Below, piece after piece: positions 1-64,000 of a stretch of 64,000 nt of DNA (position 1 is its first letter; the number at the start of each line of letters is the position of its first letter). A program made the position numbers and the translations under genes. This DNA comes from Hydractinia symbiolongicarpus (Eukaryota; Cnidaria; Hydrozoa; Anthoathecata; Hydractiniidae): assembly GCF_029227915.1 (NCBI RefSeq), contig NC_079885.1, positions 18,735,001-18,799,000 on the forward strand, in the 5' to 3' direction. The notes under the pieces are model-generated. The model searched no databases and was not told the DNA's origin. It was given only the letters and a program-made list of their open reading frames with translations.

Positions 1-245
1 TCCAAATGCGAAGAGTGAAGGCCGCAGACGGCAGGGGTTGAGCCAAGGGCCTTTCGGCCGTATCCCGCTCACAAGTTTTTTTTTTTTTTAGCAGAATAAT
101 ACATACGAGCTAATCAAAATCGGCTCGAGGAAAGAAATAAAGTTCAGAGACAACCAAAGGAGTCGAACTGCAGTAGAAACAAACTAGATGTAACGCAAGC
201 CACTAGTACGACGTATTGCCTACAGGGACCACACTCTCCGAGACA

Positions 246-290
246 GCGAACGCAACTTCCTAGTGATTCACGCGAACGCACTCAACTAGG
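246..290 (+). promoter_or_regulatory. Candidate distal element: 9 bp direct repeats plus inverted repeat (unit 1 example)
   Basis: GCGAACGCA occurs at 246-254 and again at 272-280, 26 bp apart. An inverted repeat CCTAGT (259-264) / ACTAGG (285-290) brackets the second copy with a 20-nt loop. The block lies about 160-205 bp upstream of the U5 5' end, roughly where animal snRNA genes carry a distal sequence element. I see no octamer or clear SPH/STAF site, so the regulatory role is inferred from position and repetition only. It recurs in every unit; position 283 is C in some units and G in others. Copy 16 (10272) and copy 75 (about 49705) have changes within the 9-mers. Confidence 0.35.
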
Positions 291-390
291 TGATGTAGAT
301 CAGAAAGGTGAAAGTCCTTGTGTCAAGTCTACACCTCACGATGCAGCACCTTTTAAGCGTCCTCTACGAACGGACACACTGGCAAGCGGC

Positions 391-406
391 ACACCACAAG
401 CAAAGG
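391..406 (+). promoter_or_regulatory. PSE-like proximal promoter element of U5 (unit 1 example)
   Basis: ACACCACAAGCAAAGG lies about 59 to 44 bp upstream of the U5 5' end. It resembles the animal proximal sequence element (ACC, then AA, then AAAG), which binds the SNAPc complex and directs Pol II to snRNA genes. The distance fits. There is no TATA box between it and the RNA, as expected for a Pol II rather than a Pol III snRNA gene. The motif is nearly invariant across the array; the only change I noticed is a G to T at its 3' end in copy 21. The match is to a loose consensus recalled from vertebrate genes, so the exact borders are uncertain. Confidence 0.5.
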
Positions 407-407
407 T

Positions 408-445
408 TAAGTCGGCTCGAAGGCACAACAGGTCGCGCCGACTTA
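408..445 (+). promoter_or_regulatory. 9 bp inverted repeat between PSE-like motif and U5 start (unit 1 example)
   Basis: TAAGTCGGC (408-416) and GCCGACTTA (437-445) are perfect inverted repeats with a 20-nt loop, ending a few bases before the U5 5' end. They could be paired protein-binding sites in the core promoter or simply a DNA palindrome. The repeat is broken by single changes in several units: copy 5 (3087), copy 33, copies 42 and 43 (AAGTCGACTC), copies 61, 64 and 72 (AAGCCGGC), copy 78 (GACTTGCGAC). Strict pairing is therefore not maintained throughout the array. Confidence 0.35.
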
Positions 446-448
446 CGA

Positions 449-570
449 CAACTCTGGGCTTTCTTCAGTTCACGCACAAATCTTTCGCCTTTTACTAAAG
501 ATTTCCGTGGAGAAGGCCAAAACGATGAGTATATAGACGATTTTTCTACTGTCTCGCTTCGGCGGGACGA
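449..570 (+). ncRNA. U5: U5 spliceosomal snRNA, copy 1
   Basis: U5 snRNA is the scaffold RNA of the U5 snRNP; its loop I contacts the 5' and 3' exon ends, and the RNA binds Prp8 and an Sm ring. Visible here: basal stem ACTC 451-454 with GAGT 527-530; lower stem GGCTTTCTTC 457-466 with GGAGAAGGCC 509-518; upper stem AAATCTTT 478-485 with AAAGATTT 497-504; canonical 11-nt loop I CGCCTTTTACT 486-496; Sm-type tract GATTTTTC 539-546; 3' hairpin GTCTCGC 551-557 with GCGGGAC 562-568 and a TTCG loop. The length of about 120 nt fits the family (human U5 is 116 nt). The 5' end at 449 is set by aligning CAACTCTGG to the conserved AUACUCUGG start; it could be off by 1-2 nt. The TATATA at 530-535 is inside the RNA and is not a promoter. 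This copy is the reference for the other entries. Confidence 0.97.
539..546 (+). other. Sm-type binding site of U5 (copy 1 example)
   Basis: GATTTTTC is a single-stranded U-tract between the U5 main stem and the 3' hairpin, where the heptameric Sm ring assembles. The usual consensus ends in G after the U run; here it ends in C, followed by TACT. The five-T tract is kept in every copy I compared; copy 87 changes the T just after the C. Confidence 0.75.
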
Positions 571-576
571 TCACTA

Positions 577-592
577 GTCTAAATGAAAAAAC
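577..592 (+). promoter_or_regulatory. 3'-box-like processing signal downstream of U5 (unit 1 example)
   Basis: GTCTAAATGAAAAAAC begins 9 nt after the 3' hairpin of U5. It resembles the animal snRNA 3' box (GTTT, short gap, AAA-rich), which directs Integrator-dependent 3' end formation of Pol II snRNA transcripts. Position and composition fit; the match to the consensus is approximate. Copy 81 has ACTCT in place of AGTCT just upstream. Confidence 0.5.
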
Positions 593-743
593 GTGCAGGA
601 GGCCATACGCGGGCCTATCTCTCATCTCGCTCACAGAGACTTGGTAAGCACGGTCCACTCAATGGCTTTCCAAATGCGAAGAGTGAAGGCCGCAGACGGC
701 AGGGGTTGAGCCAAGAGCCTTTCGGCCGTATCCCGCTCACAAG
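593..743 (+). other. GC-rich structured spacer between U5 and the T-run (unit 1-2 example), function unknown
   Basis: I do not recognise a gene here. Three hairpins can be drawn: AGGCC 600-604 with GGCCT 612-616; CGGTCCACTC 651-660 with GAGTG 681-685 and GGCCG 688-692 across an AA bulge; and TGAGC 707-711 with GCTCA 735-739 enclosing GGCC 716-719 / GGCC 724-727 (copy 2 unit has GGCC; unit 1 has A at 716). The last hairpin sits directly before a T-run, and ACTTGGTAAGC at 639-649 looks like a splice donor. A second small RNA is conceivable, but several sub-families carry changes that break the middle hairpin (positions 658 and 691) without compensation, and copies 42 and 43 lack half of the first hairpin. 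I see no tRNA, 5S, U6 or SRP RNA. Confidence 0.4.
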
Positions 744-758
744 TTTTTTTTTTTTTTT
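744..758 (+). repeat. Polymorphic T-run in the spacer (unit 1-2 example)
   Basis: A run of 15 T follows GCTCACAAG and precedes AGCAGAATAATAC. Across the array its length varies from about 12 to 17, and it explains most of the 666-671 bp unit length variation. Interruptions occur in some units: C in the units after copies 16, 17, 44, 46, 49 and 89; G after copies 18, 80, 81 and 82; A after copy 87. It could end a Pol III transcript, but it may be just a mononucleotide repeat. Confidence 0.8.
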
Positions 759-914
759 AGCAGAATAATACATACGAGCTAATCAAAATCGGCTCGAGGA
801 AAGAAATAAAGTTCAGAGACAACCAAAGGAGTCGAACTGCAGTAGAAACAAACTAGATGTAACGCAAGCCACTAGTACGACGTATTGCCTACAGGGACCA
901 CACTCTCCGAGACA
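759..914. other. AT-rich spacer without recognised element (unit 2 example)
   Basis: This stretch between the T-run and the candidate distal element contains one short inverted repeat (CGAGC/GCTCG near 775-797), single XhoI (CTCGAG) and PstI (CTGCAG) sites, and an AATAAA. I found no gene, tRNA or conserved motif on either strand. The same stretch occurs in every unit. Confidence 0.7.
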
Positions 915-1117
915 GCGAACGCAACTTCCTAGTGATTCACGCGAACGCACTCAACTAGGTGATGTAGATCAGAAAGGTGAAAGTCCTTGTGTCAAGTCTA
1001 CACCTCACGATGCAGCACCTTTTAAGCGTCCTCTACGAACGGACACACTGGCAAGCGGCACACCACAAGCAAAGGTTAAGTCGGCTCGAAGGCACAACAG
1101 GTCGCGCCGACTTACGA

Positions 1118-1239
1118 CAACTCTGGGCTTTCTTCAGTTCACGCACAAATCTTTCGCCTTTTACTAAAGATTTCCGTGGAGAAGGCCAAAACGATGAGTA
1201 TATAGACGATTTTTCTACTGTCTCGCTTCGGCGGGACGA
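1118..1239 (+). ncRNA. U5: U5 snRNA, copy 2
   Basis: RNA region identical to copy 1; spacers unremarkable. Confidence 0.96.
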
Positions 1240-1784
1240 TCACTAGTCTAAATGAAAAAACGTGCAGGAGGCCATACGCGGGCCTATCTCTCATCTCGCT
1301 CACAGAGACTTGGTAAGCACGGTCCACTCAATGGCTTTCCAAATGCGAAGAGTGAAGGCCGCAGACGGCAGGGGTTGAGCCAAGGGCCTTTCGGCCGTAT
1401 CCCGCTCACAAGTTTTTTTTTTTTTAGCAGAATAATACATACGAGCTAATCAAAATCGGCTCGAGGAAAGAAATAAAGTTCAGAGACAACCAAAGGAGTC
1501 GAACTGCAGTAGAAACAAACTAGATGTAACGCAAGCCACTAGTACGACGTATTGCCTACAGGGACCACACTCTCCGAGACAGCGAACGCAACTTCCTAGT
1601 GATTCACGCGAACGCACTCAACTAGGTGATGTAGATCAGAAAGGTGAAAGTCCTTGTGTCAAGTCTACACCTCACGATGCAGCACCTTTTAAGCGTCCTC
1701 TACGAACGGACACACTGGCAAGCGGCACACCACAAGCAAAGGTTAAGTCGGCTCGAAGGCACAACAGGTCGCGCCGACTTACGA

Positions 1785-1906
1785 CAACTCTGGGCTTTCT
1801 TCAGTTCACGCACAAATCTTTCGCCTTTTACTAAAGATTTCCGTGGAGAAGGCCAAAACGATGAGTATATAGACGATTTTTCTACTGTCTCGCTTCGGCG
1901 GGACGA
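1785..1906 (+). ncRNA. U5: U5 snRNA, copy 3
   Basis: Identical to copy 1 across the RNA. Confidence 0.96.
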
Positions 1907-2453
1907 TCACTAGTCTAAATGAAAAAACGTGCAGGAGGCCATACGCGGGCCTATCTCTCATCTCGCTCACAGAGACTTGGTAAGCACGGTCCACTCAATG
2001 GCTTTCCAAATGCGAAGAGTGAAGGCCGCAGACGGCAGGGGTTGAGCCAAGGGCCTTTCGGCCGTATCCCGCTCACAAGTTTTTTTTTTTTTTTAGCAGA
2101 ATAATACATACGAGCTAATCAAAATCGGCTCGAGGAAAGAAATAAAGTTCAGAGACAACCAAAGGAGTCGAACTGCAGTAGAAACAAACTAGATGTAACG
2201 CAAGCCACTAGTACGACGTATTGCCTACAGGGACCACACTCTCCGAGACAGCGAACGCAACTTCCTAGTGATTCACGCGAACGCACTCAACTAGGTGATG
2301 TAGATCAGAAAGGTGAAAGTCCTTGTGTCAAGTCTACACCTCACGATGCAGCACCTTTTAAGCGTCCTCTACGAACGGACACACTGGCAAGCGGCACACC
2401 ACAAGCAAAGGTTAAGTCGGCTCGAAGGCACAACAGGTCGCGCCGACTTACGA

Positions 2454-2575
2454 CAACTCTGGGCTTTCTTCAGTTCACGCACAAATCTTTCGCCTTTTAC
2501 TAAAGATTTCCGTGGAGAAGGCCAAAACGATGAGTATATAGACGATTTTTCTACTGTCTCGCTTCGGCGGGACGA
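2454..2575 (+). ncRNA. U5: U5 snRNA, copy 4
   Basis: Identical RNA; downstream spacer has CGCAGG for CGCGGG in the first hairpin loop. Confidence 0.96.
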
Positions 2576-3122
2576 TCACTAGTCTAAATGAAAAAACGTG
2601 CAGGAGGCCATACGCAGGCCTATCTCTCATCTCGCTCACAGAGACTTGGTAAGCACGGTCCACTCAATGGCTTTCCAAATGCGAAGAGTGAAGGCCGCAG
2701 ACGGCAGGGGTTGAGCCAAGGGCCTTTCGGCCGTATCCCGCTCACAAGTTTTTTTTTTTTTTTAGCAGAATAATACATACGAGCTAATCAAAATCGGCTC
2801 GAGGAAAGAAATAAAGTTCAGAGACAACCAAAGGAGTCGAACTGCAGTAGAAACAAACTAGATGTAACGCAAGCCACTAGTACGACGTATTGCCTACAGG
2901 GACCACACTCTCCGAGACAGCGAACGCAACTTCCTAGTGATTCACGCGAACGCACTCAACTAGGTGATGTAGATCAGAAAGGTGAAAGTCCTTGTGTCAA
3001 GTCTACACCTCACGATGCAGCACCTTTTAAGCGTCCTCTACGAACGGACACACTGGCAAGCGGCACACCACAAGCAAAGGTTAAGTAGGCTCGAAGGCAC
3101 AACAGGTCGCGCCGACTTACGA

Positions 3123-3244
3123 CAACTCTGGGCTTTCTTCAGTTCACGCACAAATCTTTCGCCTTTTACTAAAGATTTCCGTGGAGAAGGCCAAAACGAT
3201 GAGTATATAGACGATTTTTCTACTGTCTCGCTTCGGCGGGACGA
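3123..3244 (+). ncRNA. U5: U5 snRNA, copy 5
   Basis: Identical RNA; the promoter inverted repeat is broken by an A at 3087, and the T-run downstream is followed by AGCACAAT. Confidence 0.96.
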
Positions 3245-3789
3245 TCACTAGTCTAAATGAAAAAACGTGCAGGAGGCCATACGCGGGCCTATCTCTCATC
3301 TCGCTCACAGAGACTTGGTAAGCACGGTCCACTCAATGGCTTTCCAAATGCGAAGAGTGAAGGCCGCAGACGGCAGGGGTTGAGCCAAGGGCCTTTCGGC
3401 CGTATCCCGCTCACAAGTTTTTTTTTTTTTAGCACAATAATACATACGAGCTAATCAAAATCGGCTCGAGGAAAGAAATAAAGTTCAGAGACAACCAAAG
3501 GAGTCGAGCTGCAGTAGAAACAAACTAGATGTAACGCAAGCCACTAGTACGACGTATTGCCTACAGGGACCACACTCTCCGAGACAGCGAACGCAACTTC
3601 CTAGTGATTCACGCGAACGCACTCAACTAGGTGATGTAGATCAGAAAGGTGAAAGTCCTTGTGTCAAGTCTACACCTCACGATGCAGCACCTTTTAAGCG
3701 TCCTCTACGAACGGACACACTGGCAAGCGGCACACCACAAGCAAAGGTTAAGTCGGCTCGAAGGCACAACAGGTCGCGCCGACTTACGA

Positions 3790-3911
3790 CAACTCTGGGC
3801 TTTCTTCAATTCACGCACAAATCTTTCGCCTTTTACTAAAGATTTCCGTGGAGAAGGCCAAAACGATGAGTATATAGACGATTTTTCTACTGTCTCGCTT
3901 CGGCGGGACGA
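3790..3911 (+). ncRNA. U5: U5 snRNA, copy 6
   Basis: One change: G to A at 3809 in the internal loop above the lower stem. Fold otherwise intact. Confidence 0.95.
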
Positions 3912-4456
3912 TCACTAGTCTAAATGAAAAAACGTGCAGGAGGCCATACGCGGGCCTATCTCTCATCTCGCTCACAGAGACTTGGTAAGCACGGTCCACT
4001 CAATGGCTTTCCAAATGCGAAGAGTGAAGGCCGCAGACGGCAGGGGTTGAGCCAAGGGCCTTTCGGCCGTATCCCGCTCACAAGTTTTTTTTTTTTTAGC
4101 AGAATAATACATACGAGCTAATCAAAATCGGCTCGAGGAAAGAAATAAAGTTCAGAGAAAACCAAAGGAGTCGAACTGCAGTAGAAACAAACTAGATGTA
4201 ACGCAAGCCACTAGTACGACGTATTGCCTACAGGGACCACACTCTCCGAGACAGCGAACGCAACTTCCTAGTGATTCACGCGAACGCACTCAACTAGGTG
4301 ATGTAGATCAGAAAGATGAAAGTCCTTGTGTCAAGTCTACACCTCACGATGCAGCACCTTTTAAGCGTCCTCTACGAACGGACACACTGGCAAGCGGCAC
4401 ACCACAAGCAAAGGTTAAGTCGGCTCGAAGGCACAACAGGTCGCGCCGACTTACGA

Positions 4457-4578
4457 CAACTCTGGGCTTTCTTCAGTTCACGCACAAAACTTTCGCCTTT
4501 TACTAAAGATTTCCGTGGAGAAGGCCAAAACGATGAGTATATAGACGATTTTTCTACTGTCTCGCTTCGGCGGGACGA
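4457..4578 (+). ncRNA. U5: U5 snRNA, copy 7
   Basis: T to A at 4489 breaks one pair of the upper stem below loop I. Upstream, GAAAGGTG reads GAAAGATG. Confidence 0.93.
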
Positions 4579-5124
4579 TCACTAGTCTAAATGAAAAAAC
4601 GTGCAGGAGGCCATACGCGGGCCTATCTCTCATCTCGCTCACAGAGACTTGGTAAGCACGGTCCACTCAATGGCTTTCCAAATGCGAAGAGTGAAGGCCG
4701 CAGACGGCAGGGGTTGAGCCAAGGGCCTTTCGGCCGTATCCCGCTCACAAGTTTTTTTTTTTTTTAGCAGAATAATACATACGAGCTAATCAAAATCGGC
4801 TCGAGGAAAGAAATAAAGTTCAGAGACAACCAAAGGAGTCGAACTGCAGTAGAAACAAACTAGATGTAACGCAAGCCACTAGTACGACGTATTGCCTACA
4901 GGGACCACACTCTCCGAGACAGCGAACGCAACTTCCTAGTGATTCACGCGAACGCACTCAACTAGGTGATGTAGATCAGAAAGGTGAAAGTCCTTGTGTC
5001 AAGTCTACACCTCACGATGCAGCACCTTTTAAGCGTCCTCTACGAACGGACACACTGGCAAGCGGCACACCACAAGCAAAGGTTAAGTCGGCTCGAAGGC
5101 ACAACAGGTCGCGCCGACTTACGA

Positions 5125-5246
5125 CAACTCTGGGCTTTCTTCAGTTCACGCACAAATCTTTCGCCTTTTACTAAAGATTTCCGTGGAGAAGGCCAAAACG
5201 ATGAGTATATAGACGATTTTTCTACTGTCTCGCTTCGGCGGGACGA
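5125..5246 (+). ncRNA. U5: U5 snRNA, copy 8
   Basis: Identical RNA and consensus spacers. Confidence 0.96.
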
Positions 5247-5792
5247 TCACTAGTCTAAATGAAAAAACGTGCAGGAGGCCATACGCGGGCCTATCTCTCA
5301 TCTCGCTCACAGAGACTTGGTAAGCACGGTCCACTCAATGGCTTTCCAAATGCGAAGAGTGAAGGCCGCAGACGGCAGGGGTTGAGCCAAGGGCCTTTCG
5401 GCCGTATCCCGCTCACAAGTTTTTTTTTTTTTTAGCAGAATAATACATACGAGCTAATCAAAATCGGCTCGAGGAAAGAAATAAAGTTCAGAGACAACCA
5501 AAGGAGTCGAACTGCAGTAGAAACAAACTAGATGTAACGCAAGCCACTAGTACGACGTATTGCCTACAGGGACCACACTCTCCGAGACAGCGAACGCAAC
5601 TTCCTAGTGATTCACGCGAACGCACTGAACTAGGTGATGTAGATCAGAAAGGTGAAAGTCCTTGTGTCAAGTCTACACCTCACGATGCAGCACCTTTTAA
5701 GCGTCCTCTACGAACGGACACACTGGCAAGCGGCACACCACAAGCAAAGGTTAAGTCGGCTCGAAGGCACAACAGGTCGCGCCGACTTACGA

Positions 5793-5914
5793 CAACTCTG
5801 GGCTTTCTTCAGTTCACGCACAAATCTTTCGCCTTTTACTAAAGATTTCCGTGGAGAAGGCCAAAACGATGAGTATATAGACGATTTTTCTACTGTCTCG
5901 CTTCGGCGGGACGA
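5793..5914 (+). ncRNA. U5: U5 snRNA, copy 9
   Basis: Identical RNA; the upstream distal block carries the G form (ACTGAACTAGG). Confidence 0.96.
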
Positions 5915-6458
5915 TCACTAGTCTAAATGAAAAAACGTGCAGGAGGCCATACGCGGGCCTATCTCTCATCTCGCTCACAGAGACTTGGTAAGCACGGTCC
6001 ACTCAATGGCTTTCCAAATGCGAAGAGTGAAGGCCGCAGACGGCAGGGGTTGAGCCAAGGGCCTTTCGGCCGTATCCCGCTCACAAGTTTTTTTTTTTTA
6101 GCAGAATAATACATACGAGCTAATCAAAATCGGCTCGAGGAAAGAAATAAAGTTCAGAGACAACCAAAGGAGTCGAACTGCAGTAGAAACAAACTAGATG
6201 TAACGCAAGCCACTAGTACGACGTATTGCTTACAGGGACCACACTCTCCGAGACAGCGAACGCAACTTCCTAGTGATTCACGCGAACGCACTGAACTAGG
6301 TGATGTAGATCAGAAAGGTGAAAGTCCTTGTGTCAAGTCTACACCTCACGATGCAGCACCTTTTAAGCGTCCTCTACGAACGGACACACTGGCAAGCGGC
6401 ACACCACAAGCAAAGGTTAAGTCGGCTCGAAGGCACAACAGGTCGCGCCGACTTACGA

Positions 6459-6580
6459 CAACTCTGGGCTTTCTTCAGTTCACGCACAAATCTTTCGCCT
6501 TTTACTAAAGATTTCCGTGGAGAAGGCCAAAACGATGAGTATATAGACGATTTTTCTACTGTCTCGCTTCGGCGGGACGA
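6459..6580 (+). ncRNA. U5: U5 snRNA, copy 10
   Basis: Identical RNA; G form upstream and ATTGCTTACAGG at about 6225, shared with copy 14. Confidence 0.96.
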
Positions 6581-7127
6581 TCACTAGTCTAAATGAAAAA
6601 ACGTGCAGGAGGCCATACGCGGGCCTATCTCTCATCTCGCTCACAGAGACTTGGTAAGCACGGTCCACTCAATGGCTTTCCAAATGCGAAGAGTGAAGGC
6701 CGCAGACGGCAGGGGTTGAGCCAAGGGCCTTTCGGCCGTATCCCGCTCACAAGTTTTTTTTTTTTTTTAGCAGAATAATACATACGAGCTAATCAAAATC
6801 GGCTCGAGGAAAGAAATAAAGTTCAGAGACAACCAAAGGAGTCGAACTGCAGTAGAAACAAACTAGATGTAACGCAAGCCACTAGTACGACGTATTGCCT
6901 ACAGGGACCACACTCTCCGAGACAGCGAACGCAACTTCCTAGTGATTCACGCGAACGCACTCAACTAGGTGATGTAGATCAGAAAGGTGAAAGTCCTTGT
7001 GTCAAGTCTACACCTCACGATGCAGCACCTTTTAAGCGTCCTCTACGAACGGACACACTGGCAAGCGGCACACCACAAGCAAAGGTTAAGTCGGCTCGAA
7101 GGCACAACAGGTCGCGCCGACTTACGA

Positions 7128-7249
7128 CAACTCTGGGCTTTCTTCAGTTCACGCACAAATCTTTCGCCTTTTACTAAAGATTTCCGTGGAGAAGGCCAAA
7201 ACGATGAGTATATAGACGATTTTTCTACTGTCTCGCTTCGGCGGGACGA
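7128..7249 (+). ncRNA. U5: U5 snRNA, copy 11
   Basis: Identical RNA and consensus spacers. Confidence 0.96.
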
Positions 7250-7795
7250 TCACTAGTCTAAATGAAAAAACGTGCAGGAGGCCATACGCGGGCCTATCTC
7301 TCATCTCGCTCACAGAGACTTGGTAAGCACGGTCCACTCAATGGCTTTCCAAATGCGAAGAGTGAAGGCCGCAGACGGCAGGGGTTGAGCCAAGGGCCTT
7401 TCGGCCGTATCCCGCTCACAAGTTTTTTTTTTTTTTAGCAGAATAATACATACGAGCTAATCAAAATCGGCTCGAGGAAAGAAATAAAGTTCAGAGACAA
7501 CCAAAGGAGTCGAACTGCAGTAGAAACAAACTAGATGTAACGCAAGCCACTAGTACGACGTATTGCCTACAGGGACCACACTCTCCGAGACAGCGAACGC
7601 AACTTCCTAGTGATTCACGCGAACGCACTCAACTAGGTGATGTAGATCAGAAAGGTGAAAGTCCTTGTGTCAAGTCTACACCTCACGATGCAGCACCTTT
7701 TAAGCGTCCTCTACGAACGGACACACTGGCAAGCGGCACACCACAAGCAAAGGTTAAGTCGGCTCGAAGGCACAACAGGTCGCGCCGACTTACGA

Positions 7796-7917
7796 CAACT
7801 CTGGGCTTTCTTCAGTTCACGCACAAATCTTTCGCCTTTTACTAAAGATTTCCGTGGAGAAGGCCAAAACGATGAGTATATAGACGATTTTTCTACTGTC
7901 TCGCTTCGGCGGGACGA
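7796..7917 (+). ncRNA. U5: U5 snRNA, copy 12
   Basis: Identical RNA and consensus spacers. Confidence 0.96.
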
Positions 7918-8463
7918 TCACTAGTCTAAATGAAAAAACGTGCAGGAGGCCATACGCGGGCCTATCTCTCATCTCGCTCACAGAGACTTGGTAAGCACGG
8001 TCCACTCAATGGCTTTCCAAATGCGAAGAGTGAAGGCCGCAGACGGCAGGGGTTGAGCCAAGGGCCTTTCGGCCGTATCCCGCTCACAAGTTTTTTTTTT
8101 TTTTAGCAGAATAATACATACGAGCTAATCAAAATCGGCTCGAGGAAAGAAATAAAGTTCAGAGACAACCAAAGGAGTCGAACAGCAGTAGAAACAAACT
8201 AGATGTAACGCAAGCCACTAGTACGACGTATTGCCTACAGGGACCACACTCTCCGAGACAGCGAACGCAACTTCCTAGTGATTCACGCGAACGCACTGAA
8301 CTAGGTGATGTAGATCAGAAAGGTGAAAGTCCTTGTGTCAAGTCTACACCTCACGATGCAGCACCTTTTAAGCGTCCTCTACGAACGGACACACTGGCAA
8401 GCGGCACACCACAAGCAAAGGTTAAGTCGGCTCGAAGGCACAACAGGTCGCGCCGACTTACGA

Positions 8464-8585
8464 CAACTCTGGGCTTTCTTCAGTTCACGCACAAATCTTT
8501 CGCCTTTTACTAAAGATTTCCGTGGAGAAGGCCAAAACGATGAGTATATAGACGATTTTTCTACTGTCTCGCTTCGGCGGGACGA
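8464..8585 (+). ncRNA. U5: U5 snRNA, copy 13
   Basis: Identical RNA; the unit's PstI site is lost upstream (AACAGCAG near 8182). Confidence 0.96.
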
Positions 8586-9131
8586 TCACTAGTCTAAATG
8601 AAAAAACGTGCAGGAGGCCATACGCGGGCCTATCTCTCATCTCGCTCACAGAGACTTGGTAAGCACGGTCCACTCAATGGCTTTCCAAATGCGAAGAGTG
8701 AAGGCCGCAGACGGCAGGGGTTGAGCCAAGGGCCTTTCGGCCGTATCCCGCTCACAAGTTTTTTTTTTTTTTAGCAGAATAATACATACGAGCTAATCAA
8801 AATCGGCTCGAGGAAAGAAATAAAGTTCAGAGACAACCAAAGGAGTCGAACTGCAGTAGAAACAAACTAGATGTAACGCAAGCCAATAGTACGACGTATT
8901 GCTTACAGGGACCACACTCTCCGACACAGCGAACGCAACTTCCTAGTGATTCACGCGAACGCACTGAACTAGGTGATGTAGATCAGAAAGGTGAAAGTCC
9001 TTGTGTCAAGTCTACACCTCACGATGCAGCACCTTTTAAGCGTCCTCTACGAACGGACACACTGGCAAGCGGCACACCACAAGCAAAGGTTAAGTCGGCT
9101 CGAAGGCACAACAGGTCGCGCCGACTTACGA

Positions 9132-9253
9132 CAACTCTGGGCTTTCTTCAGTTCACGCACAAATCTTTCGCCTTTTACTAAAGATTTCCGTGGAGAAGGC
9201 CAAAACGATGAGTATATAGACGATTTTTCTACTGTCTAGCTTCGGCGGGACGA
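9132..9253 (+). ncRNA. U5: U5 snRNA, copy 14
   Basis: C to A at 9238 breaks a pair in the 3' hairpin. Upstream spacer has three changes (GCCAATAG, GCTTAC, CCGACACAG). Confidence 0.93.
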
Positions 9254-9799
9254 TCACTAGTCTAAATGAAAAAACGTGCAGGAGGCCATACGCGGGCCTA
9301 TCTCTCATCTCGCTCACAGAGACTTGGTAAGCACGGTCCACTCAATGGCTTTCCAAATGCGAAGAGTGAAGGCCGCAGACGGCAGGGGTTGAGCCAAGGG
9401 CCTTTCGGCCGTATCCCGCTCACAAGTTTTTTTTTTTTTTTAGCAGAATAATACATACGAGCTAATCAAAATCGGCTCGAGGAAAGAAATAAAGTTCAGA
9501 GACAACCAAAGGAGTCGAACTGCAGTAGAAACAAACTAGATGTAACGCAAGCCACTAGTACGACGTATTGCCTACAGGGACCACACTCTCCGAGACAGCG
9601 AACGCAACTTCCTAGTGATTCACGCGAACGCACTCAACTAGGTGATGTAGATCAGAAAGGTGAAAGTCCTTGTGTCAAGTCTACACCTCACGATGCAGCA
9701 CCTTTTAAGCGTCCTCACGAACGGACACACTGGCAAGCGGCACACCACAAGCAAAGGTTAAGTCGGCTCGAAGGCACAACAGGTCGCGCCGACTTACGA

Positions 9800-9921
9800 C
9801 AACTCTGGGCTTTCTTCAGTTCACGCACAAATCTTTCGCCTTTTACTAAAGATTTCCGTGGAAAAGGCCAAAACGATGAGTATATAGACGATTTTTCTAC
9901 TGTCTCGCTTCGGCGGGACGA
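9800..9921 (+). ncRNA. U5: U5 snRNA, copy 15
   Basis: G to A at 9863 replaces a C-G pair of the lower stem by C-A. A 1-bp deletion lies upstream of the PSE-like motif (GTCCTCACG near 9712-9720). Confidence 0.93.
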
Positions 9922-10468
9922 TCACTAGTCTAAATGAAAAAACGTGCAGGAGGCCATACGCGGGCCTATCTCTCATCTCGCTCACAGAGACTTGGTAAGC
10001 ACGGTCCACTCAATGGCTTTCCAAATGCGAAGAGTGAAGGCCGCAGACGGCAGGGGTTGAGCCAAGGGCCTTTCGGCCGTATCCCGCTCACAAGTTTTTT
10101 TTTTTTTTTAGCAGAATAATACATACGAGCTAATCAAAATCGGCTCGAGGAAAGAAATAAAGTTCAGAGACAACCAAAGGAGTCGAACTGCAGTAGAAAC
10201 AAACTAGATGTAACGCAAGCCACTAGTACGACGTATTGCCTACAGGGACCACACTCTCCGAGACAGCGAACTCAACTTCCTAGTGATTCACGCGAACGCA
10301 CTCAACTAGGTGATGTAGATCAGAAAGGTGAAAGTCCTTGTGTCAAGTCTACACCTCACGATGCAGCACCTTTTAAGCGTCCTCTACGAACGGACACACT
10401 GGCAAGCGGCACACCACAAGCAAAGGTTAAGTCGGCTCGAAGGCACAACAGGTCGCGCCGACTTACGA

Positions 10469-10590
10469 CAACTCTGGGCTTTCTTCAGTTCACGCACAAA
10501 TCTTTCGCCTTTTACTAAAGATTTCCGTGGAGAAGGCCAAAACGATGAGTATATAGACGATTTTTCTACTGTCTCGCTTCGGCGGGACGA
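10469..10590 (+). ncRNA. U5: U5 snRNA, copy 16
   Basis: Identical RNA; one of the 9-mer repeats is changed (GCGAACTCA), and the T-run downstream contains a C. Confidence 0.96.
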
Positions 10591-11137
10591 TCACTAGTCT
10601 AAATGAAAAAACGTGCAGGAGGCCATACGCGGGCCTATCTCTCATCTCGCTCACAGAGACTTTGTAAGCACGGTCCACTCAATGGCTTTCCAAATGCGAA
10701 GAGTGAAGGCCGCAGACGGCAGGGGTTGAGCCAAGGGCCTTTCGGCCGTATCCCGCTCACAAGTTTTTTTCTTTTTTTAGCAGAATAATACATACGAGCT
10801 AATCAAAATCGGCTCGAGGAAAGAAATAAAGTTCAGAGACAACCAAAGGAGTCGAACTGCAGTAGAAACAAACTAGATGTAACGCAAGCCACTAGTACGA
10901 CGTATTGCCTACAGGGACCACACTCTCCGAGACAGCGAACGCAACTTCCTAGTGATTCACGCGAACGCACTGAACTAGGTGATGTAGATCAGAAAGGTGA
11001 AAGTCCTTGTGTCAAGTCTACACCTCACGATGCAGCACCTTTTAAGCGTCCTCTACGAACGGACACACTGGCAAGCGGCACACCACAAGCAAAGGTTAAG
11101 TCGGCTCGAAGGCACAACAGGTCGCGCCGACTTACGA

Positions 11138-11259
11138 CAACTCTGGGCTTTCTTCAGTTCACGCACAAATCTTTCGCCTTTTACTAAAGATTTCCGTGGA
11201 GAAGGCCAAAACGATGAGTATATAGACGATTTTTCTACTGTCTCGCTTCGGCGGGACGA
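11138..11259 (+). ncRNA. U5: U5 snRNA, copy 17
   Basis: Identical RNA; G form upstream, GGGCTTTTCGG and a C-interrupted T-run downstream. Confidence 0.96.
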
Positions 11260-11806
11260 TCACTAGTCTAAATGAAAAAACGTGCAGGAGGCCATACGCG
11301 GGCCTATCTCTCATCTCGCTCACAGAGACTTGGTAAGCACGGTCCACTCAATGGCTTTCCAAATGCGAAGAGTGAAGGCCGCAGACGGCAGGGGTTGAGC
11401 CAAGGGCTTTTCGGCCGTATCCCGCTCACAAGTTTTTTTTTCTTTTTAGCAGAATAATACATACGAGCTAATCAAAATCGGCTCGAGGAAAGAAATAAAG
11501 TTCAGAGACAACCAAAGGAGTCGAACTGCAGTAGAAACAAACTAGATGTAACGCAAGCCACTAGTACGACGTATTGCCTACAGGGACCACACTCTCCGAG
11601 ACAGCGAACGCAACTTCCTAGTGATTCACGCGAACGCACTCAACTAGGTGATGTAGATCAGAAAGGTGAAAGTCCTTGTGTCAAGTCTACACCTCACGAT
11701 GCAGCACCTTTTAAGCGTCCTCTACGAACGGACACACTGGCAAGCGGCACACCACAAGCAAAGGTTAAGTCGGCTCGAAGGCACAACAGGTCGCGCCGAC
11801 TTACGA

Positions 11807-11928
11807 CAACTCTGGGCTTTCTTCAGTTCACGCACAAATCTTTCGCCTTTTACTAAAGATTTCCGTGGAGAAGGCCAAAACGATGAGTATATAGACGATT
11901 TTTCTACTGTCTCGCTTCGGCGGGACGA
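11807..11928 (+). ncRNA. U5: U5 snRNA, copy 18
   Basis: Identical RNA; downstream CCAAGAGCC, and the T-run starts TGTTTT. Confidence 0.96.
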
Positions 11929-12474
11929 TCACTAGTCTAAATGAAAAAACGTGCAGGAGGCCATACGCGGGCCTATCTCTCATCTCGCTCACAGAGACTT
12001 GGTAAGCACGGTCCACTCAATGGCTTTCCAAATGCGAAGAGTGAAGGCCGCAGACGGCAGGGGTTGAGCCAAGAGCCTTTCGGCCGTATCCCGCTCACAA
12101 GTGTTTTTTTTTTTTAGCAGAATAATACATACGAGCTAATCAAAATCGGCTCGAGGAAAGAAATAAAGTTCAGAGACAATAAAAGGAGTCGAACTGCAGT
12201 AGAAACAAACTAGATGTAATGCAAGCCACTAGTACGACGTATTGCCTACAGGGACCACACTCTCCGAGACAGCGAACGCAACTTCCTAGTGATTCACGCG
12301 AACGCACTGAACTAGGTGATGTAGATCAGAAAGGTGAAAGTCCTTGTGTCAAGTCTACACCTCACGATGCAGCACCTTTTAAGCGTCCTCTACGAACGGA
12401 CACACTGGCAAGCGGCACACCACAAGCAAAGGTTAAGTCGGCTCGAAGGCACAACAGGTCGCGCCGACTTACGA

Positions 12475-12596
12475 CAACTCTGGGCTTTCTTCAGTTCACG
12501 CACAAATCTTTCGCCTTTTACTAAAGATTTCCGTGGAGAAGGCCAAAACGATGAGTATATAGACGATTTTTCTACTGTCTCGCTTCGGCGGGACGA
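12475..12596 (+). ncRNA. U5: U5 snRNA, copy 19
   Basis: Identical RNA; upstream ACAATAAAAGG and GTAATGCAAG, downstream CCAAGAGCC as in copies 1 and 18. Confidence 0.96.
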
Positions 12597-13143
12597 TCAC
12601 TAGTCTAAATGAAAAAACGTGCAGGAGGCCATACGCGGGCCTATCTCTCATCTCGCTCACAGAGACTTGGTAAGCACGGTCCACTCAATGGCTTTCCAAA
12701 TGCGAAGAGTGAAGGCCGCAGACGGCAGGGGTTGAGCCAAGAGCCTTTCGGCCGTATCCCGCTCACAAGTTTTTTTTTTTTTTTAGCAGAATAATACATA
12801 CGAGCTAATCAAAATCGGCTCGAGGAAAGAAATAAAGTTCAGAGACAACCAAAGGAGTCGAACTGCAGTAGAAACAAACTAGATGTAACGCAAGCCACTA
12901 GTACGACGTATTGCCTACAGGGACCACACTCTCCGAGACAGCGAACGCAACTTCCTAGTGATTCACGCGAACGCACTCAACTAGGTGATGTAGATCAGAA
13001 AGGTGAAAGTCCTTGTGTCAAGTCTACACCTCACGATGCAGCACCTTTTAAGCGTCCTATACGAACGGACACACTGGCAAGCGGCACACCACAAGCAAAG
13101 GTTAAGTCGGCTCGAAGGCACAACAGGTCGCGCCGACTTACGA

Positions 13144-13265
13144 CAACTCTGGGCTTTCTTCAGTTCACGCACAAATCTTTCGCCTTTTACTAAAGATTTC
13201 CGTGGAGAAGGCCAAAACGATGAGTATATAGACGATTTTTCTACTGTCTCGCTTCGGCGGGACGA
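13144..13265 (+). ncRNA. U5: U5 snRNA, copy 20
   Basis: Identical RNA; upstream GTCCTATACG, downstream CGCCCACAAG. Confidence 0.96.
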
Positions 13266-13810
13266 TCACTAGTCTAAATGAAAAAACGTGCAGGAGGCCA
13301 TACGCGGGCCTATCTCTCATCTCGCTCACAGAGACTTGGTAAGCACGGTCCACTCAATGGCTTTCCAAATGCGAAGAGTGAAGGCCGCAGACGGCAGGGG
13401 TTGAGCCAAGGGCCTTTCGGCCGTATCCCGCCCACAAGTTTTTTTTTTTTTAGCAGAATAATACATACGAGCTAATCAAAATCGGCTCGAGGAAAGAAAT
13501 AAAGTTCAGAGACAACCAATGGAGTCGAACTGCAGTAGAAACAAACTAGATGTAACGCAAGCCACTAGTACGACGTATTGGCTACAGGGACCACACTCTC
13601 CGAGACAGCGAACGCAACTTCCTAGTGATTCACGCGAACGCACTCAACTAGGTGATGTAGATCAGAAAGGTGAAAGTCCTTGTGTCAAGTCTACACCTCA
13701 CGATGCAGCACCTTTTAAGCGTCCTCTACGAACGGACACACTGGCAAGCGGCACACCACAAGCAAATGTTAAGTCGGCTCGAAGGCACAACAGGTCGCGC
13801 CGACTTACGA

Positions 13811-13932
13811 CAACTCTGGGCTTTCTTAAGTTCACGCACAAATCTTTCGCCTTTTACTAAAGATTTCCGTGGAGAAGGCCAAAACGATGAGTGTATAGAC
13901 GATTTTTCTACCGTCTCGCTTCGGCGGGACGA
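13811..13932 (+). ncRNA. U5: U5 snRNA, copy 21 (variant A sub-type)
   Basis: Three changes: C to A at 13828 removes the top pair of the lower stem, A to G at 13893, and T to C at 13912 just before the 3' hairpin. The PSE-like motif ends CAAATG instead of CAAAGG. It founds the A sub-type that alternates with consensus units up to copy 27. Confidence 0.92.
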
Positions 13933-14477
13933 TCACTAGTCTAAATGAAAAAACGTGCAGGAGGCCATACGCGGGCCTATCTCTCATCTCGCTCACAGAG
14001 ACTTGGTAAGCACGGTCCGCTCAATGGCTTTCCAAATGCGAAGAGTGAAGGCCGCAGACGGCAGGGGTTGAGCCAAGGGCCTTTCGGCCGTATCCCGCTC
14101 ACAAGTTTTTTTTTTTTTAGCAGAATAATACATACGAGCTAATCAAAATCGGCTCGAGGAAAGAAATAAAGTTCAGAGACAACCAAAGGAGTCGAACTGC
14201 AGTAGAAACAAACTAGATGTAACGCAAGCCACTAGTACGACGTATTGCCTACAGGGACCACACTCTCCGAGACAGCGAACGCAACTTCCTAGTGATTCAC
14301 GCGAACGCACTCAACTAGGTGATGTAGATCAGAAAGGTGAAAGTCCTTGTGTCAAGTCTACACCTCACGATGCAGCACCTTTTAAGCGTCCTCTACGAAC
14401 GGACACACTGGCAAGCGGCACACCACAAGCAAAGGTTAAGTCGGCTCGAAGGCACAACAGGTCGCGCCGACTTACGA

Positions 14478-14599
14478 CAACTCTGGGCTTTCTTCAGTTC
14501 ACGCACAAATCTTTCGCCTTTTACTAAAGATTTCCGTGGAGAAGGCCAAAACGATGAGTATATAGACGATTTTTCTACTGTCTCGCTTCGGCGGGACGA
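14478..14599 (+). ncRNA. U5: U5 snRNA, copy 22
   Basis: Identical to copy 1 although flanked by variant copies 21 and 23. Confidence 0.96.
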
Positions 14600-15145
14600 T
14601 CACTAGTCTAAATGAAAAAACGTGCAGGAGGCCATACGCGGGCCTATCTCTCATCTCGCTCACAGAGACTTGGTAAGCACGGTCCACTCAATGGCTTTCC
14701 AAATGCGAAGAGTGAAGGCCGCAGACGGCAGGGGTTGAGCCAAGGGCCTTTCGGCCGTATCCCGCTCACAAGTTTTTTTTTTTTTTAGCAGAATAATACA
14801 TACGAGCTAATCAAAATTGGCTCGAGGAAAGAAATAAAGTTCAGAGACAACCAAAGGAGTCGAACTGCAGTAGAAACAAACTAGATGTAACGCAAGCCAC
14901 TAGTACGACGTATTGCCTACAGGGACCACACTCTCCGAGACAGCGAACGCAACTTCCTAGTGATTCACGCGAACGCACTCAACTAGGTGATGTAGATCAG
15001 AAAGGTGAAAGTCCTTGTGTCAAGTCTACACCTCACGATGCAGCACCTTTTAAGCGTCCTCTACGAACGGACACACTGGCAAGCGGCACACCACAAGCAA
15101 AGGTTAAGTCGGCTCGAAGGCACAACAGGTCGCGCCGACTTACGA

Positions 15146-15267
15146 CAACTCTGGGCTTTCTTAAGTTCACGCACAAATCTTTCGCCTTTTACTAAAGATT
15201 TCTGTGGAGAAGGCCAAAACGATGAGTATATAGACGATTTTTCTACCGTCTCGCTTCGGCGTGACGA
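15146..15267 (+). ncRNA. U5: U5 snRNA, copy 23 (variant A sub-type)
   Basis: Carries the A sub-type changes (TTCTTAAG and CTACCG) plus C to T in TTTCTGTGG and G to T in the 3' hairpin (GCGTGAC), which leaves a T-T mismatch. Confidence 0.92.
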
Positions 15268-15813
15268 TCACTAGTCTAAATGAAAAAACGTGCAGGAGGC
15301 CATACGCGGGCCTATCTCTCATCTCGCTCACAGAGACTTGGTAAGCACGGTCCACTCAATGGCTTTCCAAATGCGAAGAGTGAAGGCCGCAGACGGCAGG
15401 GGTTGAGCCAAGGGCCTTTCGGCCGTATCCCGCTCACAAGTTTTTTTTTTTTTTAGCAGAATAATACATACGAGCTAATCAAAATCGGCTCGAGGAAAGA
15501 AATAAAGTTCAGAGACAACCAAAGGAGTCGAACTGCAGTAGAAACAAACTAGATGTAACGCAAGCCACTAGTACGACGTATTGCCTACAGGGACCACACT
15601 CTCCGAGACAGCGAACGCAACTTCCTAGTGATTCACGCGAACGCACTCAACTAGGTGATGTAGATCAGAAAGGTGAAAGTCCTTGTGTCAAGTCTACACC
15701 TCACGATGCAGCACCTTTTAAGCGTCCTCTACGAACGGACACACTGGCAAGCGGCACACCACAAGCAAAGGTTAAGTCGGCTCGAAGGCACAACAGGTCG
15801 CGCCGACTTACGA

Positions 15814-15935
15814 CAACTCTGGGCTTTCTTCAGTTCACGCACAAATCTTTCGCCTTTTACTAAAGATTTCCGTGGAGAAGGCCAAAACGATGAGTATATA
15901 GACGATTTTTCTACTGTCTCGCTTCGGCGGGACGA
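15814..15935 (+). ncRNA. U5: U5 snRNA, copy 24
   Basis: Identical RNA; downstream ATGCAAAGAG. Confidence 0.96.
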
Positions 15936-16482
15936 TCACTAGTCTAAATGAAAAAACGTGCAGGAGGCCATACGCGGGCCTATCTCTCATCTCGCTCACA
16001 GAGACTTGGTAAGCACGGTCCACTCAATGGCTTTCCAAATGCAAAGAGTGAAGGCCGCAGACGGCAGGGGTTGAGCCAAGGGCCTTTCGGCCGTATCCCG
16101 CTCACAAGTTTTTTTTTTTTTTTAGCAGAATAATACATACGAGCTAATCAAAATCGGCTCGAGGAAAGAAATAAAGTTCAGAGACAACCAAAGGAGTCGA
16201 ACTGCAGTAGAAACAAACTAGATGTAACGCAAGCCACTAGTACGACGTATTGCCTACAGGGACCACACTCTCCGAGACAGCGAACGCAACTTCCTAGTGA
16301 TTCACGCGAACGCACTCAACTAGGTGATGTAGATCAGAAAGGTGAAAGTCCTTGTGTCAAGTCTACACCTCACGATGCAGCACCTTTTAAGCGTCCTCTA
16401 CGAACGGACACACTGGCAAGCGGCACACCACAAGCAAAGGTTAAGTCGGCTCGAAGGCACAACAGGTCGCGCCGACTTACGA

Positions 16483-16604
16483 CAACTCTGGGCTTTCTTA
16501 AGTTCACGCACAAATCTTTCGCCTTTTACTAAAGATTTCCGTGGAGAAGGCCAAAACGATGAGTATATAGACGATTTTTCTACCGTCTCGCTTCGGCGGG
16601 ACGA
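16483..16604 (+). ncRNA. U5: U5 snRNA, copy 25 (variant A sub-type)
   Basis: Only the two A sub-type changes, TTCTTAAG and CTACCG. Confidence 0.94.
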
Positions 16605-17151
16605 TCACTAGTCTAAATGAAAAAACGTGCAGGAGGCCATACGCGGGCCTATCTCTCATCTCGCTCACAGAGACTTGGTAAGCACGGTCCACTCAATGGC
16701 TTTCCAAATGCGAAGAGTGAAGGCCGCAGACGGCAGGGGTTGAGCCAAGGGCCTTTCGGCCGTATCCCGCTCACAAGTTTTTTTTTTTTTTTAGCAGAAT
16801 AATACATACGAGCTAATCAAAATCGGCTCGAGGAAAGAAATAAAGTTCAGAGACAACCAAAGGAGTCGAACTGCAGTAGAAACAAACTAGATGTAACGCA
16901 AGCCACTAGTACGACGTATTGCCTACAGGGACCACACTCTCCGAGACAGCGAACGCAACTTCCTAGTGATTCACGCGAACGCACTCAACTAGGTGATGTA
17001 GATCAGAAAGGTGAAAGTCCTTGTGTCAAGTCTACACCTCACGATGCAGCACCTTTTAAGCGTCCTCTACGAACGGACACACTGGCAAGCGGCACACCAC
17101 AAGCAAAGGTTAAGTCGGCTCGAAGGCACAACAGGTCGCGCCGACTTACGA

Positions 17152-17273
17152 CAACTCTGGGCTTTCTTCAGTTCACGCACAAATCTTTCGCCTTTTACTA
17201 AAGATTTCCGTGGAGAAGGCCAAAACGATGAGTATATAGACGATTTTTCTACTGTCTCGCTTCGGCGGGACGA
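17152..17273 (+). ncRNA. U5: U5 snRNA, copy 26
   Basis: Identical RNA and consensus spacers. Confidence 0.96.
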
Positions 17274-17820
17274 TCACTAGTCTAAATGAAAAAACGTGCA
17301 GGAGGCCATACGCGGGCCTATCTCTCATCTCGCTCACAGAGACTTGGTAAGCACGGTCCACTCAATGGCTTTCCAAATGCGAAGAGTGAAGGCCGCAGAC
17401 GGCAGGGGTTGAGCCAAGGGCCTTTCGGCCGTATCCCGCTCACAAGTTTTTTTTTTTTTTTAGCAGAATAATACATACGAGCTAATCAAAATCGGCTCGA
17501 GGAAAGAAATAAAGTTCAGAGACAACCAAAGGAGTCGAACTGCAGTAGAAACAAACTAGATGTAACGCAAGCCACTAGTACGACGTATTGCCTACAGGGA
17601 CCACACTCTCCGAGACAGCGAACGCAACTTCCTAGTGATTCACGCGAACGCACTCAACTAGGTGATGTAGATCAGAAAGGTGAAAGTCCTTGTGTCAAGT
17701 CTACACCTCACGATGCAGCACCTTTTAAGCGTCCTCTACGAACGGACACACTGGCAAGCGGCACACCACAAGCAAAGGTTAAGTCGGCTCGAAGGCACAA
17801 CAGGTCGCGCCGACTTACGA

Positions 17821-17942
17821 CAACTCTGGGCTTTCTTAAGTTCACGCACAAATCTTTCGCCTTTTACTAAAGATTTCCGTGGAGAAGGCCAAAACGATGA
17901 GTATATAGACGATTTTTCTACCGTCTCGCTTCGGCGGGACGA
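17821..17942 (+). ncRNA. U5: U5 snRNA, copy 27 (variant A sub-type)
   Basis: Same two changes as copy 25. Confidence 0.94.
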
Positions 17943-18489
17943 TCACTAGTCTAAATGAAAAAACGTGCAGGAGGCCATACGCGGGCCTATCTCTCATCTC
18001 GCTCACAGAGACTTGGTAAGCACGGTCCACTCAATGGCTTTCCAAATGCGAAGAGTGAAGGCCGCAGACGGCAGGGGTTGAGCCAAGGGCCTTTCGGCCG
18101 TATCCCGCTCACAAGTTTTTTTTTTTTTTTAGCAGAATAATACATACGAGCTAATCAAAATCGGCTCGAGGAAAGAAATAAAGTTCAGAGACAACCAAAG
18201 GAGTCGAACTGCAGTAGAAACAAACTAGATGTAACGCAAGCCACTAGTACGACGTATTGCCTACAGGGACCACACTCTCCGAGACAGCGAACGCAACTTC
18301 CTAGTGATTCACGCGAACGCACTCAACTAGGTGATGTAGATCAGAAAGGTGAAAGTCCTTGTGTCAAGTCTACACCTCACGATGCAGCACCTTTTAAGCG
18401 TCCTCTACGAACGGACACACTGGCAAGCGGCACACCACAAGCAAAGGTTAAGTCGGCTCGAAGGCACAACAGGTCGCGCCGACTTACGA

Positions 18490-18611
18490 CAACTCTGGGC
18501 TTTCTTCAGTTCACGCACAAATCTTTCGCCTTTTACTAAAGATTTCCGTGGAGAAGGCCAAAACGATGAGTATATAGACGATTTTTCTACTGTCTCGCTT
18601 CGGCGGGACGA
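18490..18611 (+). ncRNA. U5: U5 snRNA, copy 28
   Basis: Identical RNA and consensus spacers. Confidence 0.96.
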
Positions 18612-19158
18612 TCACTAGTCTAAATGAAAAAACGTGCAGGAGGCCATACGCGGGCCTATCTCTCATCTCGCTCACAGAGACTTGGTAAGCACGGTCCACT
18701 CAATGGCTTTCCAAATGCGAAGAGTGAAGGCCGCAGACGGCAGGGGTTGAGCCAAGGGCCTTTCGGCCGTATCCCGCTCACAAGTTTTTTTTTTTTTTTA
18801 GCAGAATAATACATACGAGCTAATCAAAATCGGCTCGAGGAAAGAAATAAAGTTCAGAGACAACCAAAGGAGTCGAACTGCAGTAGAAACAAACTAGATG
18901 TAACGCAAGCCACTAGTACGACGTATTGCCTACAGGGACCACACTCTCCGAGACAGCGAACGCAACTTCCTAGTGATTCACGCGAACGCACTCAACTAGG
19001 TGATGTAGATCAGAAAGGTGAAAGTCCTTGTGTCAAATCTACACCTCAAGATGCAGCACCTTTTAAGCGTCCTCTACGAACGGACACACTGGCAAGCAGC
19101 ACACCACAAGCAAAGGTTAAGTCGGCTCGAAGGCACAACAGGTCGCGCCGACTTACGA

Positions 19159-19280
19159 CAACTCTGGGCTTTCTTCAGTTCACGCACAAATCTTTCGCCT
19201 TTTACTAAAGATTTCCGTGGAGAAGGCCAAAACGATGAGTATATAGACGATTTTTCTACCGTCTCGCTTCGGCGGGACGA
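19159..19280 (+). ncRNA. U5: U5 snRNA, copy 29
   Basis: Has CTACCG but not TTCTTAAG, so it is a recombinant or precursor of the A sub-type. Upstream changes CAAATCTAC, CTCAAGATG and AAGCAGCAC. Confidence 0.95.
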
Positions 19281-19827
19281 TCACTAGTCTAAATGAAAAA
19301 ACGTGCAGGAGGCCATACGCGGGCCTATCTCTCATCTTGCTCACAGAGACTTGGTAAGCACGGTCCACTCAATGGCTTTCCAAATGCGAAGAGTGAAGGC
19401 CGCAGACGGCAGGGGTTGAGCCAAGGGCCTTTCGGCCGTATCCCGCTCACAAGTTTTTTTTTTTTTTTAGCAGAATAATACATACGAGCTAATCAAAATC
19501 GGCTCGAGGAAAGAAATAAAGTTCAGAGACAACCAAAGGAGTCGAACTGCAGTAGAAACAAACTAGATGTAACGCAAGCCACTAGTACGACGTATTGCCT
19601 ACAGGGACCACACTCTCCGAGACAGCGAACGCAACTTCCTAGTGATTCACGCGAACGCACTCAACTAGGTGATGTAGATCAGAAAGGTGAAAGTCCTTGT
19701 GTCAAGTCTACACCTCACGATGCAGCACCTTTTAAGCGTCCTCTACGAACGGACACACTGGCAAGCGGCACACCACAAGCAAAGGTTAAGTCGGCTCGAA
19801 GGCACAACAGATCGCGCCGACTTACGA

Positions 19828-19949
19828 CAACTCTGGGCTTTCTTCAGTTCACGCACAAATCTTTCGCCTTTTACTAAAGATTTCCGTGGAGAAGGCCAAA
19901 ACGATGAGTATATAGACGATTTTTCTACTGTCTCGCTTCGGCGGGACGA
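19828..19949 (+). ncRNA. U5: U5 snRNA, copy 30
   Basis: Identical RNA; ACAGATCGCG in the promoter inverted repeat loop, downstream GGCCCTTTCGG and ATCTCGCTC. First unit of the duplicated three-unit block. Confidence 0.96.
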
Positions 19950-20495
19950 TCACTAGTCTAAATGAAAAAACGTGCAGGAGGCCATACGCGGGCCTATCTC
20001 TCATCTCGCTCACAGAGACTTGGTAAGCACGGTCCACTCAATGGCTTTCCAAATGCGAAGAGTGAAGGCCGCAGACGGCAGGGGTTGAGCCAAGGCCCTT
20101 TCGGCCGTATCTCGCTCACAAGTTTTTTTTTTTTTTAGCAGAATAATACATACGAGCTAATCAAAATCGGCTCGAGGAAAGAAATAAAGTTCAGAGACAA
20201 CCAAAGGAGTTGAACTGCAGTAGAAACAAACTAGATGTAACGCAAGCCACTAGTACGACGTATTGCCTACAGGGACCACACTCTCCGAGACAGCGAACGC
20301 AACTTCCTAGTGATTCACGCGAACGCACTCAACTAGGTGATGTAGATCAGAAAGGTGAAAGTCCTTGTGTCAAGTCTACACCTCACGATGCAGCACCTTT
20401 TAAGCGTCCTCTACGAACGGACACACTGGCAAGCGGCACACCACAAGCAAAGGTTAAGTCGGCTCGAAGGCACAACAGGTCGCGCCGACTTACGA

Positions 20496-20617
20496 CAACT
20501 CTGGGCTTTCTTCAGTTCACGCACAAATCTTTCGCCTTTTACTAAAGATTTCCGTGGAGAAGGCCAAAACGATGAGTATATAGACGATTTTTCTACCGTC
20601 TCGCTTCGGCGGGACGA
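20496..20617 (+). ncRNA. U5: U5 snRNA, copy 31
   Basis: CTACCG before the 3' hairpin. Upstream GAGTTGAAC; downstream CACAGTCC and ACGACAGG. Paired with copy 34. Confidence 0.95.
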
Positions 20618-21165
20618 TCACTAGTCTAAATGAAAAAACGTGCAGGAGGCCATACGCGGGCCTATCTCTCATCTCGCTCACAGAGACTTGGTAAGCACAG
20701 TCCACTCAATGGCTTTCCAAATGCGAAGAGTGAAGGCCGCAGACGACAGGGGTTGAGCCAAGGGCCTTTCGGCCGTATCCCGCTCACAAGTTTTTTTTTT
20801 TTTTTTAGCAGAATAATACATACGAGCTAATCAAAATCGGCTCGAGGAAAGAAATAAAGTTCAGAGACAACCAAAGGAGTCGAACTGCAGTAGAAACAAA
20901 CTAGATGTAACGCAAGCCACTAGTACGACGTATTGCCTACAGGGACCACACTCTCCGAGACAGCGAACGCAACTTCCTAGTGATTCACGCGAACGCACTC
21001 AACTAGGTGATGTAGATCAGAAAGGTGAAAGTCCTTGTGTCAAGTCTACACCTCACGATGCAGCACCTTTTAAGCGTCCTCTACGAACGGACACACTGGC
21101 AAGCGGCACACCACAAGCAAAGGTTAAGTCGGCTCGAAGGCACAACAGGTCGCGCCGACTTACGA

Positions 21166-21287
21166 CAACTCTGGGCTTTCTTCAGTTCACGCACAAATCT
21201 TTCGCCTTTTACTAAAGATTTCCGTGGAGAAGGCCAAAACGATGAGTATATAGACGATTTTTCTACTGTCTCGCTTCGGCGGGACGA
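21166..21287 (+). ncRNA. U5: U5 snRNA, copy 32
   Basis: Identical RNA; downstream GAGCAAAGG and GGCCATTCGG. Paired with copy 35. Confidence 0.96.
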
Positions 21288-21834
21288 TCACTAGTCTAAA
21301 TGAAAAAACGTGCAGGAGGCCATACGCGGGCCTATCTCTCATCTCGCTCACAGAGACTTGGTAAGCACGGTCCACTCAATGGCTTTCCAAATGCGAAGAG
21401 TGAAGGCCGCAGACGGCAGGGGTTGAGCAAAGGGCCATTCGGCCGTATCCCGCTCACAAGTTTTTTTTTTTTTTTAGCAGAATAATACATACGAGCTAAT
21501 CAAAATCGGCTCGAGGAAAGAAATAAAGTTCAGAGACAACCAAAGGAGTCGAACTGCAGTAGAAACAAACTAGATGTAACGCAAGCCACTAGTACGACGT
21601 ATTGCCTACAGGGACCACACTCTCCGAGACAGCGAACGCAACTTCCTAGTGATTCACGCGAACGCACTCAACTAGGTAATGTAGATCAGAAAGGTGAAAG
21701 TCCTTGTGTCAAGTCTACACCTCACGATGCAGCACCTTTTAAGCGTCCTCTACGAACGGACACACTGGCAAGCGGCACACCACAAGCAAAGGTTAAGTCT
21801 GCTCGAAGGCACAACAGATCGCGCCGACTTACGA

Positions 21835-21956
21835 CAACTCTGGGCTTTCTTCAGTTCACGCACAAATCTTTCGCCTTTTACTAAAGATTTCCGTGGAGAA
21901 GGCCAAAACGATGAGTATATAGACGATTTTTCTACTGTCTCGCTTCGGCGGGACGA
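21835..21956 (+). ncRNA. U5: U5 snRNA, copy 33
   Basis: Identical RNA; shares the markers of copy 30 plus private AGGTAATG and AAGTCTGC in the promoter. Confidence 0.96.
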
Positions 21957-22502
21957 TCACTAGTCTAAATGAAAAAACGTGCAGGAGGCCATACGCGGGC
22001 CTATCTCTCATCTCGCTCACAGAGACTTGGTAAGCACGGTCCACTCAATGGCTTTCCAAATGCGAAGAGTGAAGGCCGCAGACGGCAGGGGTTGAGCCAA
22101 GGCCCTTTCGGCCGTATCTCGCTCACAAGTTTTTTTTTTTTTTAGCAGAATAATACATACGAGCTAATCAAAATCGGCTCGAGGAAAGAAATAAAGTTCA
22201 GAGACAACCAAAGGAGTTGAACTGCAGTAGAAACAAACTAGATGTAACGCAAGCCACTAGTACGACGTATTGCCTACAGGGACCACACTCTCCGAGACAG
22301 CGAACGCAACTTCCTAGTGATTCACGCGAACGCACTCAACTAGGTGATGTAGATCAGAAAGGTGAAAGTCCTTGTGTCAAATCTACACCTCACGATGCAG
22401 CACCTTTTAAGCGTCCTCTACGAACGGACACACTGGCAAGCGGCACACCACAAGCAAAGGTTAAGTCGGCTCGAAGGCACAACAGGTCGCGCCGACTTAC
22501 GA

Positions 22503-22624
22503 CAACTCTGGGCTTTCTTCAGTTCACGCACAAATCTTTCGCCTTTTACTAAAGATTTCCGTGGAGAAGGCCAAAACGATGAGTATATAGACGATTTTTC
22601 TACCGTCTCGCTTCGGCGGGACGA
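22503..22624 (+). ncRNA. U5: U5 snRNA, copy 34
   Basis: CTACCG before the 3' hairpin; shares all spacer markers of copy 31, plus CAAATCTAC upstream. Confidence 0.95.
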
Positions 22625-23172
22625 TCACTAGTCTAAATGAAAAAACGTGCAGGAGGCCATACGCGGGCCTATCTCTCATCTCGCTCACAGAGACTTGGTA
22701 AGCACAGTCCACTCAATGGCTTTCCAAATGCGAAGAGTGAAGGCCGCAGACGACAGGGGTTGAGCCAAGGGCCTTTCGGCCGTATCCCGCTCACAAGTTT
22801 TTTTTTTTTTTTTAGCAGAATAATACATACGAGCTAATCAAAATCGGCTCGAGGAAAGAAATAAAGTTCAGAGACAACCAAAGGAGTCGAACTGCAGTAG
22901 AAACAAACTAGATGTAACGCAAGCCACTAGTACGACGTATTGCCTACAGGGACCACACTCTCCGAGACAGCGAACGCAACTTCCTAGTGATTCACGCGAA
23001 CGCACTCAACTAGGTGATGTAGATCAGAAAGGTGAAAGTCCTTGTGTCAAGTCTACACCTCACGATGCAGCACCTTTTAAGCGTCCTCTACGAACGGACA
23101 CACTGGCAAGCGGCACACCACAAGCAAAGGTTAAGTCGGCTCGAAGGCACAACAGGTCGCGCCGACTTACGA

Positions 23173-23294
23173 CAACTCTGGGCTTTCTTCAGTTCACGCA
23201 CAAATCTTTCGCCTTTTACTAAAGATTTCCGTGGAGAAGGCCAAAACGATGAGTATATAGACGATTTTTCTACTGTCTCGCTTCGGCGGGACGA
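23173..23294 (+). ncRNA. U5: U5 snRNA, copy 35
   Basis: Identical RNA; downstream GGCCATTCGG as in copy 32. Confidence 0.96.
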
Positions 23295-23842
23295 TCACTA
23301 GTCTAAATGAAAAAACGTGCAGGAGGCCATACGCGGGCCTATCTCTCATCTCGCTCACAGAGACTTGGTAAGCACGGTCCACTCAATGGCTTTCCAAATG
23401 CGAAGAGTGAAGGCCGCAGACGGCAGGGGTTGAGCCAAGGGCCATTCGGCCGTATCCCGCTCACAAGTTTTTTTTTTTTTTTTAGCAGAATAATACATAC
23501 GAGCTAATCAAAATCGGCTCGAGGAAAGAAATAAAGTTCAGAGACAACCAAAGGAGTCGAACTGCAGTAGAAACAAACTAGATGTAACGCAAGCCACTAG
23601 TACGACGTATTGCCTACAGGGACCACACTCTCCGAGACAGCGAACGCAACTTCCTAGTGATTCACGCGAACGCACTCAACTAGGTGATGTAGATCAGAAA
23701 GGTGAAAGTCCTTGTGTCAAGTCTACACCTCACGATGCAGCACCTTTTAAGCGTCCTCTACGAACGGACACACTGGCAAGCGGCACACCACAAGCAAAGG
23801 TTAAGTCGGCTCGAAGGCACAACAGGTCGCGCCGACTTACGA

Positions 23843-23964
23843 CAACTCTGGGCTTTCTTCAGTTCACGCACAAATCTTTCGCCTTTTACTAAAGATTTCC
23901 GTGGAGAAGGCCAAAACGATGAGTATATAGACGATTTTTCTACTGTCTCGCTTCGGCGGGACGA
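23843..23964 (+). ncRNA. U5: U5 snRNA, copy 36
   Basis: Identical RNA and consensus downstream spacer. Confidence 0.96.
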
Positions 23965-24511
23965 TCACTAGTCTAAATGAAAAAACGTGCAGGAGGCCAT
24001 ACGCGGGCCTATCTCTCATCTCGCTCACAGAGACTTGGTAAGCACGGTCCACTCAATGGCTTTCCAAATGCGAAGAGTGAAGGCCGCAGACGGCAGGGGT
24101 TGAGCCAAGGGCCTTTCGGCCGTATCCCGCTCACAAGTTTTTTTTTTTTTTTAGCAGAATAATACATACGAGCTAATCAAAATCGGCTCGAGGAAAGAAA
24201 TAAAGTTCAGAGACAACCAAAGGAGTCGAACTGCAGTAGAAACAAACTAGATGTAACGCAAGCCACTAGTACGACGTATTGCCTACAGGGACCACACTCT
24301 CCGAGACAGCGAACGCAACTTCCTAGTGATTCACGCGAACGCACTCAACTAGATGATGTAGATCAGAAAGGTGAAAGTCCTTGTGTCAAGTCTACACCTC
24401 ACGATGCAGCACCTTTTAAGCGTCCTCTACGAACGGACACACTGGCAAGCGGCACACCACAAGCAAAGGTTAAGTCGGCTCGAAGGCACAACAGGTCGCG
24501 CCGACTTACGA

Positions 24512-24633
24512 CAACTCTGGGCTTTCTTCAGTTCACGCACAAATCTTTCGCCTTTTACTAAAGATTTCCGTGGAGAAGGCCAAAACGATGAGTATATAGA
24601 CGATTTTTCTACTGTCTCGCTTCGGCGGGACGA
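24512..24633 (+). ncRNA. U5: U5 snRNA, copy 37
   Basis: Identical RNA; upstream TAGATGATG, downstream GGCCATTCGG again. Confidence 0.96.
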
Positions 24634-25180
24634 TCACTAGTCTAAATGAAAAAACGTGCAGGAGGCCATACGCGGGCCTATCTCTCATCTCGCTCACAGA
24701 GACTTGGTAAGCACGGTCCACTCAATGGCTTTCCAAATGCGAAGAGTGAAGGCCGCAGACGGCAGGGGTTGAGCCAAGGGCCATTCGGCCGTATCCCGCT
24801 CACAAGTTTTTTTTTTTTTTTAGCAGAATAATACATACGAGCTAATCAAAATCGGCTCGAGGAAAGAAATAAAGTTCAGAGACAACCAAAGGAGTCGAAC
24901 TGCAGTAGAAACAAACTAGATGTAACGCAAGCCACTAGTACGACGTATTGCCTACAGGGACCACACTCTCCGAGACAGCGAACGCAACTTCCTAGTGATT
25001 CACGCGAACGCACTCAACTAGGTGATGTAGATCAGAAAGGTGAAAGTCCTTGTGTCAAGTCTACACCTCACGATGCAGCACCTTTTAAGCGTCCTCTACG
25101 AACGGACACACTGGCAAGCGGCACACCACAAGCAAAGGTTAAGTCGGCTCGAAGGCACAACAGGTCGCGCCGACTTACGA

Positions 25181-25302
25181 CAACTCTGGGCTTTCTTCAG
25201 TTCACGCACAAATCTTTCGCCTTTTACTAACGATTTCCGTGGAGAAGGTCAAAACGATGAGTATATAGACGATTTTTCTACTGTCTCGCTTCGGCGGGAC
25301 GA
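25181..25302 (+). ncRNA. U5: U5 snRNA, copy 38
   Basis: A to C at 25231 breaks a pair of the upper stem; C to T at 25249 turns a lower-stem G-C into G-U. Downstream T-run is preceded by CAAT. Confidence 0.92.
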
Positions 25303-25849
25303 TCACTAGTCTAAATGAAAAAACGTGCAGGAGGCCATACGCGGGCCTATCTCTCATCTCGCTCACAGAGACTTGGTAAGCACGGTCCACTCAATGGCTT
25401 TCCAAATGCGAAGAGTGAAGGCCGCAGACGGCAGGGGTTGAGCCAAGGGCCTTTCGGCCGTATCCCGCTCACAATTTTTTTTTTTTTTTTAGCAGAATAA
25501 TACATACGAGCTAATCAAAATCGGCTCGAGGAAAGAAATAAAGTTCAGAGACAACCAAAGGAGTCGAACTGCAGTAGAAACAAACTAGATGTAACGCAAG
25601 CCACTAGTACGACGTATTGCCTACAGGGACCACACTCTCCGAGACAGCGAACGCAACTTCCTAGTGATTCACGCGAACGCACTCAACTAGGTGATGTAGA
25701 TCAGAAAGGTGAAAGTCCTTGTGTCAAGTCTACACCTCACGATGCAGCACCTTTTAAGCGTCCTCTACGAACGGACACACTGGCAAGCGGCACACCACAA
25801 GCAAAGGTTAAGTCGGCTCGAAGGCACAACAGGTCGCGCCGACTTACGA

Positions 25850-25971
25850 CAACTCTGTGCTTTCTTCAGTTCACGCACAAATCTTTCGCCTTTTACTAAA
25901 GATTTCCGTGGAGAAGGCCAAAACGATGAGTATATAGACGATTTTTCTACTGTCTCGCTTCGGCGGGACGA
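25850..25971 (+). ncRNA. U5: U5 snRNA, copy 39
   Basis: G to T at 25858 removes the bottom pair of the lower stem. Confidence 0.94.
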
Positions 25972-26517
25972 TCACTAGTCTAAATGAAAAAACGTGCAGG
26001 AGGCCATACGCGGGCCTATCTCTCATCTCGCTCACAGAGACTTGGTAAGCACGGTCCACTCAATGGCTTTCCAAATGCGAAGAGTGAAGGCCGCAGACGG
26101 CAGGGGTTGAGCCAAGGGCCTTTCGGCCGTATCCCGCTCACAAGTTTTTTTTTTTTTTAGCAGAATAATACATACGAGCTAATCAAAATCGGCTCGAGGA
26201 AAGAAATAAAGTTCAGAGACAACCAAAGGAGTCGAACTGCAGTAGAAACAAACTAGATGTAACGCAAGCCACTAGTACGACGTATTGCCTACAGGGACCA
26301 CACTCTCCGAGACAGCGAACGCAACTTCCTAGTGATTCACGCGAACGCACTCAACTAGGTGATGTAGATCAGAAAGGTGAAAGTCCTTGTGTCAAGTCTA
26401 CACCTCACGATGCAGCACCTTTTAAGCGTCCTCTACGAACGGACACACTGGCAAGCGGCACACCACAAGCAAAGGTTAAGTCGGCTCGAAGGCACAACAG
26501 GTCGCGCCGACTTACGA

Positions 26518-26639
26518 CAACTCTGGGCTTTCTTCAGTTCACGCACAAATCTTTCGCCTTTTACTAACGATTTCCGTGGAGAAGGCCAAAACGATGAGTA
26601 TATAGACGATTTTTCTACTGTCTCGCTTCGGCGGGACGA
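26518..26639 (+). ncRNA. U5: U5 snRNA, copy 40
   Basis: Shares the upper-stem A to C change of copy 38 (ACTAACG), skipping copy 39. Confidence 0.93.
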
Positions 26640-27185
26640 TCACTAGTCTAAATGAAAAAACGTGCAGGAGGCCATACGCGGGCCTATCTCTCATCTCGCT
26701 CACAGAGACTTGGTAAGCACGGTCCACTCAATGGCTTTCCAAATGCAAAGAGTGAAGGCCGCAGACGGCAGGGGTTGAGCCAAGGGCCTTTCGGCCGTAT
26801 CCCGCTCACAAGTTTTTTTTTTTTTTAGCAGAATAATACATACGAGCTAATCAAAATCGGCTCGAGGAAAGAAATAAAGTTCAGAGACAACCAAAGGAGT
26901 CGAACTGCAGTAGAAACAAACTAGATGTAACGCAAGCCACTAGTACGACGTATTGCCTACAGGGACCACACTCTCCGAGACAGCGAACGCAACTTCCTAG
27001 TGATTCACGCGAACGCACTCAACTAGGTGATGTAGATCAGAAAGGTGAAAGTCCTTGTGTCAAGTCTACACCTCACGATGCAGCACCTTTTAAGCGTCCT
27101 CTACGAACGGACACACTGGCAAGCGGCACACCACAAGCAAAGGTTAAGTCGGCTCGAAGGCACAACAGGTCGCGCCGACTTACGA

Positions 27186-27307
27186 CAACTCTGGGCTTTC
27201 TTCAGTTCACGCACAAATCTTTCGCCTTTTACTAAAGATTTCCGTGGAGAAGGCCAAAACGATGAGTATATAGACGATTTTTCTACTGTCTCACTTCGGC
27301 GGGACGA
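27186..27307 (+). ncRNA. U5: U5 snRNA, copy 41
   Basis: G to A at 27293 gives an A-C mismatch in the 3' hairpin. Downstream CATACTCGGG and CAAT before the T-run. Confidence 0.93.
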
Positions 27308-27853
27308 TCACTAGTCTAAATGAAAAAACGTGCAGGAGGCCATACTCGGGCCTATCTCTCATCTCGCTCACAGAGACTTGGTAAGCACGGTCCACTCAAT
27401 GGCTTTCCAAATGCGAAGAGTGAAGGCCGCAGACGGCAGGGGTTGAGCCAAGGGCCTTTCGGCCGTATCCCGCTCACAATTTTTTTTTTTTTTTAGCAGA
27501 ATAATACATACGAGCTAATCAAAATCGGCTCGAGGAAAGAAATAAAGTTCAGAGACAACCAAAGGAGTCGAACTGCAGTAGAAACAAACTAGATGTAACG
27601 CAAGCAACTAGTACGACGTATTGCCTACAGGGACCACACTCTCCGAGACAGCGAACGCAACTTCCTAGTGATTCACGCGAACGCACTCAACTAGGTGATG
27701 TAGATCAGAAAGGTGAAAGTCCTTGTGTCAAGTCTACACCTCACGATGCAGCACCTTTTAAGCGTCCTCTACGAACGGACACACTGGCAAGCGGCACACC
27801 ACAAGCAAAGGTTAAGTCGACTCGAAGGCACAACAGGTCGCGCCGACTTACGA

Positions 27854-27975
27854 CAACTCTGGGCTTTCTTCAGTTCACGCACAAATCTTTCGCCTTTTAC
27901 TAAAGATTTCCGTGGAGAAGGCCAAAAGGATGAGTATATAGACGATTTTTCTACTGTCTCGCTTCGGCGAGACGA
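27854..27975 (+). ncRNA. U5: U5 snRNA, copy 42
   Basis: C to G at 27928, and G to A in the 3' hairpin (GCGAGAC), which turns a T-G wobble into T-A and so strengthens the stem. A 14 bp deletion follows at about 28015. Confidence 0.94.
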
Positions 27976-28507
27976 TCACTAGTCTAAATGAAAAAACGTG
28001 CAGGAGGCCATACGCTCTCGCTCACAGAGACTTGGTAAGCACGGTCCACTCAATGGCTTTCCAAATGCGAAGAGTGAAGGCCGCAGACGGCAGGGGTTGA
28101 GCCAAGGGCCTTTCGGCCGTATCCCGCTCACAATTTTTTTTTTTTTTTAGCAGAATAATACATACGAGCTAATCAAAATCGGCTCGAGGAAAGAAATAAA
28201 GTTCAGAGACAACCAAAGGAGTCGAACTGCAGTAGAAACAAACTAGATGTAACGCAAGCAACTAGTACGACGTATTGCCTACAGGGACCACACTCTCCGA
28301 GACAGCGAACGCAACTTCCTAGTGATTCACGCGAACGCACTCAACTAGGTGATGTAGATCAGAAAGGTGAAAGTCCTTGTGTCAAGTCTACACCTCACGA
28401 TGCAGCACCTTTTAAGCGTCCTCTACGAACGGACACACTGGCAAGCGGCACACCACAAGCAAAGGTTAAGTCGACTCGAAGGCACAACAGGTCGCGCCGA
28501 CTTACGA

Positions 28508-28629
28508 CAACTCTGGGCTTTCTTCAGTTCACGCACAAATCTTTCGCCTTTTACTAAAGATTTCCGTGGAGAAGGCCAAAACGATGAGTATATAGACGAT
28601 TTTTCTACTGTCTCGCTTCGGCGAGACGA
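28508..28629 (+). ncRNA. U5: U5 snRNA, copy 43
   Basis: Same strengthened 3' hairpin (GCGAGAC), same 14 bp downstream deletion and same upstream markers (AAGCAACTA, AAGTCGACTC) as copy 42. Confidence 0.95.
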
Positions 28630-29162
28630 TCACTAGTCTAAATGAAAAAACGTGCAGGAGGCCATACGCTCTCGCTCACAGAGACTTGGTAAGCACGGTC
28701 CACTCAATGGCTTTCCAAATGCGAAGAGTGAAGGCCGCAGACGGCAGGGGTTGAGCCAAGGGCCTTTCGGCCGTATCCCGCTCACAAGTTTTTTTTTTTT
28801 TTTAGCAGAATAATACATACGAGCTAATCAAAATCGGCTCGAGGAAAGAAATAAAGTTCAGAGACAACCAAAGGAGTCGAACTGCAGTAGAAACAAACTA
28901 GATGTAACGCAAGCCACTAGTACGACGTATTGCCTACAGGGACCACACTCTCCGAGACAGCGAACGCAACTTCCTAGTGATTCACGCGAACGCACTCAAC
29001 TAGGTGATGTAGATCAGAAAGGTGAAAGTCCTTGTGTCAAGTCTACACCTCACGATGCAGCACCTTTTAAGCGTCCTCTACGAACGGTCACACTGGCAAG
29101 CGGCACACCACAAGCAAAGGTTAAGTCGGCTCGAAGGCACAACAGGTCGCGCCGACTTACGA

Positions 29163-29284
29163 CAACTCTGGGCTTTCTTCAGTTCACGCACAAATCTTTC
29201 GCCTTTTACTAAAGATTTCCGTGGAGAAGGCCAAAACGATGAGTATATAGACGATTTTTCTACTGTCTCGCTTCGGCGGGACGA
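29163..29284 (+). ncRNA. U5: U5 snRNA, copy 44
   Basis: Identical RNA; upstream ACGGTCACAC; T-run downstream ends TTTCTTTAGC. Confidence 0.96.
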
Positions 29285-29830
29285 TCACTAGTCTAAATGA
29301 AAAAACGTGCAGGAGGCCATACGCGGGCCTATCTCTCATCTCGCTCACAGAGACTTGGTAAGCACGGTCCACTCAATGGCTTTCCAAATGCGAAGAGTGA
29401 AGGCCGCAGACGGCAGGGGTTGAGCCAAGGGCCTTTCGGCCGTATCCCGCTCACAAGTTTTTTTTTTCTTTAGCAGAATAATACATACGAGCTAATCAAA
29501 ATCGGCTCGAGGAAAGAAATAAAGTTCAGAGACAACCAAAGGAGTCGAACTGCAGTAGAAACAAACTAGATGTAACGCAAGCCACTAGTACGACGTATTG
29601 CCTACAGGGACCACACTCTCCGAGACAGCGAACGCAACTTCCTAGTGATTCACGCGAACGCACTCAACTAGGTGATGTAGATCAGAAAGGTGAAAGTCCT
29701 TGTGTCAAGTCTACACCTCACGATGCAGCACCTTTTAAGCGTCCTCTACGAACGGACACACTGGCAAGCGGCACACCACAAGCAAAGGTTAAGTCGGCTC
29801 GAAGGCACAACAGGTCGCGCCGACTTACGA

Positions 29831-29952
29831 CAACTCTGGGCTTTCTTCAGTTCACGCACAAATCTTTCGCCTTTTACTAAAGATTTCCGTGGAGAAGGCC
29901 AAAACGATGAGTATATAGACGATTTTTCTACTGTCTCGCTTCGGCGGGACGA
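29831..29952 (+). ncRNA. U5: U5 snRNA, copy 45
   Basis: Identical RNA; downstream GGCAGGAGTTG, shared with copy 50. Confidence 0.96.
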
Positions 29953-30499
29953 TCACTAGTCTAAATGAAAAAACGTGCAGGAGGCCATACGCGGGCCTAT
30001 CTCTCATCTCGCTCACAGAGACTTGGTAAGCACGGTCCACTCAATGGCTTTCCAAATGCGAAGAGTGAAGGCCGCAGACGGCAGGAGTTGAGCCAAGGGC
30101 CTTTCGGCCGTATCCCGCTCACAAGTTTTTTTTTTTTTTTAGCAGAATAATACATACGAGCTAATCAAAATCGGCTCGAGGAAAGAAATAAAGTTTAGAG
30201 ACAACCAAAGGAGTCAAACTGCAGTAGAAACAAACTAGATGTAACGCAAGCCACTAGTACGACGTATTGCCTACAGGGACCACCCTCTCCGAGACAGCGA
30301 ACGCAACTTCCTAGTGATTCACGCGAACGCACTCAACTAGGTGATGTAGATCAGAAAGGTGAAAGTCCTTGTGTCAAGTCTACACCTCACGATGCAGCAC
30401 CTTTTAAGCGTCCTCTACGAACGGACACACTGGCAAGCGGCACACCACAAGCAAAGGTTAAGTCGGCTCGAAGGCACAACAGGTCGCGCCGACTTACGA

Positions 30500-30621
30500 C
30501 AACTCTGGGCTTTCTTCAGTTCACGCACAAATCTTTCGCCTTTTACTAAAGATTTCCGTGGAGAAGGCCAAAACGATGAGTATATAGACGATTTTTCTAC
30601 TGTCTCGCTTCGGCGGGACGA
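30500..30621 (+). ncRNA. U5: U5 snRNA, copy 46
   Basis: Identical RNA in a diverged unit: upstream AAGTTTAGAG, GTCAAACTG, ACCACCCTC; downstream CGCCCACAG, GGTCTACT, TGCAAAGAG, GAGCCTAGG and a C in the T-run. Confidence 0.95.
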
Positions 30622-31167
30622 TCACTAGTCTAAATGAAAAAACGTGCAGGAGGCCATACGCGGGCCTATCTCTCATCTCGCCCACAGAGACTTGGTAAGC
30701 ACGGTCTACTCAATGGCTTTCCAAATGCAAAGAGTGAAGGCCGCAGACGGCAGGGGTTGAGCCTAGGGCCTTTCGGCCGTATCCCGCTCACAAGTTTTTT
30801 TTTTCTTTAGCAGAATAATACATACGAGCTAATCAAAATCGGCTCGAGGAAAGAAATAAAGTTCAGAGACAACCAAAGGAGTCGAACTGCAGTAGAAACA
30901 AACTAGATGTATCGCAAGCCACTAGTACGACGTATTGCCTACAGGGACCACACTCTCCGAGACAGCGAACGCAACTTCCTAGTGATTCACGCGAACGCAC
31001 TCAACTAGGTGATGTAGATCAGAAAGGTGAAAGTCCTTGTGTCAAGTCTACACCTCACGATGCAGCACCTTTTAAGCGTCCTCTACGAACGGACACACTG
31101 GCAAGCGGCACACCACAAGCAAAGGTTAAGTCGGCTCGAAGGCACAACAGGTCGCGCCGACTTACGA

Positions 31168-31289
31168 CAACTCTGGGCTTTCTTCAGTTCACGCACAAAT
31201 CTTTCGCCTTTTACTAAAGATTTCCGTGGAGAAGGCCAAAACGATGAGTATATAGACGATTTTTCTACTGTCTCGCTTCGGCGGGACGA
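31168..31289 (+). ncRNA. U5: U5 snRNA, copy 47
   Basis: Identical RNA; upstream GATGTATCGC, downstream CATACTCGGG. Confidence 0.96.
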
Positions 31290-31836
31290 TCACTAGTCTA
31301 AATGAAAAAACGTGCAGGAGGCCATACTCGGGCCTATCTCTCATCTCGCTCACAGAGACTTGGTAAGCACGGTCCACTCAATGGCTTTCCAAATGCGAAG
31401 AGTGAAGGCCGCAGACGGCAGGGGTTGAGCCAAGGGCCTTTCGGCCGTATCCCGCTCACAAGTTTTTTTTTTTTTTTAGCAGAATAATACATACGAGCTA
31501 ATCAAAATCGGCTCGAGGAAAGAAATAAAGTTCAGAGACAACCAAAGGAGTCGAACTGCAGTAGAAACAAACTAGATGTAACGCAAGCCACTAGTACGAC
31601 GTATTGCCTACAGGGACCACACTCTCCGAGACAGCGAACGCAACTTCCTAGTGATTCACGCGAACGCACTCAACTAGGTGATGTAGATCAGAAAGGTGAA
31701 AGTCCTTGTGTCAAGTCTACACCTCACGATGCAGCACCTTTTAAGCGTCCTCTACGAACGGACACACTGGCAAGCGGCACACCACAAGCAAAGGTTAAGT
31801 CGGCTCGAAGGCACAACAGGTCGCGCCGACTTACGA

Positions 31837-31958
31837 CAACTCTGGGCTTTCTTCAGTTCACGCACAAATCTTTCGCCTTTTACTAAAGATTTCCGTGGAG
31901 AAGGCCAAAACGATGAGTATATAGACGATTTTTCTACTGTCTCGCTTCGGCGGGACGA
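31837..31958 (+). ncRNA. U5: U5 snRNA, copy 48
   Basis: Identical RNA; downstream CATACTCGGG. Confidence 0.96.
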
Positions 31959-32504
31959 TCACTAGTCTAAATGAAAAAACGTGCAGGAGGCCATACTCGG
32001 GCCTATCTCTCATCTCGCTCACAGAGACTTGGTAAGCACGGTCCACTCAATGGCTTTCCAAATGCGAAGAGTGAAGGCCGCAGACGGCAGGGGTTGAGCC
32101 AAGGGCCTTTCGGCCGTATCCCGCTCACAAGTTTTTTTTTTTTTTAGCAGAATAATACATACGAGCTAATCAAAATCGGCTCGAGGAAAGAAATAAAGTT
32201 CAGAGACAACCAAAGGAGTCGAACTGCAGTAGAAACAAACTAGATGTAACGCAAGCCACTAGTACGACGTATTGCCTACAGGGACCACACTCTCCGAGAC
32301 AGCGAACGCAACTTCCTAGTGATTCACGCGAACGCACTCAACTAGGTGATGTAGATCAGAAAGGTGAAAGTCCTTGTGTCAAGTCTACACCTCACGATGC
32401 AGCACCTTTTAAGCGTCCTCTACGAACGGACACACTGGCAAGCGGCACACCACAAGCAAAGGTTAAGTCGGCTCGAAGGCACAACAGGTCGCGCCGACTT
32501 ACGA

Positions 32505-32626
32505 CAACTCTGGGCTTTCTTCAGTTCACGCACAAATCTTTCGCCTTTTACTAAAGATTTCCGTGGAGAAGGCCAAAACGATGAGTATATAGACGATTTT
32601 TCTACTGTCTCGCTTCGGCGGGACGA
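32505..32626 (+). ncRNA. U5: U5 snRNA, copy 49
   Basis: Identical RNA; downstream GAGGCTATAC, AAGGCGGCAG and a C-interrupted T-run like that of copy 44. Confidence 0.96.
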
Positions 32627-33172
32627 TCACTAGTCTAAATGAAAAAACGTGCAGGAGGCTATACGCGGGCCTATCTCTCATCTCGCTCACAGAGACTTGG
32701 TAAGCACGGTCCACTCAATGGCTTTCCAAATGCGAAGAGTGAAGGCGGCAGACGGCAGGGGTTGAGCCAAGGGCCTTTCGGCCGTATCCCGCTCACAAGT
32801 TTTTTTTTTCTTTAGCAGAATAATACATACGAGCTAATCAAAATCGGCTCGAGGAAAGAAATAAAGTTCAGAGACAACCAAAGGAGTCGAACTGCAGTAG
32901 AAACAAACTAGATGTAACGCAAGCCACTAGTACGACGTATTGCCTACAGGGACCACACTCTCCGAGACAGCGAACGCAACTTCCTAGTGATTCACGCGAA
33001 CGCACTCAACTAGGTGATGTAGATCAGAAAGGTGAAAGTCCTTGTGTCAAGTCTACACCTCACGATGCAGCACCTTTTAAGCGTCCTCTACGAACGGACA
33101 CACTGGCAAGCGGCACACCACAAGCAAAGGTTAAGTCGGCTCGAAGGCACAACAGGTCGCGCCGACTTACGA

Positions 33173-33294
33173 CAACTCTGGGCTTTCTTCAGTTCACGCA
33201 CAAATCTTTCGCCTTTTACTAAAGATTTCCGTGGAGAAGGCCAAAACGATGAGTATATAGACGATTTTTCTACTGTCTCGCTTCGGCGGGACGA
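33173..33294 (+). ncRNA. U5: U5 snRNA, copy 50
   Basis: Identical RNA; downstream GGCAGGAGTTG as in copy 45. Confidence 0.96.
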
Positions 33295-33841
33295 TCACTA
33301 GTCTAAATGAAAAAACGTGCAGGAGGCCATACGCGGGCCTATCTCTCATCTCGCTCACAGAGACTTGGTAAGCACGGTCCACTCAATGGCTTTCCAAATG
33401 CGAAGAGTGAAGGCCGCAGACGGCAGGAGTTGAGCCAAGGGCCTTTCGGCCGTATCCCGCTCACAAGTTTTTTTTTTTTTTTAGCAGAATAATACATACG
33501 AGCTAATCAAAATCGGCTCGAGGAAAGAAATAAAGTTTAGAGACAACCAAAGGAGTCAAACTGCAGTAGAAACAAACTAGATGTAACGCAAGCCACTAGT
33601 ACGACGTATTGCCTACAGGGACCACACTCTCCGAGACAGCGAACGCAACTTCCTAGTGATTCACGCGAACGCACTCAACTAGGTGATGTAGATCAGAAAG
33701 GTGAAAGTCCTTGTGTCAAGTCTACACCTCACGATGCAGCACCTTTTAAGCGTCCTCTACGAACGGACACACTGGCAAGCGGCACACCACAAGCAAAGGT
33801 TAAGTCGGCTCGAAGGCACAACAGGTCGCGCCGACTTACGA

Positions 33842-33963
33842 CAACTCTGGGCTTTCTTCAGTTCACGCACAAATCTTTCGCCTTTTACTAAAGATTTCCG
33901 TGGAGAAGGCCAAAACGATGAGTATATAGACGATTTTTCTACTGTCTCGCTTCGGCGGGACGA
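33842..33963 (+). ncRNA. U5: U5 snRNA, copy 51
   Basis: Identical RNA; upstream AAGTTTAGAG and GTCAAACTG as in copy 46; downstream CATACTCGGG. Confidence 0.96.
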
Positions 33964-34510
33964 TCACTAGTCTAAATGAAAAAACGTGCAGGAGGCCATA
34001 CTCGGGCCTATCTCTCATCTCGCTCACAGAGACTTGGTAAGCACGGTCCACTCAATGGCTTTCCAAATGCGAAGAGTGAAGGCCGCAGACGGCAGGGGTT
34101 GAGCCAAGGGCCTTTCGGCCGTATCCCGCTCACAAGTTTTTTTTTTTTTTTAGCAGAATAATACATACGAGCTAATCAAAATCGGCTCGAGGAAAGAAAT
34201 AAAGTTCAGAGACAACCAAAGGAGTCGAACTGCAGTAGAAACAAACTAGATGTAACGCAAGCCACTAGTACGACGTATTGCCTACAGGGACCACACTCTC
34301 CGAGACAGCGAACGCAACTTCCTAGTGATTCACGCGAACGCACTCAACTAGGTGATGTAGATCAGAAAGGTGAAAGTCCTTGTGTCAAGTCTACACCTCA
34401 CGATGCAGCACCTTTTAAGCGTCCTCTACGAACGGACACACTGGCAAGCGGCACACCACAAGCAAAGGTTAAGTCGGCTCGAAGGCACAACAGGTCGCGC
34501 CGACTTACGA

Positions 34511-34632
34511 CAACTCTGGGCTTTCTTCAGTTCACGCACAAATCTTTCGCCTTTTACTAAAGATTTCCGTGGAGAAGGCCAAAACGATGAGTATATAGAC
34601 GATTTTTCTACTGTCTCGCTTCGGCGGGACGA
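34511..34632 (+). ncRNA. U5: U5 snRNA, copy 52
   Basis: Identical RNA; downstream GGCCTCTCGG. Confidence 0.96.
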
Positions 34633-35178
34633 TCACTAGTCTAAATGAAAAAACGTGCAGGAGGCCATACGCGGGCCTATCTCTCATCTCGCTCACAGAG
34701 ACTTGGTAAGCACGGTCCACTCAATGGCTTTCCAAATGCGAAGAGTGAAGGCCGCAGACGGCAGGGGTTGAGCCAAGGGCCTCTCGGCCGTATCCCGCTC
34801 ACAAGTTTTTTTTTTTTTTAGCAGAATAATACATACGAGCTAATCAAAATCGGCTCGAGGAAAGAAATAAAGTTCAGAGACAACCAAAGGAGTCGAACTG
34901 CAGTAGAAACAAACTAGATGTAACGCAAGCCACTAGTACGACGTATTGCCTACAGGGACCACACTCTCCGAGACAGCGAACGCAACTTCCTAGTGATTCA
35001 CGCGAACGCACTCAACTAGGTGATGTAGATCAGAAAGGTGAAAGTCCTTGTGTCAAGTCTACACCTCACGATGCAGCAACTTTTAAGCGTCCTCTACGAA
35101 CGGACACACTGGCAAGCGGCACACCACAAGCAAAGGTTAAGTCGGCTCGAAGGCACAACAGGTCGCGCCGACTTACGA

Positions 35179-35300
35179 CAACTCTGGGCTTTCTTCAGTT
35201 CACGCACAAATCTTTCGCCTTTTACTAAAGATTTCCGTGGAGAAGGCCAAAACGATGAGTATATAGACGATTTTTCTACTGTCTCGCTTCGGCGGGACGA
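35179..35300 (+). ncRNA. U5: U5 snRNA, copy 53
   Basis: Identical RNA; upstream CAGCAACTTTT, downstream CACTCATCGG and AAGGCTGCAG. Confidence 0.96.
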
Positions 35301-35847
35301 TCACTAGTCTAAATGAAAAAACGTGCAGGAGGCCATACGCGGGCCTATCTCTCATCTCGCTCACAGAGACTTGGTAAGCACGGTCCACTCATCGGCTTTC
35401 CAAATGCGAAGAGTGAAGGCTGCAGACGGCAGGGGTTGAGCCAAGGGCCTTTCGGCCGTATCCCGCTCACAAGTTTTTTTTTTTTTTTAGCAGAATAATA
35501 CATACGAGCTAATCAAAATCGGCTCGAGGAAAGAAGTAAAGTTCAGAGACAACCAAAGGAGTCGAACTGCAGTAGAAACAAACTAGATGTAACGCAAGCC
35601 ACTAGTACGACGTATTGCCTACAGGGACCACACTCTCCGAGACAGCGAACGCAACTTCCTAGTGATTCACGCGAACGCACTCAACTAGGTGATGTAGATC
35701 TGAAAGGTGAAAGTCCTTGTGTCAAGTCTACACCTCACGATGCAACACCTTTTAAGCGTCCTCTACGAACGGACACACTGGCAAGCGGCACACCACAAGC
35801 AAAGGTTAAGTCGGCTCGAAGGCACAACAGGTCGCGCCGACTTACGA

Positions 35848-35969
35848 CAACTCTGGGCTTTCTTCAGTTCACGCACAAATCTTTCGCCTTTTACTAAAGA
35901 TTTCCGTGGAGAAGGCCAAAACGATGAGTATATAGACGATTTTTCTACTGTCTCGCTTCGGCGGGACGA
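35848..35969 (+). ncRNA. U5: U5 snRNA, copy 54
   Basis: Identical RNA; upstream AAGAAGTAAAG, GATCTGAAAGG and TGCAACACC, downstream CCTTTTGGCC, all repeated at copy 58. Confidence 0.96.
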
Positions 35970-36513
35970 TCACTAGTCTAAATGAAAAAACGTGCAGGAG
36001 GCCATACGCGGGCCTATCTCTCATCTCGCTCACAGAGACTTGGTAAGCACGGTCCACTCAATGGCTTTCCAAATGCGAAGAGTGAAGGCCGCAGACGGCA
36101 GGGGTTGAGCCAAGGGCCTTTTGGCCGTATCCCGCTCACAAGTTTTTTTTTTTTAGCAGAATAATACATACGAGCTAATCAAAATCGGCTCGAGGAAAGA
36201 AATAAAGTTCAGAGACAACCAAAGGAGTCGAACTGCAGTAGAAACAAACTAGATGTAACGCAAGCCACTAGTACGACGTATTGCCTACAGGGACCACACT
36301 CTCCGAGACAGCGAACGCAACTTCCTAGTGATTCACGCGAACGCACTGAACTAGGTGATGTAGATCAGAAAGGTGAAAGTCCTTGTGTCAAGTCTACACC
36401 TCACGATGCAGCACCTTTTAAGCGTCCTCTACGAACGGACACACTGCCAAGCGGCACACCACAAGCAAAGGTTAAGTCGGCTCGAAGGCACAACAGGTCG
36501 CGCCGACTTACGA

Positions 36514-36635
36514 CAACTCTGGGCTTTCTTCAGTTCACGCACAAATCTTTCGCCTTTTACTAAAGATTTCCGTGGAGAAGGCCAAAACGATGAGTATATA
36601 GACGATTTTTCTACTGTCTCGCTTCGGCGGGACGA
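36514..36635 (+). ncRNA. U5: U5 snRNA, copy 55
   Basis: Identical RNA; GATTACTAG just after the 3' end, shared with copies 59, 62, 65, 68 and 69; upstream ACTGCCAAG. Confidence 0.96.
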
Positions 36636-37181
36636 TTACTAGTCTAAATGAAAAAACGTGCAGGAGGCCATACGCGGGCCTATCTCTCATCTCGCTCACA
36701 GAGACTTGGTAAGCACGGTCCACTCAATGGCTTTCCAAATGCGAAGAGTGAAGGCCGCAGACGGCAGGGGTTGAGCCAAGGGCCTTTCGGCCGTATCCCG
36801 CTCACAAGTTTTTTTTTTTTTTAGCAGAATAATACATACGAGCTAATCAAAATCGGCTCGAGGAAAGAAATAAAGTTCAGAGACAACCAAAGGAGTCGAA
36901 CTGCAGTAGAAACAAACTAGATGTAACGCAAGCCACTAGTACGACGTATTGCCTACAGGGACCACACTCTCCGAGACAGCGAACGCAACTTCCTAGTGAT
37001 TCACGCGAACGCACTGAACTAGGTGATGTAGATCAGAAAGGTGAAAGTCCTTGTGTCAAGTCTACACCTCACGATGCAGCACCTTTTAAGCGTCCTCTAC
37101 GAACGGACACACTGGCAAGCGGCACACCACAAGCAAAGGTTAAGTCGGCTCGAAGGCACAACAGGTCGCGCCGACTTACGA

Positions 37182-37303
37182 CAACTCTGGGCTTTCTTCA
37201 GTTCACGCACAAATCTTTCGCCTTTTACTAAAGATTTCCGTGGAGAAGGCCAAAACGATGAGTATATAGACGATTTTTCTACTGTCTCGCTTCGGCGGGA
37301 CGA
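37182..37303 (+). ncRNA. U5: U5 snRNA, copy 56
   Basis: Identical RNA; downstream pair GTCCAATCAATGG plus AAGGCGGCAG, the marker of copies 61, 64, 66, 70 and 72. Confidence 0.96.
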
Positions 37304-37851
37304 TCACTAGTCTAAATGAAAAAACGTGCAGGAGGCCATACGCGGGCCTATCTCTCATCTCGCTCACAGAGACTTGGTAAGCACGGTCCAATCAATGGCT
37401 TTCCAAATGCGAAGAGTGAAGGCGGCAGACGGCAGGGGTTGAGCCAAGGGCCTTTCGGCCGTATCCCGCTCACAAGTTTTTTTTTTTTTTTTAGCAGAAT
37501 AATACATACGAGCTAATCAAAATCGGCTCGAGGAAAGAAATAAAGTTCAGAGACAACCAAAGGAGTCGAACTGCAGTAGAAACAAACTAGATGTAACGCA
37601 AGCCACTAGTACGACGTATTGCCTACAGGGACCACACTCTCCGAGACAGCGAACGCATTTTCCTAGTGATTCACGCGAACGCACTGAACTAGGTGATGTA
37701 GATCAGAAAGGTGAAAGTCCTTGTGTCAAGTCTACACCTCACGATGCAGCACCTTTTAAGCGTCCTCTACGAACGGACACACTGGCAAGCGGCACACCAC
37801 AAGCAAAGGTTAAGTCGGCTCGAAGGCACAACAGGTCGCGCCGACTTACGA

Positions 37852-37973
37852 CAACTCTGGGCTTTCTTCAGTTCACGCACAAATCTTTCGCCTTTTACTA
37901 AAGATTTCCGTGGAGAAGGCCAAAACGATGAGTATATAGACGATTTTTCTACTGTCTCGCTTCGGCGGGACGA
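37852..37973 (+). ncRNA. U5: U5 snRNA, copy 57
   Basis: Identical RNA; upstream ACGCATTTTCC; downstream CATCTTGCTC and GGCTGTATCC. Confidence 0.96.
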
Positions 37974-38518
37974 TCACTAGTCTAAATGAAAAAACGTGCA
38001 GGAGGCCATACGCGGGCCTATCTCTCATCTTGCTCACAGAGACTTGGTAAGCACGGTCCACTCAATGGCTTTCCAAATGCGAAGAGTGAAGGCCGCAGAC
38101 GGCAGGGGTTGAGCCAAGGGCCTTTCGGCTGTATCCCGCTCACAAGTTTTTTTTTTTTTAGCAGAATAATACATACGAGCTAATCAAAATCGGCTCGAGG
38201 AAAGAAGTAAAGTTCAGAGACAACCAAAGGAGTCGAACTGCAGTAGAAACAAACTAGATGTAACGCAAGCCACTAGTACGACGTATTGCCTACAGGGACC
38301 ACACTCTCCGAGACAGCGAACGCAACTTCCTAGTGATTCACGCGAACGCACTCAACTAGGTGATGTAGATCTGAAAGGTGAAAGTCCTTGTGTCAAGTCT
38401 ACACGTCACGATGCAACACCTTTTAAGCGTCCTCTACGAACGGACACACTGGCAAGCGGCACACCACAAGCAAAGGTTAAGTCGGCTCGAAGGCACAACA
38501 GGTCGCGCCGACTTACGA

Positions 38519-38640
38519 CAACTCTGGGCTTTCTTCAGTTCACGCACAAATCTTTCGCCTTTTACTAAAGATTTCCGTGGAGAAGGCCAAAACGATGAGT
38601 ATATAGACGATTTTTCTACTGTCTCGCTTCGGCGGGACGA
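38519..38640 (+). ncRNA. U5: U5 snRNA, copy 58
   Basis: Identical RNA; duplicates the markers of copy 54, plus ACACGTCACG. Confidence 0.96.
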
Positions 38641-39186
38641 TCACTAGTCTAAATGAAAAAACGTGCAGGAGGCCATACGCGGGCCTATCTCTCATCTCGC
38701 TCACAGAGACTTGGTAAGCACGGTCCACTCAATGGCTTTCCAAATGCGAAGAGTGAAGGCCGCAGACGGCAGGGGTTGAGCCAAGGGCCTTTTGGCCGTA
38801 TCCCGCTCACAAGTTTTTTTTTTTTTTAGCAGAATAATACATACGAGCTAATCAAAATCGGCTCGAGGAAAGAAATAAAGTTCAGAGACAACCAAAGGAG
38901 TCGAACTGCAGTAGAAACAAACTAGATGTAACGCAAGCCACTAGTACGACGTATTGCCTACAGGGACCACACTCTCCGAGACAGCGAACGCAACTTCCTA
39001 GTGATTCACGCGAACGCACTGAACTAGGTGATGTAGATCAGAAAGGTGAAAGTCCTTGTGTCAAGTCTACACCTCACGATGCAGCACCTTTTAAGCGTCC
39101 TCTACGAACGGACACACTGGCAAGCGGCACACCACAAGCAAAGGTTAAGTCGGCTCGAAGGCACAACAGGTCGCGCCGACTTACGA

Positions 39187-39308
39187 CAACTCTGGGCTTT
39201 CTTCAGTTCACGCACAAATCTTTCGCCTTTTACTAAAGATTTCCGTGGAGAAGGCCAAAACGATGAGTATATAGACGATTTTTCTACTGTCTCGCTTCGG
39301 CGGGACGA
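39187..39308 (+). ncRNA. U5: U5 snRNA, copy 59
   Basis: Identical RNA; G form upstream, GATTACTAG at the 3' flank. Confidence 0.96.
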
Positions 39309-39855
39309 TTACTAGTCTAAATGAAAAAACGTGCAGGAGGCCATACGCGGGCCTATCTCTCATCTCGCTCACAGAGACTTGGTAAGCACGGTCCACTCAA
39401 TGGCTTTCCAAATGCGAAGAGTGAAGGCCGCAGACGGCAGGGGTTGAGCCAAGGGCCTTTCGGCCGTATCCCGCTCACAAGTTTTTTTTTTTTTTTAGCA
39501 GAATAATACATACGAGCTAATCAAAATCGGCTCGAGGAAAGAAATAAAGTTCAGAGACAACCAAAGGAGTCGAACTGCAGTAGAAACAAACTAGATGTAA
39601 CGCAAGCCACTAGTACGACGTATTGCCTACAGGGACCACACTCTCCGAGACAGCGAACGCATTTTCCTAGTGATTCACGCGAACGCACTGAACTAGGTGA
39701 TGTAGATCAGAAAGGTGAAAGTCCTTGTGTCAAGTCTACACCTCACGATGCAGCACCTTTTAAGCGTCCTCTACGAACGGACACACTGGCAAGCGGCACA
39801 CCACAAGCAAAGGTTAAGTCGGCTCGAAGGCACTACAGGTCGCGCCGACTTACGA

Positions 39856-39977
39856 CAACTCTGGGCTTTCTTCAGTTCACGCACAAATCTTTCGCCTTTT
39901 ACTAAAGATTTCCGTGGAGAAGGCCAAAACGATGAGTATATAGACGATTTTTCTACTGTCTCGCTTCGGCGGGACGA
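39856..39977 (+). ncRNA. U5: U5 snRNA, copy 60
   Basis: Identical RNA; upstream GCATTTTCC and GCACTACAGG; downstream AGGAAGCC and GGCTGTATCC. Confidence 0.96.
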
Positions 39978-40521
39978 TCACTAGTCTAAATGAAAAAACG
40001 TGCAGGAAGCCATACGCGGGCCTATCTCTCATCTCGCTCACAGAGACTTGGTAAGCACGGTCCACTCAATGGCTTTCCAAATGCGAAGAGTGAAGGCCGC
40101 AGACGGCAGGGGTTGAGCCAAGGGCCTTTCGGCTGTATCCCGCTCACAAGTTTTTTTTTTTTAGCAGAATAATACATACGAGCTAATCAAAATCGGCTCG
40201 AGGAAAGAAATAAAGTTCAGAGACAACCAAAGGAGTCGAACTGCAGTAGAAACAAACTAGATGTAACGCAAGCCACTAGTACGACGTATTGCCTACAGGG
40301 ACCACACTCTCCGAGACAGCGAACGCAACTTCCTAGTGATTCACGCGAACGCACTGAACTAGGTGATGTAGATCAGAAAGGTGAAAGTCCTTGTGTCAAG
40401 TCTACACCTCACGATGCAGCACCTTTTAAGCGTCCTCTACGAACGGACACACTGGCAAGCGGCACACCACAAGCAAAGGTTAAGCCGGCTCGAAGGCACA
40501 ACAGGTCGCGCCGACTTACGA

Positions 40522-40643
40522 CAACTCTGGGCTTTCTTCAGTTCACGCACAAATCTTTCGCCTTTTACTAAAGATTTCCGTGGAGAAGGCCAAAACGATG
40601 AGTATATAGACGATTTTTCTACTGTCTCGCTTCGGCGGGACGA
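40522..40643 (+). ncRNA. U5: U5 snRNA, copy 61
   Basis: Identical RNA; promoter inverted repeat altered (AAGCCGGCTC); downstream CCAATCAATGG and GGCGGCAG. Confidence 0.96.
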
Positions 40644-41188
40644 TCACTAGTCTAAATGAAAAAACGTGCAGGAGGCCATACGCGGGCCTATCTCTCATCT
40701 CGCTCACAGAGACTTGGTAAGCACGGTCCAATCAATGGCTTTCCAAATGCGAAGAGTGAAGGCGGCAGACGGCAGGGGTTGAGCCAAGGGCCTTTCGGCC
40801 GTATCCCGCTCACAAGTTTTTTTTTTTTTAGCAGAATAATACATACGAGCTAATCAAAATCGGCTCGAGGAAAGAAATAAAGTTCAGAGACAACCAAAGG
40901 AGTCGAACTGCAGTAGAAACAAACTAGATGTAACGCAAGCCACTAGTACGACGTATTGCCTACAGGGACCACACTCTCCGAGACAGCGAACGCATTTTCC
41001 TAGTGATTCACGCGAACGCACTGAACTTGGTGATGTAGATCAGAAAGGTGAAAGTCCTTGTGTCAAGTCTACACCTCACGATGCAGCACCTTTTAAGCGT
41101 CCTCTACGAACGGACACACTGGCAAGCGGCACACCACAAGCAAAGGTTAAGTCGGCTCGAAGGCACAACAGGTCGCGCCGACTTACGA

Positions 41189-41310
41189 CAACTCTGGGCT
41201 TTCTTCAGTTCACGCACAAATCTTTCGCCTTTTACTAAAGATTTCCGTGGAGAAGGCCAAAACGATGAGTATATAGACGATTTTTCTACTGTCTCGCTTC
41301 GGCGGGACGA
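41189..41310 (+). ncRNA. U5: U5 snRNA, copy 62
   Basis: Identical RNA; upstream GCATTTTCC with GAACTTGG; GATTACTAG after the RNA. Confidence 0.96.
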
Positions 41311-41858
41311 TTACTAGTCTAAATGAAAAAACGTGCAGGAGGCCATACGCGGGCCTATCTCTCATCTCGCTCACAGAGACTTGGTAAGCACGGTCCACTC
41401 AATGGCTTTCCAAATGCGAAGAGTGAAGGCCGCAGACGGCAGGGGTTGAGCCAAGGGCCTTTCGGCCGTATCCCGCTCACAAGTTTTTTTTTTTTTTTTA
41501 GCAGAATAATACATACGAGCTAATCAAAATCGGCTCGAGGAAAGAAATAAAGTTCAGAGACAACCAAAGGAGTCGAACTGCAGTAGAAACAAACTAGATG
41601 TAACGCAAGCCACTAGTACGACGTATTGCCTACAGGGACCACACTCTCCGAGACAGCGAACGCAACTTCCTAGTGATTCACGCGAACGCACTGAACTAGG
41701 TGATGTAGATCAGAAAGGTGAAAGTCCTTGTGTCAAGTCTACACCTCACGATGCAGCACCTTTTAAGCGTCCTCTACGAACGGACACACTGGCAAGCGGC
41801 ACACCACAAGCAAAGGTTAAGTCGGCTCGAAGGCACAACAGGTCGCGCCGACTTACGA

Positions 41859-41980
41859 CAACTCTGGGCTTTCTTCAGTTCACGCACAAATCTTTCGCCT
41901 TTTACTAAAGATTTCCGTGGAGAAGGCCAAAACGATGAGTATATAGACGATTTTTCTACTGTCTCGCTTCGGCGGGACGA
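41859..41980 (+). ncRNA. U5: U5 snRNA, copy 63
   Basis: Identical RNA; downstream AGGAAGCC, AATGGATTTCC and GGCTGTATCC. Confidence 0.96.
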
Positions 41981-42526
41981 TCACTAGTCTAAATGAAAAA
42001 ACGTGCAGGAAGCCATACGCGGGCCTATCTCTCATCTCGCTCACAGAGACTTGGTAAGCACGGTCCACTCAATGGATTTCCAAATGCGAAGAGTGAAGGC
42101 CGCAGACGGCAGGGGTTGAGCCAAGGGCCTTTCGGCTGTATCCCGCTCACAAGTTTTTTTTTTTTTTAGCAGAATAATACATACGAGCTAATCAAAATCG
42201 GCTCGAGGAAAGAAATAAAGTTCAGAGACAACCAAAGGAGTCGAACTGCAGTAGAAACAAACTAGATGTAACGCAAGCCACTAGTACGACGTATTGCCTA
42301 CAGGGACCACACTCTCCGAGACAGCGAACGCAACTTCCTAGTGATTCACGCGAACGCACTGAACTAGGTGATGTAGATCAGAAAGGTGAAAGTCCTTGTG
42401 TCAAGTCTACACCTCACGATGCAGCACCTTTTAAGCGTCCTCTACGAACGGACACACTGGCAAGCGGCACACCACAAGCAAAGGTTAAGCCGGCTCGAAG
42501 GCACAACAGGTCGCGCCGACTTACGA

Positions 42527-42648
42527 CAACTCTGGGCTTTCTTCAGTTCACGCACAAATCTTTCGCCTTTTACTAAAGATTTCCGTGGAGAAGGCCAAAA
42601 CGATGAGTATATAGACGATTTTTCTACTGTCTCGCTTCGGCGGGACGA
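42527..42648 (+). ncRNA. U5: U5 snRNA, copy 64
   Basis: Identical RNA; markers as in copy 61. Confidence 0.96.
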
Positions 42649-43193
42649 TCACTAGTCTAAATGAAAAAACGTGCAGGAGGCCATACGCGGGCCTATCTCT
42701 CATCTCGCTCACAGAGACTTGGTAAGCACGGTCCAATCAATGGCTTTCCAAATGCGAAGAGTGAAGGCGGCAGACGGCAGGGGTTGAGCCAAGGGCCTTT
42801 CGGCCGTATCCCGCTCACAAGTTTTTTTTTTTTTAGCAGAATAATACATACGAGCTAATCAAAATCGGCTCGAGGAAAGAAATAAAGTTCAGAGACAACC
42901 AAAGGAGTCGAACTGCAGTAGAAACAAACTAGATGTAACGCAAGCCACTAGTACGACGTATTGCCTACAGGGACCACACTCTCCGAGACAGCGAACGCAT
43001 TTTCCTAGTGATTCACGCGAACGCACTGAACTTGGTGATGTAGATCAGAAAGGTGAAAGTCCTTGTGTCAAGTCTACACCTCACGATGCAGCACCTTTTA
43101 AGCGTCCTCTACGAACGGACACACTGGCAAGCGGCACACCACAAGCAAAGGTTAAGTCGGCTCGAAGGCACAACAGGTCGCGCCGACTTACGA

Positions 43194-43315
43194 CAACTCT
43201 GGGCTTTCTTCAGTTCACGCACAAATCTTTCGCCTTTTACTAAAGATTTCCGTGGAGAAGGCCAAAACGATGAGTATATAGACGATTTTTCTACTGTCTC
43301 GCTTCGGCGGGACGA
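43194..43315 (+). ncRNA. U5: U5 snRNA, copy 65
   Basis: Identical RNA; markers as in copy 62. Confidence 0.96.
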
Positions 43316-43862
43316 TTACTAGTCTAAATGAAAAAACGTGCAGGAGGCCATACGCGGGCCTATCTCTCATCTCGCTCACAGAGACTTGGTAAGCACGGTC
43401 CACTCAATGGCTTTCCAAATGCGAAGAGTGAAGGCCGCAGACGGCAGGGGTTGAGCCAAGGGCCTTTCGGCCGTATCCCGCTCACAAGTTTTTTTTTTTT
43501 TTTAGCAGAATAATACATACGAGCTAATCAAAATCGGCTCGAGGAAAGAAATAAAGTTCAGAGACAACCAAAGGAGTCGAACTGCAGTAGAAACAAACTA
43601 GATGTAACGCAAGCCACTAGTACGACGTATTGCCTACAGGGACCACACTCTCCGAGACAGCGAACGCAACTTCCTAGTGATTCACGCGAACGCACTGAAC
43701 TAGGTGATGTAGATCAGAAAGGTGAAAGTCCTTGTGTCAAGTCTACACCTCACGATGCAGCACCTTTTAAGCGTCCTCTACGAACGGACACACTGGCAAG
43801 CGGCACACCACAAGCAAAGGTTAAGTCGGCTCGAAGGCACAACAGGTCGCGCCGACTTACGA

Positions 43863-43984
43863 CAACTCTGGGCTTTCTTCAGTTCACGCACAAATCTTTC
43901 GCCTTTTACTAAAGATTTCCGTGGAGAAGGCCAAAACGATGAGTATATAGACGATTTTTCTACTGTCTCGCTTCGGCGGGACGA
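43863..43984 (+). ncRNA. U5: U5 snRNA, copy 66
   Basis: Identical RNA; downstream CCAATCAATGG and GGCGGCAG, then one of the longest T-runs in the array. Confidence 0.96.
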
Positions 43985-44533
43985 TCACTAGTCTAAATGA
44001 AAAAACGTGCAGGAGGCCATACGCGGGCCTATCTCTCATCTCGCTCACAGAGACTTGGTAAGCACGGTCCAATCAATGGCTTTCCAAATGCGAAGAGTGA
44101 AGGCGGCAGACGGCAGGGGTTGAGCCAAGGGCCTTTCGGCCGTATCCCGCTCACAAGTTTTTTTTTTTTTTTTTAGCAGAATAATACATACGAGCTAATC
44201 AAAATCGGCTCGAGGAAAGAAATAAAGTTCAGAGACAACCAAAGGAGTCGAACTGCAGTAGAAACAAACTAGATGTAACGCAAGCCACTAGTTCGACGTA
44301 TTGCCTACAGGGACCACACTCTCCGAGACAGCGAACGCATTTTCCTAGTGATTCACGCGAACGCACTGAACTAGGTGATGTAGATCAGAAAGGTGAAAGT
44401 CCTTGTGTCAAGTCTACACCTCACGATGCAGCACCTTTTAAGCGTCCTCTACGAACGGACACACTGGCAAGCGGCACACCACAAGCAAAGGTTAAGTCGG
44501 CTCGAAGGCACTACAGGTCGCGCCGACTTACGA

Positions 44534-44655
44534 CAACTCTGGGCTTTCTTCAGTTCACGCACAAATCTTTCGACTTTTACTAAAGATTTCCGTGGAGAAG
44601 GCCAAAACGATGAGTATATAGACGATTTTTCTACTGTCTCGCTTCGGCGGGACGA
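44534..44655 (+). ncRNA. U5: U5 snRNA, copy 67 (loop I variant)
   Basis: C to A at 44573 changes loop I from CGCCTTTTACT to CGACTTTTACT, in the most conserved part of U5. Stems and Sm tract are intact. It may be a pseudogene or a variant RNA. Upstream CTAGTTCGACG, GCATTTTCC and GCACTACAGG. Confidence 0.88.
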
Positions 44656-45200
44656 TCACTAGTCTAAATGAAAAAACGTGCAGGAGGCCATACGCGGGCC
44701 TATCTCTCATCTCGCTCACAGAGACTTGGTAAGCACGGTCCACTCAATGGCTTTCCAAATGCGAAGAGTGAAGGCCGCAGACGGCAGGGGTTGAGCCAAG
44801 GGCCTTTCGGCTGTATCCCGCTCACAAGTTTTTTTTTTTTTAGCAGAATAATACATACGAGCTAATCAAAATCGGCTCAAGGAAAGAAATAAAGTTCAGA
44901 GACAACCAAAGGAGTCGAACTGCAGTAGAAACAAACTAGATGTAACGCAAGCCACTAGTACGACGTATTGCCTACAGGGACCACACTCTCCGAGACAGCG
45001 AACGCAACTTCCTAGTGATTCACGCGAACGCACTGAACTAGGTGATGTAGATCAGAAAGGTGAAAGTCCTTGTGTCAAGTCTACACCTCACGATGCAGCA
45101 CCTTTTAAGCGTCCTCTACGAACGGACACACTGGCAAGCGGCACACCACAAGCAAAGGTTAAGTCGGCTCGAAGGCACAACAGGTCGCGCCGACTTACGA

Positions 45201-45322
45201 CAACTCTGGGCTTTCTTCAGTTCACGCACAAATCTTTCGCCTTTTACTAAAGATTTCCGTGGAGAAGGCCAAAACGATGAGTATATAGACGATTTTTCTA
45301 CTGTCTCGCTTCGGCGGGACGA
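45201..45322 (+). ncRNA. U5: U5 snRNA, copy 68
   Basis: Identical RNA; GATTACTAG after the RNA; upstream GGCTCAAGG destroys the XhoI site. Confidence 0.96.
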
Positions 45323-45868
45323 TTACTAGTCTAAATGAAAAAACGTGCAGGAGGCCATACGCGGGCCTATCTCTCATCTCGCTCACAGAGACTTGGTAAG
45401 CACGGTCCACTCAATGGCTTTCCAAATGCGAAGAGTGAAGGCCGCAGACGGCAGGGGTTGAGCCAAGGGCCTTTCGGCCGTATCCCGCTCACAAGTTTTT
45501 TTTTTTTTTAGCAGAATAATACATACGAGCTAATCAAAATCGGCTCGAGGAAAGAAATAAAGTTCAGAGACAACCAAAGGAGTCGAACTGCAGTAGAAAC
45601 AAACTAGATGTAACGCAAGCCACTAGTACGACGTATTGCCTACAGGGACCACACTCTCCGAGACAGCGAACGCAACTTCCTAGTGATTCACGCGAACGCA
45701 CTGAACTAGGTGATGTAGATCAGAAAGGTGAAAGTCCTTGTGTCAAGTCTACACCTCACGATGCAGCACCTTTTAAGCGTCCTCTACGAACGGACACACT
45801 GGCAAGCGGCACACCACAAGCAAAGGTTAAGTCGGCTCGAAGGCACAACAGGTCGCGCCGACTTACGA

Positions 45869-45990
45869 CAACTCTGGGCTTTCTTCAGTTCACGCACAAA
45901 TCTTTCGCCTTTTACTAAAGATTTCCGTGGAGAAGGCCAAAACGATGAGTATATAGACGATTTTTCTACTGTCTCGCTTCGGCGGGACGA
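45869..45990 (+). ncRNA. U5: U5 snRNA, copy 69
   Basis: Identical RNA; adjacent to copy 68 with the same GATTACTAG flank, a likely single-unit duplication. Confidence 0.96.
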
Positions 45991-46536
45991 TTACTAGTCT
46001 AAATGAAAAAACGTGCAGGAGGCCATACGCGGGCCTATCTCTCATCTCGCTCACAGAGACTTGGTAAGCACGGTCCACTCAATGGCTTTCCAAATGCGAA
46101 GAGTGAAGGCCGCAGACGGCAGGGGTTGAGCCAAGGGCCTTTCGGCCGTATCCCGCTCACAAGTTTTTTTTTTTTTTAGCAGAATAATACATACGAGCTA
46201 ATCAAAATCGGCTCGAGGAAAGAAATAAAGTTCAGAGACAACCAAAGGAGTCGAACTGCAGTAGAAACAAACTAGATGTAACGCAAGCCACTAGTACGAC
46301 GTATTGCCTACAGGGACCACACTCTCCGAGACAGCGAACGCAACTTCCTAGTGATTCACGCGAACGCACTGAACTAGGTGATGTAGATCAGAAAGGTGAA
46401 AGTCCTTGTGTCAAGTCTACACCTCACGATGCAGCACCTTTTAAGCGTCCTCTACGAACGGACACACTGGCAAGCGGCACACCACAAGCAAAGGTTAAGT
46501 CGGCTCGAAGGCACAACAGGTCGCGCCGACTTACGA

Positions 46537-46658
46537 CAACTCTGGGCTTTCTTCAGTTCACGCACAAATCTTTCGCCTTTTACTAAAGATTTCCGTGGAG
46601 AAGGCCAAAACGATGAGTATATAGACGATTTTTCTACTGTCTCGCTTCGGCGGGACGA
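46537..46658 (+). ncRNA. U5: U5 snRNA, copy 70
   Basis: Identical RNA; downstream CCAATCAATGG, GGCGGCAG, CAAT before the T-run, and GAGCGAATC after it. Confidence 0.96.
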
Positions 46659-47204
46659 TCACTAGTCTAAATGAAAAAACGTGCAGGAGGCCATACGCGG
46701 GCCTATCTCTCATCTCGCTCACAGAGACTTGGTAAGCACGGTCCAATCAATGGCTTTCCAAATGCGAAGAGTGAAGGCGGCAGACGGCAGGGGTTGAGCC
46801 AAGGGCCTTTCGGCCGTATCCCGCTCACAATTTTTTTTTTTTTTTAGCAGAATAATACATACGAGCGAATCAAAATCGGCTCGAGGAAAGAAATAAAGTT
46901 CAGAGACAACCAAAGGAGTCGAACTGCAGTAGAAACAAACTAGATGTAACGCAAGCCACTAGTACGACGTATTGCCTACAGGGACCACACTCTCCGAGAC
47001 AGCGAACGCATTTTCCTAGTGATTCACGCGAACGCACTGAACTAGGTGATGTAGATCAGAAAGGTGAAAGTCCTTGTGTCAAGTCTACACCTCACGATGC
47101 AGCACCTTTTAAGCGTCCTCTACGAACGGACACACTGGCAAGCGGCACACCACAAGCAAAGGTTAAGTCGGCTCGAAGACACTACAGGTCGCGCCGACTT
47201 ACGA

Positions 47205-47326
47205 CAACTCTGGGCTTTCTTCAGTTCACGCACAAATCTTTCGCCTTTTACTAAAGATTTCCGTGGAGAAGGCCAAAACGATGAGTATATAGACGATTTT
47301 TCTACTGTCTCGCTTCGGCGGGACGA
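47205..47326 (+). ncRNA. U5: U5 snRNA, copy 71
   Basis: Identical RNA; upstream GCATTTTCC and GAAGACACTACAGG; downstream GGGCCGATC and GGCTGTATCC. Confidence 0.96.
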
Positions 47327-47872
47327 TCACTAGTCTAAATGAAAAAACGTGCAGGAGGCCATACGCGGGCCGATCTCTCATCTCGCTCACAGAGACTTGG
47401 TAAGCACGGTCCACTCAATGGCTTTCCAAATGCGAAGAGTGAAGGCCGCAGACGGCAGGGGTTGAGCCAAGGGCCTTTCGGCTGTATCCCGCTCACAAGT
47501 TTTTTTTTTTTTTAGCAGAATAATACATACGAGCTAATCAAAATCGGCTCGAGGAAAGAAATAAAGTTCAGAGACAACCAAAGGAGTCGAACTGCAGTAG
47601 AAACAAACTAGATGTAACGCAAGCCACTAGTACGACGTATTGCCTACAGGGACCACACTCTCCGAGACAGCGAACGCAACTTCCTAGTGATTCACGCGAA
47701 CGCACTGAACTAGGTGATGTAGATCAGAAAGGTGAAAGTCCTTGTGTCAAGTCTACACCTCACGATGCAGCACCTTTTAAGCGTCCTCTACGAACGGACA
47801 CACTGGCAAGCGGCACACCACAAGCAAAGGTTAAGCCGGCTCGAAGGCACAACAGGTCGCGCCGACTTACGA

Positions 47873-47994
47873 CAACTCTGGGCTTTCTTCAGTTCACGCA
47901 CAAATCTTTCGCCTTTTACTAAAGATTTCCGTGGAGAAGGCCAAAACGATGAGTATATAGACGATTTTTCTACTGTCTCGCTTCGGCGGGACGA
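47873..47994 (+). ncRNA. U5: U5 snRNA, copy 72
   Basis: Identical RNA; markers of copies 61 and 64 plus downstream GAGGCTATAC. Confidence 0.96.
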
Positions 47995-48541
47995 TCACTA
48001 GTCTAAATGAAAAAACGTGCAGGAGGCTATACGCGGGCCTATCTCTCATCTCGCTCACAGAGACTTGGTAAGCACGGTCCAATCAATGGCTTTCCAAATG
48101 CGAAGAGTGAAGGCGGCAGACGGCAGGGGTTGAGCCAAGGGCCTTTCGGCCGTATCCCGCTCACAAGTTTTTTTTTTTTTTTAGCAGAATAATACATACG
48201 AGCTAATCAAAATCGGCTCGAGGAAAGAAATAAAGTTCAGAGACAACCAAAGGAGTCGAACTGCAGTAGAAACAAACTAGATGTAACGCAAGCCACTAGT
48301 ACGACGTATTGCCTACAGGGACCACACTCTCCGAGACAGCGAACGCATTTTCCTAGTGATTCACGCGAACGCACTGAACTTGGTGATGTAGATCAGAAAG
48401 GTGAAAGTCCTTGTGTCAAGTCTACACCTCACGATGCAGCACCTTTTAAGCGTCCTCTACGAACGGACACACTGGCAAGCGGCACACCACAAGCAAAGGT
48501 TAAGTCGGCTCGAAGGCACAACAGGTCGCGCCGACTTACGA

Positions 48542-48663
48542 CAACTCTGGGCTTTCTTCAGTTCACGCACAAATCTTTCGCCTTTTACTAAAGATTTCCG
48601 TGGAGAAGGCCAAAACGATGAGTATATAGACGATTTTTCTACTGTCTCGCTTCGGCGGGACGA
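48542..48663 (+). ncRNA. U5: U5 snRNA, copy 73
   Basis: Identical RNA; GCATTTTCC with GAACTTGG upstream as in copies 62 and 65; GATCAGTAG after the RNA. Confidence 0.96.
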
Positions 48664-49209
48664 TCAGTAGTCTAAATGAAAAAACGTGCAGGAGGCCATA
48701 CGCGGGCCTATCTCTCATCTCGCTCACAGAGACTTGGTAAGCACGGTCCACTCAATGGCTTTCCAAATGCGAAGAGTGAAGGCCGCAGACGGCAGGGGTT
48801 GAGCCAAGGGCCTTTCGGCTGTATCCCGCTCACAAGTTTTTTTTTTTTTTAGCAGAATAATACATACGAGCTAATCAAAATCGGCTCGAGGAAAGAAATA
48901 AAGTTCAGAGACAACCAAAGTAGTCGAACTGCAGTAGAAACAAACTAGATGTAACGCAAGCCACTAGTACGACGTATTGCCTACAGGGACCACACTCTCC
49001 GAGACAGCGAACGCAACTTCCTAGTGATTCACGCGAACGCACTCAACTAGGTGATGTAGATCAGAAAGGTGAAAGTCCTTGTGTCAAGTCTACACCTCAC
49101 GATGCAGCACCTTTTAAGCGTCCTCTACGAACGGACACACTGGCAAGCGGCACACCACAAGCAAAGGTTAAGTCGGCTCGAAGGCACAACAGGTCGCGCC
49201 GACTTACGA

Positions 49210-49331
49210 CAACTCTGGGCTTTCTTCAGTTCACGCACAAATCTTTCGCCTTTTACTAAAGATTTCCGTGGAGAAGGCCAAAACGATGAGTATATAGACG
49301 ATTTTTCTACTGTCTCGCTTCGGCGGGACGA
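49210..49331 (+). ncRNA. U5: U5 snRNA, copy 74
   Basis: Identical RNA; upstream AAAGTAGTCG and the C form; downstream GGCGGCAG and CAAT before the T-run. Confidence 0.96.
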
Positions 49332-49876
49332 TCACTAGTCTAAATGAAAAAACGTGCAGGAGGCCATACGCGGGCCTATCTCTCATCTCGCTCACAGAGA
49401 CTTGGTAAGCACGGTCCACTCAATGGCTTTCCAAATGCGAAGAGTGAAGGCGGCAGACGGCAGGGGTTGAGCCAAGGGCCTTTCGGCCGTATCCCGCTCA
49501 CAATTTTTTTTTTTTTTAGCAGAATAATACATACGAGCTAATCAAAATCGGCTCGAGGAAAGAAATAAAGTTCAGAGACAACCAAAGGAGTCGAACTGCA
49601 GTAGAAACAAACTAGATGTAACGCAAGCCACTAGTACGACGTATTGCCTACAGGGACCACACTCTCCGAGACAGCGAACGCAACTTCCTAGTGATTCACG
49701 CGAAATCACTGAACTAGGTGATGTAGATCAGAAAGATGAAAGTCCTTGTGTCAAGTCTACACCTCACGATGCAGCACCTTTTAAGCGTCCTCTACGAACG
49801 GACACACTGGCAAGCGGCACACCACAAGCAAAGGTTAAGTCGGCTCGAAGGCACAACAGGTCGCGCCGACTTACGA

Positions 49877-49998
49877 CAACTCTGGGCTTTCTTCAGTTCA
49901 CGCACAAATCTTTCGCCTTTTACTAAAGATTTCCGTGGAGAAGGCCAAAACGATGAGTATATAGACGATTTTTCTACTGTCTCGCTTCGGCGGGACGA
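49877..49998 (+). ncRNA. U5: U5 snRNA, copy 75
   Basis: Identical RNA; upstream GCGAAATCACTG alters the second 9-mer; downstream GCGGCCCTATC. Confidence 0.96.
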
Positions 49999-50543
49999 TC
50001 ACTAGTCTAAATGAAAAAACGTGCAGGAGGCCATACGCGGCCCTATCTCTCATCTCGCTCACAGAGACTTGGTAAGCACGGTCCACTCAATGGCTTTCCA
50101 AATGCGAAGAGTGAAGGCGGCAGACGGCAGGGGTTGAGCCAAGGGCCTTTCGGCCGTATCCCGCTCACAAGTTTTTTTTTTTTTAGCAGAATAATACATA
50201 CAAGCTAATCAAAATCGGCTCGAGGAAAGAAATAAAGTTCAGAGACAACCAAAGGAGTCGAACTGCAGTAGAAACAAACTAGATGTAACGCAAGCCACTA
50301 GTACGACGTATTGCCTACAGGGACCACACTCTCCGAGACAGCGAACGCAACTTCCTAGTGATTCACGCGAACGCACTGAACTAGGTGATGTAGATCAGAA
50401 AGGTGAAAGTCCTTGTGTCAAGTCTACACCTCACGATGCAGCACCTTTTAAGCGTCCTCTACGAACGGACACACTGGCAAGCGGCACACCACAAGCAAAG
50501 GTTAAGTCGGCTCGAAGGCACAACAGGTCGCGCCGACTTACGT

Positions 50544-50665
50544 CAACTCTGGGCTTTCTTCAGTTCACGCACAAATCTTTCGCCTTTTACTAAAGATTTC
50601 CGTGGAGAAGGCCAAAACGATGAGTATATAGACGATTTTTCTACTGTCTCGCTTCGGCGGGACGA
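50544..50665 (+). ncRNA. U5: U5 snRNA, copy 76
   Basis: Identical RNA; the base just before the assigned 5' end is T (ACGTCAACTC), which may touch the transcription start. Confidence 0.95.
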
Positions 50666-51211
50666 TCACTAGTCTAAATGAAAAAACGTGCAGGAGGCCA
50701 TACGCGGGCCTATCTCTCATCTCGCTCACAGAGACTTGGTAAGCACGGTCCACTCAATGGCTTTCCAAATGCGAAGAGTGAAGGCGGCAGACGGCAGGGG
50801 TTGAGCCAAGGGCCTTTCGGCCGTATCCCGCTCACAAGTTTTTTTTTTTTTTAGCAGAATAATACATACGAGCTAATCAAAATCGGCTCGAGGAAAGAAA
50901 TAAAGTTCAGAGACAACCAAAGGAGTCGAACTGCAGTAGAAACAAACTAGATGTAACGCAAGCCACTAGTACGACGTATTGCCTACAGGGACCACACTCT
51001 CCGAGACAGCGAACGCAACTTCCTAGTGATTCACGCGAACGCACTGAACTAGGTGATGTAGATCAGAAAGGTGAAAGTCCTTGTGTCAAGTCTACACCTC
51101 ACGATGCAGCACCTTTTAAGCGTCCTCTACGAACGGACACACTGGCAAGCGGCACACCACAAGCAAAGGTTAAGTCGGCTCGAAGGCACAACAGGTCGCG
51201 CCGACTTACGA

Positions 51212-51333
51212 CAACTCTGGGCTTTCTTTAGTTCACGCACAAATCTTTCGCCTTTTACTAAAGATTTCCGTGGAGAAGGCCAAAACGATGAGTATATAGA
51301 CGATTTTTCTACTGTCTCGCTTCGGCGGGACGA
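51212..51333 (+). ncRNA. U5: U5 snRNA, copy 77
   Basis: C to T at 51229, the same site as the A sub-type change, but here it keeps a T-G wobble at the top of the lower stem. Confidence 0.95.
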
Positions 51334-51877
51334 TCACTAGTCTAAATGAAAAAACGTGCAGGAGGCCATACGCGGGCCTATCTCTCATCTCGCTCACAGA
51401 GACTTGGTAAGCACGGTCCACTCAATGGCTTTCCAAATGCGAAGAGTGAAGGCCGCAGACGGCAGGGGTTGAGCCAAGGGCCTTTCGGCCGTATCCCGCT
51501 CACAAGTTTTTTTTTTTTAGCAGAATAATACATACGAGCTAATCAAAATCGGCTCGAGGAAAGAAATAAAGTTCAGAGACAACCAAAGGAGTCGAACTGC
51601 AGTAGAAACAAACTAGATGTAACGCAAGCCACTAGTACGACGTATTGCCTACAGGGACCACACTCTCCGAGACTGCGAACGCAACTTCCTAGTGATTCAC
51701 GCGAACGCACTCAACTAGGTGATGTAGATCAGAAAGGTGAAAGTCCTTGTGTCAAGTCTACACCTCACGATGCAGCACCTTTTAAGCGTCCTCTACGAAC
51801 GGACACACTGGCAAGCGGCACACCACAAGCAAAGGTTAAGTCGGCTCGAAGGTACAACAGGTCGCGCCGACTTGCGA

Positions 51878-51999
51878 CAACTCTGGGCTTTCTTCAGTTC
51901 ACGCACAAATCTTTCGCCTTTTACTAAAGATTTCCGTGGAGAAGGCCAAAACGATGAGTATATAGACGATTTTTCTACTGTCTCGCTTCGGCGGGACGA
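51878..51999 (+). ncRNA. U5: U5 snRNA, copy 78
   Basis: Identical RNA; upstream GAGACTGCG, AAGGTACAAC and GACTTGCGAC, the last just outside the promoter inverted repeat. Confidence 0.96.
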
Positions 52000-52545
52000 T
52001 CACTAGTCTAAATGAAAAAACGTGCAGGAGGCCATACGCGGGCCTATCTCTCATCTCGCTCACAGAGACTTGGTAAGCACGGTCCACTCAATGGCTTTCC
52101 AAATGCGAAGAGTGAAGGCGGCAGACGGCAGGGGTTGAGCCAAGGGCCTTTCGGCCGTATCCCGCTCACAAGTTTTTTTTTTTTTTAGCAGAATAATACA
52201 TACGAGCTAATCAAAATCGGCTCGAGGAAAGAAATAAAGTTCAGAGACAACCAAAGGAGTCGAACTGCAGTAGAAACAAACTAGATGTAACGCAAGCCAC
52301 TAGTACGACGTATTGCCTACAGGGACCACACTCTCCGAGACAGCGAACGCAACTTCCTAGTGATTCACGCGAACGCACTGAACTAGGTGATGTAGATCAG
52401 AAAGGTGAAAGTCCTTGTGTCAAGTCTACACCTCACGATGCAGCACCTTTTAAGCGTCCTCTACGAACGGACACACTGGCAAGCGGCACACCACAAGCAA
52501 AGGTTAAGTCGGCTCGAAGGCACAACAGGTCGCGCCGACTTACGA

Positions 52546-52667
52546 CAACTCTGGGCTTTCTTCAGTTCACGCACAAATCTTTCGCCTTTTACTAAAGATT
52601 TCCGTGGAGAAGGCCAAAACGATGAGTATATAGACGATTTTTCTACTGTCTCGCTTCGGCGGGACGA
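52546..52667 (+). ncRNA. U5: U5 snRNA, copy 79
   Basis: Identical RNA; consensus spacers with the G form. Confidence 0.96.
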
Positions 52668-53213
52668 TCACTAGTCTAAATGAAAAAACGTGCAGGAGGC
52701 CATACGCGGGCCTATCTCTCATCTCGCTCACAGAGACTTGGTAAGCACGGTCCACTCAATGGCTTTCCAAATGCGAAGAGTGAAGGCCGCAGACGGCAGG
52801 GGTTGAGCCAAGGGCCTTTCGGCCGTATCCCGCTCACAAGTTTTTTTTTTTTTTAGCAGAATAATACATACGAGCTAATCAAAATCGGCTCGAGGAAAGA
52901 AATAAAGTTCAGAGACAACCAAAGGAGTCGAACTGCAGTAGAAACAAACTAGATGTAACGCAAGCCACTAGTACGACGTATTGCCTACAGGGACCACACT
53001 CTCCGAGACAGCGAACGCAACTTCCTAGTGATTCACGCGAACGCACTGAGCTAGGTGATGTAGATCAGAAAGGTGAAAGTCCTTGTGTCAAGTCTACACC
53101 TCACGATGCAGCACCTTTTAAGCGTCCTCTACGAACGGACACACTGGCAAGCGGCACACCACAAGCAAAGGTTAAGTCGGCTCGAAGGCACAACAGGTCG
53201 CGCCGACTTACGA

Positions 53214-53335
53214 CAACTCTGGGCTTTCTTCAGTTCACGCACAAATCTTTCGCCTTTTACTAAAGATTTCCGTGGAGAAGGCCAAAACGATGAGTATATA
53301 GACGATTTTTCTGCTGTCTCGCTTCGGCGGGACGA
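53214..53335 (+). ncRNA. U5: U5 snRNA, copy 80
   Basis: A to G at 53313 between the Sm tract and the 3' hairpin. Downstream T-run contains a G and is followed by AGCAGAGTAAT. Confidence 0.95.
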
Positions 53336-53883
53336 TCACTAGTCTAAATGAAAAAACGTGCAGGAGGCCATACGCGGGCCTATCTCTCATCTCGCTCACA
53401 GAGACTTGGTAAGCACGGTCCACTCAATGGCTTTCCAAATGCGAAGAGTGAAGGCGGCAGACGGCAGGGGTTGAGCCAAGGGCCTTTCGGCCGTATCCCG
53501 CTCACAAGTTTTTTTTGTTTTTTTAGCAGAGTAATACATACGAGCTAATCAAAATCGGCTCGAGGAAAGAAATAAAGTTCAGAGACAACCAAAGGAGTCG
53601 AACTGCAGTAGAAACAAACTAGATGTAACGCAAGCCACTAGTACGACGTATTGCCTACAGGGACCACACTCTCCGAGACAGCGAACGCAACTTCCTAGTG
53701 ATTCACGCGAACGCACTGAACTAGGTGATGTAGATCAGAAAGGTGAAAGTCCTTGTGTCAAGTTTACACCTCACGATGCAGCACCTTTTAAGCGTCCTCT
53801 ACGAACGGACACACTGGCAAGCGGCACACCACAAGCAAAGGTTAAGTCGGCTCGAAGGCACAACAGGTCGCGCCGACTTACGA

Positions 53884-54005
53884 CAACTCTGGGCTTTCTT
53901 CAGTTCACGCACAAATCTTTCGCCTTTTACTAAAGATTTCCGTGGAGAAGGCCAAAACGATGAGTATATAGACGATTTTTCTACTGTCTCGCTTCGGCGG
54001 GACGA
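53884..54005 (+). ncRNA. U5: U5 snRNA, copy 81
   Basis: Identical RNA; ACTACTCTAAATG alters the 3'-box region; G in the T-run. Confidence 0.95.
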
Positions 54006-54553
54006 TCACTACTCTAAATGAAAAAACGTGCAGGAGGCCATACGCGGGCCTATCTCTCATCTCGCTCACAGAGACTTGGTAAGCACGGTCCACTCAATGG
54101 CTTTCCAAATGCGAAGAGTGAAGGCGGCAGACGGCAGGGGTTGAGCCAAGGGCCTTTCGGCCGTATCCCGCTCACAAGTTTTTTTTGTTTTTTTAGCAGA
54201 GTAATACATACGAGCTAATCAAAATCGGCTCGAGGAAAGAAATAAAGTTCAGAGACAACCAAAGGAGTCGAACTGCAGTAGAAACAAACTAGATGTAACG
54301 CAAGCCACTAGTACGACGTATTGCCTACAGGGACCACACTCTCCGAGACAGCGAACGCAACTTCCTAGTGATTCACGCGAACGCACTCAACTAGGTGATG
54401 TAGATCAGAAAGGTGAAAGTCCTTGTGTCAAGTCTACACCTCACGATGCAGCACCTTTTAAGCGTCCTCTACGAACGGACACACTGGCAAGCGGCACACC
54501 ACAAGCAAAGGTTAAGTCGGCTCGAAGGCACAACAGGTCGCGCCGACTTACGA

Positions 54554-54675
54554 CAACTCTGGGCTTTCTTCAGTTCACGCACAAATCTTTCGCCTTTTAC
54601 TAAAGATTTCCGTGGAGAAGGCCAAAACGATGAGTATATAGACGATTTTTCTACTGTCTCGCTTCGGCGGGACGA
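54554..54675 (+). ncRNA. U5: U5 snRNA, copy 82
   Basis: Identical RNA; third consecutive unit with the G-interrupted T-run. Confidence 0.96.
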
Positions 54676-55223
54676 TCACTAGTCTAAATGAAAAAACGTG
54701 CAGGAGGCCATACGCGGGCCTATCTCTCATCTCGCTCACAGAGACTTGGTAAGCACGGTCCACTCAATGGCTTTCCAAATGCGAAGAGTGAAGGCCGCAG
54801 ACGGCAGGGGTTGAGCCAAGGGCCTTTCGGCCGTATCCCGCTCACAAGTTTTTTTTGTTTTTTTAGCAGAGTAATACATACGAGCTAATCAAAATCGGCT
54901 CGAGGAAAGAAATAAAGTTCAGAGACAACCAAAGGAGTCGAACTGCAGTAGAAACAAACTAGATGTAACGCAAGCCACTAGTACGACGTATTGCCTACGG
55001 GGACCACACTCTCCGAGACAGCGAACGCAACTTCCTAGTGATTCACGCGAACGCACTGAACTAGGTGATGTAGATCAGAAAGGTGAAAGTCCTTGTGTCA
55101 AGTCTACACCTCACGATGCAGCACCTTTTAAGCGTCCTCTACGAACGGACACACTGGCAAGCGGCACACCACAAGCAAAGGTTAAGTCGGCTCGAAGGCA
55201 CAACAGGTCGCGCCGACTTACGA

Positions 55224-55345
55224 CAACTCTGGGCTTTCTTCAGTTCACGCACAAATCTTTCGCCTTTTACTAAAGATTTCCGTGGAGAAGGCCAAAACGA
55301 TGAGTATATAGACGATTTTTCTACTGTCTCGCTCCGGCGGGACGA
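55224..55345 (+). ncRNA. U5: U5 snRNA, copy 83
   Basis: T to C at 55334 changes the 3' hairpin loop from TTCG to TCCG. Downstream ACGCCGCCCTATC, which removes the first spacer hairpin. Confidence 0.94.
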
Positions 55346-55892
55346 TCACTAGTCTAAATGAAAAAACGTGCAGGAGGCCATACGCCGCCCTATCTCTCAT
55401 CTCGCTCACAGAGACTTGGTAAGCACGGTCCACTCAATGGCTTTCCAAATGCGAAGAGTGAAGGCCGCAGACGGCAGGGGTTGAGCCAAGGGCCTTTCGG
55501 CCGTATCCCGCTCACAAGTTTTTTTTTTTTTTTAGCAGAATAATACATACGAGCTAATCAAAATCGGCTCGAGGAAAGAAATAAAGTTCAGAGACAACCA
55601 AAGGAGTCGAACTGCAGTAGAAACAAACTAGATGTAACGCAAGCCACTAGTACGACGTATTGCCTACAGGGACCACACTCTCCGAGACAGCGAACGCAAC
55701 TTTCTAGTGATTCACGCGAACGCACTGAACTAGGTGATGTAGATCAGAAAGGTGAAAGTCCTTGTGTCAAGTCTACACCTCACGATGCAGCACCTTTTAA
55801 GCGTCCTCTACGAACGGACACACTGGCAAGCGGCACACCACAAGCAAAGGTTAAGTCGGCTCGAAGGCACAACAGGTCGCGCCGACTTACGA

Positions 55893-56014
55893 CAACTCTG
55901 GGCTTTCTTCAGTTCACGCACAAATCTTTCGCCTTTTACTAAAGATTTCCGTGGAGAAGGCCAAAACGATGAGTATGTAGACGATTTTTCTACTGTCTCG
56001 CTTCGGCGGGACGA
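55893..56014 (+). ncRNA. U5: U5 snRNA, copy 84
   Basis: A to G at 55977 (GAGTATGTAG) in the single-stranded stretch before the Sm tract; downstream ACGCCGCCC as in copy 83. Confidence 0.95.
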
Positions 56015-56562
56015 TCACTAGTCTAAATGAAAAAACGTGCAGGAGGCCATACGCCGCCCTATCTCTCATCTCGCTCACAGAGACTTGGTAAGCACGGTCC
56101 ACTCAATGGCTTTCCAAATGCGAAGAGTGAAGGCCGCAGACGGCAGGGGTTGAGCCAAGGGCCTTTCGGCCGTATCCCGCTCACAAGTTTTTTTTTTTTT
56201 TTTAGCAGAATAATACATACGAGCTAATCAAAATCGGCTCGAGGAAAGAAATAAAGTTCAGAGACAACCAAAGGAGTCGAACTGCAGTAGAAACAAACTA
56301 GATGTAACGCAAGCCACTAGTACGACGTATTGCCTACAGGGACCACACTCTCCGAGACAGCGAACGCAACTTCCTAGTGATTCACGCGAACGCACTCAAC
56401 TAGGTGATGTAGATCAGAAAGGTGAAAGTCCTTGTGTCAAGTCTACACCTCACGATGCAGCACCTCTTAAGCGTCCTCTACGAACGGACACACTGGCAAG
56501 CGGCACACCACAAGCAAAGGTTAAGTCGGCTCGAAGGCACAACAGGTCGCGCCGACTTACGA

Positions 56563-56684
56563 CAACTCTGGGCTTTCTTCAGTTCACGCACAAATCTTTC
56601 GCCTTTTACTAAAGATTTCCGTGGAGAAGGCCAAAACGATGAGTATATAGACGATTTTTCTACTGTCTCGCTTCGGCGGGACGA
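56563..56684 (+). ncRNA. U5: U5 snRNA, copy 85
   Basis: Identical RNA; upstream CACCTCTTAAG; downstream ATGCTAAG, GGCGACAG and GGCGGGGG. Confidence 0.96.
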
Positions 56685-57231
56685 TCACTAGTCTAAATGA
56701 AAAAACGTGCAGGAGGCCATACGCGGGCCTATCTCTCATCTCGCTCACAGAGACTTGGTAAGCACGGTCCACTCAATGGCTTTCCAAATGCTAAGAGTGA
56801 AGGCGACAGACGGCGGGGGTTGAGCCAAGGGCCTTTCGGCCGTATCCCGCTCACAAGTTTTTTTTTTTTTTTAGCAGAATAATACATACGAGCTAATCAA
56901 AATCGGCTCGAGGAAAGAAATAAAGTTCAGAGACAACCAAAGGAGTCGAACTGCAGTAGAAACAAACTAGATGTAACGCAAGCCACTAGTACGACGTATT
57001 GCCTACAGGGACCACACTCTCCGAGACAGCGAACGCAACTTCCTAGTGATTCACGCGAACGCACTGAACTAGGTGATGTAGATCAGAAAGGTGAAAGTCC
57101 TTGTGTCAAGTCTACACCTCACGATGCAGCACCTTTCAAGCGTCCTCTACGAACGGACACACTGGCAAGCGGCACACCACAAGCAAAGGTTAAGTCGGCT
57201 CGAAGGCACAACAGGTCGCGCCGACTTACGA

Positions 57232-57353
57232 CAACTCTGGGCTTTCTTCAGTTCACGCACAAATCTTTCGCCTTTTACTAAAGATTTCCGTGGAGAAGGC
57301 CAAAACGATGAGTAAATAGACGATTTTTCTACTGTCTCGCTTCGGCGGGACGA
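57232..57353 (+). ncRNA. U5: U5 snRNA, copy 86
   Basis: T to A at 57315 (GAGTAAATAG) before the Sm tract; upstream ACCTTTCAAG. Confidence 0.95.
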
Positions 57354-57899
57354 TCACTAGTCTAAATGAAAAAACGTGCAGGAGGCCATACGCGGGCCTA
57401 TCTCTCATCTCGCTCACAGAGACTTGGTAAGCACGGTCCACTCAATGGCTTTCCAAATGCGAAGAGTGAAGGCCGCAGACGGCAGGGGTTGAGCCAAGGG
57501 CCTTTCGGCCGTATCCCGCTCACAAGTTTTTTTTTTTTTTAGCAGAATAATACATACGAGCTAATCAAAATCGGCTCGAGGAAAGAAATAAAGTTCAGAG
57601 ACAACCAAAGGAGTCGAACTGCAGTAGAAACAAACTAGATGTAACGCAAGCCACTAGTACGACGTATTGCCTACAGGGACCACACTCTCCGAGACAGCGA
57701 ACGCAACTTCCTAGTGATTCACGCGAACGCACTGAACTAGGTGATGTAGATCAGAAAGGTGAAAGTCCTTGTGTCAAGTCTACACCTCACGATGCAGCAC
57801 CTTTTAAGCGTCCTCTACGAACGGACACACTGGCAAGCGGCACACCACAAGCAAAGGTTAAGTCGGCTCGAAGGCACAACAGGTCGCGCCGACTTACGA

Positions 57900-58021
57900 C
57901 AACTCTGGGCTTTCTTCAGTTCACGCACAAATCTTTCGCCTTTTACTAAAGATTTCCGTGGAGAAGACCAAAACGATGAGTATATAGACGATTTTTCCAC
58001 TGTCTCGCTTCGGCGGGACGA
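57900..58021 (+). ncRNA. U5: U5 snRNA, copy 87
   Basis: G to A at 57967 breaks a lower-stem pair; T to C at 57998 just after the Sm tract. Downstream T-run preceded by AAGG and interrupted by A. Confidence 0.92.
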
Positions 58022-58568
58022 TCACTAGTCTAAATGAAAAAACGTGCAGGAGGCCATACGCGGGCCTATCTCTCATCTCGCTCACAGAGACTTGGTAAGC
58101 ACGGTCCACTCAATGGCTTTCCAAATGCGAAGAGTGAAGGCGGCAGACGGCAGGGGTTGAGCCAAGGGCCTTTCGGCCGTATCCCGCTCACAAGGTTTTT
58201 TTTTATTTTAGCAGAATAATACATACGAGCTAATCAAAATCGGCTCGAGGAAAGATATAAAGTTCAGAGACAACCAAAGGAGTCGAACTGCAGTAGAAAC
58301 AAACTAGATGTAACGCAAGCCACTAGTGCGACGTATTGCCTACAGGGACCACACTCTCCGAGACAGCGAACGCAACTTCCTAGTGATTCACGCGAACGCA
58401 CTCAACTAGGTGATGTAGATCAGAAAGGTGAAAGTCCTTGTGTCAAGTCTACACCTCACGAAGCAGCACCTTTTAAGCGTCCTCTACGAACGGACACACT
58501 GGCAAGCGGCACACCACAAGCAAAGGTTAAGTCGGCTCGAAGGCACAACAGGTCACGCCGACTTACGA

Positions 58569-58690
58569 CAACTCTGGGCTTTCTTCAGTTCACGCACAAA
58601 TCTTTCGCCTTTTACTAAAGATTTCCGTGGAGAAGGCCAAAACGATGAGTATATAGACGATTTTTCTACTGTCTCGCTTCGGCGGGACGA
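58569..58690 (+). ncRNA. U5: U5 snRNA, copy 88
   Basis: Identical RNA; upstream AAAGATATAAAG, CTAGTGCG, ACGAAGCAGC and GGTCACGCC; downstream CCATGCGCG. Confidence 0.96.
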
Positions 58691-59238
58691 TCACTAGTCT
58701 AAATGAAAAAACGTGCAGGAGGCCATGCGCGGGCCTATCTCTCATCTCGCTCACAGAGACTTGGTAAGCACGGTCCACTCAATGGCTTTCCAAATGCGAA
58801 GAGTGAAGGCCGCAGACGGCAGGGGTTGAGCCAAGGGCCTTTCGGCCGTATCCCGCTCACAAGTTTTTTTTTTTTTTTTAGCAGAATAATACATACGAGC
58901 TAATCAAAATCGGCTCGAGGAAAGAAATAAAGTTCAGAGACAACCAAAGGAGTCGAACTGCAGTAGAAACAAACTAGATGTAACGCAAGCCACTAGTACG
59001 ACGTATTGCCTACAGGGACCACACTCTCCGAGACAGCGAACGCAACTTCCTAGTGATTCACGCGAACGCACTGAACTAGGTGATGTAGATCAGAAAGGTG
59101 AAAGTCCTTGTGTCAAGTCTACACCTCACGATGCAGCACCTTTTAAGCGTCCTCTACGAACGGACACACTGGCAAGCGGCACACCACAAGCAAAGGTTAA
59201 GTCGGCTCGAAGGCACAACAGGTCGCGCCGACTTACGA

Positions 59239-59360
59239 CAACTCTGGGCTTTCTTCAGTTCACGCACAAATCTTTCGCCTTTTACTAAAGATTTCCGTGG
59301 AGAAGGCCAAAACGATGAGTATATAGACGATTTTTCTACTGTCTCGCTTCGGCGGGACGA
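59239..59360 (+). ncRNA. U5: U5 snRNA, copy 89
   Basis: Identical RNA; downstream CTATCGCTC and a C-interrupted T-run. Confidence 0.96.
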
Positions 59361-59906
59361 TCACTAGTCTAAATGAAAAAACGTGCAGGAGGCCATACGC
59401 GGGCCTATCGCTCATCTCGCTCACAGAGACTTGGTAAGCACGGTCCACTCAATGGCTTTCCAAATGCGAAGAGTGAAGGCCGCAGACGGCAGGGGTTGAG
59501 CCAAGGGCCTTTCGGCCGTATCCCGCTCACAAGTTTTTCTTTTTTTTAGCAGAATAATACATACGAGCTAATCAAAATCGGCTCGAGGAAAGAAATAAAG
59601 TTCAGAGACAACCAAAGGAGTCGAACTGCAGTAGAAACAAACTAGATGTAACGCAAGCCACTAGTACGACGTATTGCCTACAGGGACCACACTCTCCGAG
59701 ACAGCGAACGCAACTTCCTAGTGATTCACGCGAACGCACTGAACTAGGTGATGTAGATCAGAAAGGTGAAAGTCCTTGTGTCAAGTCTACACCTCACGAT
59801 GCAGCACCTTTTAAGCGTCCTCTACGAACGGACACACTGGCAAGCGGCACACCACAAGCAAAGGTTAAGTCGGCTCGAAGGCACAACAGGTCGCGCCGAC
59901 TTACGA

Positions 59907-60028
59907 CAACTCTGGGCTTTCTTCAGTTCACGCACAAATCTTTCGCATTTTACTAAAGATTTCCGTGGAGAAGGCCAAAACGATGAGTATATAGACGATT
60001 TTTCTACTGTCTCGCTTCGGCGGGACGA
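59907..60028 (+). ncRNA. U5: U5 snRNA, copy 90 (loop I variant)
   Basis: C to A at 59947 makes loop I CGCATTTTACT. The rest of the RNA is consensus. Downstream GTGCAGAAGG and GAAAGCGGCAG. Confidence 0.88.
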
Positions 60029-60572
60029 TCACTAGTCTAAATGAAAAAACGTGCAGAAGGCCATACGCGGGCCTATCTCTCATCTCGCTCACAGAGACTT
60101 GGTAAGCACGGTCCACTCAATGGCTTTCCAAATGCGAAGAGTGAAAGCGGCAGACGGCAGGGGTTGAGCCAAGGGCCTTTCGGCCGTATCCCGCTCACAA
60201 GTTTTTTTTTTTTAGCAGAATAATACATACGAGCTAATCAAAATCGGCTCGAGGAAAGAAATAAAGTTCAGAGACAACCAAAGGAGTCGAACTGCAGTAG
60301 AAACAAACTAGATGTAACGCAAGCCACTAGTACGACGTATTGCCTACAGGGACCACACTCTCCGAGACAGCGAACGCAACTTCCTAGTGATTCACGCGAA
60401 CGCACTGAACTAGGTGATGTAGATCAGAAAGGTGAAAGTCCTTGTGTCAAGTCTACACCTCACGATGCAGCACCTTTTAAGCGTCCTCTACGAACGGACA
60501 CACTGGCAAGCGGCACACCACAAGCAAAGGTTAAGTCGGCTCGAAGGCACAACAGGTCGCGCCGACTTACGA

Positions 60573-60694
60573 CAACTCTGGGCTTTCTTCAGTTCACGCA
60601 CAAATCTTTCGCCTTTTACTAAAGATTTCCGTGGAGAAGGCCAAAAGAATGAGTATATAGACGATTTTTCTACTGTCTTGCTTCGGCGGGACGA
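60573..60694 (+). ncRNA. U5: U5 snRNA, copy 91 (diverged)
   Basis: CAAAACGATG reads CAAAAGAATG, and C to T at 60679 weakens the 3' hairpin to T-G. Downstream spacer has several more changes (AAAAAAAAGG, ATGCCAAG, GAAGTCCG, CAAGGTTT). Confidence 0.9.
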
Positions 60695-61241
60695 TCACTA
60701 GTCTAAATGAAAAAAAAGGCAGGAGGCCATACGCGGGCCTATCTCTCATCTCGCTCACAGAGACTTGGTAAGCACGGTCCACTCAATGGCTTTCCAAATG
60801 CCAAGAGTGAAGTCCGCAGACGGCAGGGGTTGAGCCAAGGGCCTTTCGGCCGTATCCCGCTCACAAGGTTTTTTTTTTTTTTAGCAGAATAATACATACG
60901 AGCTAATCAAAATCGGCTCGAGGAAAGAAATAAAGTTCAGAGACAACCAAAGGAGTCGAACTGCAGTAGAAACAAACTAGATGTAACGCAAGCCACTAGT
61001 ACGACGTATTGCCTACAGGGACCACACTCTCCGAGACAGCGAACGCAACTTCCTAGTGATTCACGCGAACGCACTGAACTAGGTGATGTAGATCAGAAAG
61101 GTGAAAGTCCTTGTGTCAAGTCTACACCTCACGATGCAGCACCTTTTAAGCGTCCTCTACGAACGGACACACTGGCAAGCGGCACACCACAAGCAAAGGT
61201 TAAGTCGGCTCGAAGGCACAACAGGTCGCGCCGACTTACGA

Positions 61242-61363
61242 CAACTCTGGGCTTTCTTCAGTTCACGCACAAATCTTTCGCCTTTTACTAAAGATTTCCG
61301 TGGAGAAGGCCAAAACGATGAGTATATAGACGATTTTTCTACTGTCTCGCTTCGGCGGGACGA
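61242..61363 (+). ncRNA. U5: U5 snRNA, copy 92
   Basis: Identical RNA; downstream GGCAGTGGTTG. Confidence 0.96.
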
Positions 61364-61909
61364 TCACTAGTCTAAATGAAAAAACGTGCAGGAGGCCATA
61401 CGCGGGCCTATCTCTCATCTCGCTCACAGAGACTTGGTAAGCACGGTCCACTCAATGGCTTTCCAAATGCGAAGAGTGAAGGCCGCAGACGGCAGTGGTT
61501 GAGCCAAGGGCCTTTCGGCCGTATCCCGCTCACAAGTTTTTTTTTTTTTTAGCAGAATAATACATACGAGCTAATCAAAATCGGCTCGAGGAAAGAAATA
61601 AAGTTCAGAGACAACCAAAGGAGTCGAACTGCAGTAGAAACAAACTAGATGTAACGCAAGCCACTAGTACGACGTATTGCCTACAGGGACCACACTCTCC
61701 GAGACAGCGAACGCAACTTCCTAGTGATTCACGCGAACGCACTGAACTAGGTGATGTAGATCAGAAAGGTGAAAGTCCTTGTGTCAAGTCTACACCTCAC
61801 AATGCAGCACCTTTTAAGCGTCCTCTACGAACGGACACACTGGCAAGCGGCACACCACAAGCAAAGGTTAAGTCGGCTCGAAGGCACAACAGGTCGCGCC
61901 GACTTACGA

Positions 61910-62031
61910 CAACTCTGGGCTTTCTTCAGTTCACGCACAAATCTTTCGCCTTTTACTAAAGATTTCCGTGGAGAAGGCCAAAACGATGAGTATATAGACG
62001 ATTTTTCTACTGTCTCGCTTCGGCGGGACGA
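61910..62031 (+). ncRNA. U5: U5 snRNA, copy 93
   Basis: Identical RNA; upstream CTCACAATG, downstream CATACGGGGG. Confidence 0.96.
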
Positions 62032-62577
62032 TCACTAGTCTAAATGAAAAAACGTGCAGGAGGCCATACGGGGGCCTATCTCTCATCTCGCTCACAGAGA
62101 CTTGGTAAGCACGGTCCACTCAATGGCTTTCCAAATGCGAAGAGTGAAGGCCGCAGACGGCAGGGGTTGAGCCAAGGGCCTTTCGGCCGTATCCCGCTCA
62201 CAAGTTTTTTTTTTTTTTAGCAGAATAATACATACGAGCTAATCAAAATCGGCTCGAGGAAAGAAATAAAGTTCAGAGACAACCAAAGGAGTCGAACTGT
62301 AGTAGAAACAAACTAGATGTAACGCAAGCCACTAGTACGACGTATTGCCTACAGGGACCACACTCTCCGAGACAGCGAACGCAACTTCCTAGTGATTCAC
62401 GCGAACGCACTGAACTAGGTGATGTAGATCAGAAAGGTGAAAGTCCTTGTGTCAAGTCTACACCTCACGATGCAGCACCTTTTAAGCGTCCTCTACGAAT
62501 GGACACACTGGCAAGCGGCACACCACAAGCAAAGGTTAAGTCGGCTCGAAGGCACAACAGGTCGCGCCGACTTACGA

Positions 62578-62699
62578 CAACTCTGGGCTTTCTTCAGTTC
62601 ACGCACAAATCTTTCGCCTTTTACTAAAGATTTTCCTGGAGAAGGCCAAAACGATGAGTATATAGACGATTTTTCTACTGTCTCGCTTCGGCGGGACGA
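62578..62699 (+). ncRNA. U5: U5 snRNA, copy 94
   Basis: TTTCCGTGG reads TTTTCCTGG (changes at 62634 and 62636) in the internal loop below the upper stem, a conserved U5 segment. PstI site lost upstream (ACTGTAG). Confidence 0.9.
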
Positions 62700-63244
62700 T
62701 CACTAGTCTAAATGAAAAAACGTGCGGGAGGCCATACGCGGGCCTATCTCTCATCTCGCTCACAGAGACTTGGTAAGCACGGTCCACTCAATGGCTTTCC
62801 AAATGCGAAGAGTGAAGGCCGCAGACGGCAGGGGTTGAGCCAAGGGCCTTTCGGCCGTATCCCGCTCACAACTTTTTTTTTTTTTAGCAGAATAATACAT
62901 ACGAGCTAATCAAAATCGGCTCGAGGAAAGAAATAAAGTTCAGAGACAACCAAAGGAGTCGAACTGCAGTAGAAACAAACTAGATGTAACGCAAGCCACT
63001 AGTACGACGTATTGCCTACAGGGACCACACTCTCCGAGACAGCGAACGCAACTTCCTAGTGATTCACGCGAACGCACTCAACTAGGTGATGTAGATCAGA
63101 AAGGTGAAAGTCCTTGTGTCAAGTCTACACCTCACGATGCAGCACCTTTTAAGCGTCCTCTACGAACGGACACACTGGCAAGCGGCACACCACAAGCAAA
63201 GGTTAAGTCGGCTCGAAGGCACAACAGGTCGCGCCGACTTACGA

Positions 63245-63366
63245 CAACTCTGGGCTTTCTTCAGTTCACGCACAAATCTTTCGCCTATTACTAAAGATTT
63301 CCGTGGAGAAGGCCAAAGCGATGAGTATATAGACGATTTTTCTACTGTCTCGCTTCGGCGGGACGA
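63245..63366 (+). ncRNA. U5: U5 snRNA, copy 95 (loop I variant)
   Basis: T to A at 63287 changes the loop I U-tract (CGCCTATTACT), the part that contacts exons. A second change, A to G at 63318, gives CAAAGCGATG. Confidence 0.88.
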
Positions 63367-63913
63367 TCACTAGTCTAAATGAAAAAACGTGCAGGAGGCC
63401 ATACGCGGGCCTATCTCTCATCTCGCTCACAGAGACTTGGTAAGCACGGTCCACTCAATGGCTTTCCAAATGCGAAGAGTGAAGGCCGCAGACGGCAGGG
63501 GTTGAGCCAAGGGCCTTTCGGCCGTATCCCGCTCACAAGTTTTTTTTTTTTTTTAGCAGAATAATACATACGAGCTAATCAAAATCGGCTCGAGGAAAGA
63601 AATAAAGTTCAGAGACAACCAAAGGAGTCGAACTGCAGTAGAAACAAACTAGATGTAACGCAAGCCACTAGTACGACGTATTGCCTACAGGGACCACACT
63701 CTCCGAGACAGCGAACGCAACTTCCTAGTGATTCACGCGAACGCACTGAACTAGGTGATGTAGATCAGAAAGGTGAAAGTCCTTGTGTCAAGTCTACACC
63801 TCACGATGCAGCACCTTTTAAGCGTCCTCTACGAACGGACACACTGGCAAGCGGCACACCACAAGCAAAGGTTAAGTCGGCTCGAAGGCACAACAGGTCG
63901 CGCCGACTTACGA

Positions 63914-64000
63914 CAACTCTGGGCTTTCTTCAGTTCACGCACAAATCTTTCGCCTTTTACTAAAGATTTCCGTGGAGAAGGCCAAAACGATGAGTATATA
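63914..64000 (+). ncRNA. U5: U5 snRNA, copy 96, cut by window end
   Basis: The 5' 87 nt, through loop I, both main stems and the basal stem to GAGTATATA, match copy 1. The Sm tract and 3' hairpin lie beyond the window. Confidence 0.95.

Follow-up and report, generated by a model that had tools for sequence, protein, structure and literature searches.

The 64,000-nucleotide stretch of DNA analyzed here (the window) is, with a probability of roughly 0.8, a functional single-gene tandem array of eukaryotic U5 genes under concerted evolution. U5 is a small RNA needed for splicing, and its loop I helps to align exons. A search of both strands of the window (cmscan, Rfam 15) returned 96 U5 matches to RF00020, all on the forward strand and with scores from 70 to 86.8 bits, where the gathering threshold applied is 40. 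Ninety-five matches were full length (model positions 1 to 117), and one was truncated at base 64000, where the window stops. The 95 spacings between U5 genes were 668 (34 cases), 669 (31), 667 (12), 670 (10), and 666 (5), with one each of 671, 655, and 654, the last two being the shortest; the consensus unit was 668 bp. The original prediction, made from the letters of the window, had forecast 95 full matches and one partial match at 668-bp spacing in a real U5 array with no visible end, and the search bore out both statements: both array ends are open, with no edge within 1..64000.

1..64000, forward strand: head-to-tail tandem array of ~95.8 units of 668 bp, one U5 gene each (RF00020 matches and spacings)

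PstI and XhoI sites each occurred 95 times in the window, nearly always one unit apart. Mean pairwise identity of the units was 99.14% (first 95 units; substitutions only, T tract excluded). Tandem Repeats Finder returned 0 rows for the window, the likely reason being its period limit of 500. Apart from U5, the Rfam scan of the window had no family at the gathering threshold, and none was found at E ≤ 10 in positions 1 to 1500; a tRNA search of the window, with the program on its bacterial setting, found none. Open reading frames in the unit were considered as genes and rejected, being taken as chance frames. Exact U5 core patterns had no match in the viral contig or genome contig collections, and bases 1 to 2100 gave no phage match and one 27-base plasmid match (E = 0.6), taken as chance.

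The U5 gene and its flanking signals

The U5 gene of unit 1, a consensus copy, was used as the representative. The features that bear on its integrity, together with the three loop I mutants and the candidate flanking signals, are as follows.

449..569, forward strand: U5 snRNA gene of unit 1 (85.4 bits to RF00020; fold)
486..496, forward strand: loop I CGCCTTTTACT of unit 1 (U5 positions 38 to 48)
540..546, forward strand: Sm-type tract ATTTTTC of unit 1, before the 3' hairpin
551..568, forward strand: 3' hairpin of the unit 1 U5 RNA (fold)
44573..44573, forward strand: loop I change C40A of unit 67
59947..59947, forward strand: loop I change C41A of unit 90
63287..63287, forward strand: loop I change T43A of unit 95
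395..406, forward strand: candidate PSE-like promoter element, starting 54 bases before U5 (fit to the HNQM block)
577..592, forward strand: possible 3'-box-like stretch after the gene (by eye)

The unit 1 RNA folded with the stems of U5 (z = −2.62), and 2 of 200 shuffles were as good. The consensus U5 sequence is common to 67 of the 95 complete copies, and none of its 32 stem pairs is broken, stem 1 and the 3' hairpin included (the 32 pairs are those of the centroid fold minus a lone pair inside loop I). The 11-nucleotide loop I, CGCCUUUUACU, was unchanged in 93 of 96 units, with one substitution each in units 67, 90, and 95. Besides these three mutants, each of 10 complete units had one broken stem pair, which brings to 13 of 95 the complete units altered in loop I or in a stem. 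The ATTTTTC tract was identical in all 95 complete units; Sm-type tracts of the U5 family bind Sm proteins, and this tract is a candidate site. The view that every unit is complete and canonical held for the Sm tract and was too strong for loop I and for the stems. The complete copies comprise 26 distinct U5 sequences, and one further variant of U5, T102C, was present in seven units between units 21 and 34.

Animal snRNA promoters contain a PSE, a conserved element about 50 to 60 bases upstream of the gene. The candidate at 395..406 fits the back-translated HNQM block at 10 of 12 positions, a score also reached at one other place in the unit, and some relatives keep the HNQM block at a similar distance from U5. 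Three substitutions were found in the 25 sites from −60 to −36. Downstream of the gene, the stretch at 577..592 resembles the 3'-box consensus by eye and is a possible signal. Each 668-bp unit would probably be its own transcription unit, with the promoter in the spacer just upstream.

Sharing of variants among units

Rare variants recurred mostly 1 to 5 units apart, often in blocks, which include units 30-32/33-35, 53-55/57-59, and 64-67/70-73. Sharing of rare variants exceeded that in shuffled unit order at shifts of 2 (13 pairs versus 2.26), 3 (10 versus 2.18), 4 (13 versus 2.17), and 6 units (12 versus 2.19), pair counts that 0 of 2,000 shuffles reached; at shifts of 7 and 9, where 115 and 110 of 2,000 shuffles did so, sharing could not be clearly told from chance. 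Units 42 and 43 share a 14-bp spacer deletion after U5 as well as three rare variants.

19528..21534, forward strand: units 30 to 32, source or sister of units 33 to 35 (8 rare-variant matches in common at shift 3)
21535..23542, forward strand: units 33 to 35, apparent tandem duplicate of units 30 to 32
27554..28862, forward strand: units 42 and 43, adjacent duplicate

It is the rare-variant test that points to local spread. Mean inter-unit distance (5.16 for units one apart, 4.86 for three, 5.97 for 60, and 4.87 for 80) is only slightly smaller between close units and would by itself be poor support. The patterned sub-families noticed at the outset fit concerted evolution, as near-neighbor variant sharing and block repeats indicate. 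We infer that unequal exchange duplicates and deletes blocks of about 1 to 6 units, adding and losing copies, and that the same process would hold the units at about 99% identity.

If gene conversion were instead the main homogenizing process of a functional array, that reading would differ from this one only in process, and we consider it unlikely. The four-gamete test was failed by 41 of 903 variant pairs, so units must also undergo internal exchange or conversion, or else mutate recurrently. Two units lying 23 to 68 units apart share each of four variants (−140 G>A, 75 C>G, 156 C>T, and 180 C>T), as conversion allows, though recurrent mutation would do likewise. Against conversion as the main process, 21 of the 25 variants found in two units lay within 5 units of each other, and neighboring units often matched together at one shift, as block duplication predicts.

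Variation in U5, the spacer, and a relative's array

The U5 gene varied as much as the DNA around it. Thirty distinct substitutions were found in the 121 sites of U5 and 122 in 525 spacer sites (P = 0.76), a U5/spacer ratio of per-site variation of 1.07 (95% confidence interval, 0.69 to 1.60); this comparison leaves out 9 of 161 substitutions, those in the poly-T tract. Loop I was not spared, with 3 changes observed and 2.7 expected, and the lack of any Sm tract change (0 observed versus 1.7 expected) was not significant. Single copies appear to be no more protected from mutation than the spacer. The likely cause is that any one of about a hundred copies contributes little to the U5 pool, so that its U5 mutations would accumulate at about the spacer rate. 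Selection would act mainly on which copies spread, on the pool more than on each copy, and would thereby keep the consensus U5 intact over longer times, as one comparison with a relative suggests. Selection on spread predicts fewer shared variants inside U5; variants shared between units made up 5 of 30 in U5 versus 38 of 122 in the spacer, a shortage that was not significant (P = 0.17).

The relative was found with one open reading frame of the unit, used only as a handle for other U5 loci in a protein collection. Among 97 clusters examined, 17 were assigned to a 105,163-base ENA contig, which seems to hold another long U5 array. Compared as translated frames rather than as DNA, the window and the relative's P0001 agreed at 29 of 36 residues in the U5-coded part and at 6 of 35 in the upstream part, at the best of three offsets. 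The array of the P0001 cluster resembles the window in its U5-coded frame and differs from it upstream, and several of its copies are changed within U5. The units of the window, with 99.14% of bases alike, are far closer to one another than to the upstream part of P0001. Five of the 17 frames of the 105-kb contig lacked the U5 signature even when up to 3 changes were allowed, a fraction drawn from representatives of 90% clusters, among which odd copies are over-represented; one of the five, P0057, continues across U5 in a different frame.

A U5-derived satellite making no RNA would likewise be expected to vary equally in gene and spacer. This is a unit that once contained a U5 gene and now spreads as a repeat; U5 is then a silent passenger, and the working genes lie elsewhere. 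The altered loop I and stems in 13 complete copies and the decayed copies in the relative's array are in keeping with such a satellite. We nevertheless regard it as rather improbable: every stem pair of the consensus is intact and 67 copies equal that consensus, U5 is much better kept than the upstream DNA in the comparison with P0001, and a possible promoter block lies at a similar distance in the window and the relative, which is a weak point in the same direction. An assembly artefact, in which a short array was drawn out or the reads of several alleles were laid end to end, is very improbable: there are six groups of identical units and very little variation at the left end (1.0 differences per unit across units 1 to 12), but 91 or 87 of the 96 units differ, depending on how the units are cut, private variants occur throughout the array and become more frequent rightward (Spearman 0.28, P = 0.006), block duplications are of several sizes, and a U5 array is seemingly present in another assembly too.

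Within the preferred reading of a functional array under concerted evolution, we tentatively suggest a stronger version, which may well prove wrong: no single copy is visibly constrained, loop I included, and U5 is preserved solely by the array as a whole, which comprises some hundred genes or more. If this version is true, mutants that would be dominant in a genome with five U5 genes are present here at a dilution of about 1%, block-wise unequal exchange removes or spreads them, and an essential core of the spliceosome is kept at the array level. An array of the same sort, in a more decayed state, seems to exist in a related lineage.

Comparison with known snRNA gene arrangements

The window represents a known kind of arrangement that is unusually long for U5. 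The human RNU2 (U2 snRNA) array has 5 to 82 copies of a 6.1-kb unit and at least 50 alleles (PMC4132748); like the window, it repeats a single snRNA gene over a long tandem stretch, but the gene is U2 rather than U5 and the unit is about nine times longer. Human U5 has five functional genes (PMC13083260). Linked U2-U5 tandem units are described for the fish Plectorhinchus mediterraneus and also Ancistrus, with a U5 diversity of 0.009, near that of one spacer (0.010) and below that of the other (0.031) (PMC3464664; PMC10532334). There, too, U5 lies within tandem units and has a diversity close to one spacer's; however, the fish unit is shared with U2, whereas no other RNA family reached the Rfam threshold in the window. 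Euglena gracilis also has multicopy U5 genes, but there a U5 gene follows a U3 gene in convergent orientation, with twelve arrangements in all (PMC2784804), while U5 is alone in the unit of the window. Dinoflagellates, known for tandem gene arrays, were considered as a possible source of the window alongside animals and other protists.

The schistosome work, in the part available, mentions no U5 array (PMC2770079), and among the titles and abstracts found by a literature search, none describes a pure U5 array of such length. Calling the array very large is thus fair against the few U5 arrangements in the accessible parts of the literature, but the array is probably not unique because of the second array that seems to lie on the ENA contig.

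A human neurodevelopmental disorder results from new variants that cluster in loop I of RNU5B-1, one of the five functional human U5 genes (PMC13083260). The three loop I mutants, standing beside intact copies among 96, offer a natural test of copy-number shielding. Past block duplications can also be read from the array, which makes it useful for measuring the growth and shrinkage of gene arrays.

A long array of U5 genes

The Rfam U5 model (RF00020) gave 96 matches in the window, all on the plus strand, of which 95 are complete and one is cut by the window end, which agrees with the original prediction of 95 full matches and one partial match at 668-bp spacing. The spacing is 666 to 671 bp, save two shorter values (654 and 655 bp) consistent with a 14-bp deletion common to units 42 and 43 (units are numbered 1 to 96 along the window). 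All spacings correspond to one unit, and therefore the array contains no insertion. No other RNA family reached the Rfam threshold in the window, none was found at E values up to 10 in positions 1 to 1500, and a tRNA search of the window (bacterial setting) found no tRNA genes.

In the 668-bp consensus unit, U5 takes up 121 bp and the spacer 547 bp, the latter including a T tract of variable length. The consensus U5 folds into a 5' stem, a long stem with loop I, and a 3' hairpin (z = −2.62; 2 of 200 shuffles were equally good). This sequence is carried by 67 of the 95 complete copies, among which there are 26 distinct U5 sequences in total, and all 95 have ATTTTTC as the Sm-type tract. The expectation that every unit is canonical did not hold: loop I is altered in 3 of the 95 copies, and a stem pair is broken in 10 others.

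The human RNU2 array is described as likewise long and devoted to a single snRNA, with 5 to 82 copies of a 6.1-kb unit (PMC4132748). U5 is also reported in tandem in fishes, but linked to U2 (PMC3464664; PMC10532334). U1, U2, U5, and U6 of grasshoppers have been classed as tandem multigene families (PMC7754599), tandem linkage of snRNA genes and 5S rDNA is reported for the coral Acropora pruinosa (PMC8167085), and quantitative PCR on nine lepidopteran species plus one caddisfly gave 2 to 31 U1 genes and 1 to 56 U2 genes (PMC8190105). No pure U5 array of such length was found in the titles and abstracts searched, and we file the present array as a new, long case of an already known array type.

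Variation and turnover within the array

Outside the T tract, 152 distinct substitutions were counted, 30 in the 121 sites of U5 and 122 in 525 spacer sites. The U5/spacer rate ratio was 1.07 (95% interval, 0.69 to 1.60); therefore, a reduction in U5 by more than about one third is unlikely, while a weaker one is still possible. Changes numbered 3 in loop I (2.7 expected) and 0 in the Sm tract (1.7 expected). Shared variants were somewhat rarer in U5 (5/30) than in the spacer (38/122), a difference that was not significant (P = 0.17). Single U5 copies are thus under no visible constraint. CpG is not depleted (observed/expected, 1.12), and transitions were 1.8-fold more frequent per base at CpG bases (23 in 88; 0.261) than at other C/G bases (34; 0.144).

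Sharing of rare variants, defined as those carried by 2 to 8 units, was compared with 2,000 random unit orders. Such variants tend to reappear within a few units: nearest gaps were 1 unit in 10 cases, 2 in 19, 3 in 22, 4 in 12, 5 in 5, and longer in 11. The observed number of sharing pairs was reached by none of the random orders at shifts 2, 3, 4, and 6, by one at shift 5 and one at shift 8, by 7 at shift 1, and by 8 at shift 10; for shifts 7 and 9, the corresponding figures were 115 and 110. Matching blocks, which are what multi-unit tandem duplication through unequal exchange leaves, were as follows.

Block matches within the array, with rare-variant matches at one shift (runs overlap partly and are not independent events)
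Units 30-32 with units 33-35: 8 matches
Units 45-46 with units 50-51: 3 matches
Units 53-55 with units 57-59: 5 matches
Units 59-62 with units 62-65: 9 matches
Units 64-67 with units 70-73: 7 matches

Units 1 to 12 carry on average 1.0 differences from the consensus and units 61 to 96 about 4, an increase along the array (Spearman, 0.49). Private variants peak at 2.83 per unit in units 85 to 96 (about positions 56263 to 64000) compared with 0.42 to 1.75 in each of the seven remaining twelve-unit bins; either a nearby right-hand edge or slower turnover there might explain this pattern. A common C>G variant at position −165 from U5 occurs in 41 units, comprising 35 of units 55 to 96 and, in the left part, only units 9, 10, 13, 14, 17, and 19, as if two array types had met.

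U5 in related sequences

A chance reading frame over U5 (positions 308 to 574) served as a handle for relatives in a protein collection clustered at 90% identity. The window frame gave 16 matches, followed by 67 from cluster P0001 and 43 from cluster P0015, for 97 different clusters altogether, all of ENA origin; 87 of these carry the U5 signature with at most three changes. P0001 represents 121 sequences on 13 contigs (their split among the contigs is not given). For 17 of the 97 clusters the longest contig measures 105,163 bases; equal size is taken to mean the same contig, which seems to carry another long array of U5 genes. A third array is suggested by P0015, whose 24 sequences come from a single short contig (8,943 bases); its unit is probably just a few hundred bases long.

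In translation, the window and P0001 are identical at 29 of 36 residues of the U5-coded part versus 6 of 35 upstream, at the best of three offsets. This one translated comparison would point to long-term constraint on the U5 pool. The within-array and between-species results together fit a gene array whose single copies can mutate almost freely while the pool stays functional.

Among the 17 frames of the 105,163-base contig, the signature is exact in 4, has one to three changes in 8, and is absent in 5, counts that are not rates, as 90% cluster representatives over-represent odd copies. Reading the letters by eye, the signature is lost in P0032 through further changes, in P0044 because the frame shifts within U5, and in P0049 and P0051 where the frames break off; P0057 lacks it solely because U5 is read in another frame. 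The U5 frames of P0049, P0051, and P0053 stop at one point after NLSR and continue into similar other sequence, as though a shortened U5 copy had gained a different 3' neighbor and then been multiplied itself.

Candidate elements upstream of U5

Among the 97 frames, 31 have HNQ 18 residues ahead of ALGFL, and many of these 31 belong to a single array. At −54 the window has CACAAGCAAAGG, which agrees with the relatives' block at 10 of 12 positions, a score tied at one other place in the unit; the block is a weak candidate for the promoter element. Immediately upstream of the U5 start, the expected place of a core promoter, an 8-bp inverted repeat, AAGTCGGC / GCCGACTT (positions 409 to 416 and 437 to 444 in unit 1), was noted by eye; it is also present in the consensus unit.
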